This document shows positions 1 through 64,000 of a stretch of DNA of 64,000 nt, piece after piece (the stretch's first letter is position 1; each line of letters begins with the position of its first letter). A program made the position numbers and the translations under genes. Source of the stretch: Kordia antarctica (GTDB lineage: Bacteria; Bacteroidota; Bacteroidia; Flavobacteriales; Flavobacteriaceae). The notes below the pieces were generated by a model, which searched no databases, was not told where the DNA came from, and worked only from the letters and a program-made list of their open reading frames with translations. The stretch lies in contig NZ_CP019288.1 of NCBI RefSeq assembly GCF_009901525.1, positions 1,889,501 through 1,953,500 on the forward strand, in the 5' to 3' direction.

Positions 1-1
1 A

Positions 2-796
2 ACTGAAGCAGAAAAAAAACAAAAAGACAGCCTCTTACTAATCTCCCTATCAATCCTAACTCTAGTAATCATCTCCGCATACCTCATCCAAAAAAATACA
101 CGAAAAAAACAATTGCTTGCTGAACAAGCAAAAGACTTAGAAGCGCAAAAAGTTGAGAATTTACTCCAAGAACAAGAACTCGCAAGTATTGACGCCATGA
201 TTGAAGGTCAAGAGAAAGAGCGCAAACGCATTGCAGAAGATTTACACGACGATCTTGGCGCATTGATGGCAACGGTAAAACTACACTTTGATAATATTGA
301 AACCGCACAAAACGAAGACGCAGTGCAAAAAACAAGTTCATTGCTCGATGAAGCGTATGAAAAAATACGAACGCTAGCACACGCCAAAAATGCAGGCGTG
401 ATTGCGAATCAAGGATTGTTGGTTGCAGTGACAAATATGAGTTCAAAAATTACTGATTCTAATAGACTTGATATTGAAGTAATCGCGCACGGATTGGAAG
501 ATCGATTGGAGAATTCACTAGAGTTATCACTTTTTCGAATGATTCAAGAATTGATTGCGAATATCATCAAACATGCGGAAGCTACAAACGCTACGATTCA
601 ATTGACGCAACATGAAAAAAATCTAAATATCATCGTAGAAGACAACGGAAAAGGATTTGAACATTCTAAAATTAAAGAAGTTGGAATTGGCTTGGAAACC
701 ATCAAAAAACGCATCGCACATCTCAACGGAAAACTTTCCATTGATAGTACATTAGGAAAAGGAACAACGATTTTAGTTGATGTTCCGCTTACATAA
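2..796 (+). CDS. Sensor histidine kinase, C-terminal part (5' truncated by window edge)
   Basis: The reading frame is open from the window edge, so the 5' part of the gene is missing. The visible part begins with one membrane helix (about residues 11-32) and a short coiled coil. A HisKA_3-type phosphoacceptor box follows (KERKRIAEDLHDDLGA, with the His before DD). The HATPase domain has an N-box-like ELIANIIKHAEA, a G1 box (EDNGKGFE) and a G2 box (GIGLETIKKR). This is the NarL/LuxR-partner type of two-component kinase. Flavobacterial members often carry N-terminal TPR repeats, which would lie outside the window. The partner response regulator is not visible. A TTG at 113 could be read as a start, but it would cut off the membrane helix. 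Confidence 0.9.
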   Translation, partial: TEAEKKQKDSLLLISLSILTLVIISAYLIQKNTRKKQLLAEQAKDLEAQKVENLLQEQELASIDAMIEGQEKERKRIAEDLHDDLGALMATVKLHFDNIETAQNEDAVQKTSSLLDEAYEKIRTLAHAKNAGVIANQGLLVAVTNMSSKITDSNRLDIEVIAHGLEDRLENSLELSLFRMIQELIANIIKHAEATNATIQLTQHEKNLNIIVEDNGKGFEHSKIKEVGIGLETIKKRIAHLNGKLSIDSTLGKGTTILVDVPLT

Positions 797-833
797 TCTT
801 AGCAAAATTTTCAAAAATCCTTATACATAGGTA

Positions 834-865
834 TTGTTTATAGTACATAAAATAAACTACTTTTA
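834..865 (+). promoter_or_regulatory. Candidate Bacteroidetes promoter for the 893 gene
   Basis: A TTG at 834-836 is followed after 21 bases by TACTTTTA (858-865), close to the -33 TTG / -7 TAnnTTTG consensus of Bacteroidetes sigma-ABfr. It lies 28 bp upstream of the ATG. The call rests on the motif only. Confidence 0.35.
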
Positions 866-892
866 TATAAATTAATCAATAACCACCATATT

Positions 893-2815
893 ATGAAATC
901 ATTGCTATTTTCTTTTTTCGGATTATTTTGTGTCGTTTTTATGTCTGCGCAAGAAGCTGAAAAAAATCCTTTTGAAGAGAAATTAAAAGAAAAACAAGAA
1001 CTTGTCTATAACTTAATAGACGAAAAGGAAAAGTTTGATAGAGAAACTGCCATATTAAAAGCAGAATTAGAGAAACTAACTGATGAACAAGAAATAAAAA
1101 AAGCAACTACAGAGTTAGAAAGTCGTAAAAAAACAGCAAAGGAAAAGCAAGAAGAAATTGTTAATGTTTGTTCTGATTACACAAAATATCGTGGATATTT
1201 GGAAGAATACGAAAATATAACAGCAGAGGTTTTAACGAAATACAAAGCCCGAATTTGCGAAATATACAAAGAAGCAACTCCAGAAGTAGATCCAACAAAA
1301 TTCATCATTATTGGAGAAAATGATCCTATAAAAGCCGAAGATTTATTAGACAATGAAAATACCAAAAAAGTACTAGCTGATGTTTTTAGCATTGACAGTA
1401 AAACGAATCTAGGAACGTTTGAAATTCCTGGAGAAAATTCATTTATAACTTTTTATAGTGAGAAAGTTAAAAGAGGAAAAAATAAGATAATTTTTCAAAA
1501 AGCTGTAAAAAACCCTACCGTTTATATAGATAACAATAGTTATGCACTACCAATTGAACAGTTAATAATTTATGAGAAAAATAGAGCAAACCAATCTGAA
1601 ATTTCAAATAATAAAAAAGATTCTACCAAAGTTGCTCCCAACAATGAATCGAATACAAATAAAATATCAAAAACTGAACCTCCAGTAATGCAACCTTTCC
1701 CAAAAGGTGCTTTATTTAAATCAATACAAATAGAAATTCATGAAGGTGGAATTGTTGACACTCGTTTGATATTAGAATCAGTAGATCACAAAACGCATTT
1801 TTATTTTGAAGGAAGATCGCCTGTTAGTATTTTAAACTATACTAGAAGAGTTTCCCGTGGAAGTTTTTTAGAATATTCACACTATGTTAGTTTAGATGGA
1901 ATTACCATATATAACGAAGAAATCCTTTCTCAATTATTAGTAAAATATACAGATGTATTGGATTATCATCCAAATGCTGGTAGTAATTATGTTCCTGATG
2001 ACATATCATATAAGTTCCCAACTGATGAAACAAAAGAGGCTTCAGCTGAAAGACGAACTTATGAGGTAATTAACAATAATCACTTACAACATGTATTAGA
2101 TTTACGAACGTACACAGACATGTTAGGATTATTTGGAGATGAAGCAAATGGATTATTCCAAATAGAAGGTAAAGCCGATTTTTTCATTATTCCGTTCAAC
2201 ATACAACGTTCTTCAATATATCTGTTAAAAAAAGTATCTCCATTTGTGCGTTATTCGAGATTTGATGATGATGAAGATTTTATTAATACAACGCTAAATA
2301 CTGGAACAAGTACGTATGAATTTGACAATAAAAAATTAGGCTTACTTGAACGTTCTACTTTAGAAATGGGTATGGAAATTGATATCTTTAATTGCCGATT
2401 TGTGAAAGAATCACCTTTTTGGATTTCTTTATACACTCCACTCACATACAATGTAACACGAATTCAAGCAGACCCTACGAAAGAAAAAGTAAACTTCAAA
2501 ACACTTGGGTACGGTTTAGGTGCAGAAATAGAATTAAAACGTTTCAATAATTTTGGGTTAACTTTAGGTTACGAACTCAAAGGTTATTCATTCCTTGGCG
2601 ATTACTCAGAAGAAAAAATACGAGAACCTAGTTATTTAAAAACTCAAACTGTAAAAGCCGAAATATTCTACTTTCCAGGTTCAGACAGATCACAATCAAT
2701 TTTCTTGCGTATGAAAAGTATCAGAGATGTCAGTTCTGGGAATGCAGATTCATTCTTCCAATTACAAATTGGTTATAGATTTACCATAGGAGTTGGCGCA
2801 GTAAAAGCGAAATAA
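893..2815 (+). CDS. Exported coiled-coil protein with probable C-terminal outer-membrane beta-strands
   Basis: I do not recognise a named family. The 640-residue product starts with a signal peptide ending near MSAQEAE. Residues about 25-100 are Lys/Glu-rich heptad-like coiled coil. A polar Asn/Ser/Lys linker lies around residues 230-260. The last ~200 residues have alternating hydrophobic strands (for example LGYGLGAEIELKRF) and end in a GYRF-type terminal strand, as in outer-membrane barrels. Export to the envelope is therefore likely, with a periplasmic coiled coil and a membrane-inserted C-terminus. The gene stands alone between the kinase and a dispersed repeat element. Function is unknown. 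Confidence 0.75.
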   Translation: MKSLLFSFFGLFCVVFMSAQEAEKNPFEEKLKEKQELVYNLIDEKEKFDRETAILKAELEKLTDEQEIKKATTELESRKKTAKEKQEEIVNVCSDYTKYRGYLEEYENITAEVLTKYKARICEIYKEATPEVDPTKFIIIGENDPIKAEDLLDNENTKKVLADVFSIDSKTNLGTFEIPGENSFITFYSEKVKRGKNKIIFQKAVKNPTVYIDNNSYALPIEQLIIYEKNRANQSEISNNKKDSTKVAPNNESNTNKISKTEPPVMQPFPKGALFKSIQIEIHEGGIVDTRLILESVDHKTHFYFEGRSPVSILNYTRRVSRGSFLEYSHYVSLDGITIYNEEILSQLLVKYTDVLDYHPNAGSNYVPDDISYKFPTDETKEASAERRTYEVINNNHLQHVLDLRTYTDMLGLFGDEANGLFQIEGKADFFIIPFNIQRSSIYLLKKVSPFVRYSRFDDDEDFINTTLNTGTSTYEFDNKKLGLLERSTLEMGMEIDIFNCRFVKESPFWISLYTPLTYNVTRIQADPTKEKVNFKTLGYGLGAEIELKRFNNFGLTLGYELKGYSFLGDYSEEKIREPSYLKTQTVKAEIFYFPGSDRSQSIFLRMKSIRDVSSGNADSFFQLQIGYRFTIGVGAVKAK

Positions 2816-2873
2816 TACTGGTTATTGTTCAAATTTATTATAACAGAAGGTGATTGTTTTTTCTTCATAATTC

Positions 2874-3068
2874 GTTCTTTTTCCGCAGTGTAGCAAACAT
2901 TTTTCGTTAAGAATTTTTGAAGCCTTGGAAAAAATTTAGAAAAATGATTGCGATTTTAGTTTTTCAGAGAAAAAACTAAAAACACCTCTGGAAAAACGCA
3001 CTTTCTTTTGTTGAAGCCTGTGCTGAACTTGATTCAGTATTCTTTGTGCGAACAAAGAAAAAGAAAAG
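2874..3068 (-). repeat. Dispersed stem-loop element family 1, copy 1
   Basis: This intergenic stretch aligns in reverse orientation with copies near 32.9, 58.8 and 59.7 kb. Shared landmarks, read on the minus strand, are a CTTTG-loop-CAAAG hairpin, AAAGAAAGTGCG, CCAGAGG, a TTTTAG...CTAAAA hairpin (stem arms 2954-2964 and 2971-2981), CCAAGGCTTCAAAAATT, TTAACG and CTGCGGAAAAAG. A REP-like palindrome (3023-3037) interrupts it between the first hairpin and AAAGAAAGTGCG. It fills most of the 272-bp gap between two gene 3' ends. Confidence 0.7.
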
Positions 3069-3087
3069 ATGAAAATAAAGTTATTAG

Positions 3088-4707
3088 CTAAACTTCCAAC
3101 GAAGTAAACTCAAAAGTAGTCCCGTTGAACAAGCCTTTATCACTCAGTTTTAACGACGGGATTACTAACAATGCCATAAACGAAAGTGTCATATATGGCG
3201 CACGTAATCTACTTCCCATTTGTTTTGATAACTTGTCCAACTTAGCATATTCCTCGCCTATTTCCCAACCTGTTTTATCGCTCATAATTCCTGCAACTGG
3301 TAATGAAACTACATGTTCAGAAGTATCTGAAACAGCACAAATTCCACCTTTGTTATCTATCAGTAAATTTACAGCCTTGCAAATGGCTTCGTCAGAAACA
3401 CCAACGGCAATAATATTATGTGAATCGTGTCCAACGGAAGAAGCAATTGCGCCTTCTTTCAATCCAAAATTTTTGATAAATGCCATTGCTGGCGAATCGT
3501 CATTGTAGCGATTCACAACAGTCATTTTTAAAATATCTTCTTCTAGGTTTGAAACTAGGTTTCCATCTTCAATTAAGTTATCAAGAATCAACTCGTTTGT
3601 CACCAATTCGCCCTCTAAAGCTTCAATCACGCGGATTTGACTTTTCGTGGCTTCGACTTGAAAATCAAGTACATTTTTTTTAGAAGTATTAAAATTATTC
3701 AGAATTTCAAACGGCACACTTTCTATGTGTGAGTTTCCACCAGAAGCAACACAAATTCCATCAATATATGTTTCTAATACCTTGAAATTTTTCAAATCTT
3801 TAAGTACAACAAAATCTGCAAAATCATTAATTCGCAACTGTCCAACGTCCAAATTATAATGTTTCACCGGATTTATACAAGCCGTTTGTAACACTTTAAA
3901 AACGTCAACACCTTTTGCCACAGCTCGTGCGCACAAATCATTAATATGTCCAACTAACAAGTCATCAGGATGTTTATCGTCTGAACAAAACATCATGTTC
4001 TCAAAATGTTCATCTAATAACGGAATTAACGCTTCAAAGTTTTTTGCGGCACTTCCTTCACGAATAATGACTTTCATGCGTTTTTGTAACTTTTCTAAGG
4101 CTTCATCATACGTAAAACACTCATGATCGGTAGAAATTCCTGCGTTTATATATCTTGAAATATCTTCACCGCGTAATCCTGGCGCATGTCCGTCAATAGG
4201 TTTCTCGAAATATTTCGCCCAAGCAATTTTTTTCATGACTTCTTCATCTCTAAACAACACACCTGGATAATTCATCATTTCTGCCAAATACTTGATTTCT
4301 GGCATTTCCAATAATTCTTTAATATCATTCGAATCAAGAATTGCGCCTGCCGATTCAAAACTCGTTGCTGGCACACAAGATGGCGCGCCAAAGTTGAACT
4401 TAAAAGGTACTTTCTTTCCGTTTTCAATCATGAATTCAACACCAACTTTTCCCAAGACATTGGCAATTTCATGCGGATCAGAAACCGTTGCCACAGTTCC
4501 GTGCAACACCGCCAAACGTGCAAACTCTGAAGGAACTAACATCGAACTTTCAATATGAATATGTGCATCTACAAATCCAGGAATGATATAACTTTCCACA
4601 CTGTGATTTTTTGCCACAATGCTTGTGATTTTCCCATCTAGAATATGAATTTCTCCTTTGTAGATTTTTTTATTGAAGATATCTACGATGTTCCCTTGTT
4701 TAATCAT
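3088..4707 (-). CDS. ade: Adenine deaminase
   Basis: Converts adenine to hypoxanthine and ammonia in purine salvage, in the cytoplasm. The 539-residue protein is near the usual family length and shows the amidohydrolase metal motif [12 protein letters not shown] near residue 45. Family-typical stretches follow: [34 protein letters not shown], and the C-terminal [13 protein letters not shown] and [15 protein letters not shown]. The ATG at 4707 is chosen because the N-terminal [16 protein letters not shown] matches the amidohydrolase beta-sandwich entry. It is monocistronic and divergent from the small peptide gene at 4803. The family is well conserved, so confidence is high. Confidence 0.95.
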
Positions 4708-4802
4708 CTTATGTTAAATAAATGTAAAAACTTACAATAATAAGTTTTTACTTACGTTAAGTTAATTATATTAACGAATATAAAATTTTAAACTATTAAA
4801 TT

Positions 4803-5048
4803 ATGAAAAAAAAGAATTTAAGTAAGTTGAACTTAAAGAAAAGTATTGTTTCTGAATTGAATAATTCAAATAAAATTATTGGAGGGAAAGAGAAATCAAT
4901 ACATGAGACAAATTGTAATCTATGCCCACCTACTGATTCAGATGCATGTCCATCAGCTAATAATGATTGTACACCACCACCTCAACCCTCAGAAAAGATT
5001 ACTTGTGGTATATTTTGCTCTTTAGCCGCTTGTTATTTAAACATATAA
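4803..5048 (+). CDS. GG-leader Cys-rich peptide, lanthipeptide-like precursor
   Basis: The 81-residue product has a leader starting MKKKNLSKLNLKKSIVSEL and an IIGG site at residues 25-28. This matches four other small genes in the window (26856, 27163, 52264, 52586). The predicted core has seven Cys (38, 41, 49, 56, 68, 72, 77) plus several Ser/Thr, ending in a hydrophobic stretch with three Cys. From memory, such leaders are annotated in Bacteroidota as class I lanthipeptide precursors cleaved at GG by a C39-type exporter. No synthetase or transporter adjoins it, so modification would have to be in trans. It is monocistronic and followed by a strong hairpin terminator. Confidence 0.75.
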   Translation: MKKKNLSKLNLKKSIVSELNNSNKIIGGKEKSIHETNCNLCPPTDSDACPSANNDCTPPPQPSEKITCGIFCSLAACYLNI

Positions 5049-5054
5049 AGCAAA

Positions 5055-5083
5055 GAACCTTTCAGCAAAAAACTGAAAGGTTC
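5055..5083 (+). terminator. Hairpin terminator between convergent genes
   Basis: A perfect 11-bp stem (GAACCTTTCAG / CTGAAAGGTTC) with a 7-base loop is flanked by T/A-rich runs on both sides. It can serve the peptide gene at 4803 and the convergent peptidase gene ending at 5105. Confidence 0.85.
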
Positions 5084-5104
5084 TTATAAAAATACTTTTA
5101 AATT

Positions 5105-7162
5105 TTAGTTCTTATCACTCAAGAAACTATAATTCTTAGCATAGTACAACATTTGGTTGTCAAATGCCGCTGGTTGTTCAATTGTAATCGCTATAATTTC
5201 TCCTGCATCATTTGTTTCTGGAGTTAACACAGGATTTACAAATCCACCATTAGGATTTGCCTTAAATTGGTCATTACGCTTCAATACTTCCGTATGCATT
5301 TTCTGGTCTACTTTTACTCCGTAACCTTCTACTAAAGCTCTTGCAGCTTCAAAATCTCCTTCAGATTTGATTCGTTGTGTTTCACGTAATAACTGACCAA
5401 ATAATTCACGTAATTTTACATAATCAGTAATGTTGTAATACGATTTTCCGTCACGTGTTACTTTTTCAATTACGTTATCTTTTTGTCCTTTTTCAAAAAC
5501 CCACGCAGAAACCCATTGTCTGTTTACCATGTGATCTTCTTCTACATCATCACCAATTTTTAAACGAATTAATTGTGTCATCAAACCATTTCTGATATAG
5601 CCATCATACGCAGCTTTTCCAACACCTTCAGTATCTTCAACCAAGCCAAGTTCTTTTAGTTTTGGATCCATTAAATAGTATAATCCAACTAAATCAGCTC
5701 TTCCTTCTTCCATAGTAGAAGCATAGTTTTTCAAGGTTTCTTTTGGTTGCCCAATTCCAGGATTTATCTGTCCAGAAGCATGACCAATTACTTCATGTAA
5801 AGATGTATGTAATTTATCAGCAAGCTTTCCATACTTTTTTTCTAATTCATACTCTTCATCATCATGAACAAATTCTTTTAATCTTCCAGAACCTCCATTT
5901 TGTCCATACGCATTGATAATATTTGCCAAAGAAACTGATTTAGAACCATGTTCTTGACGAATCCAATTGTTATTTGGTAAGTTTACGCCTATTGGTGTTT
6001 TCGGTGAAGCATCTCCAGCTTCTCCTGCAACATTAATAGATTTATATGTTACACCAACAACATTTTTCTTTTTATGACTATCAATTAATGGAGAGTTATC
6101 TTCAAACCATTGTGCATTATCAGATAAGACTGCCATTTTCTTAGACATGTCAACATCTTCTATTTGTATAATACTCTCGTACGAACCTCTGTATCCTTTT
6201 GGATCATTATATACTTCAATAAATCCATTGATCCAATCAATGTTTCCTTCTGTTGAAGTTGCCCAAGAAATACAATATTGATCCCACGTATCTAAACTTC
6301 CAGTTTTGTAATATTCAATTAATAAACCTAATGTTTCCCCTTGTTTTTCATTTTCGGCAACACCTTTTGCTTTTTCTAACCAATAAATAATTTTATCAAT
6401 TGCGTCTCCGTACATTCCGCCAGATTTCCATACTTTTTCAACAAGTTTTCCATCTTCACGAACTAGTTTAGAGTTCAATCCAGCTTCTACTGGTTGCCCT
6501 TCTGGACCTTTGTAAGCCGTTTTGTAAAATTCTTCTACATCAGCAGTTGTAATATCTGCTCCATAAAAGTTGACTGCTGACGCTAATACATTATCAACAC
6601 CATCTTTTTTATTTACTTTTTTAGTGTCTTTATCATTGAAAATGACGTCTAAAGCTTCTCCTTTTAATTCTGTATTTGTGGATGCTAATAAACTATCTAC
6701 AAGATACGATTTATCAAATTCAGGCTTTAACTTATCGTTTGAATTATGATGATGAATTCCGTTAGAAACCCAAACCATTTTCAAATATTCTTCAAAAGCT
6801 TTCCAATCATCCGATTCTTTATCGCCTTCATAATTTACATACACATTTTCAAGTGCTTCTCTAATCGCTAAATTATGTCGGTAATTTTGGTCCCACATAA
6901 TATCTCTCCCTGAAAGTCCAGCTTGCGTTAGGTAATAGACTAACTTTTTTTCTTTCAATGTCAACGCATCAAATCCAGGTATTTCATATCGTAGAATATC
7001 TACATCACCAAATTCTTCTACTTTGAACTCCATTCTTCCATCTTCAGCTACTTCAATAAATTGAGCTTCATAAGGATCTGTTTTTACCTCTTCTTCTTTT
7101 TGTGCACAAGAAAATAGCATTCCTGCGACTAATGCTACTCCTACAATTGATTTTAATTTCAT
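5105..7162 (-). CDS. Dipeptidyl-peptidase III family zinc peptidase (M49), lipoprotein
   Basis: Removes dipeptides from the N-terminus of peptides. The 685-residue protein carries the M49 zinc signature HEVIGH (residues 456-461, with catalytic E457) and the second motif EEGRAD (485-490, matching EECRAE, with E486 as the probable third zinc ligand). The Cys of the eukaryotic motif is Gly here. The N-terminus is a lipoprotein signal (hydrophobic run, then FSCAQ with Cys19), so it is probably envelope-anchored rather than cytosolic. The ATG at 7162 gives the full signal peptide. Automatic annotations sometimes mislabel this family. A -7 box lies about 90 bp upstream. Confidence 0.9.
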   Translation of the reverse strand: MKLKSIVGVALVAGMLFSCAQKEEEVKTDPYEAQFIEVAEDGRMEFKVEEFGDVDILRYEIPGFDALTLKEKKLVYYLTQAGLSGRDIMWDQNYRHNLAIREALENVYVNYEGDKESDDWKAFEEYLKMVWVSNGIHHHNSNDKLKPEFDKSYLVDSLLASTNTELKGEALDVIFNDKDTKKVNKKDGVDNVLASAVNFYGADITTADVEEFYKTAYKGPEGQPVEAGLNSKLVREDGKLVEKVWKSGGMYGDAIDKIIYWLEKAKGVAENEKQGETLGLLIEYYKTGSLDTWDQYCISWATSTEGNIDWINGFIEVYNDPKGYRGSYESIIQIEDVDMSKKMAVLSDNAQWFEDNSPLIDSHKKKNVVGVTYKSINVAGEAGDASPKTPIGVNLPNNNWIRQEHGSKSVSLANIINAYGQNGGSGRLKEFVHDDEEYELEKKYGKLADKLHTSLHEVIGHASGQINPGIGQPKETLKNYASTMEEGRADLVGLYYLMDPKLKELGLVEDTEGVGKAAYDGYIRNGLMTQLIRLKIGDDVEEDHMVNRQWVSAWVFEKGQKDNVIEKVTRDGKSYYNITDYVKLRELFGQLLRETQRIKSEGDFEAARALVEGYGVKVDQKMHTEVLKRNDQFKANPNGGFVNPVLTPETNDAGEIIAITIEQPAAFDNQMLYYAKNYSFLSDKN

Positions 7163-7251
7163 CTGTTAGTTATTATCTGTTTCTTATTTGGTTTTTGAAA
7201 ATATGAAAAAGAAAGCGTCTATTTTGTATAAAATCGCTATTCTTTATGCTA

Positions 7252-7259
7252 CAAATGTA
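7252..7259 (-). promoter_or_regulatory. -7 box of candidate promoter for the M49 peptidase
   Basis: On the minus strand this reads TACATTTG, an exact TAnnTTTG match, about 90 bp upstream of the 7162 start. No clear TTTG is present at the -33 position. Confidence 0.35.
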
Positions 7260-7320
7260 ATCAATTCAATAAAACATTAAAAATTTGTACATTAGCATTA
7301 CTAACTAATATCCGAATAAT

Positions 7321-8358
7321 ATGAAAATTCTAAAGTATGTACTACTATTACTACTTGTACTTATTGTTGCTGGAGCTATTTTTATAGCAACAAGAGCAAA
7401 TGATTATGATGTTGTAAGAAGTAAAGTGATTAAAGCTCCTATTACTACCGTTTTTAATAATATTAATGATTATAAAAATTGGGAAGCTTGGGGACCTTGG
7501 ATGGAAGAAGATTCTACCATTGTAGTAACGTATAACGAACAAACATCTGGTGTTGGCGCTAATTATTCATGGACAAGTGATAATGGACCAGGAAAGATGA
7601 AAACGGTAAGTCTGACACAAAACAAATCTATTGAACAAGAAATGCAATTTGGTGATTATGAACCAACTGATGTCTATTGGACATTTGAAGAAGTTGAAGA
7701 AGGAACGAAAGTAAGTTGGGGAATGAAAAGTGATAAAACTGCTTTTGTTTTCAAAATGTTTGCTGTGATGGGCGGCGGAATGGACAAAATGTTGGGCGAT
7801 ATGGAAGAGAAAGGACTCAATAGTATTGAACGTGAAGTGCTAGCCGAACTTGAAAAAAATCCTCCAAAACAATTCCGATTAAGCGAAGTAACACAACAAC
7901 AATTAACCGCGAAGAAATTTATTGGGTTTCATCAAAAAACGACTACGGATGCTGTCATGGAAGATATGTCGAAGTTGTTTATGGAATTTATGCCAAAAGC
8001 CGGAATGTACGCCGCTAAAAATAAACTAGAAAGCTATACACCTGGTTCTTTATTTATAAAATGGGATGAAGAAACTAAAGAAGCCGAATTCTACATTGGT
8101 CTTTTAGTTGATGCTGAAACTAAGCTTCCTAAAGAAAAAGGAATGATCGTAACTAAAATTCCTGCTGGAAATTCTGTGAAGATTTCAAAATATGGACCTT
8201 ATGGAGTTGGAGACTATGAAGCACATACTATGATTGGAACATATATAGGAAAAAACAATCTGACACAAAATGGTCCAATTTGGGAACTATATGTAAATGA
8301 TCCTATGAATGTAAAACCTGAAAATGTACAAACAGATATTTATTATCCTGTGAAATAA
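7321..8358 (+). CDS. Membrane-anchored SRPBCC (START-like) plus GyrI-like domain protein
   Basis: The 345-residue protein has an N-terminal hydrophobic anchor (residues 4-24). A polyketide-cyclase/SRPBCC fold follows at about 30-175 (V-I-K-A-P-I-x-x-V-F then WxxWGPW). From about 190 to 345 there is a GyrI-like effector-binding domain (LTAKKFIGFH ... ISKYGPYG ... WELYVNDP). The combination recurs in Bacteroidota and is usually of unknown role, probably small-ligand binding at the membrane. It is monocistronic, divergent from the M49 peptidase, and followed by a hairpin terminator. No catalytic residue can be assigned. Confidence 0.85.
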   Translation: MKILKYVLLLLLVLIVAGAIFIATRANDYDVVRSKVIKAPITTVFNNINDYKNWEAWGPWMEEDSTIVVTYNEQTSGVGANYSWTSDNGPGKMKTVSLTQNKSIEQEMQFGDYEPTDVYWTFEEVEEGTKVSWGMKSDKTAFVFKMFAVMGGGMDKMLGDMEEKGLNSIEREVLAELEKNPPKQFRLSEVTQQQLTAKKFIGFHQKTTTDAVMEDMSKLFMEFMPKAGMYAAKNKLESYTPGSLFIKWDEETKEAEFYIGLLVDAETKLPKEKGMIVTKIPAGNSVKISKYGPYGVGDYEAHTMIGTYIGKNNLTQNGPIWELYVNDPMNVKPENVQTDIYYPVK

Positions 8359-8382
8359 AATCATCTATAAATTTATACTTGA

Positions 8383-8424
8383 AGATTGTCTAAATTGTAA
8401 GCAATGACTACTTTTAGACAATCT
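8383..8424 (+). terminator. Hairpin terminator after the SRPBCC gene
   Basis: A 12-bp stem (AGATTGTCTAAA / TTTAGACAATCT) is followed directly by TTTTTTA. It lies 25 bp downstream of the stop codon. Confidence 0.8.
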
Positions 8425-8433
8425 TTTTTATTT

Positions 8434-8508
8434 GTGAAACTCAATTTTAGGAAGCTTTTCAAAGTGTATTCAAAATTGTACGTTGAACTAATTTCGATTG
8501 AATAAAAG
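8434..8508 (+). repeat. Structured RNA-like element, copy 1, upstream of crcB
   Basis: The sequence starts GTGAAACTCAAT and has an outer stem CAATTTT/AAAATTG (8442-8448 with 8472-8478) and an inner stem GCTTT/AAAGT. It is followed by GTTGAACTAA and a weak third hairpin. The 37-base double-stem unit aligns base for base with a second copy at 9991-10027, with paired changes in both stems. Both copies begin just after a terminator and precede a transporter gene. Confidence 0.55.
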
Positions 8509-8515
8509 TAACTAC

Positions 8516-8887
8516 ATGAAACAACTCTTATTAGTGTTCCTTGGCGGCGGATTTGGAAGTGCATTGCGCTTTCTATTGGGCAAATATCTTAACAATGCTG
8601 GAGCTGGAATTCCGTATGGAACATTTGCAGCTAATGTTTTAGGAAGTTTGTTAATTGGAATCATTTTAGGATTGGCTGCCAAAAACGAAGCTATTAGTGA
8701 ACAACATACGTTATTACTTGCCACAGGATTTTGTGGTGGTTTTACAACATTCTCCACATTTGCCTACGAAAATCATGTCTTATTAAAATCAGGCGATTTC
8801 ACAACTTTTTTCCTTTATACGATTGCTAGCTTTGTAATTGGTTTTGCAGCTGTATTTTTAGGGTTGTATGTGGTAAAGTATTTTTAA
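8516..8887 (+). CDS. crcB: Fluoride exporter CrcB/Fluc
   Basis: Small membrane channel that exports fluoride as a dual-topology dimer. The 123-residue protein has four hydrophobic helices and the family landmarks GGGFGSALRF near the N-terminus, GTFAANVLGSLLIG in the second helix, and GFCGGFTTFSTFA in the third. I start at the ATG at 8516. A TTG six codons upstream (8498) would only add a polar stub. I looked for a fluoride riboswitch in the leader and did not recognise one. Instead the leader holds the structured element that recurs before the MFS gene. Confidence 0.95.
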   Translation: MKQLLLVFLGGGFGSALRFLLGKYLNNAGAGIPYGTFAANVLGSLLIGIILGLAAKNEAISEQHTLLLATGFCGGFTTFSTFAYENHVLLKSGDFTTFFLYTIASFVIGFAAVFLGLYVVKYF

Positions 8888-9103
8888 TTAATCGCGTATC
8901 CGTAAAGTATACTAAAGCGCGTCAGTTTCAACTTTTTGTTGATTTGTTTTTTGTTAATTCGTTAATTCGTTAATTCGTTAATTCGAAAAAAACATTTTCA
9001 CATTTAAAACTCAACATTTAGCATTTAAAATTCTTTTCACTTTTCATTTCGACTTCGCACAACGCAGCGCACTTTTAACTCTTCACTTTTAACTTTTAAC
9101 TCT
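8888..9103. repeat. Low-complexity gap with 8-bp tandem repeat
   Basis: GTTAATTC is repeated four times at 8953-8984. AT-rich degenerate repeats of the type ACTTTTAACT follow up to the convergent gene end. I see no gene. Confidence 0.8.
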
Positions 9104-9709
9104 TTAGTGTTTCTCAAAAGCCTTCACACCTGCATTAATTTCCGTCTTTAAAAAGTTGACTCTTGGCGGAACAGGACACGAATATCGATCGCTGTACGCG
9201 CAATATGGATTGTATGCGTTGTTGAAATTAATTTCGATGGTATTTCCTGCCGGAATAGTTAAATCAATATAACGTCCGCCGCCGTAACTTGCAAATCCAT
9301 TCGTTTCATCTGTAAATGGTAAAAACAAATCGTCTTTGTATTTTGGGTCTTGATTTGGGTCTTGATTTTTATAGATTTCTAATGAATATTCTTTTCCATT
9401 AAGTTTGAAAGTTGCAATTCCGTAACACTTATAAATTGGTGTTCGTGCAGTAGAAGTCTTCATTTTGAAAGGCTTTGAATCTGGTGTCAGCTTGAAACTT
9501 GCCGTTACTTTGAAAGTGTCGTTTACTGGGAAAAACGCTAATGCATTAAAGGTTTTCAAATCTTTTGGCTTCAAAGGTGATGTAGAAGCATCTTTATATT
9601 CCGCATTCAATTCTCGCTGAAATTCAGTTTCTCCTATAAGTGCTGTTTTTTCTTGTGAACAGCTCACATTCATTACTAAAACACAGAGTATCAGAAAGGT
9701 ATTTTTCAT
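9104..9709 (-). CDS. DUF1684-family lipoprotein
   Basis: The 201-residue protein has a lipoprotein signal with Cys near residue 18 (NVSCSQ). The family-typical region includes FFPVNDTFKV, TPIYKCYGIATFKLNG, LFLPFTDETNGFASYGGGRY and the C-terminal YNPYCAYSDRYSCPVPP with conserved Cys and aromatic residues. DUF1684 proteins are common in Bacteroidota and Actinobacteria, and their biochemical role is unknown. Its 3' end faces the crcB 3' end across low-complexity DNA. No operon partner is visible. Confidence 0.9.
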   Translation of the reverse strand: MKNTFLILCVLVMNVSCSQEKTALIGETEFQRELNAEYKDASTSPLKPKDLKTFNALAFFPVNDTFKVTASFKLTPDSKPFKMKTSTARTPIYKCYGIATFKLNGKEYSLEIYKNQDPNQDPKYKDDLFLPFTDETNGFASYGGGRYIDLTIPAGNTIEINFNNAYNPYCAYSDRYSCPVPPRVNFLKTEINAGVKAFEKH

Positions 9710-9817
9710 CAGATATAATTCAATTTAATTAGACAATTTTCAAAATATAATAAATCCAAAAATACAATTTGTCATCAAATAATTGAAGGTTTTTATTTTT
9801 TGTGTACAATTTTTATG

Positions 9818-9825
9818 TAGTTTTG
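9818..9825 (+). promoter_or_regulatory. Candidate -7 box of a short transcript
   Basis: TAGTTTTG matches TAnnTTTG. A TTTG ends at 9802, only 15 bases upstream of the box, which is shorter than the usual 17-23. A transcript from here would run about 140 nt to the terminator at 9946-9975. Confidence 0.3.
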
Positions 9826-9843
9826 AATTCAAATACAACAAAA

Positions 9844-9921
9844 ATGACAATTATCACAGTAAATAAGTATACACAAAGATCTTCTTGGGAAAGGAGTTCG
9901 GACACTTATATATTGTGTTGA
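9844..9921 (+). other. Possible 25-codon small ORF or sRNA region
   Basis: An ATG at 9844 opens a 25-residue frame (MTIITVNKYTQRSSWE...) that ends at 9921, between a candidate promoter and a strong terminator. I recognise no family. It may be a leader peptide, or simply the body of a small RNA. The rest of the 9710-10163 gap holds the terminator, the second structured element and a REP-like palindrome. Confidence 0.25.
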
Positions 9922-9945
9922 TATAACTATCACATATAACAATTT

Positions 9946-9975
9946 AAAAAGTCCGACTTCGCAGTCGGACTTTTT
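9946..9975 (+). terminator. Strong GC-rich hairpin terminator
   Basis: A 13-bp stem AAAAAGTCCGACT / AGTCGGACTTTTT encloses the tetraloop TCGC. It is flanked by an A-run and a T-run, so it could act on both strands. Confidence 0.85.
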
Positions 9976-9982
9976 TATTTTA

Positions 9983-10059
9983 GTGAAACTCAATATTGGG
10001 AAGCCTGATAAGGCGCACTCAATATTGTTAGTTGAACTAACTCCGCTGAAGAGCGGAGT
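9983..10059 (+). repeat. Structured RNA-like element, copy 2, upstream of MFS gene
   Basis: GTGAAACTCAAT is followed by an outer stem CAATATT/AATATTG (9991-9997 with 10021-10027) and an inner stem GCCT/AGGC. After GTTGAACTAA comes a strong third hairpin, ACTCCGCT/AGCGGAGT, with loop GAAG (10040-10059). It is the stronger of the two copies in the window. Confidence 0.6.
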
Positions 10060-10088
10060 CTGTTTAAAAAGATTTAAAAAGTGTTATT

Positions 10089-10110
10089 CTGAATCAAGTT
10101 CAGTTTGACG
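10089..10110 (+). repeat. REP-like palindrome
   Basis: CTGAATCAAGTTCAG followed two bases later by TGACG. It belongs to the family also seen at 3023, 12065, 50006, 56037 and 56094. Confidence 0.65.
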
Positions 10111-10163
10111 AAAATTATCCTTTTCAGACAACATCATTAACTAACAACCAAAAAACACGAATC

Positions 10164-11375
10164 ATGAAAAAAATGTATGCCAATTACATTGATTCATTCA
10201 GAGGATTATCAAAAGAAATATGGTTTCTAGCTTTAATTTCACTTGTAAATAGAGCAGGAACAATGGTCATTCCATTTTTATCATTGTATATAACCAAAGA
10301 ATTGGAATTCAGCGAAAGCGATGCAGGATCTATTCTTGCCTTTTTTGGAATCGGATCGCTATTCGGATCATTTTTAGGTGGAAAATTAGTAGATAAGATT
10401 GGGTTTTATAAAATAATGATTATCAGTCTATTTATCACAGGATTTGCCTTTATAGGCTTACAATACGTAACTTCATTTTGGGGATTGTGCTTTGCAATCT
10501 TAGGACTTATGACAATTGCCGATATGTTTCGTCCTGCACTTTTTGTTTCGCTCAAAGCGTATAGCAAACCTGAAAATCAAACACGTTCATTGGCGTTGAT
10601 TCGTTTGGCTATTAATTTAGGAATGGGAATTGGACCAACATTAGCAGGTTTAATTATTGTCTCAAAAGGATATAATATGTTGTTTTGGATAGATGGTATT
10701 ACGTGTATTGTTGCAATTTTTATTTTTTACTTGTTAGTGAAAGAAAAGAAACGTCCGCCAATTGCTGAAAATGTTGCTGTAATTGCATTAGAAAAAAACG
10801 CAGTTTACAAAGATAAAAGTTACTGGGTTTTTATAGCAATTTGCTTTTTTATAGGAATGGCTTTTTTCCAATTGATTATCACAATGCCAATTTATCAAAA
10901 TGTAGAGTTTAACTTGACAGAGTTTGATACAGGATTAATTATGTTCATCAATGTTGCGATTATTGTCGTGTTTGAAATGCCTTTTATTAATTATTTAGAA
11001 CGATTAAAAGTCTCTAATACAAAGATGATTATATATGCTTCATTATTATTTGGATTGAGTTTTTATGTACTTGTATGTAATTTCTGGATAGGAATTTTAA
11101 TCGTTAATATTGTCGTTATCACCTTGGCAGAAATGATCGGATTTCCGTATACAAATTCATATGCAATTAAAAGAGCAAAAGAAGGTTTGGAAGGAAGTTA
11201 TATGGCGTTGTACGCGATGGCATTCTCGTTGGCACATATTTTTAGTTCAAAATCTGGATTAGAAATTGTGGCAAATTTTGGACATCAAGTCAATTGGTTT
11301 GTCACAGGAACATACGGAATTATCGCGATGGTATTATCAATGTGGTTACACAATCGAACTAAAAAAGGAATCTAA
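10164..11375 (+). CDS. MFS transporter
   Basis: The 403-residue protein has about twelve hydrophobic helices. The MFS loop 2-3 motif reads GGKLVDKIGFYK near residue 73, and a central cytoplasmic loop lies around residues 190-220. The long form with DHA1-like N-terminal helices suggests a drug or metabolite exporter. The substrate cannot be read from sequence. The first ATG, at 10164, is used. It appears to be in an operon with the VOC gene 22 bp downstream, and its leader carries the structured element and a REP-like palindrome. Confidence 0.9.
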   Translation: MKKMYANYIDSFRGLSKEIWFLALISLVNRAGTMVIPFLSLYITKELEFSESDAGSILAFFGIGSLFGSFLGGKLVDKIGFYKIMIISLFITGFAFIGLQYVTSFWGLCFAILGLMTIADMFRPALFVSLKAYSKPENQTRSLALIRLAINLGMGIGPTLAGLIIVSKGYNMLFWIDGITCIVAIFIFYLLVKEKKRPPIAENVAVIALEKNAVYKDKSYWVFIAICFFIGMAFFQLIITMPIYQNVEFNLTEFDTGLIMFINVAIIVVFEMPFINYLERLKVSNTKMIIYASLLFGLSFYVLVCNFWIGILIVNIVVITLAEMIGFPYTNSYAIKRAKEGLEGSYMALYAMAFSLAHIFSSKSGLEIVANFGHQVNWFVTGTYGIIAMVLSMWLHNRTKKGI

Positions 11376-11397
11376 TACTAATTAAAATAATAGTATA

Positions 11398-11775
11398 ATG
11401 AATTTAAATCAAGTTACTATTTCGTCTACAAATGTTGCCAACGCAACTGAATTTTACAAAAAACTAGGATTGCGTCTTATTGTAGAAGCACTTCCTAGAT
11501 ATGTTCGGTTTGAATGTCCTGATGGAGAAGCCACATTTTCGATTCATCATGTAGAAAAAATGTCTGAAAGCAACAATATTACGCTTTATTTTGAAGATGA
11601 AAATTTAGACGCAACAGTCAAAGAATTACAAACAAAAGGAATTAAATTTACAAGTGAGCCTGAAGACAAATCGTGGAAATGGCGTGAAGCACATTTGAAC
11701 GATTTAGATGAAAATAAATTGATTCTTTTTAAAGCTGGAGAAGACAGGAAGAATCCGCCGTGGCGAGTTTCTTAA
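11398..11775 (+). CDS. VOC-superfamily (glyoxalase/bleomycin-resistance-like) protein
   Basis: The 125-residue single-module VOC protein opens with MNLNQVTISSTNVANATEFYKKLGL, has an acidic mid segment, and closes with HLNDLDENKLILFKAGEDR and PPWR. The usual first metal-binding His position reads Gln (NQV), so the canonical glyoxalase metal site may be incomplete. It sits 22 bp after the MFS gene and probably shares its transcript. Fosmidomycin- or bleomycin-type resistance is possible, but I cannot assign a substrate. Confidence 0.85.
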   Translation: MNLNQVTISSTNVANATEFYKKLGLRLIVEALPRYVRFECPDGEATFSIHHVEKMSESNNITLYFEDENLDATVKELQTKGIKFTSEPEDKSWKWREAHLNDLDENKLILFKAGEDRKNPPWRVS

Positions 11776-12174
11776 GTTGTCAGTTTTCGGTTTTGGGTTT
11801 TGGGTTTTGGGTTTTCAGAAACGTCACTTCGAGTAATTTTCAAAGAAAACTGTATCGAAAAATGTTTAGAATTCGAAGTGTTTCTCGATGCACCAAATCA
11901 CAGATTTGACACTCGAACTCAGTCTTTCTAACAACCTAACAAGTGCAATAATCCAAAAGTGAAGCAAGTCTAAAAACCTAATGATCTATTTTTGCCACAA
12001 ATTCACGAATGCTTTTTAATTTCATTATCGGCAAAATTACAAATTTGCGCAAGCGTGTGGGAAGCTGAATCAAGTTCAACTTGACGGAAAATATTGAAAG
12101 TCTAACATTCTAAGAGCGAAGCAATACCAAAATACTAAAGGCAAAGCCGTTTCCAAAAGCGAAGCGAGTCTAAA
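11776..12174. repeat. 399-bp gap with tandem, nested-palindrome and REP-like repeats
   Basis: GGTTTTG-type 7-mers run from about 11780 to 11818. At 11820-11928 there is a nested palindrome (CTTCGAGT...GTATCGAAAA...TTCTCGATGC...ACTCGAA) related to one at 34738-34855. A REP-like GCTGAATCAAGTTCAAC with a TTGACGG tail lies at 12064-12086. The rest is AT-rich and gene-free. Confidence 0.65.
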
Positions 12175-14106
12175 TTATTTCAACACCGAAAACTCAATCT
12201 TCGAATCATTAAATACTGTATGTGTTTGATTTTTGAAATCTTCTTCGGTTGCTTTGTAAATGTTTGGCACAAATGTTTGCGGATTCAAATCAATTAATGG
12301 AAACCACGTACTTTGCACTTGAATTTGCACTTTATGTCCTTTCTTAAACGTATGAAATACGTCTTGTAATTTAATATTCACAGCCGTTTTTTCGTTTGGC
12401 ACAAATGGTTCTGGAATTTCAAAACTGTTACGAAAACGTCCGCGCATTACTTCACTTCTCACCATTAAATGATAATTGCTTAGTTTCAAATGATCTTGCA
12501 TGCCTTCTTCTTGTTCTTCTGTATCATGCGGATGCACATCTACCACTTTTACAATCCAGTCGGCATCAGTTCCTGTAGTTGCGACTTTTAGTTTTGCTAA
12601 GATATCTCCCGCAAGGGTAAAATCTTCTGTTAAAACTTCTGTTTCAAAAATTAATACATCTGGACGACGCGCTGCAAAACGTTGATCGTCTGTCATATAT
12701 TTTCTTGGTGTAAATACCGTTTTGATATCTTCCGAATACGGAACAGGACGTTTTAAATCACTAATAAATACTTCTTTTGAATCACCTTTTTTAGTTTTTG
12801 ATAATTCTTGATTTGCATTTAAAAATAGGTCTTGCTTCACAATATTTTTTGGTGGCCAACTTTCAAAACTGCTCCACTCTTTCTTTCCTGAATCAAAAAC
12901 ATACGCTTCTGGCAAACCAGAATTTTTACTTCCATCACCTTTTAAGAAATGATTGAAGAATTTCGTTTCCACATCACGCTGAAAATTCAATGAAATAGAA
13001 TCTCCAAAATAGTAGTTTCCAACATAGTTTTTCTCTTTACTACTTGCCCACTTTCCGTGATCCCAAGGTCCAAAAACTATAGTATTATAGCCATCAGGAT
13101 TGTTTTTCTCAATCGCTTTATAAGTTTCCAAAGGTCCATATAAATCTTCTGCATCAAAAAAACCTCCAACAATCATAGTTGCTACCGATGATTTAGAATA
13201 TTTTAAATTCTGAATCAAGCCTTTTGGTTTCCAAACACTATCATAGTTTGGATGATCGATAATTTCTTTCCAAAATACATCATCTATTTTATCAGATTTC
13301 GAAGTAATTACATTGTCCAATTTTTCATATTCAAAATAACTATTCAAATTGCTTAATGGACCAGCATCTAAAAAGAATTGATATTGATCTTCCGTTCCTA
13401 ATTCTGGTAATTTGTACCAAGCAGAATCTTTTGGCACTTCTTTCATTGTTCCAAATAAAGAAATCGCTCTAAAGTAACTTAGTAAAAATGCACCATTGTG
13501 ATGGAAATCATCAAAAAAGAAATCGCCAATACATGCTTGCGGAGAAGATGCTTTTAACGCTGGATGCGCATCAATTGTAGCATATGTTGCGTAAAAACCT
13601 GGATATGAAATTCCCCAAGTCCCAACATTTCCATTGTTATTTTCTACATTTTTCACCAACCAATCTATCGTATCATATGTATCTGAAGATTCATCAATTT
13701 GTGTGTTATCAGTTTTGTTTGGAATGTACGCGCGCATATTATCATATATACCTTCACTCATCCAACGACCACGAACATCTTGGTATACAACAATGTTTCC
13801 TTCTTTCATTAAATGCACATTCGGGCCAATTTTCTCTTTGTATTCATTCTCGCCGTAAGGCTTACAACTATAAGGCGTACGCATCATTAATATTGGATAT
13901 TTTTGACTTGTATCTTTTGGAGAATAAATAGTTGTATGCAATTTGATTCCGTCACGCATTTCGATCGTAACTTCCTGTTTATCGTAGTTGTTTTTAACGT
14001 ATGTTTTTTCAGCTTTGGCAGTTTCAGCCTTTACTGTTTCTTGGTCTTTACAAGCCGTTAGTAAGAGTACGAATACTAAAGTCAGTCTAAAAAAGGATTT
14101 TATCAT
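12175..14106 (-). CDS. CocE/NonD-family hydrolase (S15-like X-Pro peptidase/esterase), lipoprotein
   Basis: The 643-residue protein starts with a lipoprotein signal (LLLTACKDQ). It then has an alpha/beta-hydrolase domain that opens with EMRDGIKLHTTIY and contains the nucleophile elbow GTWGISYPGF, with Ser near residue 168 (GxSYxG). GPWDHGKW probably supplies the catalytic His, and the C-terminal jelly-roll domain is typical of the family. Family enzymes hydrolyse acyl esters or X-Pro peptides. Fold and catalytic class are clear, but the substrate is not. It is divergent from the DJ-1-like gene with a 59-bp shared promoter region. Confidence 0.9.
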   Translation of the reverse strand: MIKSFFRLTLVFVLLLTACKDQETVKAETAKAEKTYVKNNYDKQEVTIEMRDGIKLHTTIYSPKDTSQKYPILMMRTPYSCKPYGENEYKEKIGPNVHLMKEGNIVVYQDVRGRWMSEGIYDNMRAYIPNKTDNTQIDESSDTYDTIDWLVKNVENNNGNVGTWGISYPGFYATYATIDAHPALKASSPQACIGDFFFDDFHHNGAFLLSYFRAISLFGTMKEVPKDSAWYKLPELGTEDQYQFFLDAGPLSNLNSYFEYEKLDNVITSKSDKIDDVFWKEIIDHPNYDSVWKPKGLIQNLKYSKSSVATMIVGGFFDAEDLYGPLETYKAIEKNNPDGYNTIVFGPWDHGKWASSKEKNYVGNYYFGDSISLNFQRDVETKFFNHFLKGDGSKNSGLPEAYVFDSGKKEWSSFESWPPKNIVKQDLFLNANQELSKTKKGDSKEVFISDLKRPVPYSEDIKTVFTPRKYMTDDQRFAARRPDVLIFETEVLTEDFTLAGDILAKLKVATTGTDADWIVKVVDVHPHDTEEQEEGMQDHLKLSNYHLMVRSEVMRGRFRNSFEIPEPFVPNEKTAVNIKLQDVFHTFKKGHKVQIQVQSTWFPLIDLNPQTFVPNIYKATEEDFKNQTHTVFNDSKIEFSVLK

Positions 14107-14138
14107 GGGAGTTGATTAATTTTTAATGGCTAAATTTA

Positions 14139-14166
14139 CAAAATTATAATCGCTATCAAATCGCAA
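14139..14166 (-). promoter_or_regulatory. Candidate promoter for the CocE-like hydrolase
   Basis: On the minus strand, TTG (14166-14164) and TAATTTTG (14146-14139) are spaced by 17 bases, matching the Bacteroidetes TTG / TAnnTTTG pattern. It lies 33 bp upstream of the start. Confidence 0.45.
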
Positions 14167-14912
14167 TGAGAAAAATACTAATACTTTTAACGTTTACATT
14201 ATTCGCTTTCAGTTGTCAAAATAACACTTCGACTCCACTCAATGTACAAGTAGAAAATAACGAGAAACAATTTCCGAAGCTTGAACCGAATCGTTATAAT
14301 GTTGGTTTTTTAATTATGGATGGCGTGTTTAACACAGAATTGACAGCGCCTTTTGATATTTTTCAGCATACTATTTTTCGTGAGAATATTAAAGCAATGA
14401 ACGTTTTCACAGTCGCAAATACTGATGAAGCTGTAACTACGTTTGAAGGCATGCGAATTTTGCCCGATTATAATTATTTGAATGATAGTTTACCTAAGAT
14501 TGATATTTTAGTGATTCCAAGTGCCGAACATCATTTAGACACCGATTTAGACGATAAAAAAATGATTGCGTTTGTACAGAAAGTTGCCAAAGATGCTGAA
14601 TTTGTAACTTCGCATTGCGATGGCGCTTTTGTATTAGCCAAAGCTGGATTGCTTGATAATGTGGCTTCCACTACATTTCCGAGCGATATTAAAAAAATGC
14701 GCGAAATGTTTCCGAAATTAGATATTAGAGACAACACACTTTTTGTGCATGATGGAAAATACATTACATCAGCCGGCGGCGCAAAATCATTTGAAGCTGC
14801 ACTATATTTGTGTGAATATTTATACGGGAAAGAAATTGCCAAAAGTCTCGCTGGTGGATTGGTGATTGATTGGACATTAGACGGTTATCCGCATACAATA
14901 ATTAAAGAATAA
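14166..14912 (+). CDS. DJ-1/PfpI-family (GATase1-like) lipoprotein
   Basis: The 248-residue protein has a lipoprotein signal (LFAFSCQN). The GATase1-like fold includes YNVGFLIMDGVFNTELTAPFD, a mid region DILVIPSAEH, and the nucleophile elbow TSHCDGAFVLAKAGLLD with the conserved Cys. This resembles the ligand-binding half of AraC-type regulators (GlxA-like), here without any HTH and exported. The role is probably hydrolase or ligand binding in the envelope. The next gene's likely true ATG (14914) starts one base after its stop codon, so the two are probably translationally coupled. Confidence 0.85.
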   Translation: MRKILILLTFTLFAFSCQNNTSTPLNVQVENNEKQFPKLEPNRYNVGFLIMDGVFNTELTAPFDIFQHTIFRENIKAMNVFTVANTDEAVTTFEGMRILPDYNYLNDSLPKIDILVIPSAEHHLDTDLDDKKMIAFVQKVAKDAEFVTSHCDGAFVLAKAGLLDNVASTTFPSDIKKMREMFPKLDIRDNTLFVHDGKYITSAGGAKSFEAALYLCEYLYGKEIAKSLAGGLVIDWTLDGYPHTIIKE

Positions 14913-14913
14913 T

Positions 14914-14952
14914 ATGGAAGAAGAAATTAAAGACAATTCACAACGTAGTTAA
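14914..14952 (+). pseudogene. Detached N-terminus of the DUF4328 gene (probable frameshift)
   Basis: ATG at 14914 encodes MEEEIKDNSQRS and then stops. Removing one base from the TT at 14949-14950 would join this stub in frame to the DUF4328 protein (QRSKDITMIFITT...). It starts one base after the preceding stop codon, as expected for a coupled gene start. Confidence 0.5.
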
Positions 14953-14962
14953 AGATATTACA

Positions 14963-15610
14963 ATGATTTTTATTACGACAATATGTATAAATGTAATCTC
15001 AATTTTACTCTTGATTTATCAGAATCATGTGTTACAAAATTATGATAATACAGCCGCAGAATTGTCCAAAATTGAACTCTTAGATATAATTGTTCCTATT
15101 TCTGGTGTTTTTCAAGTGGTCATATTTATAGTTGCAATTATATTTTTTGTCCGTTGGTTTAAAAAGGCTTATGGAAATCTTATCCGAAGACATCAACCCA
15201 TGGAATATAGCGAAAATGGTTCTGCATGGGGATTTTTTATTCCTATTATAAATTTATATCGCCCGATTACAACTGCGAAAGAAATCTATTTAAAAACACA
15301 ACATGCGATTAAAGAATATAATTCTAATTTTAAAGTAGACACTGAAACTTCATTTATTGTAGTTTGGTGGATTCTTTATATAGTAAATAATTTTTTTGCG
15401 AATTATGCTTCAAAAAAAATAGATGCAGCTTATGATATTCCAACTTTTGTAGATGCCAACACATATTTGATTATTTCTGAAGTCATTTCTATTGTTGCGA
15501 TTTTAGGAGTATTATATTTAATTCACAAGATTACAAAGGTGGAAACGCTGCTTAAAGAAACTAATGAATCTGTTTCTAGTATTGACGAAATCGGAACACC
15601 GATAGTGTAA
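14963..15610 (+). CDS. DUF4328-family membrane protein
   Basis: The 215-residue protein has four to five hydrophobic helices. The DUF4328 signature is FVRWFKKAYGNL followed by GWGFFIPIINLYRPITTAKEIY-like sequence (the first residues read SAWGFFIPI), then WWILYIVNN. The listed start is the first ATG of the long frame, but the protein probably begins at 14914 with a one-base frameshift in between. If so, about 16 N-terminal residues are lost or the frame is an assembly error. Function is unknown. It runs convergent to the methyltransferase-like gene and overlaps its end by 35 bp. Confidence 0.8.
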   Translation: MIFITTICINVISILLLIYQNHVLQNYDNTAAELSKIELLDIIVPISGVFQVVIFIVAIIFFVRWFKKAYGNLIRRHQPMEYSENGSAWGFFIPIINLYRPITTAKEIYLKTQHAIKEYNSNFKVDTETSFIVVWWILYIVNNFFANYASKKIDAAYDIPTFVDANTYLIISEVISIVAILGVLYLIHKITKVETLLKETNESVSSIDEIGTPIV

Positions 15611-16193
15611 AAAATCGTGCTACATTATTTTTATAAGTTTGATATTTTTGTTGATGGATCTTTTGTAAATATTCTTCCTCTAATCGTACTTGAATTTGAA
15701 TTAAAATGTTTGTAATGATGAAGAAAAACAACGTTATATAATTCGGTTGCATTAAAAATAACCCAAGTAAACTCAACAACATTCCTAGAAATATTGGGTT
15801 TCGAGAGAATGCAAACATTCCCGAAGTAATTAAGTTTGTTTTTTCTGTTTGATCGATTCCAATTCGCCAAGAATCTTTCATTTGATATTGTGAAATTACG
15901 GTTATGATGAAAGAAATTAGACATGAAATAATTCCGAGACAATTCACGAAAGTGTATTCAAAAAAAGAATTAAACGCATCTTTTTGAAACATCATGAACA
16001 GTATATAAAAGAATATCGCCAGAATCGTAATTCCAAAATATTTTCCAATTAGCCCATACGCAGAATCATCTTTAGGTAATACTAATGCTGACTTTCCAAT
16101 CTTTTTGGAAGTGACAATACTTTTTAGAATAAAGGCACTAAAAAAGTACCCGATAAAGAATATCGGAATGAAATAGTATAAAAATGTGTTCAT
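15576..16193 (-). CDS. Isoprenylcysteine/phospholipid methyltransferase-like membrane protein
   Basis: From the ATG at 16193 the protein has about 205 residues and several membrane helices. The C-terminal catalytic-type signature is GMFAFSRNPIFLGMLL, then EEEYLQKIHQQKYQTYKNNVARF, typical of the ICMT/PEMT superfamily that uses SAM at the membrane. An upstream in-frame start (16235) would add a polar extension and lies close to the sigma gene. The gene follows the sigma-factor gene by about 70 bp in the same direction and may be part of its operon. The substrate is unknown. Confidence 0.85.
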   Translation of the reverse strand: MNTFLYYFIPIFFIGYFFSAFILKSIVTSKKIGKSALVLPKDDSAYGLIGKYFGITILAIFFYILFMMFQKDAFNSFFEYTFVNCLGIISCLISFIITVISQYQMKDSWRIGIDQTEKTNLITSGMFAFSRNPIFLGMLLSLLGLFLMQPNYITLFFFIITNILIQIQVRLEEEYLQKIHQQKYQTYKNNVARFFTLSVFRFRQY

Positions 16194-16262
16194 TTTTTTT
16201 TGTTTAATTGTAGGGTTTTGAGTAAAAAATCTCAATACTCAATACTAAAATCTGAGAACTAA

Positions 16263-16802
16263 TTAACCACAGACTTTACATTGTTTTTCATCTTTAACCT
16301 CGCCAATTAAAAATCCTTTGTCGTTGAGTTTATAATCGCAGCAATCCATATATCCTTGAACAATGAGTTTGCGTCCGCGTTGTATTTGCGATTTCACAGT
16401 TGCCAATGGCAAGTTTAATTGAGAAGCAATTTCGGCTTGTTTTATTCCTTTGATATCCGATAACAATAACGGATTTCTATATTTTTTCGGTAGATTTTTG
16501 ATAATTCCTGGTAAGCAATCTTTTTCGGAATGTGTATAGGTTTCATCACTTGCAATTGTTTCTTCTTTTTCTAAAGGAATTTCTTTGTCAGATTTTCGAA
16601 AATAATCTAATACCGTATTTCTGCTCACGCTCAACAACCACGATTTCACTTTGCGTTCATCTTTAATTGTAGTGAGTTTTGTATGCACTTTGATGAATAC
16701 TTCTTGTACCAAATCGTCTGTGATTTGAGTATCTTTTACCTTACTCATAATCAAGCGTTTTACATCTTCTGCATAGGTTTCCCAAACTTCCGTAGTTGTC
16801 AT
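16263..16802 (-). CDS. ECF-type RNA polymerase sigma factor (SigZ-like) with Cys-rich tail
   Basis: From the ATG at 16802 the product has about 179 residues. Region 2 reads ITDDLVQEVFIKVHTKL and KVKSWLLSVSRNTVLDYFRK. Region 4 has the HTH GIKQAEIASQLNLPLATVKSQI. The C-terminal tail is DCCDYKL...KQCKVCG, with four Cys that could bind metal or sense redox state. This resembles SigZ-type sigma factors. No anti-sigma gene adjoins it. A metallothionein-like peptide is encoded just upstream in the same direction. I infer a metal- or thiol-responsive regulator. An upstream in-frame start at 16832 is also possible. Confidence 0.9.
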   Translation of the reverse strand: MTTTEVWETYAEDVKRLIMSKVKDTQITDDLVQEVFIKVHTKLTTIKDERKVKSWLLSVSRNTVLDYFRKSDKEIPLEKEETIASDETYTHSEKDCLPGIIKNLPKKYRNPLLLSDIKGIKQAEIASQLNLPLATVKSQIQRGRKLIVQGYMDCCDYKLNDKGFLIGEVKDEKQCKVCG

Positions 16803-16870
16803 ATTATTTTCTCTTTTGTTGAAAAAGCCCAAACAATTGCTCGTTCAGGCTATGAAATTATACTATTTGA

Positions 16871-16975
16871 TTAACAATTACAGTTTGTACACGTACAATT
16901 TTCGCATGTACACTGATTGCATTCTCCGTTTTTACAGTTGGTACAATTGCATGTACAGTTTTTATGATTTTCCAT
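16871..16975 (-). CDS. 34-residue Cys-rich metallothionein-like peptide
   Basis: ATG at 16975 opens a 34-codon frame with 11 Cys arranged almost entirely as CxC and CxxC (NCTCNCTNC ... CNQCTCENCTCTNC), followed by a TAA. Cys makes up a third of the residues, as in metallothioneins, and no aromatic residue occurs. It lies 68 bp upstream of the sigma-factor gene on the same strand. The likely role is metal (Cu, Zn or Cd) binding or a thiol sensor for the Cys-tailed sigma factor. This is inference from composition and context. It is too short to be found by ordinary ORF thresholds. Confidence 0.7.
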   Translation of the reverse strand: MENHKNCTCNCTNCKNGECNQCTCENCTCTNCNC

Positions 16976-17300
16976 CGTGTTTAATTTTTTAAAGTTCATA
17001 TAGTAGACGAAAAATGATTGAAAAAGATGCATTCTTTATTAAAATTCATGTTTTTTTATTTTAATTTGATGTAGTTAGTTGTGATTTACATCAAAAAATC
17101 TCATTAAAAGTAACTATTGGACTCATCCTTAATTGTAAGTATTTTAGCTATGTATTGAATCGTCACAGACTCAACATAAAATACTTATATTCAATTAATT
17201 AAAATGTTTTCAAACTAATTAATTCTTCTCAATACGGAAACCCGTAAGGAAATGTAAAATATATTTTATATAATTGTCCTATCAAAAATATAGGAATTTA
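16976..17300. other. Divergent AT-rich intergenic region
   Basis: About 325 bp between the metallothionein-like gene and the VKOR-fusion gene. It is AT-rich, with no ORF and no strong hairpin. It should hold both divergent promoters, but I could not fix their boxes. Confidence 0.6.
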
Positions 17301-18929
17301 ATGACAGTTATAGAGAAGCTCTTTTTGTATTTACGGAAGCAGCACATTTATATAGACAAGAAAGAGTTTACTTTTCAGTTTGAATCTCATCCTGAATATC
17401 CATCGCTCTTGGCTGTTAGTGATACATTAAATTTCTTTAATATATCAAATGGCGCATTGCACGTAGATGCTGTAGATTTTAAGCTGTTACCAAAAACATT
17501 TTTTACAAAATTACAAGAAACCAATACAGACACATTAACGCTTGTAGAAACCAAACAGTCTGATAATCAATATCGTATATATCAAGGTTCGAAAGTAAAA
17601 ACCGTATCTAGAGATTCTCTTTTGCAAAAGTGGAAAGGTATTGTTTTTCTAATAGAAAATTCTGAGGAAACCCGTACACATTCAACCAAAATTAAAGAAA
17701 AGCATATTCTTCTTCTACTTTCATTGCTCTCCTTCACATTTTTACTTCAATATAGTTTCAAAAATTTTGCTCAGCTATCTTTTTTAATGTTTCCAATTTT
17801 AGGAATTTTACTTTCGTTAGCAGCTTCAAAAAAAGTATTCAATTTTAATAATTCATTCTTAAATCAGTTTTGCAATGGAAGTGAAACGCGTAGTTGTGAC
17901 ACTGTTCTTGATTCTTCTCAATGGAAGATTTTTCAAAAAATAAACCTCAGCGATCTTAGTATCGCATTTTTTATAGCTCAATTTTTCATGTTCTTTATTT
18001 CAGAAGCTACGCAGAGTTTGACGTATTATTTTGAGATCCAGAAAATAGTGCTTTTAACGACTTTTCCAATAGTATTTTTATCCGTTTATTATCAAAAATT
18101 TAGTATCAAAAAATGGTGTCCAATTTGTGTATCCATTGCTGGAATAATTATTATTGAAGCCTTGTTTGTCTACGTAAATTACGGAACTACTTTTTTACTT
18201 TTTGATTTTTATCAATTCAATCGATATGTATTTTTCTCGCTTCTTAGTTTACTTTCTTGGTATGTTGTTAAAGAACAATTTATAATAAGAAATCAATTAA
18301 AAAGTGAACTTATTCAAGTCAATAGATTTAAACGAGATTATACAATTTTCAAAACCGTTTTAACTTCTAAAAACGCGTATACAATTCCTAAAACTGCAAT
18401 TAGTTTAGGAAATGCAAATGCCGAACTCAAACTCATCTTAATTACAAGTCCTTTTTGTGGTTATTGTGAAGAACCTTTTCGTATGCTTCTACGTTTACTT
18501 GAGCAATATAAAGATCGGTTATGTGTTGAACTTGTGTATAATATCAACTTAGAAAAAATAGATGTAGGTGCTAAATTAATGTTGCAAAATATGCTGTATA
18601 TACAGCAAGAGTTTGGCAATCAAAAATATGTAGAAGCCTTAAATTATTGGTATGAAGTAAAAGATATTTCGCTATGGCTTAAAAAATATAAATTCAAATT
18701 TGACACAAAAACTATTGATAAAACATTACTAACTCAACGTTCATGGTGTGTTGCAAACAAGTTGACATTTACGCCATGTCTTTTCATCAACGAATTTCAA
18801 TTCCCTAAACAATATTCCCTTAATGACCTTCCTTTCTTCATTGAAGATGCACTAGAAGATTTTGCTAATAACCCAGCGATAAGCCGAAAAGCTGTAAACA
18901 GAGTAGGCACTATAATCAACTCAATTTAA
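17301..18929 (+). CDS. C39-like / VKOR / thioredoxin-like fusion (disulfide-forming membrane protein)
   Basis: From the ATG at 17301 the product has 542 residues. Residues about 1-130 resemble the inactive C39-peptidase-like head common in Bacteroidota (SHPEYPSLLAVSDTLNFF) and lack a catalytic Cys. Residues 135-320 form a VKOR domain with about five helices, loop Cys 191 and 199, and the CPIC active site at 273-276. The C-terminal thioredoxin/DsbA-like domain has CGYC at 386-389. Such fusions oxidise thiols and pass electrons to quinone. A Cys-bearing peptide gene follows 10 bp downstream and is the obvious candidate substrate. A TTG at 17274 would add nine residues. Confidence 0.9.
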   Translation: MTVIEKLFLYLRKQHIYIDKKEFTFQFESHPEYPSLLAVSDTLNFFNISNGALHVDAVDFKLLPKTFFTKLQETNTDTLTLVETKQSDNQYRIYQGSKVKTVSRDSLLQKWKGIVFLIENSEETRTHSTKIKEKHILLLLSLLSFTFLLQYSFKNFAQLSFLMFPILGILLSLAASKKVFNFNNSFLNQFCNGSETRSCDTVLDSSQWKIFQKINLSDLSIAFFIAQFFMFFISEATQSLTYYFEIQKIVLLTTFPIVFLSVYYQKFSIKKWCPICVSIAGIIIIEALFVYVNYGTTFLLFDFYQFNRYVFFSLLSLLSWYVVKEQFIIRNQLKSELIQVNRFKRDYTIFKTVLTSKNAYTIPKTAISLGNANAELKLILITSPFCGYCEEPFRMLLRLLEQYKDRLCVELVYNINLEKIDVGAKLMLQNMLYIQQEFGNQKYVEALNYWYEVKDISLWLKKYKFKFDTKTIDKTLLTQRSWCVANKLTFTPCLFINEFQFPKQYSLNDLPFFIEDALEDFANNPAISRKAVNRVGTIINSI

Positions 18930-18939
18930 TTATTATTTT

Positions 18940-19155
18940 ATGAAAACAATTAATTTAAAAAACACGCAACAAATTAGCAGGAGTGAAATGAGAGAAATCA
19001 TTGCTGGATTTGGAAATGCTCCTTCTCTGATGGACGAAACCGCTACTGTCACATGTAATGATAACACAGAACATACGATTTCGAGTTGTGATGAAATGGA
19101 GGTGAAATGTGCTACACGTGGAGGAGCAAAAATTTGTTCTGGTGGCGGAAATTGA
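18940..19155 (+). CDS. Small four-Cys peptide with leader-like N-terminus
   Basis: The 71-residue product begins MKTINLKNTQQISRSEMREIIAG, like the GG-type leader with an S-R-x-E-M core seen in Bacteroidota peptides, although here the last Gly pair is A-G-F-G. The tail contains four Cys (VTC, SSC, VKC, KIC), enough for two disulfides, and ends in Gly-rich GGGN. It lies 10 bp after the VKOR/thioredoxin fusion and is almost certainly co-transcribed, so I infer it is exported, cleaved at the Gly site and oxidised. No antimicrobial or signalling function can be assigned. Confidence 0.75.
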   Translation: MKTINLKNTQQISRSEMREIIAGFGNAPSLMDETATVTCNDNTEHTISSCDEMEVKCATRGGAKICSGGGN

Positions 19156-19181
19156 TGATAACTAACTATATTATCATCTTA

Positions 19182-19218
19182 ACACTATTTTCATTTATTT
19201 TTTTGATGAAAATAGTGT
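19182..19218 (+). terminator. Long hairpin after the peptide gene
   Basis: A perfect 13-bp stem ACACTATTTTCAT / ATGAAAATAGTGT with an 11-base T-rich loop lies 27 bp after the stop. The T-run lies in the loop rather than after the stem, so this may be a processing or stability element instead of a classical terminator. The remaining 280 bp up to 19498 is AT-rich and I see nothing else in it. Confidence 0.5.
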
Positions 19219-19498
19219 ATTCCTATCATTGCAGTATTTAACAAAAAAATATTTTTTTTATTAAAATTACATGTACTATTTTTATTTTATCTAATAGTAC
19301 TTGTATACTGCAACTGTTTCAAAACCATATACAACAAGTATGATTATTATAAGTATCATAACTGAATTTATTTTATAATAATATTAGTTTTTCCGTTCTA
19401 AAAATAAGGTTTAACCTTTAGCTTATTACGTGATTGCACATTTTATTTTTATAAGATTTTAAGTAACTTATAAGCATAGTTCATTTAAACTTTTCAAA

Positions 19499-21130
19499 AT
19501 GTCAAAAAAGCTCTTATCCATAGCTCCAATTGTTATCATTATTCCTATTATATGTATAACAATGTTTATTTTGAGTTCTTCAAAAAATCATGAAGAAAAA
19601 GATTCACAAATTATAATCGAAGAAAAAATATCTGACCCTGAATTAACTTTTGGTAAGCCTATAAAAACCAATAATATTGTAGTTATAGGTAAATCAGATG
19701 ATCCAGGAGTTTTTAAACGTCCAAATTTTATAAACGACACGTATCTTTTCGGAAGACCACATAAAGATTTGGAAAAGAATATTCAAAACGATTCAATTAC
19801 TTTTATCCTTAAAAAAATAGATAAACCGTTACTTATGGAATTTTCTCCTAGTGGCGATAAAAAATATTTCTCTACTATTATATATATTTCTCCTAATGAT
19901 ACAGTTCTATTTGAGGTTAAAAATAATAAGTTGATATTTACTGGAAAAAATGCTACACAAAATAATTTGTATACAAAATTGGAAGCAGAAACACTTGAAT
20001 ATGGCAAAACACCTTATGAAGACAACTTGCTTTCTTATAAAGAAAAGATAAAAGCTGTTTATGAAGATAAGAAACAATTTTTCAATAATTATATTTCTAA
20101 AAATAAAGTTTCTAAAGAGTTTATTTCCGCATTTGAGAAGCTTTTAAAATATGAATATTATGATAATTTGGCAAGCCCTAGAAATGTTATGGTAATTTCA
20201 AAAAATGGCGATTTTTATGTAAATGATTACAACGCATTACCTACTTTGATTGAAAAAGAATACCTAAACAGCGAAATTCCATTTGACAGTGATGCATATT
20301 TTGACGGTCTTTCTGTTAAAGATTTTCAAGACATCGAAGCAATGCGAAATACGCACTTTTTTAAAAATAGTATTAGTGTATTAGTTCAGCATCACTTTAC
20401 AAAACATGATGCTCCTTATTATTCAGAAGAAAGATTTAAAGCTGAAATAGATTTTACAGAAAAAAATTTTAAAGGTAAAATTAGAGACTATATCATTGGA
20501 AGAATGATTTGGGATTACTATAATAAAGGCTTTGCTTTTGGTTCACAAAATATAAACTTTATGGTTAATGTAATAGATGAATATATGGCCTCAGTTGAAG
20601 GCAAAGAAACACACATTACTGCCATGCAAGAAATCAAAAACGACATTCTAACCTACGATTTTGAAATGTCTGAATCTGCTCTGAATTCAAAAATGATCAA
20701 TCATGTTGGCGATACAATTACGTTGCGTGACATTTTTAATCGTTCCAAAAAACGTATCAAAGTAGTTGATTTTTGGGCAAGTTGGTGTCCGCCATGCATT
20801 AAACAAATTCAAGAAAGCAAACCTTTTAAAGATCGCCTTTCGGTAGAAAATAATGTAGAATGGATTTATCTTTCTATTGATACTGACCGTGAAAAATGGT
20901 TAGAAAAAGGAAAACAACTCGATAATTTTTTGAATTTTAGAAATTCATATGTACTCGTAAAAGGGAAAAAATCGTCATTAGCGAGAGCACTTCAAGTGCA
21001 TCAAATTCCTAGATATGTAATCTTTGATAAAAATCATAAAGTGATTGTAAACAGCGCACCAAGTCCGTCCGATGAAGAAGTTTTTGAGCGAATTATTGAT
21101 GATGCACAATCGCCAAAACCTATTCGGTAG
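19499..21130 (+). CDS. Membrane-anchored TlpA-like thioredoxin protein
   Basis: The 543-residue protein has an N-terminal hydrophobic anchor (residues 8-27). A long central region of unknown fold contains a TlpA-associated beta-rich DUF. The C-terminal thioredoxin/AhpC-TSA domain has [13 protein letters not shown] near residue 430, and its CPPC active site resembles reducing TlpA/ResA proteins. It probably acts in the periplasm as a thiol-disulfide reductase. It lies 343 bp after the oxidase-peptide pair on the same strand, so oxidation and reduction or isomerisation of the peptide may be encoded side by side. Its end overlaps the convergent symporter gene by 11 bp. Confidence 0.85.
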
Positions 21131-22724
21131 AAGATTTATGATTTTTAATCGCTTTCTTATAACGCTTAAGTTCTTCTTTTACTTTTGGCGCTAATAAGTA
21201 CAATCCGATCATATTTGGGACTAACATTGAAAACACCATTGCGTCTGCAAAATCAACAACAGCTTGCAAACTTGCTGCCGCACCAATAATTACAAAAATG
21301 CAAAAAATAGTTTTATACGTATATTCCGCTTTTTTACTTCGACCAAATAAATATGACCACGCTTGATGTCCGTAATACGACCACGAAATCATGGAAGAAA
21401 ACGCAAATAATATGACGGCAACTGTTAACACATATGGAAACCAAGAAATTCCGCTTTCGAGCGCGTTAGAAGTCAAAATAGCACCTTGTTCATAGGAAAC
21501 TTCGGTTCCAACACTAATCTGTCCTGTGATAATTAATACGAGTGCTGTCATGGTACAAACGACAACTGTGTCAATAAAAGGTTCTAATAAAGCTACCAAA
21601 CCTTCACTAGCTGCGTAGTTGGTTTTTACAGCTGCATGCGCAATGGAAGACGAACCAATTCCTGCTTCGTTGGAAAATGCCGCACGTTTGAATCCTTGAA
21701 TCAATACGCCAATAAATCCGCCTGCAACACCTTCATAACTAAATGCACCATTATAAATTTCGCCAAATGCCGCTGGAATACTTTGGTAATTGATTCCTAG
21801 AATAATTAAAATGGCAAGTACATAAATCGCAACCATTACAGGAACAACTTTATCCGTGACTTTTGCAATCTTTTTAATGCCGCCAATAATTACAATTCCA
21901 ACAAAAATTGCCATAATAAGTCCGAATAACCAACCTTTTCCGTAAAACATACTTTCTTCGCCGCCAGTTACATACTGAAACAATTGAAACGCCTGATTTA
22001 CCTGAAACATATTTCCGCCACCAAACGATCCGCCAATGCACATAACTGCGAATACAACTGCCAAAATTTTTCCCAAACGTTGCAAGCCTCTTTCTTTCAA
22101 GCCTTTACTTAAATAATACATTGGTCCGCCAAATACAATGCCGTTTTCGTCTACTTCTCGGTATTTCACGCCAAGTGTACATTCCACAAATTTGGATGCC
22201 ATTCCTAAGAAACCGACGAGAATCATCCAAAATGTTGCGCCAGGTCCGCCAATAGATAATGCAATGGCAACGCCAGCAATATTTCCAAGTCCGACAGTTG
22301 CTGATAACGCGGCTGTTAAAGCTTGAAAATGTGAAACTTCGCCATCACTTCCTTCCACACGAATTGTGTCAGGATTATCGTTATTTTCGGTTGTAGAAAC
22401 GGATTCAGAAACTTCTACTTTATGATCGCTTTCCAAATCGTCATAATCACCTTTGACAACCTTGATTGCCGTAAAGAATCCGCGAATGTTGATAAACTTA
22501 AAATAGCCAGTAAAATAGCTTGCACCAATAATCAGTACAATTAAAACCCACGGAATTCCGATTTCGCTCGTGATCGGAATTTCTGCAAAAATTGCATCGG
22601 TAAACCAACTTGTGGCATTTCTGAAATTTTCATTGATCCGTGTATCTAACGATTGTGATTCCTCTTGCGCATATGCTACAAAAGGTAGAAAAATACTAAG
22701 GAAAATTAATTGTACTGATTTCAT
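21120..22724 (-). CDS. Alanine/glycine:cation symporter (AGCS) family
   Basis: The 534-residue membrane protein imports small amino acids with Na+ or H+. AGCS landmarks are [48 protein letters not shown], and [18 protein letters not shown]. Two features are unusual for the family core: a cleavable-looking signal sequence (ending AYAQEE) before the first helix, and an acidic polar insertion near residues 90-125. Both are common in flavobacterial members. It is monocistronic and convergent with the TlpA-like gene. Confidence 0.93.
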
Positions 22725-22995
22725 CTGTTCACTTATTTGATTGTGCTACGAAGATGAAACCTAAAATGAGTTTAGAAAAGGTTACGCAGTGCTGTTTTTA
22801 ATGTTTTCAATGATTAAGTATGTGATTAAGTAGTGTGATTTTAATAGCTAAATAATTTAATTTTTAGAGAAATTATACATCATTATAATACCTAATCGTA
22901 AAATTCTATACGAACAGATTTTGATATTCTTTATAGAACCTTTAAATTTAAGAATTAAGTATATTATTCATGAATCAGAATACAAAATTTTAAAT

Positions 22996-23220
22996 ATGGG
23001 GCAAAAAAAAATACCAATTACAGATGAAAGGACTCAATTCCTTGAAACTTATGGCGACTTAAAAGATGGCAAAATTCAAAGAGAGCTATTGTTCGTACAG
23101 ACTTTGCAGTTAGATAAATTAGAAAAAATCCGTTCGAACACTTCAAAGCTCGTTTGGTGGCTTGTAGTGATTCCAACTCTTCTTTTTATTTTAGCAATTA
23201 TATTTGGCGGGTTTAGATAG
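22996..23220 (+). CDS. Small single-TM protein of unknown function
   Basis: From the ATG at 22996 (MGQKKIPITDERTQFLETYG) the product has 74 residues. It has a polar, coil-like N-terminal half (QLDKLEKIRSNTSK) and one C-terminal membrane helix (WWLVVIPTLLFILAIIFGGF). The in-frame TTG at 22921 would add 25 residues of AT-rich translation with no support. No family is recognised. It is not in an obvious operon. Confidence 0.6.
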   Translation: MGQKKIPITDERTQFLETYGDLKDGKIQRELLFVQTLQLDKLEKIRSNTSKLVWWLVVIPTLLFILAIIFGGFR

Positions 23221-23266
23221 TTTTTCAACTTAAATAATATGGAGATTTCTATAGAAATTCTATTGA

Positions 23267-24400
23267 CTAATCACACGAAATAGTAGCGAATTGTAGCAGT
23301 TTGTTTTCGATTGCGTACGCAATAAGTTGCTCTTTTCCTGCCGAGCCGCTAATGTTCAATATTTTTTTGATTTGATATACATGTGCCTGAAAACCATCAA
23401 CGCTAATGTGCATGGCTTCGGCGATTTCGGTGTACGATTTTTTCGCACCACAAATACCTAAGTTTGCCAATACTTCTTTTTGTCTATCTGATAATTCAAT
23501 TTTTGAAGCTTCCTTGAGTTTGGCAACTTTCTTTTTCTTTCGATCTAGTTTTTTGGTTAAGGATTGAATGGTATCAATGTGACTTTCATTCGCAATTTTC
23601 AACTTTTCGTTTTCTGAATGCAATGCAGTACGTTCAGTTTCAAGCAGTGCAAATTCAGATTGTTGTTGTTCTTTTTCCGATAGAAATTTCCAACTGTATA
23701 AAAGAATTGAAAAGAGAAGAATAAAGATAAATTTAAACGATAATGACGTAATAATTCCGATCAAACTCCAATTGGACAAACTTATAAATTCTTCCACCAT
23801 TTCGTGCGGAATGATTCTGTGTGAAACCGCAATTACGATCAACACAAATAAAGAAAAACAGGGTAAATACATGAATTTCATCTTCCGATTGGTAAATGCT
23901 TTGTTCAATTCATATAGTAAAGCCAACGCGACAACTAGCGAAATCGGAATGTCAATCAGCCAAATAAAACTGTTACTAATTTCTTGATTATTGTACGAAG
24001 TTGCAATGAAAACAAACGCGATCATGAAAAATATTCCGCAGAATAACATCATAAATTCTTTTACAGAAAAACGTTCTACAATCCTGACAATCATGTTCCG
24101 TTCTTTTTGATGTTCAATAGATGGCAACGATAAAAGAATAAATAACGAATTGATTAACGAGATAAAAACACTCCAATATACCAACCATTTGGAAGTTGCA
24201 GAAAATGCAGCGTAATTGATTAAAATTAAGGTAACTAACGCGCCAATTCCCCAAGAAAAAATCGCCAATCCAAACCATTTAATACCACTAATTGTATTCA
24301 GGTTTTGCTGTTTTCGTTCTTTTTCGTAAATACGTTGAATGACGAATGCGGTGAGCAAACAAACAATTGCCGTTACCGTAGATTCTATGTGCGCGTACAT
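23267..24400 (-). CDS. 7TM membrane-bound LuxR/HTH-type transcriptional regulator
   Basis: I start at the ATG at 24400 (MYAHIESTV), giving 377 residues. The frame is open to 24595, but that would run through the divergent promoter. Seven hydrophobic helices occupy about residues 5-240. A long coiled coil follows (KEQQQSEFALLETERTALHS), and then a C-terminal LuxR-type HTH (LSDRQKEVLANL ... YTEIAEAMHISVDGFQAHV). The layout implies a one-component membrane sensor binding DNA directly. The signal is unknown. The J-domain gene is divergent, about 100 bp away, and is the nearest candidate target. Confidence 0.8.
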   Translation of the reverse strand: MYAHIESTVTAIVCLLTAFVIQRIYEKERKQQNLNTISGIKWFGLAIFSWGIGALVTLILINYAAFSATSKWLVYWSVFISLINSLFILLSLPSIEHQKERNMIVRIVERFSVKEFMMLFCGIFFMIAFVFIATSYNNQEISNSFIWLIDIPISLVVALALLYELNKAFTNRKMKFMYLPCFSLFVLIVIAVSHRIIPHEMVEEFISLSNWSLIGIITSLSFKFIFILLFSILLYSWKFLSEKEQQQSEFALLETERTALHSENEKLKIANESHIDTIQSLTKKLDRKKKKVAKLKEASKIELSDRQKEVLANLGICGAKKSYTEIAEAMHISVDGFQAHVYQIKKILNISGSAGKEQLIAYAIENKLLQFATISCD

Positions 24401-24506
24401 GTTTTTGGTATTGATTGATGTTTTAAAGGTAACTAATTTCGAGTAATTTTTGACGGAAACATGACCTGTTAAACTCTTTTTAAATTTTGTATTGTATTTT
24501 TGTAAA

Positions 24507-25226
24507 ATGTCTGAAGAGAATCTTCCAATATCAACAAATCTTGATACAACTGATTTGCAATTGCAATTAGAACAGTTGCAACGAGAATTTGACACGATTG
24601 AACAAAAAGTGCAAGAATTTAAAGCACTACTCTATTCACATTTGGCAGACGAAATTGTGGAAGTGCAAGAGTTGACAGTAATTTATAAGGAATTGAAACT
24701 TGCTAAAAAGCAAAAACGTGTGTTACAGAAACAACGCGGAAAAAAGTATATCGCTCCAAAAGGTTTAAAAGTAGTTTCCGCGTCAAGCGAAAAAACAATC
24801 AATACTGAAGATTTGCAAGAGAAAAAACGCTTGTACAAAGAAGCGATGTTTCATGTGCATCCAGATAAATTTTCTATGAAACCTGAACATACCGAATTGG
24901 CAACGGAAGTTACTACCAAGTTGATTCAGATCTATAAAGAAGATGATTTGGAAACGTTAAAAGCGTATCATGCGCATATTTTTAGCAATGTTTCTTTGAC
25001 TGAACTTACAAAAACTGCAAACGTACAAATTCACGCAAGTGAAACTTCACATATAAAAATTGCGATTGAAACTCTCAAAGCAAAATTACACCAACTAAAA
25101 AATTCTTCATTGCATAAAATATTGACAGAATATGAGAATCCGTATGTTTTTATTGATGAATTGAAAGTGTATTATAAAGACAAACTTTCCAAGCTTCGGA
25201 AGCGAACTCGAAAGGCTTTTAAGTAA
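24507..25226 (+). CDS. J-domain (DnaJ-like) protein
   Basis: The 239-residue cytosolic protein has an N-terminal coiled coil (residues about 10-75, Gln/Glu/Lys-rich). A J-domain-like segment, RLYKEAMFHVHPDKFS, contains the HPD tripeptide that stimulates DnaK ATPase. There is no zinc or substrate-binding domain, so it is a specialised co-chaperone rather than DnaJ itself. The ATG at 24507 is preferred over a TTG five codons upstream. It is divergent from the 7TM regulator. Confidence 0.8.
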   Translation: MSEENLPISTNLDTTDLQLQLEQLQREFDTIEQKVQEFKALLYSHLADEIVEVQELTVIYKELKLAKKQKRVLQKQRGKKYIAPKGLKVVSASSEKTINTEDLQEKKRLYKEAMFHVHPDKFSMKPEHTELATEVTTKLIQIYKEDDLETLKAYHAHIFSNVSLTELTKTANVQIHASETSHIKIAIETLKAKLHQLKNSSLHKILTEYENPYVFIDELKVYYKDKLSKLRKRTRKAFK

Positions 25227-25329
25227 TGTTAAAATTTAGACTTAAACAAATGTTAAATAAGGTTTTACCGTAATGAACTCGCTAATGTTTTGTTTAATTT
25301 AATGCTTATTAACCAAAAAAAAATATACT

Positions 25330-25521
25330 ATGTTAAAGTCAATTTTAAATTTAGAAGGAGTCAAATCATTAAAAAAATCTGAGCAATCTTCAATTAAAGG
25401 AAGTAATGGAAGATGTAATGTTTTTCTGTGTACTCCCGAAAGTGAAGGATGCCCTTGTTATGACAATCCTAATTCTCCAGATGGTCGTGGTTGTTGTATG
25501 AATGGTGAATGTACAGACTAA
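25330..25521 (+). CDS. Cys-rich peptide with K-x-E-Q leader
   Basis: The 63-residue product has the leader MLKSILNLEGVKSLKKSEQS followed by SIKGSNG. This matches the Bacteroidota bacteriocin-type leader pattern L-x-G-V-K-x-L-x-K-x-E-Q-x-x-I-x-G, but not the KK-leader group in this window. The core has seven Cys (29, 34, 41, 43, 55, 56, 61) with Asn, Pro, Gly and Asp, which suggests disulfides or metal binding. No processing gene adjoins it. An ISAs1 element begins a few bases after the stop codon and may have replaced the original downstream sequence. Confidence 0.7.
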   Translation: MLKSILNLEGVKSLKKSEQSSIKGSNGRCNVFLCTPESEGCPCYDNPNSPDGRGCCMNGECTD

Positions 25522-25526
25522 TAATT

Positions 25527-26810
25527 TAGCACTATTGCACACTCTTAGGATTGCCAGGGCAGAATCATACTTTTTAAGACAATATAATCATTTATTTGCC
25601 TGATTATTAATTGTTTAAGTCATCAATTATTCGTATATTATACTGATAATCAATTACTTAACTCAATGAAACCATCTGATAACTTAAAAGACATTTTTGG
25701 GCAAATACAAGACCACAGAAGCCATATAAACAAGCTTCATAATTTAGTAGATATCCTTCTTATTGGTATAATTGCAGTGATTTCTGGGGCAGAAACTTGG
25801 GAACAAATGGCTGGGTTTGCCAAATCAAAAGAACCTTTTTTAAAGAAATTCTTAGAATTACCTAACGGTATTCCTTCGAAAGTAACTATCAATAGAGTCT
25901 TTTCAGCTATTGATAGTGAACAATTTGAATCTTGTTTTATTGATTGGGTCAATTCAATTGCAAATTTAAGTAAAGGTCAAATAATTGCGATTGATGGTAA
26001 AACGATACGTGGCGCAAAGTCTCATGGTAAAAAATCGCCAATTCACATGGTTAGTGCTTGGGCTTGCGAAAACAATCTTGTTCTAGGTCAAGTTAAAACA
26101 GCTGAAAAGTCAAACGAAATTACTGCGATCCCAGAATTACTGAACATCCTTAGTATTGCAGGAAATACTATTACAATAGATGCTATGGGAACTCAAAAAG
26201 AAATTGCAAAAAAAATAATTGAACTAGATGCTGATTATATTTTAGCAGTTAAAGCAAATCAACCGCAGTTATTAGAACATATTGAAGATGAGTTTCGGTT
26301 TTCCAAACAACTAGAAACATACACTAAACATGATTTAGATCATGGGCGTATTGAAACTAGAACATGTAGCGTAATTACTGATTTTAAGTTTATTGAACAG
26401 GACAATCAATGGAAAAATTTACAAAGTATTATAAAAATAGATAGCATTCGTGAATTTAAAAATAGTGATAAAGCGACAGAAAAAGCGACACGATATTATA
26501 TTTCAAGTTTACGAAATGATGCTAGTGAATTTCAATCTAAAATACGCTCGCATTGGGCGGTAGAAAATAAATTACATTGGACTTTAGATGTAGCTTTCTC
26601 TGAAGATGCTTCTAGAAAAAGAGCAGGAAATGCTGCTCAAAATTATTCTATTCTGCTTAAAATTGCTTTAAATCTATTGAAAAATGAAACCTCTAAAAAG
26701 CTATCTATGAAAAGCAAAAGACTTGAAGCTGGATGGAATGAAGACTATTTACTCAGAATATTAAATTTAAAAGTATGATTCTGCCCTGTTAGGATTGCGC
26801 AATAGTGCTA
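25527..26810 (+). mobile_element. ISAs1-family insertion sequence
   Basis: The element is about 1.28 kb with imperfect terminal inverted repeats: TAGCACTATTGCACA on the left and TAGCACTATTGCGCA on the reverse of the right end, each followed inward by CAGGGCAGAATCATA. It carries one intact transposase gene. I see no convincing target duplication. It lies between small peptide genes. Confidence 0.9.
25666..26778 (+). CDS. ISAs1-family transposase
   Basis: The 370-residue DDE transposase is intact. The N-terminal HRSHINKLHNLVDILLIGI-type segment of the family is followed by the first acidic motif IIAIDGKTIRGAKS and by SPIHMVSAWA. The second acidic motif is TITIDAMGTQKEIA, then YILAVKANQP, and the C-terminal motif is HWAVENKLHWTLDVAFSEDAS with the third acidic residue. 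Length matches the family. The element could still be active if both ends are functional. Confidence 0.95.
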   Translation: MKPSDNLKDIFGQIQDHRSHINKLHNLVDILLIGIIAVISGAETWEQMAGFAKSKEPFLKKFLELPNGIPSKVTINRVFSAIDSEQFESCFIDWVNSIANLSKGQIIAIDGKTIRGAKSHGKKSPIHMVSAWACENNLVLGQVKTAEKSNEITAIPELLNILSIAGNTITIDAMGTQKEIAKKIIELDADYILAVKANQPQLLEHIEDEFRFSKQLETYTKHDLDHGRIETRTCSVITDFKFIEQDNQWKNLQSIIKIDSIREFKNSDKATEKATRYYISSLRNDASEFQSKIRSHWAVENKLHWTLDVAFSEDASRKRAGNAAQNYSILLKIALNLLKNETSKKLSMKSKRLEAGWNEDYLLRILNLKV

Positions 26811-26855
26811 TTTACATTTTAACTTGAGATACATTTTATCAAAAATTATTTAAGA

Positions 26856-27008
26856 TCACATCGTATCTTCTGCGATACAATCACATTGTGAAGGTCCGCA
26901 TAAACAACTTGTTTCTGAACGATTTCCACCTTTTATTTTTTCGACATGATCGAATTTAGAAATGATACTTTTTCTGAATGCTAAATTTTTAATTGCTCTT
27001 TTTTTCAT
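26856..27008 (-). CDS. GG-leader Cys-rich peptide, lanthipeptide-like precursor
   Basis: From the ATG at 27008 there are 50 residues: leader MKKRAIKNLAFRKSIISKFD, IKGG at residues 25-28, and a short core with Cys 35, 37, 42 and 44 and Ser/Thr 31, 33, 34 and 40. The leader is a near match to those at 4803 and 27163. An in-frame start at 27089 would place 27 non-leader residues in front, so I reject it. Cys and Ser/Thr in the core would permit thioether rings. No modification gene adjoins it. It is separated from the upstream peptide gene by a hairpin terminator, so each has its own promoter. Confidence 0.72.
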   Translation of the reverse strand: MKKRAIKNLAFRKSIISKFDHVEKIKGGNRSETSCLCGPSQCDCIAEDTM

Positions 27009-27053
27009 GATTTTAAGTTTTGATTTGTAGACTTTTAAATGTACAAAATTTAA

Positions 27054-27079
27054 AAAAGAATGCCTTTCGACATTCCTTT
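27054..27079 (-). terminator. Terminator between two peptide genes
   Basis: On the minus strand a 9-bp stem AAAGGAATG / CATTCTTTT (one G-T pair) is followed by a T-run. It lies downstream of the 27163 peptide gene. Confidence 0.6.
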
Positions 27080-27162
27080 TGCTTATCATTTTTAGTAAAG
27101 ACTATATTAAAGTACAATTATTTCTTAAATTATTATTTACTAATATTTCTGATAATAATCAA

Positions 27163-27351
27163 TTAACAGTAAGGATGCGTCACACAACCTTCTGTAAAAT
27201 CTTCCATACAACGAATACAGAAACTAATTCCTGTCGGCTCCAAACATGTAGGATTATGTGTTGGTCCGCCACCTTTAATTGCGGGTAGATTTGTCAGTTT
27301 TGATACTGTTTTTTTGCTTAGTAATAAGCTTTTGATTTTTTGTTTTTTCAT
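27163..27351 (-). CDS. GG-leader Cys-rich peptide, lanthipeptide-like precursor
   Basis: From the ATG at 27351 there are 62 residues: leader MKKQKIKSLLLSKKTVSKLT, IKGG at residues 25-28, and a core with Cys 36, 45, 48, 56 and 62 and several Thr/Ser (PTCLEPTGISFCIRC). The leader fits the shared group pattern. The longer frame from 27414 adds 21 residues with no leader character. This gene and the one at 26856 are tandem paralogues in leader but unrelated in core, a pattern typical of RiPP precursor families that diversify the core. Confidence 0.72.
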   Translation of the reverse strand: MKKQKIKSLLLSKKTVSKLTNLPAIKGGGPTHNPTCLEPTGISFCIRCMEDFTEGCVTHPYC

Positions 27352-27469
27352 AATAGCGGTTTCTAAAATTAATGTTGAAACTAATATACAAAAAAACTCC
27401 TTTTTATATGACAAACAATTGCTTTTATACTTACTTTTTATGTAAGATTTATAAATCTTTCACTTTTTG

Positions 27470-28852
27470 TTACTTCGAATCTTCTTCAAAAAGCTTTTTA
27501 AATTTTTTCTTTTGCTTAAATTTTGCAAATAATGGAAGATTCTGAATCGCTTCAAAACGTTGCAATCCGAGTTCTTTTGCCTTTTTGAGATTTCTGATAG
27601 TTCGTGTAAAATTGTCATTTCTGGCATAACTTTGCGCCACACGATAATACCAATATGCCTGATCTGGATTAAAATACACCAACAATTGATCGCAATACAA
27701 TGCATGTTTGTTTTTTTTTGCGCCAACATAACCCATAGAAGATTCGTACGCACCTGCAAAAATTGATTGCTTGAGTCGTTTCAACATTTTTGCCTTATTT
27801 TCGGTTTCCGCATTCGCGATGTTTGCATCTAATCGTTTTAATTCTCTGCGCCACCATTGAAAATTATCGTGTGAACTTGCTTTCAAAATGTCTTTTGAAT
27901 ACACTTCTGAAAACTTTACATACAGTTCGTTTTCTTCTTTGATATTGGTTTCTCTTGCAATAACTTCATTTTGATATTGTGGAGACACTTTTAAAGCATC
28001 AATTTTTCGCTGTGTTCCTGTGAGATCAAAATAAAGTGTGAAATTTTCGATAATACTTTCATATTCTAGTACAGATCTAAATTTATTGTGAATTACCAAC
28101 GAGTCCGCAATCGTATATTGAGATTCAAAATACGATTGTACAAATTGTGAATTAATAGAGCGTATATTTTTTTTATACGCACGCAATTCTAACCAACTAA
28201 AAGCACGTTCTATTTGCTCGTTTGGCGGCCAATTATGTGTATCATTATAAACAAATAATTCATTTGGCACCTCAAATTTGTCAAGTAATTTTTTTGTGTT
28301 GAACATTTCTTGATAGTTCATATCTTCATCTCCAACCAAACCCACAAAAGAGAATATTTCCTTACTTGGCGTAAATGATTTGTTGGTTGCCAAACCAGCT
28401 CCGCAAGCAATCACACCTTGTATTTTCCCTGTCAATGCCGCAATTGCAGTTGCCAAACGCGAACCGCCTGAAAATCCTGCGGTATAAATTTGTTTTTCGT
28501 CAATTTTGAATATGGAAAAAACCGTTTCAAACAATCGGTTTACGGCTTCAAAATTAGTGCTATACGGAACGCCGTTTTTAGTTACGTTGGAAGCGATTAA
28601 GATATAATTGAACTTTTCGGCAGACGATATAAAAGATTGCATTCCTTGTTTGCCATTTCCCCTTGGATCAAATATAAAAACAACCGCAGAAAGTGTAGTT
28701 TTATCATATGATTCTGGAAGATACAACGCGTAGGTTTCTGTGCTGTTTGACACCGAAATCGAATCTAAGATTTTACCCTTTTCAAAATGATCGGCTTGCG
28801 CAAATCCGACAGAAATCCATAAACTTACTATGAGAAGAAATACAATACGCAT
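27470..28852 (-). CDS. Exported alpha/beta-hydrolase with C-terminal TPR-like region
   Basis: From the ATG at 28852 the protein has 460 residues with a signal peptide (ending GFAQAD). An alpha/beta-hydrolase domain (TYALYLPESYDKT ... VVFIFDPRGNG) has the nucleophile elbow YTAGFSGGSRLA (GxSxG) and a probable catalytic His in DTHNWPP. The last ~80 residues form a TPR-like helical pair (AYWYYRVAQSYARND ... LKKAKELGL). It looks like a phospholipase/carboxylesterase- or dienelactone-hydrolase-type enzyme. The substrate is unknown. It is divergent from the CpcT-like gene. Confidence 0.8.
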   Translation of the reverse strand: MRIVFLLIVSLWISVGFAQADHFEKGKILDSISVSNSTETYALYLPESYDKTTLSAVVFIFDPRGNGKQGMQSFISSAEKFNYILIASNVTKNGVPYSTNFEAVNRLFETVFSIFKIDEKQIYTAGFSGGSRLATAIAALTGKIQGVIACGAGLATNKSFTPSKEIFSFVGLVGDEDMNYQEMFNTKKLLDKFEVPNELFVYNDTHNWPPNEQIERAFSWLELRAYKKNIRSINSQFVQSYFESQYTIADSLVIHNKFRSVLEYESIIENFTLYFDLTGTQRKIDALKVSPQYQNEVIARETNIKEENELYVKFSEVYSKDILKASSHDNFQWWRRELKRLDANIANAETENKAKMLKRLKQSIFAGAYESSMGYVGAKKNKHALYCDQLLVYFNPDQAYWYYRVAQSYARNDNFTRTIRNLKKAKELGLQRFEAIQNLPLFAKFKQKKKFKKLFEEDSK

Positions 28853-28969
28853 GAATAATACTTTGTTTAAAGTTACAGAATTAATAGAAAACTTTCTGAT
28901 TTTTAACATTTTGTGTGTTTTCAAACTATCTGTGACGTAAATTTGAAAAACTCTAAACCCAACCGACTG

Positions 28970-29599
28970 ATGAAAAACACAATTCTATTTTCTACTATTG
29001 CACTATTTATATGTGCTTTTTCGAGTTGTACCAGTTCTAAATCTGCAACTCCACAAAATGAATTGAGCGCTTTACAAACTATAATGACAGGATCATTTGA
29101 CAGTAGTAAACAAGCTGCAAAAGATTCCACTTATTATAATATTTCACTTCACATGTATCCTATTTGGAAATCCAAAGATGGGTATTGGTTGTATGTTGAG
29201 CAAGCGTTGAATAGTAATCAGTCAAAACCATATCGTCAACGCATATATCAATTAGAAAAACTAGAAAATGGTGATTTTTCAAGCAAAGTATTTACGTTAG
29301 AAAACCCAGAGGATTTTATTGGAAAATGGAAAAGTTTGGACTATTTCGATCAGTTTGATGCTTCACTTTTGAAAGAACGAGAAGGTTGTGCTGTATTTTT
29401 GAAAAAAGAAGGAAACAGTTATGTTGGAAGCACCAACGAAAAAAATTGTAAAAGTACGATGCGCGGCGCAAGTTATGCAACTTCAATCGTTTACATAAAA
29501 CCCAATGTAATTGAAAGTTGGGATCGTGGTTTTGATGCCGAAAACAAACATGTTTGGGGCGCAGAAAAAGCAGGTTATATTTTTAAACGACTAAAATAA
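28970..29599 (+). CDS. CpcT/CpeT-like lipoprotein
   Basis: From the ATG at 28970 the product has 209 residues with a lipoprotein signal (ICAFSSCTSS). The body matches the CpcT/CpeT fold (LSALQTIMTGSFDS ... YWLYVEQALNSNQSKPYRQRIYQL ... GCAVFLKK ... SWDRGFD). In cyanobacteria this family attaches bilins to phycobiliproteins. Flavobacteria lack phycobiliproteins, so here the fold probably binds another hydrophobic ligand in the envelope. The role is unknown. Confidence 0.85.
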   Translation: MKNTILFSTIALFICAFSSCTSSKSATPQNELSALQTIMTGSFDSSKQAAKDSTYYNISLHMYPIWKSKDGYWLYVEQALNSNQSKPYRQRIYQLEKLENGDFSSKVFTLENPEDFIGKWKSLDYFDQFDASLLKEREGCAVFLKKEGNSYVGSTNEKNCKSTMRGASYATSIVYIKPNVIESWDRGFDAENKHVWGAEKAGYIFKRLK

Positions 29600-29664
29600 C
29601 GAGTGCCACGCAAAGATGACCTATCTTCTTGTGACACTCTAGTTAGATAATATCAGATTACTAA

Positions 29665-32600
29665 CTATTTTAATACGATTCGTTTAGTGAATTGTTTGTT
29701 ATTGTGTGAAATTTTCATGAAATACATTCCTGCTTGATAACCGCTTAAATTGATGGTTTGATTGGTTTGATCAAGAGTATCAAAAGTTGTTTGATAGCTT
29801 TTTCTTCCTGTGATATCAAACACGTTTACAGTAACGTTTGTAAGTGTTGTTGATCCTTTTATATATACAATTCCGTCAGTTACTGTTGGCGCAATTGTAA
29901 TTCCAAAATTATTTGTTTCTGTAGATGGAATACTTAACGTTCCATCCAAATTTGTAGATGTTGGATAGAAAACCGAGAACGAATTTGTATTGAACCGAAG
30001 ATAATAATCATCTTGATAGGAAGTTACTCCTGCAGTTATAAAATCGCCTCCAGAAACATATCCTGAAGAACAGGTGTTTCCGTTTACTTTCATGACTTCT
30101 AACCCATTGACAGATGCTAAATTACTATCTGCAAGAATCAAATCATCAACCTCATCACCTAGTACGTATAGACGTACATTTACATTGCTTGAAGGTGCAT
30201 TTTGAGAACTGATGGAGACTTCCCTCCGTAAATACGGTTGCCCTGAGAAGTCTCGAGTATCAGCAATGTCTATAAATAATGTTGTTGTGATAGTTCCTAA
30301 GTCGTTTCCGTTAGCGTTTAGTGCCGCTACTATATTGTTTGATGCATCTAAAATTGGAACCCATTCGTTTGTATTTCCTTCTGCAACCGAAATTTCTACT
30401 GTTGGCATGTTTTCACAAACACCTGCTGTTCCTGTGGCTACAACTGGCGCACCTTCTAAACAAAACGTAACAGTTGCAAGACTAGATTCTACTCTAGAAA
30501 CTTGTATGTAATAAGTATTTCCGAATAGTACAGGAATTGAACCGTCGTCAGTAAAACAAGCAACTTCTGTTCCGCCACAAGCATCATATACTGCAAAGTT
30601 GTTAAAGAAAGAATTACTGTTGAGTGCTATATTTCCTGTCAATGTTGCTTCAAACGTATACCAAGTGTCCAACCAAGTTTGCGATCCATTCTGGCAACTT
30701 CCTACCGAAGAAGCAACGGTTGAACCGCGTAATTCCGACATGACAATTTGTGAGCCACAGTCGCCAATTGCCGCTACCTGAATCAATTCTGCGGAAGCGC
30801 AATCTACATTTGTAACCGCTTCATACGCCGTAATTACAAAACTATCTGCGCCAGCATAAATTTCATTACTTACAACACGTAAAGTATACGTTCCGGCAGT
30901 AATTCCGATCATTATTTTTTGGTTGTAGAAACAGTCAATTTCTGTCGGAACTGTTCCACAATTATCATATAATGTAAATCCATCGGCGAAATTCACGCCT
31001 GTTATTGTAATGTTTCCTGTAACTGGCATTGTAAATTCATACCACAAATCTAAATACGTTGCTCCGCTTGCTTCACAACTACTTTGTAAACTTTGTGTTG
31101 CGGTGGCATTGTTAAAGTTGATTGTAGTTGGTGTCGTGATATCTGCCGTAATAACTTCCGCAGTTGCGCATTCGTCATTGGCTGCCGTTTCAAACGCTTG
31201 TATTATAAAACTATCGTTTCCTGAATTTGCTGCTGAACTCACAACTCGTAATGTGTACGTTCCGGCAGCTAAATTGTAGACAAAATGATTGTTATAGAAA
31301 CAGTCAATTTCCGTCGGAACACTTCCGCAGTTGCCATATAATGTAAAACCATCGGCAAAATTCACTCCTGAAAATTGTAGATTTCCTGTAACTGGCATCG
31401 TAAATTCGTACCATAAATCAAGATAATCTAACGAAGCATTGCTATCACAACTACTTTGCAAACTTTGTGTGGCGTTTGCATTGTTGAAGTTTATTGTTGT
31501 TGCTGAAGAAATATCTGCTGTAATAACTTCCGCATTGGCGCATTCGTCATTTGGTGCTGTTGCAAAAGCTTGCATCGTAAAATTATCAAATCCTGAATTA
31601 CCTGAAGTACTTACCACACGTAATGTATACGTTCCTGCGGTTAATCCGTATGTAAAATTATCGTCATAAAAACAATCAACTTCCGTCGGAACCGTTCCGC
31701 AATTGTTATATAATGTAAATCCATCAGCGAAATTCACTCCTGAGATTCGTAAGTTTCCAGAAACTGGCATTGTAAATTCGTACCATAAATCGAGATATTC
31801 TAAAGCACTATTGCTATCGCAACTACTTTGTAAACTTTGTGTTGCTGCTGCATTATTGAATGAGATTAGTACAGGATTTGTGATATCATCCATAATTACT
31901 GTCGCAGTTGCACATTCGTCATTTGCAGCAGTTTCTAATGCTTGAATTACAAAACTGTCGCTTCCTGCGTTTCCATCTGTACTTACCACACGTAATGTAT
32001 ATGTTCCGCTTGGCAAATTGTACACAAAGTGATCGTCGTAAAAACAATCAACTTCCGTTGGAACAGTTCCGCAGTTGTTATATAATGTAAATCCATCCGC
32101 GAAATTCACTCCTGAGATTCGTAAGTTTCCTGTAACTGGCATTGTAAATTCATACCATAAATCAAGATAATTTAATGAACTGTTTGTATCGCAACTACTT
32201 TGTAGACTTTCTGTCGCACGTGCATTGTTAAAAATAATAGTGCGCGGTGTTGTGATATTATCAGTGATAACTTCGGCACTTGCGCATTCGTCATTGGTTG
32301 CGGTTTCAAAAGCTTGAATTGAAAAACTGTCCGATCCAGCTTGACTGGCAACACTAACAGCTCTTAATTTATAATCTCCCGCGGGAATATTGTAAAAGAA
32401 TCCAGTACTGTAAAAACAGGCAATTTCTGCACTTCCACACGTATTATATAATGAAAAACCATCAGCAAAGTTGACGCCTGTAATTCGGATGTTTCCAGAA
32501 ACTGGCATCGTAAATTGATACCAAACATCTGGATATGTTGTTGGGGAAGTGTCACAACTGCTCAGCAAACTTTGTGTTGCTGTTGCGTTGTTGAAACTTA

Positions 32601-32727
32601 CTAACGTTGTTCCTGTGGTTGTTACCGAAATTGTTTCTGCGTCTGCACAATCGTTATTAGCTGGTTGCGCATACGTATTGTGAATAGCGAATAATAATAT
32701 TGCTGAGAAAAGTAATTTTACTTTCAT
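29665..32727 (-). CDS. Large secreted repeat protein with type IX secretion tail
   Basis: The 1020-residue protein has a signal peptide (HNTYAQ). From residue 24 to about 770 it has six tandem modules of ~125 residues, each opening with a D-C/E-C-A-x-A-E stretch. The modules contain LWYEFTMPVTGNLRISGVNF, a Cys-bearing LYNNCGTVPTE, and YTLRVVS. They resemble beta-sandwich (PPC/CBM-like) adhesion or carbohydrate-binding domains. The C-terminal ~75 residues are a T9SS type A sorting domain (NVFDITGRKSYQ ... GMYFMKISHNNKQFTKRIVLK). It is exported through the type IX system to the cell surface or medium. No enzymatic domain is seen. Confidence 0.92.
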   Translation of the reverse strand: MKVKLLFSAILLFAIHNTYAQPANNDCADAETISVTTTGTTLVSFNNATATQSLLSSCDTSPTTYPDVWYQFTMPVSGNIRITGVNFADGFSLYNTCGSAEIACFYSTGFFYNIPAGDYKLRAVSVASQAGSDSFSIQAFETATNDECASAEVITDNITTPRTIIFNNARATESLQSSCDTNSSLNYLDLWYEFTMPVTGNLRISGVNFADGFTLYNNCGTVPTEVDCFYDDHFVYNLPSGTYTLRVVSTDGNAGSDSFVIQALETAANDECATATVIMDDITNPVLISFNNAAATQSLQSSCDSNSALEYLDLWYEFTMPVSGNLRISGVNFADGFTLYNNCGTVPTEVDCFYDDNFTYGLTAGTYTLRVVSTSGNSGFDNFTMQAFATAPNDECANAEVITADISSATTINFNNANATQSLQSSCDSNASLDYLDLWYEFTMPVTGNLQFSGVNFADGFTLYGNCGSVPTEIDCFYNNHFVYNLAAGTYTLRVVSSAANSGNDSFIIQAFETAANDECATAEVITADITTPTTINFNNATATQSLQSSCEASGATYLDLWYEFTMPVTGNITITGVNFADGFTLYDNCGTVPTEIDCFYNQKIMIGITAGTYTLRVVSNEIYAGADSFVITAYEAVTNVDCASAELIQVAAIGDCGSQIVMSELRGSTVASSVGSCQNGSQTWLDTWYTFEATLTGNIALNSNSFFNNFAVYDACGGTEVACFTDDGSIPVLFGNTYYIQVSRVESSLATVTFCLEGAPVVATGTAGVCENMPTVEISVAEGNTNEWVPILDASNNIVAALNANGNDLGTITTTLFIDIADTRDFSGQPYLRREVSISSQNAPSSNVNVRLYVLGDEVDDLILADSNLASVNGLEVMKVNGNTCSSGYVSGGDFITAGVTSYQDDYYLRFNTNSFSVFYPTSTNLDGTLSIPSTETNNFGITIAPTVTDGIVYIKGSTTLTNVTVNVFDITGRKSYQTTFDTLDQTNQTINLSGYQAGMYFMKISHNNKQFTKRIVLK
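30780..32640 (-). repeat. ~370-bp tandem DNA repeats inside the T9SS protein gene
   Basis: Long nearly identical blocks recur within the gene. For example, the stretch around AATCCATCxGCGAAATTCAC followed by GTAAGTTTCC and AACTGGCATTGTAAATTC occurs in at least five units. The middle units are most alike, which suggests recent duplication or gene conversion. Confidence 0.8.
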
Positions 32728-32790
32728 GTAGTTTGCCCTGATTTTAGTTTTACAAGGCTGAAAGTACTTCCTTTTAGATAATTACATAAA

Positions 32791-32825
32791 AAAAATGTAT
32801 AAACCGACACGATTTATACATTTTT
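32791..32825 (-). terminator. Hairpin terminator for the 33061 gene
   Basis: A perfect 13-bp stem AAAAATGTATAAA / TTTATACATTTTT has a 9-base loop. On the minus strand it is followed by a T-run. It lies downstream of the minus-strand lipoprotein gene, just before the T9SS gene. Confidence 0.7.
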
Positions 32826-32924
32826 GGTATGATATACTTTCTGTTTAGATAAACTACGTGTTTCTCCGATTTGAGTTTTTTGTATAAAATATTTCATTGA
32901 AAATAGAAGCACATTTATTCGTTT

Positions 32925-33075
32925 TCTATTTTCTTTTACTTTGTTCGCCCAACATTGCGATAGCTTCGCTCGGTATCTTCAATCAAAATATATTTTAATT
33001 TCAATAATGCTCAGTGTGACAAGCAGATGCAAAAGAAAGAGTGCTTTTCTAGAGGTGTTTTTAGTTTTTTATTGG
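32925..33075 (+). repeat. Dispersed stem-loop element family 1, partial copy
   Basis: The ends match the family: TTTTCTTTTACTTTGTTCGCCC at the left, and AAAAGAAAGAGTGCTTTT, CTAGAGG, TGTTTTTAGTTTTT at the right. The middle ~60 bp differ. The copy runs into the 3' end of the 33061 gene. The rest of the 333-bp gap (from 32728) is AT-rich. Confidence 0.5.
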
Positions 33076-33579
33076 TTCAATCTGTTTGATTAATTTTTTT
33101 AAATCTTTATCTAGTTTTCTCTTTGTCCCATAAGTTGATACATACTGTATCAAATAGTGTTTATTCTGTAAATCAATCAAATTATATTGATATAAATATA
33201 TATTTTCTCCTTGTACAACAAATTTGAATAACTGACCATAATCATCAGGACTCATCATTGATTGTAATATCTCAAACTTATTTTTCAAATAGTAAGAAAG
33301 TGAATCTGATATTTGTCGATAATTTAATGTGTCGGAAATCAAGTATTTATCATAAATTCTGAACTCTGGCTGGAAATCAATGTTTTCAACAGAGCAATGA
33401 ATCTGTGGTAATTTAAATGTCGAAAAATTTGAATTCAATAAACTGTCATTATCTACTTTGTTCTCAAAAGTAAAATCTGTGCCTGATAAGTCTATTTGAA
33501 TCATCCAATCTACATTTTTATATGTTTTATTGGAACAACTGAATAGTGTTAAGATCAACACTAATAAAAGTGGTTTCAT
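33061..33579 (-). CDS. Small lipoprotein of unknown function
   Basis: The 172-residue product has a lipoprotein signal (ILTLFSCSNKTYKN, Cys15). It is followed by a charged, beta-rich region and a basic C-terminus (KRKLDKDLKKLIKQIEP). No family is recognised. Its upstream flank is the 130-bp repeat also found before the 39248 gene, here split by an IS1595-type element. It sits as an isolated gene in the cassette-like region, which hints at horizontal acquisition. Confidence 0.65.
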   Translation of the reverse strand: MKPLLLVLILTLFSCSNKTYKNVDWMIQIDLSGTDFTFENKVDNDSLLNSNFSTFKLPQIHCSVENIDFQPEFRIYDKYLISDTLNYRQISDSLSYYLKNKFEILQSMMSPDDYGQLFKFVVQGENIYLYQYNLIDLQNKHYLIQYVSTYGTKRKLDKDLKKLIKQIEPIKN

Positions 33580-33604
33580 TTTATCGGTCTTTTAAATTAA
33601 ACAC

Positions 33605-33670
33605 AACGTATGTATAACAGGAATTCCTTTTATTTCTATTATAACTAAATCTAATTTTCATATAAATTTA
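33605..33670. repeat. Cassette-flank repeat B, left part
   Basis: AACGTATGTATAACAGGAAT...ATAAATTTA aligns with 40278-40343. The repeat continues at 34630 after the IS. The last eight bases, TAAATTTA (33663-33670), are one copy of the target duplication. Confidence 0.8.
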
Positions 33671-34629
33671 TTGAGTTACACACTTAGTATCCGTTTAATG
33701 TTTTTATGATAAATAGGTTTTGCAATAACCATTCTTTCTATAGTTTTATGAAAAATAGTTTCTTTAAATTGAGAACGATTAATTCTAAAACAAAACTCAT
33801 CAAAGTAAGCTTGGACATGCCATTTACTAACATGAGTTGGGATGGCTCTTAACCAAGATTTCAATTGCATGATTACAATATGCAATTCCTTAAAATTCTT
33901 ACCATTGTTACTAAATTTTTGTTCAATTTTATAATCCTTTTTTAAAGGTGAATATCCTCTCCATTTATCGGTCACTATTTGTGCCGTTGTACTTATGTGT
34001 TCTTCAAATATTGGTGTTAAAGATTTGGCTGAGTAATCATCAATAGACCTTACATATACTCGCTTAATTTGATGTTTCTTGCTCAGTTCTACTGCTATTA
34101 CTGCCTTTTTCTTTTTAGAATCATAGCTTCTACCTTGTTTACCTTCTTCTTTTCCACCTACCGTAAATTCATCTACATGAACTAATTCTGATAAAGGATA
34201 TTGTTGGCTACTCTTCATTGTTTTTCTAACTTTTTGCATAAAAAACCAAGCGGTACCTTGTCGAATATTGAAGCGCTTACCCATCTGAATACTTGATACA
34301 CTTTTACTACTTGTACTCATTTCAAATACTACACAAAATGCTTTTTGTAATCCAAACTTCACCTTATGAAATAACGTATTTGCTGTAGCACTTTCCACAT
34401 GATTACAACTATAACAATGATACCTATATCCAGATTTTTCACAACCTTTTGTATGACCACATTTCATACATTTAAAACCATCTTGCCATTTTATTTTAGC
34501 CAAATAAGCCTTACAGGCTTCATCATCTGGCAATTCTTTTATAAAGCTCAGTATATTTTGTCCTTTAAATGCTTCCATAAACTCCGTTTTTATTGATAAC
34601 AAGATACGGAAGTTAAATGACTAACTCAA
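33671..34629 (-). mobile_element. IS1595-type insertion sequence, 959 bp
   Basis: Terminal inverted repeats begin TTGAGTTA at both ends. An 8-bp direct repeat TAAATTTA flanks it (33663-33670 and 34630-34637). The paralogous repeat at 40278-40404 shows the uninterrupted site (TAAACTTA, 40336-40343), which confirms the boundaries. One intact transposase gene fills the element. Confidence 0.92.
33676..34578 (-). CDS. IS1595-family transposase
   Basis: From the ATG at 34578 the product has 300 residues. The N-terminal zinc ribbon is CMKCGHTKGCEKSGYRYHCY with a closing CNH. The DDE-type ISXO2-like domain has the first Asp in LVHVDEFTVGGKEEGKQGRS, then IVTDKWRGYSPL, and HIVIMQLKSWLRAIPTHVSKWHVQAYFDEFCFRIN-type C-terminal sequence read in segments. 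Length matches the family. The frame is intact, so it may be active. The in-frame upstream start at 34602 is a TTG. Confidence 0.93.
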   Translation of the reverse strand: MEAFKGQNILSFIKELPDDEACKAYLAKIKWQDGFKCMKCGHTKGCEKSGYRYHCYSCNHVESATANTLFHKVKFGLQKAFCVVFEMSTSSKSVSSIQMGKRFNIRQGTAWFFMQKVRKTMKSSQQYPLSELVHVDEFTVGGKEEGKQGRSYDSKKKKAVIAVELSKKHQIKRVYVRSIDDYSAKSLTPIFEEHISTTAQIVTDKWRGYSPLKKDYKIEQKFSNNGKNFKELHIVIMQLKSWLRAIPTHVSKWHVQAYFDEFCFRINRSQFKETIFHKTIERMVIAKPIYHKNIKRILSV

Positions 34630-34697
34630 TAAATTTAGTTAAGAAAATAAAACTAAAAGAATTTAATGTGAAATCAAACGAAAAAGTAAGATTTTAA
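34630..34697. repeat. Cassette-flank repeat B, right part
   Basis: TAAATTTA (second copy of the duplication) is followed by GTTAAGAAAATAAAACTAAA and on to AAGTAAGATTTT, matching 40336-40404 closely. Confidence 0.8.
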
Positions 34698-34737
34698 CCA
34701 GTTTTTCATTTTGAATTCAAAAGAATAATGAAGCGTC

Positions 34738-34855
34738 AGTTCGAGTGATTTTGAGGCACGAAAAATCGTATCGAGAACCTGTTTAGTGTAAAAAATTCTA
34801 TTCTCGATACAAATTTTACTCATTTTCAATCGTAAAATTCACTCGAATCGACGAA
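34738..34855. repeat. Nested palindrome, copy 2
   Basis: An outer stem TCGAGTGATTTT (34741-34752) pairs with AAAATTCACTCGA (34834-34846, one bulge). An inner stem GTATCGAGAA / TTCTCGATAC (34768-34777 with 34801-34810) is perfect. It is related to 11820-11928. Confidence 0.65.
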
Positions 34856-34934
34856 TTTTATCAAAATGCACAACCGATATATATTGTGACTGTTGCACAA
34901 GTCTAAGATATTGATAAATTTCGTATCTTGATAT

Positions 34935-36497
34935 ATGCAAGGCAAAAAAATCTATCAAGAAAAACTATTCAACAATTTTCAACTAAGTGATCGAATTCCA
35001 AAAGAAAATTTTTATCGTCGTTTATCTTCTGAGTTAGATTTAGATTATTTGTATGAACTTACCAAAGTCTATTACGGAAGTAGCGGACAAAAAAGCATTG
35101 ATCCTGTTGTGTTCTTTAAACTATGTTTGGTTGGTTATTTAGAAAATATTATTAGTGATCGTAAGTTGATTCAGCATTGTAGTCTACGCTTGGATATTTT
35201 GTATTTTCTGGGGTATGATATTGATGAAGAACTTCCATGGCATAGTACGATAAGTAGAACGCGACAGTTATTCCCTGAATCAATATTTGAAGAAGTTTTT
35301 ACACGAGTTTTCATGCTTTGTGTAGACAAAGGAATGGTAAGCGGTCACACACAGGCAATCGATTCCGCACCAATAAAAGCGAATGCTTCGATGGATAGCT
35401 TGGAGTTAAAAGTTCCTGAAGAAGAATTGGACGCACATTTATCCAAAGTTCGGGTTCAGAGTTACCGAGATCGTCAAGTTCAAAACAAGGCAAGTAAAGA
35501 ACAACAGGTTATTACTGCTAACGATCAGGAACTCAAAGCTATCACATCAAGGAACAAGAAATGGGCAAAGGATCAAGATCAACGAACAGGCGCAGGCAAT
35601 AAAGGAAGTCGGTATACCAGTAACAAAACGCATTACAGTCCCACAGATCCTGATGCTCGCATTAGTGTAAAACCTGGCAAAGCAAGAAAGCTCAATTACA
35701 TGAGTCAACTCAGTGTAGACACCGCACATCATGTGATTAGCGATATTAAGGCATATCATGCTGATAAGAGAGACAATCAGTATTTGCAAGATATAACTAT
35801 TAGAACTCAAAGACGTTTGCGAAAAGGAGGATTATTATGGGAAAATCTAGTGGCAGATACTGGGTATAGTAGCGGCGAGAACTATGCCTTTTTAGAATCT
35901 CAAGGTTTAAAAAGTTACATTCCACCGCATGGTACTTACAAAGGTGGTCCAGATGATTTTATATATGACAAAGAATCGGATCATTATGTGTGTCCACAAG
36001 GAAAGATTATTCCTTTTAAAAAGGTATTTTATGAAGGAGTAAATAACAATAAAAAGAAAGAATATCGTGCCTCAAAAAAAGTATGCATCGGTTGTCCACT
36101 AAGAAGCACTTGTTTAAAGAAGAGTCAAGAAAAGCGTATTACGATAACCTATTATGTGGAAGAATATGAACGAAACATTGCTAGAGTCCATAGCAATCAA
36201 GGACGTTATATGAAGAGAAAACGTCAAAGCACAGTAGAACCAGTATTTGGTACGCTAAAGGAATATATGGGACTCAGAAAAGTTAATACTTTGGGAATAA
36301 AGCAAGCAAATAAAGTGATGCATATGTCAGCGATTGCTTATAATCTGAAGAAATACCTAAAGTTCGTTACAAAAATGGCAAAAAGTGCAGCCAAAATAGG
36401 CAATGCTATTTTTTCAGAACTAAAAGCAACTCAAAACTTCATAGCAACTATTTTAAGCCATGTAAATTATTCAAATGTATACTTACTAAAAACCTAA
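34935..36497 (+). CDS. IS1182-family transposase
   Basis: The 520-residue protein has the family N-terminal DUF772 segment (YYGSSGQKSIDPVVFFKLCL ... LRLDILYFLGYDIDEELPWH) and the first Asp in THTQAIDSAP-like sequence (here GHTQAIDSAPIKANAS). The second Asp is in LVADTGYSSGENY. A Cys-rich insert follows (VCIGCPLRSTCL), then STVEPVFGTLKEYMGLRK with the Glu. It is intact and full length. Confidence 0.95.
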   Translation: MQGKKIYQEKLFNNFQLSDRIPKENFYRRLSSELDLDYLYELTKVYYGSSGQKSIDPVVFFKLCLVGYLENIISDRKLIQHCSLRLDILYFLGYDIDEELPWHSTISRTRQLFPESIFEEVFTRVFMLCVDKGMVSGHTQAIDSAPIKANASMDSLELKVPEEELDAHLSKVRVQSYRDRQVQNKASKEQQVITANDQELKAITSRNKKWAKDQDQRTGAGNKGSRYTSNKTHYSPTDPDARISVKPGKARKLNYMSQLSVDTAHHVISDIKAYHADKRDNQYLQDITIRTQRRLRKGGLLWENLVADTGYSSGENYAFLESQGLKSYIPPHGTYKGGPDDFIYDKESDHYVCPQGKIIPFKKVFYEGVNNNKKKEYRASKKVCIGCPLRSTCLKKSQEKRITITYYVEEYERNIARVHSNQGRYMKRKRQSTVEPVFGTLKEYMGLRKVNTLGIKQANKVMHMSAIAYNLKKYLKFVTKMAKSAAKIGNAIFSELKATQNFIATILSHVNYSNVYLLKT

Positions 36498-36522
36498 AAA
36501 AGCCCTTAAAAGGGCTTTTTTT
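36496..36522 (+). terminator. Terminator of the IS1182-type transposase gene
   Basis: AAAAAGCCCT / AGGGCTTTTT with loop TAAAA overlaps the stop codon and is followed by more T. Confidence 0.8.
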
Positions 36523-36567
36523 ATATTAATTTTGTTGTTTTTATAGACTTGTGCAACAGTCACCATT

Positions 36568-36574
36568 GTTAGGC
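36568..36574 (-). other. attC-like core motif GCCTAAC next to IS1182 end
   Basis: On the minus strand the nitroreductase stop is followed by CGGAAAAAGTCCAGT and then GCCTAAC, an exact RYYYAAC match. The IS1182-type element interrupts the sequence 5 bp further on. The probable continuation resumes at 34885 on the other side (TATATCGGTTGTGC, minus strand). Confidence 0.4.
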
Positions 36575-36589
36575 ACTGGACTTTTTCCG

Positions 36590-37249
36590 TTATAGAATTG
36601 TCATAGTTTCTTGTTCCGAAAGTCTTGATTTTGGCGTTTTATCTGTAGTATTGAAATCACTTTCAGTTCTATAGCCTATAGAAACTGCTGTTATTGCTGT
36701 AAATCCTTTTTCACGCAAACCAAATTCTTCATCAAGTGCTTTCATATCAAGTCCTTCCATTGGACACGCGTCAATCCCAAGAGTTGCAACACCTAATAAG
36801 AAGTTACCAATATTTAGATACACTTGTTTTTCCATCCAATGCTGTAAATCCTTTAAATCGTATTTATGAATATCGGCAAACATATTTCTGCCTCCGTGCA
36901 TTCCGTTTTTTATTTCTTCATTAGGATATCTACCATCTTTGTCTTCAACATCTAATAGGTGTTGCATATACTCTTCATTTGCAGTTATTCTAGAACAAAA
37001 TAAAACTACGTGTGAAGCATTTAAAACCTTTGGTGTATTGAAATGAAAAAATCCTTCAGTTCCTTTCGCCATTCTCTTTTTGCCTTCTTCTGAATTTGCA
37101 ATAACAAAATGCCACGGTTGTAAATTTGTACTTGAAGGACTCATCCTTAAAATCTCTTTTACTTTTGCAAAATCTTGTTCAGATATTTTTTTATTTGGGT
37201 CAAAATCCTTTGTGGAATACCTCCAGTTTAATGCTTTAATTACATTCAT
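36590..37249 (-). CDS. NAD(P)H-dependent nitroreductase (NfsB-like)
   Basis: The 219-residue FMN enzyme reduces nitro compounds or quinones. It begins MNVIKALNWRYSTKDFDPNK with the family FMN-contact RYSTK, then has the substrate and FMN-binding stretch RMSPSSTNLQPWHFVIA, and KQVYLNIGNFLLGVATLGIDACPMEG near the C-terminal third. Length is typical. It lies 15 bp after the SnoaL-like gene and forms an operon with it and the AraC regulator, which probably controls both. Confidence 0.92.
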   Translation of the reverse strand: MNVIKALNWRYSTKDFDPNKKISEQDFAKVKEILRMSPSSTNLQPWHFVIANSEEGKKRMAKGTEGFFHFNTPKVLNASHVVLFCSRITANEEYMQHLLDVEDKDGRYPNEEIKNGMHGGRNMFADIHKYDLKDLQHWMEKQVYLNIGNFLLGVATLGIDACPMEGLDMKALDEEFGLREKGFTAITAVSIGYRTESDFNTTDKTPKSRLSEQETMTIL

Positions 37250-37264
37250 ATTGTTTTTATTTTA

Positions 37265-38131
37265 TTAAAATTTTCCGTTATTATTTTTCCATTCTGCTTT
37301 TGGTGCAATAGTTTCTAAAACGTCCCAATGTTCAGCTATTTTTCCATTCTCAACTCTAAACAAGTCGTAAAACGAAGTTGCTGTATCAGCAAACGAACCT
37401 TCGCTAACTGTCAATACAAAATTACCTTCGCCCAAAACTTTATGCACTTTGTCGTACTTCATAGTAATTCCTTGCGAAGCCATATATTCCAATGCTTTTC
37501 CAAGTCCAGAAAGTCCATTCGCAATTTGTGGATTGTGCTGAATATAATTGTCTCCATCAAAATTTCCAACTAATTTATCCATTTCGCCATTAACTAAAAT
37601 GTCATTGACAAAGTTTTTTACAATTGTTTTATTTTCTTCAGTTTTGTCAATGTCCTTTATTTCGGTTGTTCCATTAATCATTGTGTTACCACTCGGATTT
37701 GGATTTGCTGGTGTTTCTTGTAAATTGTCCCAATGCTCAACTATTTTTCCATTTTCAAATCTGAAAATATCGAAACCGATTTTTGGTCCGAAAAAGTTGT
37801 AATCAGTTTGAGTAAAAACAAAATCGCCATCTTCAAAAGCTCTAACTGTGTTTACTTTCGCAGAATTCGGTGGAAGTTGTTGCAATAATGCTCCAAATCC
37901 AGCAAGTCCGTCTTCAACTCCAAGATTATGTTGAATGTATTTTTCTGGGTTGATATAACCTACAGGTTCTTGAGCGCCAGTCTCTATGCTTTTTAAAAGT
38001 GCAATTACTTTTTCTTTATTTGAAATTTCCATTTTTTCTACTTTTTTGATATTTGAACTTGTTTTTTGACTATTGCAGGCTGTAAAACCAATTGCCAAAA
38101 TTATCGTTGCACTTACTAGTATCTTTTTCAT
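37265..38131 (-). CDS. Lipoprotein with two SnoaL-like domains
   Basis: From the ATG at 38131 the product has 288 residues with a lipoprotein signal (AIGFTACNSQ). It contains an internal duplication of the SnoaL/NTF2-like fold. The landmarks are YIQHNLGVEDGLAGFGALL ... FDIFRFENGKIVEHWDNLQ in the first half, and YIQHNPQIANGLSGLGKAL ... YDLFRVENGKIAEHWDVLE in the second. Such proteins bind or convert small hydrophobic molecules. The gene lies between the AraC regulator and the nitroreductase. I infer a shared small-molecule response, with the substrate unknown. Confidence 0.85.
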   Translation of the reverse strand: MKKILVSATIILAIGFTACNSQKTSSNIKKVEKMEISNKEKVIALLKSIETGAQEPVGYINPEKYIQHNLGVEDGLAGFGALLQQLPPNSAKVNTVRAFEDGDFVFTQTDYNFFGPKIGFDIFRFENGKIVEHWDNLQETPANPNPSGNTMINGTTEIKDIDKTEENKTIVKNFVNDILVNGEMDKLVGNFDGDNYIQHNPQIANGLSGLGKALEYMASQGITMKYDKVHKVLGEGNFVLTVSEGSFADTATSFYDLFRVENGKIAEHWDVLETIAPKAEWKNNNGKF

Positions 38132-38215
38132 TATTGGTTGTTTTAAATTGATACTGTAAAGTTGCAATGAAGTAGAAGAAAAGAAACGATAAAAACAGTC
38201 CTTTAAGTGATACTT

Positions 38216-39088
38216 TTAAGCCGAAGTAAATGCTGTTCTAAATTCAACAGGTGTTTTATCTGTGTGTTTTTTGAAGTATTTGATAAAGTTGGTAGGTTCT
38301 TCAAAACCTAACGAAAAAGCAATTTCTTTGATGCTTTCATTTGTGTGTGCCAATATTCTTTTGGATTCAAGTAAGACTCTATCATCAATAATTTCTTTCG
38401 GTGTTTTTCCGAATATTTTTGTCGTGACTTGGTTCAACCTTTTAGATGTCAAATGCATTTTTTGAGAATAAAAACTAACTTTTTTATGGTTTATAAAATT
38501 TTTGTCCAAAAGGTCTTTTAAAATCAGAGCGTAATCAAAGTCTGCATCTTTTTTTAATTCTACAAAATTTTGATTTCTTCTTTCTCTTTCGGAATGCAAC
38601 AAAAGGTTTCGTAAATCATTACGAAGTATGTCCGATTGATAATTGTCTTTAAAATGCTGCAATTCGGTTTCCAATTGCTGAAAAATAGTTGTAAAAGTTG
38701 AATTTATTTCTGAAACATTAATTTGAGTAACAGAAAGTAAATCATTGAACAAATTACTACTTCTCAAAAATGTAGTGTCCATTTTCGTTTTGCAGAAAAA
38801 ACTGTCTGTAAATAAAATCATCTTTCCGCTGAAACTCGTTTCATTATCAAAAAGTTGAACGCTATTTTTATTTATAAAAAGTAATGAATTTGGTTTGATT
38901 TTTATTGGGTTAAAATCGACCAAATGTGTTGGTGAACCTTTTTGAAACCATAGAATTTGGTAAAATTCTGTTCTGTGTGGTTTTGTAACATCGTCTGGAA
39001 ACTCATTAAAAAGAAAATCAAAACCAATGATTTCAAACTCCTGTGGAAGTCCTTCTTTGAAATCATATTTTTGAATTTTCTCCTTCAC
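38216..39088 (-). CDS. AraC-family transcriptional regulator
   Basis: The 290-residue protein has an N-terminal cupin-like sensor region (residues about 10-120; TEFYQILWFQKGSPTHLVDF). The C-terminal AraC double HTH reads KKVSFYSQKMHLTSKRLNQV, then IKEIAFSLGFEEPTNFIKYFKKHTDKTPVEFR. It heads the AraC-SnoaL-nitroreductase transcription unit (48 bp to the next gene) and probably regulates it. It follows the attC-like palindrome at 39155-39253. Confidence 0.92.
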   Translation of the reverse strand: MKEKIQKYDFKEGLPQEFEIIGFDFLFNEFPDDVTKPHRTEFYQILWFQKGSPTHLVDFNPIKIKPNSLLFINKNSVQLFDNETSFSGKMILFTDSFFCKTKMDTTFLRSSNLFNDLLSVTQINVSEINSTFTTIFQQLETELQHFKDNYQSDILRNDLRNLLLHSERERRNQNFVELKKDADFDYALILKDLLDKNFINHKKVSFYSQKMHLTSKRLNQVTTKIFGKTPKEIIDDRVLLESKRILAHTNESIKEIAFSLGFEEPTNFIKYFKKHTDKTPVEFRTAFTSA

Positions 39089-39154
39089 TTTGATGTTCGT
39101 TCTGTGGTTTTTTCCGCTTTGTGTTTAACGGTTTTGTGTATGTCTTGTTACTTG

Positions 39155-39253
39155 GTTTAACACGTAATTTAGCAAATAAAAACCGAATAGAAAATCCGCG
39201 AGGATTTTCGTAAGTAGGCTAGAACTAGCAATAAAATATATACGGTGTTAGAT
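39155..39253 (-). repeat. attC-like imperfect palindrome
   Basis: Read on the minus strand it runs from ATCTAAC (RYYYAAC) to GTTAAAC (GTTRRRY) over 99 bp. The ends TAACACcGTA and TACGTGTTA pair, and an inner hairpin GAAAATCC / GGATTTTC (39190-39209) has loop GCGA. The stop codon of the upstream gene lies inside the first motif. These are the geometric features of integron attC sites, but no integrase gene is in the window. Confidence 0.5.
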
Positions 39254-40258
39254 ATAGTACTTTTCTATTTCGGATATTCTAATTACTGTTTGTTTAAATT
39301 CAGTATCCCAATCTCCGTGTTTTTCCGTTGTAATTTTTAATATTTCTTTTATTTCATCGAAATCGTTTTTCAAAAATTCAGTCAGAGGTTTTGAAACTAC
39401 ACTATAATTATCACTTGGGTTTTGTCTGCTAATTTCAAATATTGGGTCAATACATTTTTCGTGACCAATATGCAAATGTCTTGGATGTTCGTAATGGTCC
39501 ATTTTTTTTGGGTTTAAATATCCAACTGTAGCTTGCGAAATTGGCACAGTTTTATAGCAAGTCTCACAGACAACTTCTTTTCGTTTATGGAATTTTCTTT
39601 CCAAACGAAACATTATTATTCCTCTGAAATTTTTAAACGTGGTTTTTAATTTTTCGAAAATATTTTCTTTTCCAATGTATTTAACTACAATATAACTAAA
39701 TATAAAAATTCCTATAAGTATTGAGATTATACCTAATGAGTTAATTAATAAATCACTTGTAAGTACCAGTAAAGTTCCTATAAACTGAAAAGCAAAACCA
39801 AATACAAGAAATATTGTTCCAATTATTTGTAAAGTGATTATTTCCAATTCTAGAGTTCTGTTACCACCCGAATTTGAAATAGTATATTCAACTTTCACCG
39901 GTCGAATTTTTCTCGTTTTTTTTGACAAACTATCACTTGAAAGAAATATAACTCCTAATACTTCTAACAAAAGTCCAAAAAGTAGAATTAATGCTCCTAT
40001 TTTGGTATTATTTTTATTCGTATTGTTTTGTTCTTCAATTGATGAGATTTCTGTTTCCAACTGAGTCAATTTTTCTGATATGTTTTTGTTATAACTATTC
40101 AGTTTTATAATTTCTAAATCCGTCTTTGATTGTTGATTTTGAAGTGAATCATTTTTTTTTGATAAAACAGAAATTTGTTCTAAAACTATTTTTTTATTTT
40201 GTTGAGAATATAACAATCCTGAAGAAAATATTAATATTAAGATTGCAATGTTCCTCAT
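39248..40258 (-). CDS. Membrane protein with coiled coil and Cys/His-rich motif, unknown
   Basis: From the ATG at 40258 (MRNIAILILIF) the product has 336 residues. It has an N-terminal signal or anchor, a periplasmic-type coiled coil (residues about 20-80), three membrane helices between about 85 and 190, and a cytosolic C-terminus. That C-terminus has a zinc-ribbon-like CETCYKTV ... HYEHPRHLHIGHEKCID arrangement (Cys-x-x-Cys, clustered His, final Cys). No family is recognised. It is flanked by repeat A upstream and the attC-like palindrome at its stop codon, so it looks like a single-gene cassette. Confidence 0.7.
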   Translation of the reverse strand: MRNIAILILIFSSGLLYSQQNKKIVLEQISVLSKKNDSLQNQQSKTDLEIIKLNSYNKNISEKLTQLETEISSIEEQNNTNKNNTKIGALILLFGLLLEVLGVIFLSSDSLSKKTRKIRPVKVEYTISNSGGNRTLELEIITLQIIGTIFLVFGFAFQFIGTLLVLTSDLLINSLGIISILIGIFIFSYIVVKYIGKENIFEKLKTTFKNFRGIIMFRLERKFHKRKEVVCETCYKTVPISQATVGYLNPKKMDHYEHPRHLHIGHEKCIDPIFEISRQNPSDNYSVVSKPLTEFLKNDFDEIKEILKITTEKHGDWDTEFKQTVIRISEIEKYYI

Positions 40259-40277
40259 TTTTTTTTGTATTATAGCC

Positions 40278-40404
40278 AACGTATATATAACAGAAATCCC
40301 TATTATTTCTACTATAACTAAAACTAATTTTTATATAAACTTAGTTAAGAAAATAAAACTAAAAGAATTTAATGTAAAATCAAATAAAAAAGTAAGATTT
40401 TTAA
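40278..40404. repeat. Cassette-flank repeat A (intact copy)
   Basis: AACGTATATATAACAGAAAT ... CTATAACTAAAACTAATTTT ... GTTAAGAAAATAAAACTAAA ... AAGTAAGATTTT. It is the uninterrupted homologue of repeat B (33605-33670 plus 34630-34697). Both copies lie directly upstream of a minus-strand gene of unknown function. Confidence 0.8.
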
Positions 40405-40415
40405 TGTATCAATAA

Positions 40416-40462
40416 AAAACTTCCTGTTAGTACTCCAAAAAAGCAGCATAACAGGAAGTTTT
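40416..40462 (-). terminator. Terminator of the fused mutase gene
   Basis: A 14-bp stem AAAACTTCCTGTTA / TAACAGGAAGTTTT with a T-run on the minus strand lies 27 bp downstream of the icmF stop. Confidence 0.85.
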
Positions 40463-40488
40463 ATTTAGTAAGCTACGTATTTTATAAA

Positions 40489-43400
40489 CTACATATTTCT
40501 TCGATATTGTCCTCCAACTTCAAATAAAGATGCTGTAATTTGTCCTAATGAGCAGACTTTACAAACATCCATTAAAGCTTCAAATATGTTTTCATTATTG
40601 ATTGCTTTTTTCTGTAATTCAAGTAATAATTCGTCTGTATCATGTGCTTTGTGAAGATTTTCTAGTATTTTAATTTGATATTGTTTTTCCTCTTCCGTTG
40701 CACGAATGACTTCTTTTGGTACAACCGTTGGCGAACCTTTACTACTTAAGAATGTATTTACGCCAATAATTGGAAATTGTCCGTTATGTTTTAAAGTCTC
40801 ATAATACAAGCTTTCTTCCTGAATTTTAGAGCGTTGATACATCGTTTCCATTGCACCTAAAACGCCACCACGTTCTGTTATTCTGTCAAATTCTAGTAAA
40901 ACTGCTTCTTCTACCAAGTCTGTTAATTCTTCAATGATAAACGAACCTTGAATTGGATTTTCATTCTTAGCCAATCCTAATTCTTTGTTGATAATCAACT
41001 GAATTGCCATTGCTCTACGAACCGATTCTTCCGTTGGCGTTGTAATTGCTTCATCGTATGCATTGGTATGCAACGAGTTACAATTATCGTAAATTGCGTA
41101 TAATGCTTGCAACGTTGTACGAATGTCGTTAAAATCAATTTCTTGTGCGTGCAAACTACGTCCAGAAGTTTGAATGTGATATTTCAACATTTGCGCACGT
41201 GAATTTGCTCCGTATTTATGTTTTAAGGCTTTCGCCCAGATTTTCCTCGCAACACGTCCAATCACTGCATATTCAGGATCAATTCCGTTGGAGAAGAAAA
41301 ATGATAAGTTTGGGCCAAATTTGTTGATGTCCATTCCACGACTTAAATAATACTCAACGTATGTGAAACCATTTGATAATGTCAATGCCAATTGCGTAAT
41401 CGGATTTGCGCCAGCTTCCGCGATATGATATCCAGAAATGGAAACCGAATAGAAGTTACGCACATTATTTTCAATGAAATATTCTTGCACATCGCCCATT
41501 AATCGCAATGCAAATTCCGTAGAAAAGATACACGTATTTTGTGCCTGATCTTCTTTTAAAATATCCGCCTGAACCGTTCCACGAACTTGCGCAATGGTTT
41601 TGACTTTGATATCGTCATAAACCTCTTTTGGCAAAACTTGATCTCCTGTAACTCCGAGAAGCATCAAACCTAAACCGTTGTTACTTTCTGGCAATTCGCC
41701 ATTATATTTTGGACGTTCTTTACCTTTATAAATTTCAGCAATTTTCGCTTCAATTTCTTTTTCAAGTTCGTTTTCCTTGATGTAAATTTCACATTGCTGA
41801 TCGATTGCTGCATTCATGAAAAAACCTAGTAACATTGGCGCAGGGCCATTTATAGTCATACTTACCGAAGTCATTACATCTGCTAAGTTGAAACCAGAAT
41901 AGAGTTTTTTTGCATCATCCAAACAACAAATAGAAACTCCTGCGTTTCCGATTTTACCATAAATATCTGGTCGTAAATCTGGATCGTTTCCATATAAAGT
42001 TACACTATCAAAAGCCGTTGACAAACGTTTTGCGGGCATTCCTGCACTTACGTAATGAAAACGTTTATTGGTACGTTCAGGTCCGCCTTCTCCAGCAAAC
42101 ATTCGCGCCGGATCTTCTCCTGTACGTTTGAAAGGATATAATCCTGATGTGTATGGAAATTCTCCTGGCACATTTTCTTGCAAGCACCATTTTAAAATAT
42201 CGCCCCAAGCTTGATACTTTGGCAACGCTACTTTTGGAATTTGTACATGTGATAAAGATTCTGTGTGTGTTTCAATTTTTATTTCACGATCACGCACTTT
42301 AAAAGTGTAAATCGGGTTTTTGTATTTGTTTACTTTTTCGCTCCAACCATTTATGATTTCCCAGTTATAAGGATCTAAATTTAGCTTCACGCGATCAAAC
42401 TCTTTGAGTAATAATTTTACCAAATCAATGTCTGCTTCTTTCTCAATTCGATCTAAAATAATAGTTTCATCCAACCCAATTTTAGACATAAACGACATCT
42501 CTACTTCGCTTGAAGTTACATTCGTTACCGAAGCTATTGTTTTATAGATTCCGAACAATCGTTGTGCAACTTCCACTTGCGTTTCTGCTGTTTTGTCGTA
42601 TGCCCTATTGCTTTCTGCAATTTCAGATAGATAACGTGTTCTTGCTGGCGGAATGACGAAAATCTTCTCGCTCATTTCATCTGAAATTTCAAAAGTCGAT
42701 TGTAAATCTGATTTTGTTTTTTCAACCAATTTATCCATTACAGCTTTGTACAACGTGTTCATTCCTGGATCGTTGAATTGTGAAGCAATGGTTCCGTAAA
42801 CAGGCAAATCATCTTGATGAACGTCCCACAAATGATTGTTACGCATGTATTGTTTTTTTACATCACGCAAAGCGTCTAACGAGCCTCTTTTGTCAAATTT
42901 ATTGATCGCAACTAAGTCAGCAAAATCGAGCATGTCAATTTTTTCCAATTGCGTTGCTGCGCCAAATTCTGGTGTCATTACGTATAAAGCCACATCGCTG
43001 TGTTCCATGATTTCCGTATCCGATTGTCCAATTCCCGACGTTTCCAAAACGATTAAATCATATTCCGCCGCTTTTAATACTTGTATTGCTTCGTTTACAT
43101 ATTTTGATAATGCCAAATTCGATTGTCGTGTTGCCAAACTACGCATGTACACTCTTGGTGAGTTGATGGCGTTCATACGAATCCGATCTCCCAATAATGC
43201 GCCACCAGTTTTTCGTTTTGAAGGATCAACTGAAATTAAACCAATTGTTTTTTCTGGAAAGTCAACTAAAAAACGACGTACTAATTCGTCCACCAAACTA
43301 GATTTTCCTGAGCCACCAGTTCCTGTAATTCCTAATACTGGTGTTGTTGCCCCTTTTGGTTTCCCCAAAGGAGAAAAAAGCCGTTCAAACTCTTCGTGCT

Positions 43401-43938
43401 TGTTCTCTGCAAACGATATTAATCGTGCAATTGTTTTAACTTCTTTTTCTTTGATACTTTCCGCAACCGTCTTCCCTTTGGGAAGAATTAAGGATGGGCT
43501 AGCAAAATCAGATTGTTGCACCAAATCGTTAATCATTCCTTGCAATCCCATAGCGCGTCCATCATCTGGTGAGTAGATTCGCGTGATTCCATAGTCCATT
43601 AAATCTTTGATTTCTTCTGGAAGAATTACGCCGCCGCCGCCGCCAAATATTTTGATATGTTCTGCGCCTTTTTCTTTTAACAAATCGTACATGTATTTAA
43701 AGTACTCATTGTGTCCACCTTGATATGAAGTCAATGCAATTGCATTTGCATCTTCTTGAATTGCTGTGTTTACTACTTCTTCCACGCTTCTGTCGTGTCC
43801 TAAATGAATTACCTCAACACCAGTTGACTGAATAATGCGTCGCATGATATTTATTGCGGCATCGTGTCCATCAAATAATGATGCTGCGGTAACGATTCGT
43901 ACTTTATATTTGGGTTTGTAAGGTTGCGCTTGTTCCAT
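40489..43938 (-). CDS. icmF: Fused isobutyryl-CoA mutase (IcmF-type: B12-binding, G-protein chaperone, mutase)
   Basis: The 1149-residue protein combines three parts in IcmF order. Residues 10-140 are the B12-binding domain, with DGHDAA at 23-28 (DxHxxG with the last Gly as Ala). Residues about 195-420 are a MeaB-type GTPase, with P-loop GTGGSGKSS near 206-214 and NKFD later. Residues about 560-1149 form the acyl-CoA mutase barrel ([23 protein letters not shown] read in segments; [13 protein letters not shown]). It interconverts isobutyryl- and n-butyryl-CoA, or related acyl-CoAs, with coenzyme B12, and the GTPase protects the cofactor. It is monocistronic with a clear terminator. Confidence 0.93.
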
Positions 43939-44117
43939 CTGTAATGAAGTGTATATTTTAGGCTGGCAATTTACGGAATATTCAAAAAAGTATTGTGTTT
44001 ATTATGAATTTTCTAACGCAAATAACTTTCAGCCAACTCATTTTTTTATCCTATTTTTGTAGTTCGAGGTTTTAAACCTTCCCAAATTACTTTTGTCTAA
44101 AAACAATATATATTATT

Positions 44118-44819
44118 ATGAAAAAAATTATGATTGCTTTTGTCGGATTGTTGATGTTGAATTCTTGTGCAGAGTTACAACAAGTTGTGAATCAGTTGCC
44201 AAACGGCGGACTTGGAGATGCTGATATTGCAGCAGGATTGCGTCAAGCATTAGACTTCGGAATTGACAAACAAGTAAAAAAACTGACCTTGAAAGATGGT
44301 TTTTATGGAAATAGTTTGGTAAAGATTTTACTGCCAGAAGAGTTACAAAAAGTAGATAAAGCATTGCGCGATATTGGCTTGGGAAGTTTGGCAGATGACG
44401 GAATTAAGTTATTGAATAGAGCTGCAGAAGATGCTGTAAAGGAAGCAACTCCAATTTTCATAAATGCGGTAAAAGATATTACGTTCGCTGATGCAAAAAA
44501 TATTTTGTTAGGAAGTAACAACGCCGCAACTAGCTATTTACAAGGAAAAACGAATACTGCGTTGTATGATAAGTTTCAACCTGTGATTCAAAATTCGTTT
44601 GCAAAAGTTGGCGCGGATAGAATTTGGACACAAATGATTGATAATTATAATAAGATTCCTTTTGTGAGTAAGGTAAATCCAAATTTAACAGATTACGTAA
44701 CTACCGAAGCTTTGAAAGGCGTGTATACGATGATTTCTGTGGAAGAACAAAAGATTCGAACTAAAGTTGGCTCAAGAACTACGGACTTGTTGAAGAAAGT
44801 TTTTGCTTTGCAGGATTAG
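44118..44819 (+). CDS. DUF4197-family lipoprotein
   Basis: The 233-residue product has a lipoprotein signal (LLMLNSCAELQQ). The DUF4197 body has DIAAGLRQALDFGIDKQVKKL near the N-terminus, IKLLNRAAEDAVKEATPIF and FADAKNILLGSNNAATSYLQ in the middle, and YVTTEALKGVYTMISVEEQ near the end. It is helical and of unknown function. A TATTTTTG -7-like box lies at 44052-44059. Its 3' end is followed by a TCGGTTG tandem array. Confidence 0.9.
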   Translation: MKKIMIAFVGLLMLNSCAELQQVVNQLPNGGLGDADIAAGLRQALDFGIDKQVKKLTLKDGFYGNSLVKILLPEELQKVDKALRDIGLGSLADDGIKLLNRAAEDAVKEATPIFINAVKDITFADAKNILLGSNNAATSYLQGKTNTALYDKFQPVIQNSFAKVGADRIWTQMIDNYNKIPFVSKVNPNLTDYVTTEALKGVYTMISVEEQKIRTKVGSRTTDLLKKVFALQD

Positions 44820-44866
44820 TTTTCGGTTATCGGTTGTCGGTTGTCGGTTGTCGGTTGTCGGTTAAA
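44820..44866. repeat. 7-bp tandem repeat TCGGTTG
   Basis: About five to six units directly follow the DUF4197 stop codon. The unit is close to the GACAACT array (complement GTTGTCA) at 50961-51002. Confidence 0.85.
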
Positions 44867-44993
44867 ATATAAAACGCCATTGTGAGATTTTTGAATCTTG
44901 TGATGGCGTTTGTTTTTTTAGTCGATTGTTTTACGGTAAACCGTAGTTTTATATTGTTTCGTTTTGATAGATTTGATGATTATTCTAACTCAC

Positions 44994-45485
44994 ATGAAAT
45001 ACTTACTAATCATATTTCTATTTCTCGTTTGTCTAAAGATTCAAGCTCAAAGCGTCTACAAAACGCCTTCGGGGAAACGATATCATTTGAGTTCATGTAG
45101 AATGGTGGAAAATGTTTCTAGTAAGTTGGTCGGACTTGATACTATTAATTCTTGTAAATTAACGCCTTGTAAGATTTGTAAATCGCCACCAAAGAGTCAA
45201 TTAGAAAAACGGTTTAATCCTGAAGATAAATCGGTTGGCACTTCCGTTTCTGTTCGCTGTAAAGGCAAGACAAAGAAAGGAACACGTTGCAAACACAAAA
45301 CTAAACTCGCTAACGGATATTGTTATCAACATACCAAACAGAATAGTAATTCCGCTAGAAGTTCACAAAATGCTTCAAGCTCAAATAAAAATACTGCTGC
45401 TTCAAGATGTCTTGGTAAAACAAACGCTGGCAAACGCTGCAAACGAAAAGTAAAAGGCGGCGGTTATTGTTATCAGCATGATTGA
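44994..45485 (+). CDS. Secreted protein with two Cys/His 'RCKG..K.G.RC' modules (DUF5763-like)
   Basis: From the ATG at 44994 the product has 163 residues with a signal peptide (CLKIQAQ). A Cys-containing segment of the YKTPSGKRYHLSSCRMV type (nuclease/Ada-like zinc fold) comes first. Then two copies of a short module occur: RCKGKTKKGTRCKHKTKLANGYCYQH and RCLGKTNAGKRCKRKVKGGGYCYQH, each described here by its three Cys and one His. The modules resemble small zinc-binding units found in DUF5763 proteins. The protein is very basic, so nucleic-acid or polyanion binding is possible. Upstream in-frame codons (from 44964) are less likely starts. Confidence 0.7.
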   Translation: MKYLLIIFLFLVCLKIQAQSVYKTPSGKRYHLSSCRMVENVSSKLVGLDTINSCKLTPCKICKSPPKSQLEKRFNPEDKSVGTSVSVRCKGKTKKGTRCKHKTKLANGYCYQHTKQNSNSARSSQNASSSNKNTAASRCLGKTNAGKRCKRKVKGGGYCYQHD

Positions 45486-45868
45486 TGGATTTAAGTTTTA
45501 AGTTTTAAGTTTTAAGTTTTAAGAAAATAACTATTTAGACTTCAACATTCGGTATTTGTTGATTTGTTAGTTTGTTGATTTGTTGATTTGTTTAGGTCGC
45601 TTTCCGTTTAACTATTAACTCATCCCTTTTTCACTTTTAACTTTTAACTTTTAACTTATCACTTATCACTTATCTTAGCAAGTTGTTTGTTGTTCAATAT
45701 ATCAAGGTTGAAAAACTTCTACATTCAATATCCTGTATTTGATATTCGATATTTTTTAATTTACAATTCAACATTCATAATTTAAAATTTAAATCATTCA
45801 AATCATTCAAAAGTCTATTAAAATCCTTATCATTTTTGTATCTTTAGTAGCTAACAGACATAAAAATT
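45486..45868. repeat. 383-bp low-complexity gap with several tandem arrays
   Basis: TTTTAAG repeats at 45491-45523, TTGTTGATT-type repeats around 45555-45595, and ACTTTTAACT then ACTTATC repeats around 45630-45675. No ORF of interest and no strong hairpin. Confidence 0.8.
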
Positions 45869-46072
45869 ATGAGCAGACAAAAAATATATTCAACAGATTC
45901 AAGAGTTCAAATTATGGACGCAAAACACATTTTAGATGAAGCTAGCGTTAACTATTTCGAAATCAACAAAATGGACACTTCGCACGCAGGTATTCTTGGC
46001 GGAAGCATAGAGTTACACGTGGAAGAAGCGGACGTGGAAAAAGCAGTAACGCTTCTGAAAAGTTTGAAATAA
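45869..46072 (+). CDS. DUF2007-family small protein
   Basis: The 67-residue cytosolic protein has the DUF2007 pattern: KIYSTDSRVQIMDAKHILDEASVNYFEINKMD, then ELHVEEADVEKAVTLLKSL read in segments. The family has a ferredoxin-like fold and is described as a putative signal-transducing protein. Partners are unknown. It is 8 bp upstream of the membrane protein gene at 46081, so the two form an operon. Confidence 0.88.
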   Translation: MSRQKIYSTDSRVQIMDAKHILDEASVNYFEINKMDTSHAGILGGSIELHVEEADVEKAVTLLKSLK

Positions 46073-46080
46073 AACCATTT

Positions 46081-46500
46081 ATGGAGTTAAAAATAAGTCG
46101 CTGGATTTTCTTTGGCGTCATTGTATCTTCATTTTTTGTACAGATTTTTGGTGTACATGTTGGCGGACCTTGGGTATTGTTTGAAATTTTTATGATCCTT
46201 GATTTACCAAACATTCTACAACGGAGCGATCTAAGTAGTTTTTTACCAATCCTATTTATTGTAATAGGACAAATACTATTTTTGTTAGGCTGGCGAACCG
46301 TAAAAGGTTATAAATTATGGTTGTTCATGCTGTCGCCTTTGTTTGTTTTAATTCCATTACTATTCATGTTATCAACTTTAGAAAGTTCTCAAAAAGAAAC
46401 TACACTATCTGCAATTCCATTTTTTGTAATGATTGTGGTTTTTTATGTGGAATGTTTTTTTAAGTTGAAAAGAAATACCAATAATCATTTGAATCAATAG
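46081..46500 (+). CDS. Four-helix membrane protein, unknown
   Basis: The 139-residue protein has four hydrophobic segments (WIFFGVIVSSFFVQIFGVHV; FLPILFIVIGQILFLLGW; LWLFMLSPLFVLIPLLFML; IPFFVMIVVFYVECFF). No family is recognised. It is in an operon with the DUF2007 gene 8 bp upstream. Confidence 0.7.
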   Translation: MELKISRWIFFGVIVSSFFVQIFGVHVGGPWVLFEIFMILDLPNILQRSDLSSFLPILFIVIGQILFLLGWRTVKGYKLWLFMLSPLFVLIPLLFMLSTLESSQKETTLSAIPFFVMIVVFYVECFFKLKRNTNNHLNQ

Positions 46501-46644
46501 TAAGATTATACGAAACTAAACTTCAATTTACACACAACTACGACTTCGCATATACAAATCGTAGACAACACATACTATTTCTTAAATTACACTACTTATT
46601 TTGCTAACTTACAGGTATTGTTATAAATACAATTCCTTTAAAAT

Positions 46645-47853
46645 ATGCATATTAACGCTGAAAAGTCAAAAGAAAACAAAGCTATTCCGAGTCAAGTTGC
46701 ACAACTAAAAACGACGAATGATGCTGTTTTTCATTTTGAAGATAATCGTCCGCAGGCAACTATTCAGCGAAAAATACAAAAAATAAGTGAAGCTTTTTCT
46801 GCGAAACATATACTTCCAATTCAGAGAAAAGCAACTAATACAGGCTTACCTGATACTCTTAAATCGGGAATAGAACAGCTTTCTGGCTACGCAATGGACG
46901 ATGTTAAAGTCCATTATAATTCTGATAAACCCGCACAATTACAAGCACATGCTTTTGCACAAGGAACTAATATTCATGTAGCTTCTGGACAAGAGAAACA
47001 TTTACCACACGAAGCTTGGCATGTAGTACAACAAAAACAAGGAAGAGTAAAACCTACTGTGCAGTTGAAAGGAAATGTAAATATTAATACAGATGTTAGT
47101 TTAGAAAAGGAAGCTGATATTATGGGTGCTAAAGCTGTAACGCAACGCATGCCTTTAAATCATTCAAATAAAGACATAACCAATAGTGCTTCTTTGATCT
47201 CAAACCACGATACTGTAGTTCAAGCTGTTTTAGATCCAACTGTTGCTACAGGAGACCAAGATTTTACTTTTGGTTTGTTACATGGAACTTATAGACCTGC
47301 TACAAATTTAGCAGATATGCATGTTAACGCAGCGACTTTGGCTAATCCACATTTAACAGCAGCGCATATGTTAGCAGCAATGAATGATGTACAACAAGCA
47401 ATGATTGCAAATCATGGAGTTACAGGCAATGTAGGCACGTTAGATTGGCGACCAACTGGCGCAGCGGTTGTAAAATTAGTTATTGAATTATTAGGAGAAG
47501 CATTAGGAGGTTTTTGGAATAAACGCTTAGCTCGTCTCAAAAAATTTAAAAGAAAAAAATTAGAAACTCCACCAGTTGTCAGAAATGAAGATGCACTTTC
47601 TGCTGATGTATTATCTGAACATAAATCATCTTTAAAATCTCTGCAAGGTGAAAATAAGGTAAGTATTAAACCTATCATTGCTAGGTCAACACTAGCAGAG
47701 TTTAACCAAGACATGTTAGAAAATTCACCCGCAGGAAAAGCAAGGCTTACTGCTTATGAACAACTTATAGATGCTGGACTACCTACAAGTCTTAGAATAG
47801 AGATACATCATAATCAGATACCAGCTATTATTGGTGTCTTAAATTCCATGTAA
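46645..47853 (+). CDS. eCIS-core (DUF4157) domain protein
   Basis: The 402-residue protein has an N-terminal Lys/Gln-rich tail with an FEDNRPQATIQRK motif (residues about 33-48). It is followed by a DUF4157 domain: LPDTLKSGIEQLSGYAMDDV, then VHYNSDKPAQLQAHAFAQG, and the metal site LPHEAWHVVQQKQGRV (HEAWH = HExxH). The C-terminal ~220 residues match nothing I know and could be an effector payload. DUF4157 proteins accompany extracellular contractile injection systems or other toxin systems. No sheath or baseplate genes are in the window. A peptidoglycan-targeting gene follows 163 bp downstream on the same strand. Confidence 0.85.
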   Translation: MHINAEKSKENKAIPSQVAQLKTTNDAVFHFEDNRPQATIQRKIQKISEAFSAKHILPIQRKATNTGLPDTLKSGIEQLSGYAMDDVKVHYNSDKPAQLQAHAFAQGTNIHVASGQEKHLPHEAWHVVQQKQGRVKPTVQLKGNVNINTDVSLEKEADIMGAKAVTQRMPLNHSNKDITNSASLISNHDTVVQAVLDPTVATGDQDFTFGLLHGTYRPATNLADMHVNAATLANPHLTAAHMLAAMNDVQQAMIANHGVTGNVGTLDWRPTGAAVVKLVIELLGEALGGFWNKRLARLKKFKRKKLETPPVVRNEDALSADVLSEHKSSLKSLQGENKVSIKPIIARSTLAEFNQDMLENSPAGKARLTAYEQLIDAGLPTSLRIEIHHNQIPAIIGVLNSM

Positions 47854-48016
47854 ATTATTGATTTATTATTTAAAAACGAATAGTACATCTTTCTGTAACT
47901 TAAGAGAAAATTAATTGGGGAAATTAAAAAATAGAATTAATTGAAAATCAAGTGTTTTTACCCTTTTACACTATTTGTATTTTTTCTAATTTGCTTAAAA
48001 TAAAAAGTTTACACTC

Positions 48017-49099
48017 ATGGAATGTTCAAATCTACTTGAATCAGCACTCAAAAAAGGAAATATTAGCGCATCTTTATTTAAAGGATCATCAGACAAGGAA
48101 TTAGTCACCGATTTGCAACGAACTCTGTTTGAGTTGGGTTTTCGAAAGGAACTAAAATGGGACAATTACCAAGCCGATGGCGATTACGGAAAAGCTACAA
48201 CAGCCGCCGTTGCCGCTTTTGCTAAGAAAAATAATAGTACTACTGATGGGAAATCTGTTTCAACTGCTTTGGCAAAATTGATTATTGAAAGACACGATTT
48301 GCTTCCTGAAATGTATGTTTTATGGAGAATTCATACTTCGGATCTACGAACAAAAAAATATATTTCTAAAGGAACACGCACAAGTATTTCTGCGATACAA
48401 GTGTTTTTAAATACGATTGGTTATGGCGAACAACTTAATTTTAAAAAGTTTGGCGCAGATGGTTTGTATGGAAATAGTACCAGAAATGCTGTAATTAAAT
48501 ATGCAAAAGACAATGCTATTGAGTGTGATGGCGATTTACTTTCACGCCCAGTTGTTGATCTTTTCTTAAGAGACATTAATCCATATTACGGAAATAAATG
48601 GAGTGACTTGGCGGCGCAAAATTTACCAAGTAAAAAATCGCCACTTGTATTGTTTGAAGGTTCTCGTTTTTCTGGAAAACCTTGTAGAGCTGATGTTGAA
48701 TTTATACCTGCGCTCGAAAAAATAAATGCATATGCAAAACAAGCAGACGTTTTTATACACGTTACAAGTTCGTTTAGAACTACCACAAATGTTAGAGGTG
48801 CTATTGTAAAACCTGCAACGTTTTCTAATCATTTGGCTGGACACGGAATTGATATGAATTTGCGCTACGGAAACGGAAAATGGGCAAATTCTAAAGTAAT
48901 GGCAAAATATCCTAATGTTCCTGAACCTGTAAAACAGTTTTTAAGTTCAATTATTAACGATCCAAAATTACGTTGGGGCGGAAAGTTTAACACCATAGAT
49001 CCTGTGCATATTGACGATCATTTGAATAAAGATCGTACTATTTGGAAAAAAAGATATGAAGCTATGCAAAAAGCAGTGCAATTGGGGAAGTTTAATTGA
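48017..49099 (+). CDS. Peptidoglycan-binding and M15-like peptidase protein
   Basis: The 360-residue protein has no signal peptide. Two PG_binding_1-type repeats come first (LQRTLFELGFRKELKWDNYQ with ADGDYGKATTAAV; then IQVFLNTIGYGEQLNF with GADGLYGNSTRNAV). The C-terminal domain resembles M15/VanY or phage-endolysin DD-/LD-carboxypeptidases (VTSSFRTT; SNHLAGHGIDMNLR; LRWGGKF with DPVHIDD). The SxHxxGxGxD and HID motifs supply the zinc ligands. Without a signal it could be a cytosolic payload released by lysis or delivered by an injection system. That idea rests on the eCIS-core neighbour. Confidence 0.82.
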   Translation: MECSNLLESALKKGNISASLFKGSSDKELVTDLQRTLFELGFRKELKWDNYQADGDYGKATTAAVAAFAKKNNSTTDGKSVSTALAKLIIERHDLLPEMYVLWRIHTSDLRTKKYISKGTRTSISAIQVFLNTIGYGEQLNFKKFGADGLYGNSTRNAVIKYAKDNAIECDGDLLSRPVVDLFLRDINPYYGNKWSDLAAQNLPSKKSPLVLFEGSRFSGKPCRADVEFIPALEKINAYAKQADVFIHVTSSFRTTTNVRGAIVKPATFSNHLAGHGIDMNLRYGNGKWANSKVMAKYPNVPEPVKQFLSSIINDPKLRWGGKFNTIDPVHIDDHLNKDRTIWKKRYEAMQKAVQLGKFN

Positions 49100-49206
49100 T
49101 TTTATTTCTCCTTCACGTTTTTTAATATATTTATAATAATCTATATCACAGCATTTTAGATTAGCTAATGAAATACAATCGGGTTTCATTGCCCGATTTT
49201 TCTTGT

Positions 49207-49998
49207 TTACAAACTTTTATGAAGTTGCTTGAAATAAGCAAACGCTTTGGAAAGTCGCGAGCCATACCAACTGAAATATTCTCCATCTACAAAAACAACT
49301 TTTGCATGATGTGTATGTCGTCCAATTTCAAATGCGTGTTTTTCTTTAAAAGGATATGGTTCTGATGACAATAATACAATAGCGGGATCGCCCTCTTTAC
49401 GAATATTTTCAATCGTAATTTCTGGATATCTTCCGTGCGATTCGTAGATATTTTCAAATTTACACAACGTTAGTAAGTAATTGATAAATGTATCTTTTCC
49501 TGCTGCCATCCAAGGCTTTCGCCAGATAAAATACCCTACTTTTTGAACAGGAATGTCTTTGACAAATTCTTGAAAATATTTTAAATGAAACCGAATTTTA
49601 TCATTGATTTTAGAAGCTTCTGTATTACACTTAAACATCATTCCGTATTGCGTGATCATTTCCAAGGATTCCTCTATATTTTTTACATCTGAAACGTGTA
49701 CTGGAAATAATTTCTCTAATTCTTCTACAATTTCTTTTGTGTTTTCTTCTTTGTTACACAGAATAATATCTGGCTGTAAAGCCTTAATTTTATCAAGTTT
49801 GATGTTTTTTGTGCCGCCAACAATTGTTTTTGTACTTTTTAAATGATACGGATGTACACAGAATTTGGTGATTCCGACAATGCTATCTTCCAAACCTAAA
49901 TCGTACAACAATTCCGTTTGCGATGGCACTAACGAAATGATTCGTTTTGGAGTCGTTTTAAAAATTAATTCTCGTTGTAATTGATCTTTTATATTCAT
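49207..49998 (-). CDS. BtuF/FhuD-like metal-chelate receptor protein without signal peptide
   Basis: The 263-residue protein has a class III periplasmic-binding fold: KRIISLVPSQTELLYDLGL at the N-terminus, DSIVGITKFCVHP, and LDKIKALQPDIILCNKEEN, typical of cobalamin- or haem-type receptors. No signal peptide or lipobox is present at the ATG at 49998, which is unusual. Related cytosolic homologues are common in Bacteroidota and may be enzymes or regulators. It follows pyrF by 37 bp on the same strand, with a REP-like palindrome in between. Confidence 0.85.
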   Translation of the reverse strand: MNIKDQLQRELIFKTTPKRIISLVPSQTELLYDLGLEDSIVGITKFCVHPYHLKSTKTIVGGTKNIKLDKIKALQPDIILCNKEENTKEIVEELEKLFPVHVSDVKNIEESLEMITQYGMMFKCNTEASKINDKIRFHLKYFQEFVKDIPVQKVGYFIWRKPWMAAGKDTFINYLLTLCKFENIYESHGRYPEITIENIRKEGDPAIVLLSSEPYPFKEKHAFEIGRHTHHAKVVFVDGEYFSWYGSRLSKAFAYFKQLHKSL

Positions 49999-50005
49999 AT
50001 ATGAG

Positions 50006-50031
50006 ATTCTGAATCAAGTTCAGAATGACGA
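50006..50031 (+). repeat. REP-like palindrome between pyrF and the BtuF-like gene
   Basis: ATTCTGAA TCAAG TTCAGAAT is a perfect 8-bp stem, followed by TGACG. It is the most regular copy of this family in the window. Confidence 0.75.
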
Positions 50032-50035
50032 AAAT

Positions 50036-50851
50036 TTATTTCGTCAAAATTTCTGCCATTTGTGTTTGTAATTCTGAGGCTTTTTCGGCTGCAGCCGAAG
50101 CAAAATTTTCATCATTTGAAGCATAAATAATTCCTCTTGAAGAATTAATTAAGAGTCCAACATTTTCCGTCATTCCGTAGTTGCAAACATCTTGCAAGTT
50201 TCCGCCTTGCGCGCCAACTCCTGGGACTAACAAGAAACTTTCTGGAACAATTTCACGAATTTCTCCTAAAAAAGAAGCTTTCGTTGCGCCAACTACATAC
50301 ATTAAGTTTTCACTGTTTTCCCAACTTTTCGAAGTTTCTAATACATGTTTGTATACTTCTTTATCATTAATAAGTTTCGTTTGAAAATCGAACGCGCCTT
50401 GATTTGAAGTTAAGGCTAATAAAATGGTATGTTTGCCTTTGAATGCTAAGAAAGGTTCCACAGAATCTTTTCCCATATATGGCGCAACAGTTACGGAATC
50501 GAACGCTAAATCTTCAAAGAATGCTTTCGCATACATACTTGATGTATTTCCGATATCGCCACGTTTTGCATCTGCAATGGTAAATATTTCCGGATGATTT
50601 GTATTTAGGTATTGAATTGTTTTTTCCAACGCTTGCCAACCTTTAATTCCGTAAGCTTCGTAAAAAGCCGTATTTGGTTTGTACGCAACTGCCAAGTGAT
50701 GTGTCTCATCAATAATTGCCTTGTTAAACTCAAATATTGGATCGTCCGTTTCTAATAGATGTTTCGGGATTTTTTGTAAATCAACATCAAGTCCAATACA
50801 GAGAAAGGATTTTTTTTTATGAATTTCGGCTATCAGTTGTGTGGTTGTCAT
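50036..50851 (-). CDS. pyrF: Orotidine-5'-phosphate decarboxylase (type 2)
   Basis: Catalyses OMP to UMP, the last step of de novo pyrimidine synthesis, in the cytoplasm. The 271-residue protein is of the longer type 2 form. The N-terminal [29 protein letters not shown], and the catalytic D-x-K-x-x-D motif in [19 protein letters not shown] are all present, as are [11 protein letters not shown] and the C-terminal VPGVGAQGG. It lies 155 bp after prfA on the same strand, a gap filled with GACAACT repeats. Confidence 0.95.
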
Positions 50852-50960
50852 TGCTGTTACTCGTTGTTCTTTATTCGTTATTTGTTGTTTGTTTATTCGT
50901 TGATTTGTTGATCGTTAATTTGATTGAAAGTATCAAAAATAAAGGTCATATACTGAAAAC

Positions 50961-51002
50961 CGACAACTGACAACTGACAACTGACAACTGACAACTGACA
51001 AC
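50961..51002. repeat. 7-bp tandem repeat GACAACT
   Basis: About six units between prfA and pyrF. It ends a few bases before the prfA stop codon. Confidence 0.85.
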
Positions 51003-51006
51003 AAAT

Positions 51007-52083
51007 TTACATAATCTCACTAGCATCTTTCAGCTTTTCTGTATTTTCAACGAGCATTAATTCGTCCAATATTTTTTGAATGTCGCCATTCATTATATTT
51101 GATAAATCGTACAATGTTAATCCAATTCTGTGATCTGTAACACGTCCTTGCGGATAGTTATAGGTTCTAATTTTTGCACTTCTGTCTCCAGAAGAAACCA
51201 TACTTTTACGACGAACAGAATCTGCAGCTAGCTTTTTCTCTAATTCCTTATCATACAATCGAGAACGCAATACTTTTAATGCTTTTTCTAAGTTTTTGTG
51301 TGATGATTTTTGATCTTGACAACTTACCACCAATCCAGATGGCGCGTGATGCAAACGAATTGCAGAATACGTTGTGTTTACCGATTGTCCTCCAGGTCCA
51401 GTAGAAGTTGTTCGCTCTATACGAACTTCTTTCATATCTAATTCTACATCAAATTCTTCTGCTTCTGGTAATACTATTACCGTTGCAGCACTTGTATGCA
51501 CACGACCTTGCGTTTCTGTTTGTGGTACACGTTGTACACGATGCACGCCAGCTTCAAACTTCATGGTTCCGTATACATCTTCTCCTGAAACTTCAAGTAT
51601 CATTTCTTTAAATCCGCCCGAAGTTCCTTCACTATAATCTACAATACTTACGTTCCAACCGCGACCTTCACAGTATTTGGTATACATACGATGCAAATCG
51701 CCTGCAAAAATACTTGCTTCATCTCCACCGGCTCCTGCACGGAGTTCCATTACGATATTTTTACTATCTTCAGGATCTTTTGGAATTAGTAAGAATTTAA
51801 TTTCATCTTCTAATATTGGCAATGCTTCTTTGGCTTCGTCCAATTGCATTTTTGCCATTTCTGTCATTTCGGCATCACTACCATCTGAAATGATTTCTTC
51901 TGCTTCAGCAATATTGTCCAATATCTCTTTATATATCTCGCGTTTTTCTACGAGTGCTTTAAGATCTTTGTATTCTTTGCTGAGTTGTACGTATCTTTTT
52001 TGATCAGCAATAATGTCTGGCTGAATGATTAAATCATTTACCTCATCAAAACGCTGTTTTACTATTTGTAACTTATCTAACAT
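51007..52083 (-). CDS. prfA: Peptide chain release factor 1
   Basis: Terminates translation at UAA and UAG. The 358-residue protein is the usual length and shows the acidic N-terminal coiled domain, [35 protein letters not shown] and VHTSAATV. The catalytic GGQ loop is [19 protein letters not shown], which contacts the peptidyl-transferase centre, and [10 protein letters not shown] follows. The Q is expected to be methylated by PrmC. It heads a probable prfA-pyrF-BtuF-like transcription unit. Confidence 0.96.
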
Positions 52084-52263
52084 GGAACTTTTTCTTTTCA
52101 GGTATGCAAATTTACAATTTTTATTGATTGTTTCAGATTTTCTGTTTTATATCTAAAATACTTTCTGTGAAAATAGTTTTTCTTTGACTTCTATTCAATG
52201 CATCTCGCATTTTAATTGTATTTTTAATACCAACTTAAATTAATTAACCATAAACTTATTCAC

Positions 52264-52425
52264 ATGAAAAAAAAAGGTATCAATTCGTTAAAGCTTAACA
52301 AAAGAAGTATTTCATCATTAAAAGAAATTGTAAAAGGAGGACTTCGTGCGCCACTTGAAAGCGATTGTTCTTCTTACGGAAACGGAGAATGCGATGAAAC
52401 ATATTGTAACTGTGAAACTAATTAA
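52264..52425 (+). CDS. GG-leader Cys-rich peptide, lanthipeptide-like precursor (53 aa)
   Basis: ATG at 52264 opens a 53-codon frame with leader MKKKGINSLKLNKRSISSLK, VKGG at residues 23-26, and a core with Cys 35, 43, 48 and 50 and Ser/Thr 33, 36, 37, 46 and 52. It is followed by a hairpin terminator at 52461-52489. It fits the leader pattern of the genes at 4803, 26856, 27163 and 52586 and is the shortest of the group after the one at 26856. It stands next to the repeat-core peptide gene at 52586 but has its own terminator, so separate promoters are likely. Confidence 0.72.
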   Translation: MKKKGINSLKLNKRSISSLKEIVKGGLRAPLESDCSSYGNGECDETYCNCETN

Positions 52426-52460
52426 TACTAGTTCACAATTCACATAAATTATTTTTACAA

Positions 52461-52489
52461 CTGCATCATTTTCAACTGAAAAGATGCAG
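52461..52489 (+). terminator. Terminator of the 52264 peptide gene
   Basis: CTGCATC / GATGCAG stem with a nested TTTTCA/TGAAAA inner pairing, followed by TTTTCTTTTT. Confidence 0.8.
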
Positions 52490-52585
52490 TTTTCTTTTTA
52501 TACACATTACTTTTATTACGGGGAAGCCTTATTTTTTTTAGATGTGTTTTTACTATTTTTACTTTTTAACCAAAACTTATTTATC

Positions 52586-52855
52586 ATGAAAAAAAAGAAA
52601 GTAACTCTAGGAAAATTAGGATTAAAAAAGTCAAAAGTAGCTACGTTTGAATCTGATAGCGTTACTGGTGGATATCAATCATGGACTGGAACTGCTGAAC
52701 CATGCTTCTCAGAATACAATTGCGGAACTAATAACTGTGGAAGCAATAATTGCGGAACTAACAATTGTGGAACTAACAATTGCGGAACTAATAATTGTGG
52801 AACTAACAATTGTAATTCAGATTCAGTGTGTCCTCCAGGAGTTCACTGTTACTAA
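52586..52855 (+). CDS. GG-leader peptide with C-G-T-N-N repeat core
   Basis: From the ATG at 52586 there are 89 residues: leader MKKKKVTLGKLGLKKSKVAT, VTGG at residues 26-29, then six perfect-spaced pentapeptides CG(T/S)NN at residues 46-75 and three more Cys (76, 82, 88). Each unit has one Cys and one Thr or Ser, so a regular set of thioether rings or a metal-binding ladder is possible. The DNA is a 15-bp tandem repeat (52721-52810). A longer frame from 52484 lacks leader features. It is followed by a hairpin terminator. No modifying enzyme adjoins it. Confidence 0.75.
   Translation: MKKKKVTLGKLGLKKSKVATFESDSVTGGYQSWTGTAEPCFSEYNCGTNNCGSNNCGTNNCGTNNCGTNNCGTNNCNSDSVCPPGVHCY
52721..52810 (+). 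repeat. 15-bp tandem repeat encoding CG(T/S)NN
   Basis: Six units of TG(C/T)GGAACTAA(C/T)AA(C/T) type. The varied third positions show that the amino-acid pattern, not just DNA slippage, has been kept. Confidence 0.9.
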
Positions 52856-52883
52856 GAACAAATTTTTATATTTCACTAAAGAA

Positions 52884-52912
52884 AAAGGCTTTCAAATTCA
52901 TGAAAGCCTTTT
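52884..52912 (+). terminator. Bidirectional hairpin terminator
   Basis: AAAGGCTTTCA / TGAAAGCCTTT with loop AATTCA lies between the peptide gene and the convergent DUF5777 gene. Confidence 0.85.
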
Positions 52913-52949
52913 GTGTTTTTATATGTTTTATGTTTCTATGTTTCTATGT

Positions 52950-53801
52950 TTAGAATACACGTACAATATTGAATCCGAAAAATATATCTCCATCAGTCCA
53001 ATTTCCTTCTGCATTGCTAATGAATCCAGGTTCGTTGGTCGATTGTGCGTTTGAAAATAACAACTGAAATACATGCCCGCCAGTTTCAATATCAACTCCA
53101 ATAGTCAACGGATTTCTAAATGCAGTATTATCTGCTCGGCTAAAGTTGTACACATAATCCATATTGATAGACATACGTTTACTTATTTTTAAACGTCCGC
53201 CAGCGCCCATTGCAAATTGGTCGTGTTTTTGAGAAGCTTCTAATGTTAGATTTTGACGTACGTATGAAGGTGCCAATTCTAGCGAAAAGCGGTTACTAAA
53301 TCTTCGTGAAATGAGTAATTGCGTTGTGTAGCTCAAACGATCTTCAAATACAAGAAACGGAAACCGATCTTTTCGTACTTGCGTATTTATATTCGCGGTA
53401 GCATATCCAACTAAATTTACAGGAAAAGTATCCGATTGATTTTTCAGTTTTACTTTTGTAGATAAGGCATATGTTTTTCGTAATGATTCCCTACTGATTC
53501 CAAATTGCCATCCGTCAAAAAGTCCGTAAACCAATTGAATTTTAGTGTTTGCGTTGTCAAATCCGAAAAAAGTTGATAATCCATCATCTAATGTTCCAAA
53601 TCTGTGTGAAACATACAAATAAAAATCACCTTTTGATGCTACTTTTGTCGATTGTAAATTTCCAATTTTCATGGCTTTAAACGCAGGAGATACAAACGTT
53701 TCTGGCGTTGCTTCGTCTTCTAATTCATTTAATAAATCATCTTGCGCATGCAATCCTATACTGAATAAACAGAGTACTGTGTATATGTAATAGTGCTTCA
53801 T
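52950..53801 (-). CDS. DUF5777-family outer-membrane beta-barrel protein
   Basis: The 283-residue protein has a signal peptide (IGLHAQ) and a beta-rich body with alternating strands (YLYVSHRFGTLDDGLSTFFG; GLFDGWQFGISRES) ending in FFGFNIVRVF, a typical C-terminal barrel strand. It closes the minus-strand run cytochrome c, YceI, OB-fold, DUF5777 (5-bp gap to the OB gene). I recall this combination as recurrent in Bacteroidota. The role is probably outer-membrane transport or sensing linked to redox proteins. Confidence 0.88.
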   Translation of the reverse strand: MKHYYIYTVLCLFSIGLHAQDDLLNELEDEATPETFVSPAFKAMKIGNLQSTKVASKGDFYLYVSHRFGTLDDGLSTFFGFDNANTKIQLVYGLFDGWQFGISRESLRKTYALSTKVKLKNQSDTFPVNLVGYATANINTQVRKDRFPFLVFEDRLSYTTQLLISRRFSNRFSLELAPSYVRQNLTLEASQKHDQFAMGAGGRLKISKRMSINMDYVYNFSRADNTAFRNPLTIGVDIETGGHVFQLLFSNAQSTNEPGFISNAEGNWTDGDIFFGFNIVRVF

Positions 53802-53806
53802 TTATA

Positions 53807-54205
53807 TTATTTTTTGACAATGATTGCTTTATCGAGTTTTAATTCTTCCATCAAATCATCATATCCAATAATTCTACCTATGATTTTTATTTTTTGATTT
53901 TCCGCTAAGTCATCTGTAGCTGTTCCTTCCGCCAATTGAAAATAGATACTTTCGTTTAGTGAAATTCCTTTTTCGTCTTTTGCAGTAATTTTCCCTGTAA
54001 GTTCCACTACTTTCTCACCTTGTGTCCACTCTTCTGCGTTTTCTTTTATTTTTTCTAAAAAGTCTTCTGCAGAACCTTTAAATGCAACTTCCATATCAGC
54101 AATAGCAGTATGTGGTTGGTATGCATAACTATACCCAATATATGCGCCCATTGCAATAATTAGGACGAATATCATGAGGAATTTACTTCTTTTCGATAAG
54201 CTCAT
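53807..54205 (-). CDS. OB-fold (tRNA_anti-like) membrane-anchored protein
   Basis: The 132-residue protein has an N-terminal membrane anchor (FLMIFVLIIAMGAYIGYSY). Its OB-fold domain (VVELTGKITAKDEKGISLNE ... KIKIIGRIIGYDDLMEELKL) is related to the tRNA_anti-like family. Its start overlaps the YceI gene end by 23 bp, so the two are translationally coupled. Ligand unknown. Confidence 0.82.
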   Translation of the reverse strand: MSLSKRSKFLMIFVLIIAMGAYIGYSYAYQPHTAIADMEVAFKGSAEDFLEKIKENAEEWTQGEKVVELTGKITAKDEKGISLNESIYFQLAEGTATDDLAENQKIKIIGRIIGYDDLMEELKLDKAIIVKK

Positions 54206-54728
54206 AATTCAGTGTTACGTTAATTTCTTTTGCGATTTTGTTTCGTACAATACTTGGAATATCAATATCAAAGTCTTGTGGTTTTACTGTGAATACGGCT
54301 TGCACAACAATTTTGTCTCCATCTTTGGAAACCTTAGCCGTTGTTTCAATTTCTTTTGCTTTCCCACGAACCGTTAATGTTCCTGATAAGTTGTATTCTT
54401 TTGCTGTGCTTGACAAATCGGACATATCAAAATCTTTCAATTTCCCTCTAAATGTTGCTTTCGGAAACTTATCCGAATCCATATAATTTTCATTGAAATG
54501 TTCTTCCATCAATGCCACTTTAAAGTGAAATGATTTCATGAATAATAGCGCAGCCAAATCGCCAGTATCAACTTTTAAAATTGCCGTTGTACTGTTGCTT
54601 TTAGCTTCAACAGGTTCAAAAGCATCTACGGAAGCTTTAAAGTCTGTTTCTCCTGTTTTAGTGAAATATTTTTGCGCGGAAATAGTTCCAACTACAAAAA
54701 ACATACACAATAATAGCATTTTTTTCAT
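54183..54728 (-). CDS. YceI-family lipid-binding-like protein
   Basis: From the ATG at 54728 the product has 181 residues with a signal peptide (VVGTISAQK). A YceI lipocalin-like barrel follows (KSNSTTAILKVDTGDLAALLFM ... HFNENYMDSDKFPKATFRG ... LSGTLTVRGKAKEIE). YceI proteins bind isoprenoid-type lipids in the periplasm. An in-frame extension to 54839 would add 37 residues without signal character, within the preceding gene. It lies in the cytochrome-YceI-OB-DUF5777 run. Confidence 0.9.
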   Translation of the reverse strand: MKKMLLLCMFFVVGTISAQKYFTKTGETDFKASVDAFEPVEAKSNSTTAILKVDTGDLAALLFMKSFHFKVALMEEHFNENYMDSDKFPKATFRGKLKDFDMSDLSSTAKEYNLSGTLTVRGKAKEIETTAKVSKDGDKIVVQAVFTVKPQDFDIDIPSIVRNKIAKEINVTLNYELIEKK

Positions 54729-54744
54729 ATGATATTTTTTAGAT

Positions 54745-55110
54745 TTAATTTTCAAGATAGCCGTCTGCAACCCATTGGTCAATGATTTGGCGTGTTTCTG
54801 GTGGCAACAATCCACTTTGCGGCATTGGATTTGTGGCATTATTGATCCGATTTAAAAGGTTGCCTTGTTCCGCAGCTGCTTTTACATTTAAGTAACTTGT
54901 GAGTTGCAAACCTGCATTCGCATTGGGTCCACTATGACAGCTTATACAATTTGTTGTAATAATTGCTTCCACATCGTCATCATACGTGATTGTTTCTACA
55001 ATTGGCGGTAAATCCGCTACATCGCCTTCGTCAATAGTGTTTGTTGTACAATTATAAAAGATGGTCAACACACATATACAAGCGAAGCCTATGTATATTT
55101 TTTTCTGCAT
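54745..55110 (-). CDS. c-type cytochrome lipoprotein
   Basis: The 121-residue product has a lipoprotein signal (FYNCTTN). One CISCH haem-attachment site lies near residue 56, with a downstream Met (NPMPQSG) that could be the sixth ligand. The C-terminal LPPETRQIIDQWVADGY is typical of short cytochromes that follow redox enzymes in Bacteroidota. It is first in the four-gene minus-strand run and probably gives the electron-transfer function of the cluster. Confidence 0.88.
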   Translation of the reverse strand: MQKKIYIGFACICVLTIFYNCTTNTIDEGDVADLPPIVETITYDDDVEAIITTNCISCHSGPNANAGLQLTSYLNVKAAAEQGNLLNRINNATNPMPQSGLLPPETRQIIDQWVADGYLEN

Positions 55111-55334
55111 TTTTTAGATTTTAGTTGGTTATTTTTCTTTTTCAATTTTGCATGAATATAATCTATTTTAAAGACATTTTCAGGTATTCTATCTTTTTGA
55201 AGTTATTAAAAATTGCATATTATTTTCAGATTTATCTTTGAAAGATATCAAAAATAAATACAATTATCTGTTTTTCAGTATTTTAACTCTATTTTTAAAA
55301 TTTCATTATTTTTGTGTGAATATTTAAAAAAGGT

Positions 55335-55844
55335 ATGATTTGTAAAATTGCATTTGGTGGCGGTTGCCATTGGTGTACAGAAGCGGTTTTTCAATCGTTA
55401 ATTGGTGTTGAAAATGTAGCACAAGGTTGGATTCAATCTACGGAAGAAAATGATACGTTTTCAGAAGCCGTTATTGTACAGTTTGATGCAACACTAATTC
55501 CATTGAAGGTTCTCATAGAGATTCATCTGCGGACGCATAAATCAACCGTGCAACATTCCATGCGCACAAAATATCGTTCGGCTATTTATTATTTTGATTC
55601 CATTCAAAAAGAAACTATTGAAGAAATTTTGACCAATCTTCAAAAAAGTTTTACAAAAAAAATCATCACGCAAGTGTTACCGTTTAACGGATTTAAACCT
55701 TCGCGAGAAGCAATTACCAATTATTATTATTCGAATCCTAGCAAGCCTTTTTGCGAACAGTTTATCAATCCGAAATTGAAATTGTTGTTGACGAAGTTTT
55801 CGCAATTTACTGTAAAAGAAAAACTAGACCATTTGGATTTTTAG
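55335..55844 (+). CDS. msrA: Peptide methionine-S-sulfoxide reductase
   Basis: Repairs oxidised methionine. The 169-residue protein begins MICKIAFGGGCHWCTEAVF. The catalytic Cys is C11 in GCHWCT (usual GCFW, with Phe replaced by His here). Later segments LIEIHLRTHKSTVQHSMRTKYRSAIYYF read in pieces, and REAITNYYYSNP and CEQFINPKL with a possible resolving Cys. It is a short, Fe-S-free form. It is divergent from the cytochrome run, and a TATTTTTG -7-like box lies at 55307-55314. Confidence 0.9.
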   Translation: MICKIAFGGGCHWCTEAVFQSLIGVENVAQGWIQSTEENDTFSEAVIVQFDATLIPLKVLIEIHLRTHKSTVQHSMRTKYRSAIYYFDSIQKETIEEILTNLQKSFTKKIITQVLPFNGFKPSREAITNYYYSNPSKPFCEQFINPKLKLLLTKFSQFTVKEKLDHLDF

Positions 55845-56162
55845 ACTTCTTGGGCTTTGTTAGATTGTTGAAAACTTCAATATTCGTTATTCGTTATTCG
55901 TTATTCGTTATTCGAAACAAAAACTTTTACATTTAAAATTTTACATTTAGTATTTGTTATTTCTTTCCACTTTTAACTTGGATATTCCTTATTCGATATT
56001 CTATATTCCTTAATAAATATTAAATATTTTCCGCTGCGTCATGCTGAACTTGATTCAGTATCTATTCAGCATCACACAAGCAACTTTATGTGACCTTGAA
56101 TCAAGTTCAAGGTGACGTAAATTATACTTCAAAAAACCTCTTTATTCAAAATAAGCTAAGTA
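55845..56162. repeat. 318-bp gap with ATTCGTT tandem repeat and two facing REP-like palindromes
   Basis: ATTCGTT is repeated about four times at 55882-55914. Two REP-like units lie in opposite orientation at 56037-56061 (CGTCATGCTGAACTTGATTC...) and 56094-56117 (CCTTGAATCAAGTTCAAGG then TGACG). No gene. Confidence 0.75.
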
Positions 56163-57455
56163 TCAATCCATCACAAACTTAAATCCAGCAGAAATAATAT
56201 TTGCATCCAATCCGTCACTTCGTGTGTAATAATTGTAACGTATATCTACACTTTTTAATCCAAATTTGAATATTTTAAATTTCGCAAAAATATCATTATA
56301 CTTAAATCCAGCACCATATTGATGACTTTCAAATTTTGACAAATCGTAATCCGACGTATAAAATTCAGATGTTGACAAGTGTTCTTCAAAAGGCGCAAAA
56401 TAATCTGCCGCCGTTTGTGTATAATATCGATATGTTGGATACAATGTAAATTTCCCTTCCGCAAATTTAATCGGAACTTCAATACTTGCCGTATGTGCAT
56501 TAATTCCCCAATCGTCAAAATAATAGCGATAATACGTTCGTAAGGCTACGGATTCGTTTATGTAATAATTGAATCGCGCTCCAATTGGCACTTTAAATCG
56601 TGTATCTGGCAATCGTTCCACATCATCACCTAATTGAAAGTTTTGCACAAAAAAATCGGCAACATCTGCAAAATACACACGTTGATGCGGCGTAGAGAGC
56701 AATCCATCTTGCTGTACAAGGTCTAAAAATATAGAAGCTTGCGCATTTTTACTCAGAATTTGTGAAAAACTCAACGATAGTGAATACGTATTTCTTCCTT
56801 CATTGGCAAATTGTTCAAATGAATTTGAATATACGCCAGTTCCAACAATATCAGGACGTGAAAAGCCATCTCTAAATTCTATCGGATATTGCGGATTCCA
56901 AGTGTCCAAGAATATATTTGCTTTTACGCCAATTTCTGTATTTTTTTCATTGAAGAGTTTTGTATAGCTTCCGCCAAAACCAATAGAAAAATAATCATAT
57001 TCCGAAGCAACATTTACATTTGCGGTCCAAATATCGTTTCTGTCGTCTGATGAATGTGAATAATTTACGTTCAAATTTCCCCAAATATCACTTTGAGAAG
57101 CGCCAGAAGATGCCGTAAAAGGATCAGCAGGTTTATCGCCATCAAATGGATTTATATTACTTGACGAAGCCGAAGTGTACGCAGAAATTCCTGCATCAAT
57201 GGTTAACACATCGTCATCATTTAAGGGAATTGCGATCACAAACGTTGGTGTAATATCCGTGAGTTCTTCGGTTCCTTTTCCGCCTGTAACCGCTGCGTGC
57301 GTTCCGTCTTGTGTGTAATAACTCATGATAAAATCGACTTCTGTCGTTTCTAACACACGCTTTTTATACGTTGTCAAAGAATCTTGTTGTTGTTCCTGTG
57401 CGTACAATGCCGAGCACGATACGAACAATACTATCAATAGAAAGGTATATTTCAT
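56163..57455 (-). CDS. DUF3570-family outer-membrane protein
   Basis: The 430-residue protein has a signal peptide (SCSALYAQEQ) and a long beta-barrel of DUF3570 type: TTEVDFIMSYYTQDGTHAAVTGGKGTEEL near the start read in segments, DAGISAYTSASSSN, and many Tyr/Asp-rich strands ending FKFVMD. It is the last gene of the minus-strand module thioredoxin, ApbE, DUF4266, DUF3570, a set I recall as co-occurring in Bacteroidota and Proteobacteria. It probably forms the outer-membrane part of a redox-linked envelope system. Confidence 0.92.
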   Translation of the reverse strand: MKYTFLLIVLFVSCSALYAQEQQQDSLTTYKKRVLETTEVDFIMSYYTQDGTHAAVTGGKGTEELTDITPTFVIAIPLNDDDVLTIDAGISAYTSASSSNINPFDGDKPADPFTASSGASQSDIWGNLNVNYSHSSDDRNDIWTANVNVASEYDYFSIGFGGSYTKLFNEKNTEIGVKANIFLDTWNPQYPIEFRDGFSRPDIVGTGVYSNSFEQFANEGRNTYSLSLSFSQILSKNAQASIFLDLVQQDGLLSTPHQRVYFADVADFFVQNFQLGDDVERLPDTRFKVPIGARFNYYINESVALRTYYRYYFDDWGINAHTASIEVPIKFAEGKFTLYPTYRYYTQTAADYFAPFEEHLSTSEFYTSDYDLSKFESHQYGAGFKYNDIFAKFKIFKFGLKSVDIRYNYYTRSDGLDANIISAGFKFVMD

Positions 57456-57490
57456 TAAATTTAATCAGTCATTTTGAGATTTATTTGGTA

Positions 57491-57706
57491 TTAGTTACAA
57501 CCGCAACCGCCGCCAGTTTTTCCACCGTTTGCACCAGAAGCCGCTTCTCGATAGATTTGAAAGTTGGTTTCAAAACGCTCAATGGAACTTGCAGATAATT
57601 TCATATCTGGATCGTTCAGGTTTACTTTTTCGTATTCTTTTACTGCAACGCACGAAGTGAGCGAAGCAATGCAAAAACCGATGAATAAGATTTTTTTATA
57701 GTTCAT
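57491..57706 (-). CDS. DUF4266-family small lipoprotein
   Basis: The 71-residue product has a lipoprotein signal (ASLTSCVAVKEYEKVNLND) and the family pattern DPDMKLSASSIERFETNFQ, ending in GGKTGGGCGCN with a C-x-C near the C-terminus. The Gly/Cys tail is typical and may bind metal or flavin. It lies between apbE and the DUF3570 gene. Confidence 0.92.
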   Translation of the reverse strand: MNYKKILFIGFCIASLTSCVAVKEYEKVNLNDPDMKLSASSIERFETNFQIYREAASGANGGKTGGGCGCN

Positions 57707-57717
57707 ATTTGTTGTGA

Positions 57718-58707
57718 TTAATTTTTTAATTTATTTTGAATATCTATATTTTTTGAATGTGCAATTTTTCCTTTATCATCAACGATAATGCATTCAATTC
57801 CATTGAGTTGATTAATGAAATTGAGTCCAACATCTTTTCCCATAACAAAGATGGAAGTTGCCAAAGCATCTGCTAATTCTGCGCTTGGCGCAAATACACT
57901 CACACTGACAATTCCGCTACTTGGATATCCAGTTCTTGGATCAATAATGTGTGAATAGCGCTTTCCGTTGAGCATGATAAATTTTTCATAATTACCAGAA
58001 GTCACGACTGCTTTTCCTGAAATTGGCAACAACGCAAATACATTATTTTTATTTAATGGATTCGTGATTCCGACGTTCCAATCGTCGCCGTTGGTTTGTT
58101 TTCCCCACGTATTCATATCGCCCGAAGCATTGATAATTCCTGCTTTTACGCCTTTTGTTTGAAGCAATTGTTTTGCTTTGTCTGCCGCATATCCTTTTCC
58201 AATAGCACCAAAGCCAATTTTCATTCCTTCAAGTTTCAAGAAAACAGTTTGATTCTCTTTGTTCAAAACGATATTCTGATAGCCAACTTTTGCGACAGAA
58301 GCTTTGATAACGCTTTCTTTTGGCATTTCGGTAACGCTTCCGTCAAATTTCCAAATACGATCCATGGAAGCGTAACTTATGTCAAAAGCGCCATCCGTGA
58401 GTTTAGAAATATGAATTGCTCTTTCGATTAAATCATACAATTCTTTGTCAACTTTTACAGGTTTTATGCCCGCATTTCTATTGATTTCGGAAGTTTGCGA
58501 GTTTGAATCCCAAGACGAAATGAGGTTTTCAATCCGAGTAATTTCCGCCACAGCGATATCTATATATGTATTTGCTTCCTTTTCCGTTGCTGCAATCACC
58601 GTGATATCAAAACGAGAACCCATTAATTTTAGCGTTCGCTTGTGTGTTTTTTGCGCATTTAGAGTGAATGTAAATACGATTGTGATAATGAGTAAAAAGT
58701 ATTTCAA
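57718..58707 (-). CDS. apbE: FAD:protein FMN transferase
   Basis: Attaches FMN covalently to Thr of target proteins in the envelope. The 329-residue protein has a signal peptide (TLNAQKT), the N-terminal family start LMGSRFDITV, the mid FDISYASMDRIWKF, and the FAD-binding signature GFGAIGKGYAADKAKQLL. ASGDMNTWG and the metal-site SHIIDPRTGYPSSG with later D-A-L-A-T-S complete it. No obvious FMN-acceptor gene is in the window, so the target is elsewhere or is one of the cluster proteins. Confidence 0.94.
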   Translation of the reverse strand: MKYFLLIITIVFTFTLNAQKTHKRTLKLMGSRFDITVIAATEKEANTYIDIAVAEITRIENLISSWDSNSQTSEINRNAGIKPVKVDKELYDLIERAIHISKLTDGAFDISYASMDRIWKFDGSVTEMPKESVIKASVAKVGYQNIVLNKENQTVFLKLEGMKIGFGAIGKGYAADKAKQLLQTKGVKAGIINASGDMNTWGKQTNGDDWNVGITNPLNKNNVFALLPISGKAVVTSGNYEKFIMLNGKRYSHIIDPRTGYPSSGIVSVSVFAPSAELADALATSIFVMGKDVGLNFINQLNGIECIIVDDKGKIAHSKNIDIQNKLKN

Positions 58708-59092
58708 TTTGTTTATTTTTGTTTCTGTGTTTTATGATAATTTAAAACCTATTTATATTCAGAACTTTAAAGAATATTTCATGTTCTTTTCTTTGTTTGT
58801 CCAAAGAAAATGAACCAAAAGAAAAGACCCTTTTCTGAGGAGTTTTTAGTTCTTTTTTAATGAAAGAACTAAAACCGTACTACAAACACTAAATTTTTTC
58901 CAAGGCTTCAAAAATTTTTAACGTGTTTATATTACTACTCTGCATAAAAGACAAACTCCGAGAATCAATTTGTTATAGTAAAACCTTTTGTACTATTAAT
59001 AGCACAACTGTTTATCAAATAGTTAACATCAAGTCTTGGTTCTTTGTTCTAAAAGCATAGCGATCTTTCATCTTTTACCGACACTACTAATT
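58708..59092 (+). repeat. Dispersed stem-loop element family 1, copy 2, inside the apbE module
   Basis: Within this 385-bp gap, 58785-58925 matches the family: CTTTG-loop-CAAAG, AAAAGAAAAGACCC, then the TTTTAGTTCTTT / AAAGAACTAAAA stem (58844-58855 with 58863-58874), CCGTACT, and TTTTCCAAGGCTTCAAAAAT. It splits apbE from the thioredoxin gene upstream. The rest of the gap is AT-rich. Confidence 0.7.
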
Positions 59093-59533
59093 CTATTTAG
59101 TGAAAGATGCTAATACCGAAATATAATCTTCAGGTGTTGTATTTTTATATCCAGTTTTGCCCAATACTTTTCCTTCCGCATTCAAAACCACTACCAACGG
59201 AAAGTAGCCGTTTGGATTGTACATTGCGGCTAATTCATTGTTCTGTTCTTGTTGTGAATCTGATAGTTTATTCTTTTTCCTTTTGGGAAAATCGGCTCTG
59301 ACCAAAATATAATCAGTCGCCGAAAATGTTTTAAATGCTTCCGATTGAAAGATGGATTGTTCTAGTTTGATGCAAGGTGCGCACCAATCTGAACCCGAAA
59401 AAACCAAAATGATATTTTTACTTTCTTTGGCAGCTTTTGCTGTTGCTTCTTGAAAGTTTGTATTCCAATTTTGAGCGTTAACTGTGGTTGTGATCGCCAA
59501 AAGAATAAATATGCTTGATAGGGTTTTTTTCAT
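59093..59533 (-). CDS. Periplasmic thioredoxin-fold protein
   Basis: The 146-residue protein has a signal peptide (TVNAQNW) and the active site VFSGSDWCAPCIKLEQSIF (CAPC). A cis-Pro-like stretch, YFPLVVVLNAEGKVLGK, and the thioredoxin-like C-terminus follow. It heads the ApbE/DUF4266/DUF3570 set and would supply reducing power or maturation for its Cys-bearing partners. The 385-bp repeat-filled gap to apbE suggests the operon has been interrupted. Confidence 0.9.
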   Translation of the reverse strand: MKKTLSSIFILLAITTTVNAQNWNTNFQEATAKAAKESKNIILVFSGSDWCAPCIKLEQSIFQSEAFKTFSATDYILVRADFPKRKKNKLSDSQQEQNNELAAMYNPNGYFPLVVVLNAEGKVLGKTGYKNTTPEDYISVLASFTK

Positions 59534-59938
59534 CTGATTATTTTATACTAATTTATATATTAAACGAGATTTTTAACTAAATCTTACATTGATATTTATC
59601 AACTTTTGAATGAGCCCTTTTTTTGATCAAGTGAGCTTAATTTAAAAGTAACCTTCGAAAATTTTAATATTCTTTTGGTTAAAAAACTTACTTTTTTAGC
59701 TTTTTATTTTCTTTCTCTTTGCTCGCACAAAGAAAAGAAATAAAAGAAAGTGCGCTTTTCCCAGAGGTATTTTTAGCCGAAAAGGCTAAAACCGTATCAG
59801 TTTTTCTGAATTTTGGTTCACTAAGCTCTATTCTCTGCAAAGGAGTTTATAATTTATATTTCAACAAAAATTTGAAAATTTTTAACGAAAAACGGCTACT
59901 ATACTGCGGAAAAAGAAAACAGTGCATCAAACTAACTT
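59534..59938 (+). repeat. Dispersed stem-loop element family 1, copy 3
   Basis: 59706-59918 of this 405-bp gap matches the family end to end: CTTTGCTCGCACAAAG, AAAGAAAGTGCG, CCCAGAGG, the TTTTAGCC / GGCTAAAA stem (59771-59778 with 59784-59791), CCGTATCAG, TTTTTAACGAAAAACGG and CTGCGGAAAAAGAAAA. The remaining 170 bp is AT-rich and holds the divergent control region of the thioredoxin gene. Confidence 0.75.
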
Positions 59939-60637
59939 TCACACACTATTCGAAACTTTTAATAAACCTTCATAATCTTTGATAAAGATGCTTCTGCCAT
60001 TGGTTGAAATCAATTTTTCGTCTTTAAAATCTTTTAGCATGCGAACCAACGATTCTTTTGCCGTGCCAACCATATTTGACAAATCATCTCGATTGATTTT
60101 TATTTCGACTTCAACTTCGGAAGCTAATCGAAATTTATCTTCCAAAATTAAAAGATTTAAGGCAGAACGTTCTCTCACAGTATATTTTGCCAATAATTTT
60201 GTAGCATTTATGAATACACCAAATTCATGACTCAGACTTCTTAACAAGCGTTGCGATAACAAATGTGATGCATCAATTGCTTTCAAAAAGTCTTTTTTTG
60301 GAATGTATTCAATTTCACTAGCTGTCAATGCTGTTGCGGTATCTGCGTATAATTCTTCGCTCAAAAGTGCATGATAGCCTAAATATTCGTCTTCTCTACA
60401 GATGTAAAATAAATGTTGTGTACCAAAATTAGTCGTCGTAAATTTTTTGACTTTTCCTTTTTTAACTCTAAATATGCCTGTGGGCGATTCTCCTTCTTGA
60501 AAGATTGTAGTTCCTGCTAAAAACTGAATCGTTTTCGTATTCGCTTCCAAAATAGTTACGATCGATTTTGGCAATCCTTGAATCAAATCTTGATTGCTAA
60601 AGCTGAATTTGTTATGTAACAATGAATGATCTGTCAT
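59939..60637 (-). CDS. Crp/Fnr-family transcriptional regulator
   Basis: The 232-residue protein has an N-terminal cyclic-nucleotide-type beta-roll (TIFQEGESPTGIFRVKKGKVK) without the Cys cluster of FNR. The C-terminal winged HTH contains NRDDLSNMVGTAKESLVRML. It follows the RND adaptor gene by 11 bp on the same strand, so it is the third gene of the efflux operon and probably senses the effluxed ligand or redox state. The ligand is unknown. Confidence 0.9.
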   Translation of the reverse strand: MTDHSLLHNKFSFSNQDLIQGLPKSIVTILEANTKTIQFLAGTTIFQEGESPTGIFRVKKGKVKKFTTTNFGTQHLFYICREDEYLGYHALLSEELYADTATALTASEIEYIPKKDFLKAIDASHLLSQRLLRSLSHEFGVFINATKLLAKYTVRERSALNLLILEDKFRLASEVEVEIKINRDDLSNMVGTAKESLVRMLKDFKDEKLISTNGRSIFIKDYEGLLKVSNSV

Positions 60638-60648
60638 ATTTTCAAAGT

Positions 60649-61788
60649 TTATTCGCCCAATAAATTAAAAGCACCTTTGGTTAAAAATTGTGTGTTTGAA
60701 GTAAAAGCTTCTGAATTTTTAATAATTGAATATCCATTATAACTTGCATCAACAACAACTTCTTTTTGAATGAAATAATAGGTTTTACCTTCTTTCTTAT
60801 CTAAAACTAACACATACGAAACTTCGTCTACCACCACAATTGCTTCACTCGGAATTGCTTTTGCCAACGTAGTATTTGTAATGATATTTGCATCTATAAA
60901 CATTCCCGTAAGGAAATTGTGATTTTCATCATCTTCAATATGTCCATGCACTTTTATCGTTCGGTTTTGTTCAATGGAAGTTCCTACCAAATGTACTTCT
61001 GCTTTGAATATTTCTTTCGTTGCTTCAGGAATTTTAAAATCGATTTGTTGCCCTTTTTTGACATTCATAATATCTTTTTCAAACACCGAAAGTTCTAAGT
61101 GAATATGATCATTATCAATAATTTCTAAAATTGACATTGCCGGAGAAACATACGTTCCTTTCGTCACATTTACTTTGGTAATACTTCCAGAAATTGGTGC
61201 GTAAATTGTTGCTACAGAAACCATCGTTCCTTTTTCAACAGTTGCAGGCGAAATGTTCAGCATACGCAATTGTTGTCGCAAACCATTATACGTTGCAACG
61301 GCAGTTTTGTAATCACTTTCAGCTTTCAAAAAACTTTTTTGTGAGGTAATTTTTTCTGCAACCATTGTTTTTTGTCGCTCAAATTCTGACTTCAAATACG
61401 TCAATTGTGCGTTCACTTCCATGTATTCTTGTTGTAAAGTCACAAACTCAGGATTTTCAATCGTTGCTAACAGTTGTCCTTTTTTAATTTTATCGCCAAC
61501 AAGCAACGGCATATTTTTAATATATCCGCCCATAGTTGCACTCACAACAGCTTTATTTTCTGGCGGAACATCAATCATTCCGTTGACATTTATAATAGTT
61601 GGAAACTGTTTTTCTTCCAGATTTCCTAAAGTCATTTTATTTTGTTCAAATTGTGCCTGAGAAATTTTAATGAAATTATTCGCAGTTTCTTGCACTTCAT
61701 TTTGAGTAGTTTGACTTTCTTTATTTCCACAATTATACAGTGAAAAAAGAAGGCTTAAAAAGGTAATTTTATATAATATACGTTGCAT
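60649..61788 (-). CDS. RND efflux periplasmic adaptor (CusB/CzcB-like) lipoprotein
   Basis: The 379-residue protein has a lipoprotein signal (FSLYNCGNKE). The membrane-fusion layout is present: GNLEEKQFPTIINVNG, the barrel-sandwich halves (VSATMGGYIKNMPLLVGDKIKKGQLLATIENPEF read in segments; IYAPISGSITKVNVTKGTYV), a coiled-coil hairpin of about 60 residues between them, and a beta-barrel with MFIDANIITNT. It links the inner-membrane pump to the outer-membrane channel. It sits 10 bp after the pump gene and 11 bp before the Crp-like gene. Confidence 0.92.
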   Translation of the reverse strand: MQRILYKITFLSLLFSLYNCGNKESQTTQNEVQETANNFIKISQAQFEQNKMTLGNLEEKQFPTIINVNGMIDVPPENKAVVSATMGGYIKNMPLLVGDKIKKGQLLATIENPEFVTLQQEYMEVNAQLTYLKSEFERQKTMVAEKITSQKSFLKAESDYKTAVATYNGLRQQLRMLNISPATVEKGTMVSVATIYAPISGSITKVNVTKGTYVSPAMSILEIIDNDHIHLELSVFEKDIMNVKKGQQIDFKIPEATKEIFKAEVHLVGTSIEQNRTIKVHGHIEDDENHNFLTGMFIDANIITNTTLAKAIPSEAIVVVDEVSYVLVLDKKEGKTYYFIQKEVVVDASYNGYSIIKNSEAFTSNTQFLTKGAFNLLGE

Positions 61789-61798
61789 AACGTTCGGT

Positions 61799-64000
61799 TT
61801 ATAAGGTTAAATAATTAATTGCAATTACGGTTTGATTGTATTGATCGAGCTTGTCTAAATAGTCTAATTTTATTTCATATGCGCTTTCCAAACTCTGAAT
61901 GTATTGATAGAAATCAATTTCGCCATTTTTGAAACTTCCGTTGGCTGTTTTTAGAATTTCGTCAGAAAGTGCCGCGCCTTCTTTTTCATAATACGTCAAG
62001 GTTTTTTGTAGTTGTGCAACTTGTATTTGAAGCGCATCAAATTTTGCTTTTAGTTGAATTTCATATTCGTCAGATTCAGCAATTGCAACTTCTTCTGCCA
62101 TTTTCGCCGCTTTTATCTTTGAAGATTGTCCGCCAAAAAGTATCGGGATTTTTAAACCTATTTGATATCCGTATAAATTTGTATTGAGTTGTGAATTAGA
62201 TCCTTGAAAATAATTTAGACTAATATCTGGCAATAATTGTTGTTTTTCAAAACGACGTTCCGCTTGAAACAACGCAATTCTTTTTTGATAATAATCAACC
62301 TCAGCTGTATTTTTTATCGCTAACGCGCGAATGTTTACTTTGAGTAATGATTTTTTTATGATCAAAAACGTGTCTTTTAGTTGCACAAGATTCAATAATT
62401 CATGATGCGCCAAGTTTACATTTTTCTTAGCTTCTTCGTAATTAAGCTGAATCTGTTTTTGTTTGGAAGCGGCTGTTATTTTTTCCAGATAATTGGTTTC
62501 GCCCAATTCAAAACGCCTTTTTGCAATGCTGGAAAAATCTGTGTATAAACTATCTAACCGTTTGTAAAGTGTTGCTTTTTCGCTTGCGATTTGATATTCG
62601 TAAAAACGAGTCGTTACTTTTCGTTCCATACCTTTTTTCTGAATTTCGAATGTGCTTGAAGCGATTTCATTTTGTGCTTGGTATACTTTTTTCTGAGAAA
62701 AATAAACCGTCGGAAAACGAAAATCTTGTTGAATTCCAAATACGCGCAACGGTTCATTATTTACGGCTAAATTATTCTGATCAAACTCATAATAAATCTG
62801 TGTTTTATCAAACGAAAAAGCACTGTTGATGGTTTCTGCCGATTGTTCCACTTGTAATTCATTGGCTTTTAATCCTGCATTATTTTCTATCGCCATCGAA
62901 ATAAGATCATCCAATGTGGCTTCTTTTGATGTTTGCCCAAAAACACTCATCGAACAAAATAATAGCAACACACCGATTATCTTTTTAGAATTTCCACTTT
63001 CTGACTTCCTTTGAGTCACTTCCGAACGATTGAAAATAGCGTACAATACTGGCAAAACGATCAATGTTAATAACGTCGCTGTGAACAATCCGCCAATAAC
63101 AACTGTTGCTAACGGACGTTGTACTTCTGCACCTGCATTCGTGGAAATCGCCATTGGTAAAAATCCTAAAGCTGCCGCAGAAGCTGTCAATAATACGGCT
63201 CGTAATCTGTCTTTTGTGCCTTGTTTTATCAATGCTTCCATAGTTTCAAAACCTTCCTTTTTTAATTCTTTAAAATGTTCTATTAATACAATTCCGTTCA
63301 ATACTGCAATCCCGAAAAGGGCAATAAATCCAACACCTGCCGAAATACTAAACGGTAAATCGCGCATCCAAAGTAATAATACGCCGCCAACTGCCGCTAA
63401 CGGAATGGCTGAATAGATGATTAATGCTTCTTTTACGGATTTGAAAGCAAAATACAATAGCACAAATATTAAAATAAGTGCAATTGGTACCGCAATCATA
63501 AGTCTCGATTTGGCACTTTGTAAGTTTTCAAATTGACCGCCGTACGTTATGGAATAGCCAACAGGTAATTTGATGTTTTCATTGATGAGTTTTTGCACGT
63601 CATCTACAACCGATTGTAAATCTCGATTCCGCACATTGATTCCTACTACAATTCTACGCCGCGTATCGTCGCGAGATATTTTCGCAGCACCTTTTTGATA
63701 GCTAATTTCAGCCAATTCGCTTAACGGAATTTTTCCGCCAGAAGGCAAATCGACATATAAATTTTTAAGATCGTCAATGTCTTTACGTTTCTGTTTATCC
63801 AATCGAACTACTAGATCGAATCGTTTTTCACCTTCAAAAACATTCCCAACCGTTTTTCCTGCAAATCCCATGGAAACCATTTCGTTTAAATCTTGAATAT
63901 TTAATCCGTAACGTGCAATTTTAGATCGATTGTATTGAATGTTCATTTCGGGCAATCCTGCAATTTTTTCTACCGAAATATCTGCCGCACCAGAAACATT
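61799..64000 (-). CDS. CusA/CzcA-type RND pump fused to a TolC-like channel (5' end beyond window)
   Basis: The frame is open to the right edge, so the N-terminal part is missing. The visible 5' portion is the second half of an RND pump: the periplasmic segment VPGNVFEGEKRFDLVVRL-like region (here KTVGNVFEGEKRFDLVV), then transmembrane helices with DLPFSISAGVGFIALFGIAVLNGIV and QRPLATVVIGGLFTATLLTLIVLPVLYAI. After a short linker (SEVTQRKSESGNSKK) a second hydrophobic signal-like stretch (IIGVLLLFCSMSVFGQ) opens a ~390-residue TolC/OMF domain. Such pump-channel fusions occur in Bacteroidota heavy-metal exporters. An apparent start at 63955 (TTG) is internal. Confidence 0.9.
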   Translation of the reverse strand, partial: NVSGAADISVEKIAGLPEMNIQYNRSKIARYGLNIQDLNEMVSMGFAGKTVGNVFEGEKRFDLVVRLDKQKRKDIDDLKNLYVDLPSGGKIPLSELAEISYQKGAAKISRDDTRRRIVVGINVRNRDLQSVVDDVQKLINENIKLPVGYSITYGGQFENLQSAKSRLMIAVPIALILIFVLLYFAFKSVKEALIIYSAIPLAAVGGVLLLWMRDLPFSISAGVGFIALFGIAVLNGIVLIEHFKELKKEGFETMEALIKQGTKDRLRAVLLTASAAALGFLPMAISTNAGAEVQRPLATVVIGGLFTATLLTLIVLPVLYAIFNRSEVTQRKSESGNSKKIIGVLLLFCSMSVFGQTSKEATLDDLISMAIENNAGLKANELQVEQSAETINSAFSFDKTQIYYEFDQNNLAVNNEPLRVFGIQQDFRFPTVYFSQKKVYQAQNEIASSTFEIQKKGMERKVTTRFYEYQIASEKATLYKRLDSLYTDFSSIAKRRFELGETNYLEKITAASKQKQIQLNYEEAKKNVNLAHHELLNLVQLKDTFLIIKKSLLKVNIRALAIKNTAEVDYYQKRIALFQAERRFEKQQLLPDISLNYFQGSNSQLNTNLYGYQIGLKIPILFGGQSSKIKAAKMAEEVAIAESDEYEIQLKAKFDALQIQVAQLQKTLTYYEKEGAALSDEILKTANGSFKNGEIDFYQYIQSLESAYEIKLDYLDKLDQYNQTVIAINYLTL

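Follow-up and report, generated by a model that had tools for sequence, protein, structure and literature searches.

Scattered GG-leader precursor genes of Kordia antarctica and the distant class I lanthipeptide enzyme hub that probably serves them

Class I lanthipeptides of Bacteroidetes are known to carry an LxLxKx5L-GG leader and were surveyed among genes at most seven positions away from LanC (Walker et al., 2020; PMC7268733). The system described here resembles them in leader motif, GG end, class I enzymes, split LanB and the presence of C39 in the cluster, but the enzymes are about 60 kb or more away from 138 of its 139 precursors, and mining restricted to the surroundings of LanC would miss nearly all of them. 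The prochlorosins and synechococsins of ProcM and SyncM likewise combine one synthetase with many scattered precursors, a conserved GG leader and variable cores, whereas these synthetases are class II LanM enzymes with Nif11-type leaders and 29 and 79 substrates, respectively (PMC10783134); here, we find a separate LanB pair plus LanC, another leader and at least 139 precursors, whose role as substrates is predicted from the genes. ChmABC from Chryseobacterium is also a Bacteroidota class I LanABC system, for which full dehydration was obtained in E. coli once its own GluRS and tRNA-Glu were supplied, but it forms one cluster with its own precursor (PMC9993889). Bacteroidales GG peptides and bacteroidetocins share the GG leader and C39 exporter but come without LanB, and the literature places bacteroidetocins among the class II bacteriocins (PMC10352776); the genome studied here has a GG leader and C39 as in such unmodified GG bacteriocins, but alongside LanB and LanC. 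Within the genus, hub enzymes and RiPP abundance have been noted before, in the form of a LanB/LanC/LanA cluster in Kordia algicida (Marsh et al., 2010; PMC3091789) and of Kordia as a RiPP-rich genus, with up to 176 RiPP precursors in one Bacteroidota genome (PMC11118758). Both the leader type and the RiPP richness of Kordia are thus already published. The accessible portions of the latter two reports hold no link of orphan precursors to a single hub, no count of precursors with a shared leader and no promoter element, and our literature search returned no single LanBC hub with a hundred orphan precursors.

The bacterium is a marine Kordia, and the genome analyzed here is a single contig of 5.5 Mb. 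In one 64-kb stretch of it, hereafter the window, an earlier note made from the letters alone had pointed to five lanthipeptide-like precursors with one leader and had proposed that one distant enzyme set serves many such orphans. The five ORFs, named here by their first coordinate, are 4803 (4803..5048, plus strand, 81 aa, GG at residues 27-28), 26856 (26856..27008, minus strand, 50 aa, GG at 27-28), 27163 (27163..27351, minus strand, 62 aa, GG at 27-28), 52264 (52264..52425, plus strand, 53 aa, GG at 25-26) and 52586 (52586..52855, plus strand, 89 aa, GG at 28-29), the last with NNCGT-like repeats in the middle of its core. All five begin with MKK, reach GG at residues 25-29, contain Cys plus Ser/Thr in their cores and are flanked by larger ORFs, confirming that the five-precursor observation is real. 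By eye, three carry the exact LxLxKx5L motif, and in 26856 and 52586 one Leu is replaced by Phe. Against the NCBIfam leader model NF038153 (lant_leader_L1a) all five fall under the cut-off (best 17.6 versus 22 bits), 26856 giving no match, and individually they are therefore weak as lanthipeptide calls; a Nif11-type leader was not found in any of them (Pfam and NCBIfam, E<=1). The window also encodes a VKOR-domain protein; proteins of this family can take part in forming disulfides.

A search of the whole genome with a leader profile built from sequences of the genus Kordia gave 141 matches, as the earlier note had predicted in kind. Two of them (indices 137 and 140), not reading as precursors, were left out, and several weak rows whose start is ambiguous (rows 100 and 134 among others) were retained, yielding 139 precursors, a lower bound given that 150 of 252 candidates were scored. 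The E-value was at or below 0.001 in 118 of the 141 matches, up to 34 of these being the profile's own rows, among them 26856 (5.0e-9) and 27163 (9.6e-8); NF038153 itself matched 71 times genome-wide at E<=1, and 20 of these matches exceed its curated cut-off. The common leader approximates MKKk..KLxLxKxxIS.L...I.GG, with a plain GG in 128 of the 139 precursors and none in 11. An A stands at position -3 of the start codon in 118 of 139, and A at -6 was not enriched (59 of 139 precursors versus 10 of 20 control ORFs).

The distant LanB/LanC and C39 locus that had been anticipated is also present, so that the outcome named beforehand as counting against the proposal, neither further leaders nor enzymes, is the opposite of what we found. 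The genome encodes a single LanB glutamylation domain (LanB-N, PF04738) and a single LanC (PF05147), in a hub about 1.8 Mb away from the window that has an adjoining C39-ABC/HlyD exporter and also carries an ECF sigma factor and an AraC-type regulator. LanB is split, with a separate elimination domain (PF14028/TIGR03891), the sole LanC-like match in the genome is a free 405-aa LanC next to LanB and not a class II LanM, and the hub proteins align with solved LanB and LanC-like proteins. The claim that the 64 kb hold no modifying genes stands for LanB-N, C39 and LanC-like proteins (LanM would be among these), every genome match to them lying outside the window; for radical-SAM proteins it extends to part of the window, with no match at E<=1e-8 in the 30 Pfam-scanned ORFs among 64 of at least 100 aa. 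Only one of the 139 precursors is located within 20 kb of the hub, and although the hub end used for this count stops 1 kb before the sigma gene, about 60 kb still separate the hub from the next precursor. Since many precursors with one tag face only one matching enzyme set, a single machine probably makes a library of ring peptides, and we assign the five genes, with good confidence, to a class I lanthipeptide system that spans the genome and has a single hub. The interpretation of one distant enzyme set for many orphan precursors is thereby supported.

Comparison of 149 genomes (E<=0.001) revealed leader-profile matches in 17 of 25 LanB-positive genomes, leaving eight without a match, versus none of 124 LanB-negative ones; by genus, among genera with C39, the figures are 6 of 10 versus 0 of 24, relatives not being independent of each other. 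Each of 10 congeners has at least 56 matches, a lower bound, as 56 candidates were scored per large genome in this run, and in one genome (G005) all 150 scored of 366 candidates match at E<=0.0013. Chance MKK...GG ORFs are ruled out by the zero matches in the 124 LanB-negative genomes, by the selection described below and by the start context. These same data bear on the unlikely alternative that the leader is a C39 export tag only, most orphan precursors being GG-processed but unmodified, with Cys in disulfides as in bacteroidetocins, and LanBC acting on hub-local precursors alone. In Bacteroidales, GG leaders indeed accompany C39 exporters with or without modification (PMC10352776). The NCBIfam leader model matches two LanB-negative genomes, G065 (weakly) and G114 (near a C39 piece), and genomes can thus have the leader while lacking LanB; the absence of profile matches elsewhere partly reflects the specificity of a profile built from this genus. 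The VKOR-domain protein in the window would also fit an export tag, as would a second Cys-rich GG family that has the same upstream element as the precursors and includes one member beside a C39-like protein. However, a leader-profile match is missing from all 25 genomes that have C39 and lack LanB, leader-type ORFs occur in the fetched stretch around LanB at 20 of 21 named loci (hub-local leaders in Kordia being partly of another sub-type), and the cores show a directional order of Ser/Thr and Cys. We conclude that occurrence of the leader across genomes follows LanB rather than C39 by itself. In this genome and in 10 of 10 congeners, no more than about 12 kb separates C39 from LanB.

In the single-hub system that we favor, the split LanB pair would bind the leader and dehydrate core Ser/Thr with glutamyl-tRNA, the single LanC would join the dehydrated residues to Cys, and the adjacent C39-ABC/HlyD exporter would cut after GG and secrete the ring peptide, which might have an antagonistic or signalling role. 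In this scheme the products would carry thioether rings, and one enzyme set would accept all precursors. Cys accounts for 599 of 4969 core residues versus 4 of 3760 leader residues, and 138 of the 139 precursors have both Cys and Ser/Thr in the core (one core is devoid of Cys and six have a single Cys). With Cys held fixed, Ser/Thr is enriched at -4 to -6 and at +2 of Cys (asymmetry z 7.4, in a test run without a matched set of unmodified GG peptides), and thus tends to lie N-terminal of Cys, the arrangement needed by thioether rings. That the cores are unrelated to each other, as the earlier note had it, agrees with a mean pairwise identity of 27%, compared to 26% for shuffled cores and 48% for leaders; the nearest other core is at least 60% identical for 17 of 139, some such alignments being short. 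New members may arise by copying of the start region and leader with a new core, which, once fixed, would be kept by selection.

The orthologue groups of 4803, 52264 and 52586 are under purifying selection, with a pooled dN/dS of 0.07-0.24 (the pairs pooled are not independent, and their dS approaches or exceeds 1): the core dN/dS of the six-sequence 52264 group is 0.07, and the twelve-sequence 52586 group has conserved core ends and a variable repeat middle. This selection, together with the strong start context, the constant spacing of an upstream element from a promoter-like box and the leader matches in all 10 congeners, makes it most improbable that the precursor genes are a decaying, silent family without product, even though presence varies by species at one site, 4803 having orthologues in 4 of 10 congeners and its neighbour gene being in place in 10 of 10, and the terms lanthipeptide, bacteriocin and RiPP are absent from the main text, as far as accessible, of a Kordia metaproteome study (PMC12172471).

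The upstream element is a palindrome, TACGG-N5-CCGTA, found at a fixed distance from a TAnnTT box in 27 of the 139 precursors (about a fifth). Once three or four mismatches are allowed, it shows little or no excess over shuffles (59 versus 31.6 and 118 versus 121, respectively), and the box is visible only with sequences aligned on the palindrome, TAnnTTTG not being enriched across whole 250-bp upstreams (24 versus 26.7 in shuffles). One copy (52517..52531, plus strand, one mismatch) starts 69 nt before 52586, and the element at this position also precedes the orthologues in congeners, at whose loci 13 of 49 ORFs with the leader have it, each of the 52586 type, and none of the hub-local precursors does. 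A second copy in the window (25258..25272, plus strand, one mismatch) lies 72 nt before a sixth Cys-rich GG-type peptide gene, which is absent from the earlier list (25330..25521, plus strand, 63 aa, leader MLKSILNLEGVKSLKKSEQSSIKGS); this peptide, which has no NCBIfam match and shares the element but not the leader of the precursors, belongs to the second GG-peptide family, other members of which also follow the palindrome. An RNA hairpin was considered for the palindrome and rejected, changes at the middle stem position being mostly uncompensated (CG 11, TG 5, CT 4, AG 4 and three others; n=27). These uncompensated changes and the position upstream of a promoter-like box make a DNA site, predicted to be operator-like, likelier than a hairpin. 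The ECF sigma factor and AraC-type regulator of the hub were considered as readers and set aside, since, of the listed elements with at most one mismatch, none falls in the hub stretches other than upstream of precursors, and the hub-local precursors of congeners lack it as well.

We lean slightly toward a broader reading for Kordia: one class I LanB pair plus LanC would need only the leader to accept unrelated cores numbering well over a hundred, exceeding the 79-substrate SyncM, and part of the set would form a regulon under a factor binding TACGG-N5-CCGTA near the -33 promoter position, which would also control the second, probably disulfide-type, GG-peptide family. Promiscuity of the hub toward more than 100 cores is an assumption here; if the pair does accept these cores, it would be the class I equivalent of ProcM but with more natural substrates, of use in peptide engineering and raising the question of how one dehydratase tolerates unrelated cores. 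The common element would offer a handle on when and why algae-associated marine bacteria deploy such a library.

Some precursors might instead be substrates of other maturases and share only leader and exporter with the rest, for example, 52586 with a CefB-like radical-SAM enzyme. The 52586 core scores 27.9 bits to the CefA model NF038108, under the cut-off of 30, and at least one radical-SAM cluster for peptide modification is encoded in the genome; it is YhhB/FxsB-like and accounts for the second strong C39 locus, at 2.73 Mb. No leader-profile match is listed at this cluster, which was set aside as the maker of the family, and we regard such mixed maturation as very improbable. The next protein at the 2.73-Mb cluster has a weak HExxH-type hydroxylase domain (20.9 bits versus a cut-off of 40).

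Translation yielded an open reading frame (ORF) at each of the five places in the window where lanthipeptide-like precursors had been proposed (starts at 4803, 26856, 27163, 52264 and 52586), each flanked by bigger ORFs, and alignment bore out the shared leader: all five have MKK, an L-x-L-x-K-x5-L-like stretch and GG at residues 25-29, and the invariant columns all lie in the leader, except for one Cys column. The NCBIfam class I lanthipeptide leader model NF038153 matches four of the five, each below its cut-off, with no NCBIfam match to the precursor at 26856, and the core of 52586 is similar to CefA, scoring 27.9 bits where the NCBIfam cut-off is 30. In the whole genome, a single contig of 5,500,985 bases in which the window is G000:C1:1889501-1953500, NF038153 gave 71 matches at E ≤ 1, of which 20 exceed the cut-off. 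A profile built from 34 leaders gave at least 141 matches at E ≤ 5 and at least 118 at E ≤ 0.001 among the 150 of 252 candidates scored. Inspection and translation of all 141 with their surrounding DNA led us to drop two, leaving at least 139 precursors, so that the further leader matches anticipated in the earlier note are indeed there. The 141 matches correspond to 86 places when neighbours less than 3 kb apart are joined; the 139 precursors are split evenly between the strands (69 on +, 70 on -), and 71 are no longer than 60 residues.

The distant LanB/LanC and C39 locus that had been postulated is likewise present, at about 3.734-3.746 Mb of the chromosome, and holds the only genome matches to PF04738 (LanB N-terminal) and PF05147 (LanC-like). 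The gene order of this hub begins with a C39-ABC transporter of 736 aa and HlyD; next come a short ORF that resembles a precursor but is outside the 141, then an AraC/TPR regulator and a counted precursor of uncertain start. These are followed by the two LanB parts, first the elimination domain (301 aa) and then the glutamylation domain (751 aa), by the 405-aa LanC, and finally by a TPR protein and an ECF sigma factor. The LanB aligns with NisB (4wd9) and, at 177 bits, with 9g04, a thiopeptide-type bacteriocin biosynthesis protein. For the LanC, the alignments are with 8byk and further LanC-like proteins, its WCYG, CHG and SHG stretches lining up; the C-gap-CH zinc triad is named in the accessible portion of PMC10352776. 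Two further C39 matches lie outside the hub, a strong one in a radical-SAM cluster and a weak one in a 519-aa protein adjoining a Cys-rich peptide of a second family (see below). The radical-SAM cluster, at L038:6140-10629, is a second peptide-modifying cluster with a YhhB/FxsB-like radical-SAM maturase, a protein weakly matching HExxH hydroxylases and a C39-ABC exporter. Near the hub, L036:8977-11470 carries a small ORF that looks HTH-like by eye, a 284-aa reverse transcriptase whose top NCBIfam match, below cut-off, is the retron St85 type, and also an AAA ATPase; these may constitute a defence unit.

Comparison of 149 genomes, our own and relatives, revealed that the leader follows LanB. 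The 17 genomes that the leader profile matches all belong to the 25 with LanB, and none of the 124 without is matched; C39 is present in all 25 LanB genomes and in another 25 without LanB, none of which matches the profile (Fisher P among C39 genomes 2e-7 by genome, 2e-4 by genus). With the NCBIfam leader model at E ≤ 0.01 the figures are 19/25 versus 2/124, the two being relatives G065 and G114; in G114, which has no LanB match, the lant_leader match lies near a C39 piece (G114:C25:5229-5833). All 11 Kordia genomes have exactly one LanB match, C39 within about 12 kb of it and at least 56 leader matches each. Searching the DNA around 21 named LanB loci with a profile of all 139 leaders uncovered leader-type ORFs in 20 (best E ≤ 3e-6 in each), from nine Kordia, Lacinutrix, Leptobacterium, Aquimarina, Psychroserpens and a Flavobacteriaceae bacterium; none was found on the remaining one, a short Aminicenantes contig. 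The hub-local leaders of Kordia are partly of a different sub-type (MKSLKLKKVKIS...).

The cores differ sharply from the leaders: Cys makes up 599 of 4969 core residues versus 4 of 3760 leader residues, and mean pairwise identity is 0.48 for leaders, 0.27 for cores and 0.26 for shuffled cores (2500 sampled pairs). Using 134 nonredundant cores in which Cys was kept in place and the remaining residues were shuffled, the baseline thus being shuffles rather than unmodified peptides, we observed Ser/Thr above expectation at -4, -5 and -6 of Cys (z 3.3, 5.3 and 4.7) and at +2 (z 7.4), and below it at +1 (z -4.3). Ser/Thr is richer on the N-side of Cys (asymmetry z 7.4); no other residue class exceeds z 1.1 in that direction, and A, P, I/V/L and Q show the opposite asymmetry (z -2.2 to -2.8). 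A distinct upstream Ser/Thr can be paired with 569 of 581 Cys, where 527 are expected. Against the shuffled baseline, this N-terminal bias is that predicted by rings closed by Cys on upstream Ser/Thr.

Within Kordia, the prfA site holds two to four leader-type ORFs in all ten congeners, and the adenine-deaminase site holds them in four of ten, with its M49 neighbour retained in all. Pooled dN/dS for core and leader is 0.07 and 0.17 in the 52264 group (6 sequences), 0.19 and 0.24 in the 4803 group (5 sequences) and 0.19 and 0.11 in the 52586 group (12 sequences), indicating that cores diverge between paralogues, yet are conserved inside these groups. Orthologues of 52586 (52586-52855; L171-L180 in other stretches) conserve both core ends, QSWTGTxEPC and SVCPxGVxCY, around a Cys-repeat middle that varies in number and kind of units.

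The precursors also share features upstream of the start. A occurs at -3 in 118/139 precursors versus 6/20 large window ORFs and at -12 in 127/139 versus 13/20, with no comparable difference at -6; according to the available part of PMC6847099, A at -3 favours translation in Flavobacterium johnsoniae. A palindrome first indicated by motif search, TACGG-N5-CCGTA, is present with up to two mismatches upstream of 33/139 precursors versus 2.9 in shuffles, and of gap lengths 2 to 8 only 5 stands out. In 27 of the 33 it starts 60-90 nt upstream of ATG, and these share a TAnnTT box (T, A, T, T at +37, +38, +41, +42 in 26, 27, 27 and 26 of 27), which we take to be the Bacteroidetes -7 element. At up to one mismatch, 35 sites occur in 421 kb of DNA examined, 21 of them in the -110 to -40 regions of precursors, which total 9.9 kb. 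Six of the 14 elsewhere lie 68-74 nt upstream of a second Cys-rich peptide family (leader MLKNI..NLEGV..L.K.EQ..I.GG); of the other eight, one runs into a stretch end and seven have no second-family peptide behind them. A profile of the six finds nine members in the 421 kb, seven with the element (up to two mismatches). One member lies in the window at 25330-25521, its GG-type leader unlike that of the five precursors, with the element 72 nt upstream (25258-25521 together). In congener loci, the element accompanies 13 of 49 leader-bearing ORFs, all of 52586 type.

We conclude that the earlier reading, many orphan precursors with one distant enzyme set, was right in substance; conversion of the orphan cores into thioether-ring peptides by the hub enzymes is a step predicted from sequence. 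The system is built on known class I parts and works like that of the prochlorosins, without being a member of it. As far as the accessible portions of these papers go, ProcM has 29 substrates and SyncM 79 (PMC10783134), LxLxKx5L-GG leaders and split LanBs were described in a survey reaching seven genes from LanC (Walker 2020, PMC7268733), and Kordia was called RiPP-rich in a study that sought enzymes within 10 genes and counted up to 176 RiPP precursors in one Bacteroidota genome (PMC11118758). Other papers present a K. algicida LanB/LanC/LanA cluster (PMC3091789), nine K. antarctica clusters including a lanthipeptide (PMC7477175) and a proteusin-like Kordia cluster (PMC10734526). In the text covered, the main text of mostly open-access papers, our literature search found none that links at least a hundred orphan precursors to a single LanBC; the novel aspects of the system are its scale, its class and its shared promoter element.

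Several neighbouring features deserve mention. In L039:7209-9106, a second-family peptide with the element adjoins the 519-aa weak C39-match protein, which by eye resembles a VKOR-domain protein (Pfam) of the window. The latter precedes a short ORF that contains Cys and has an AGFG-like end to its leader (18940-19155; 17274-19155 together), and a thioredoxin-like protein lies at 19499-21130; they may form a disulfide-type secreted-peptide unit. There are three transposase genes (Pfam), one at 25666-26778, separating the second-family peptide from the precursor pair, and the others at 33676-34602 and 34935-36497. A 53-aa ORF with a Cys-dense, by eye metallothionein-like tail (16871-17032) lies beside a sigma-factor-like ORF (by eye, 16263-16802), and at 46645-49099 a protein with an eCIS core domain precedes one with a peptidoglycan-binding domain.
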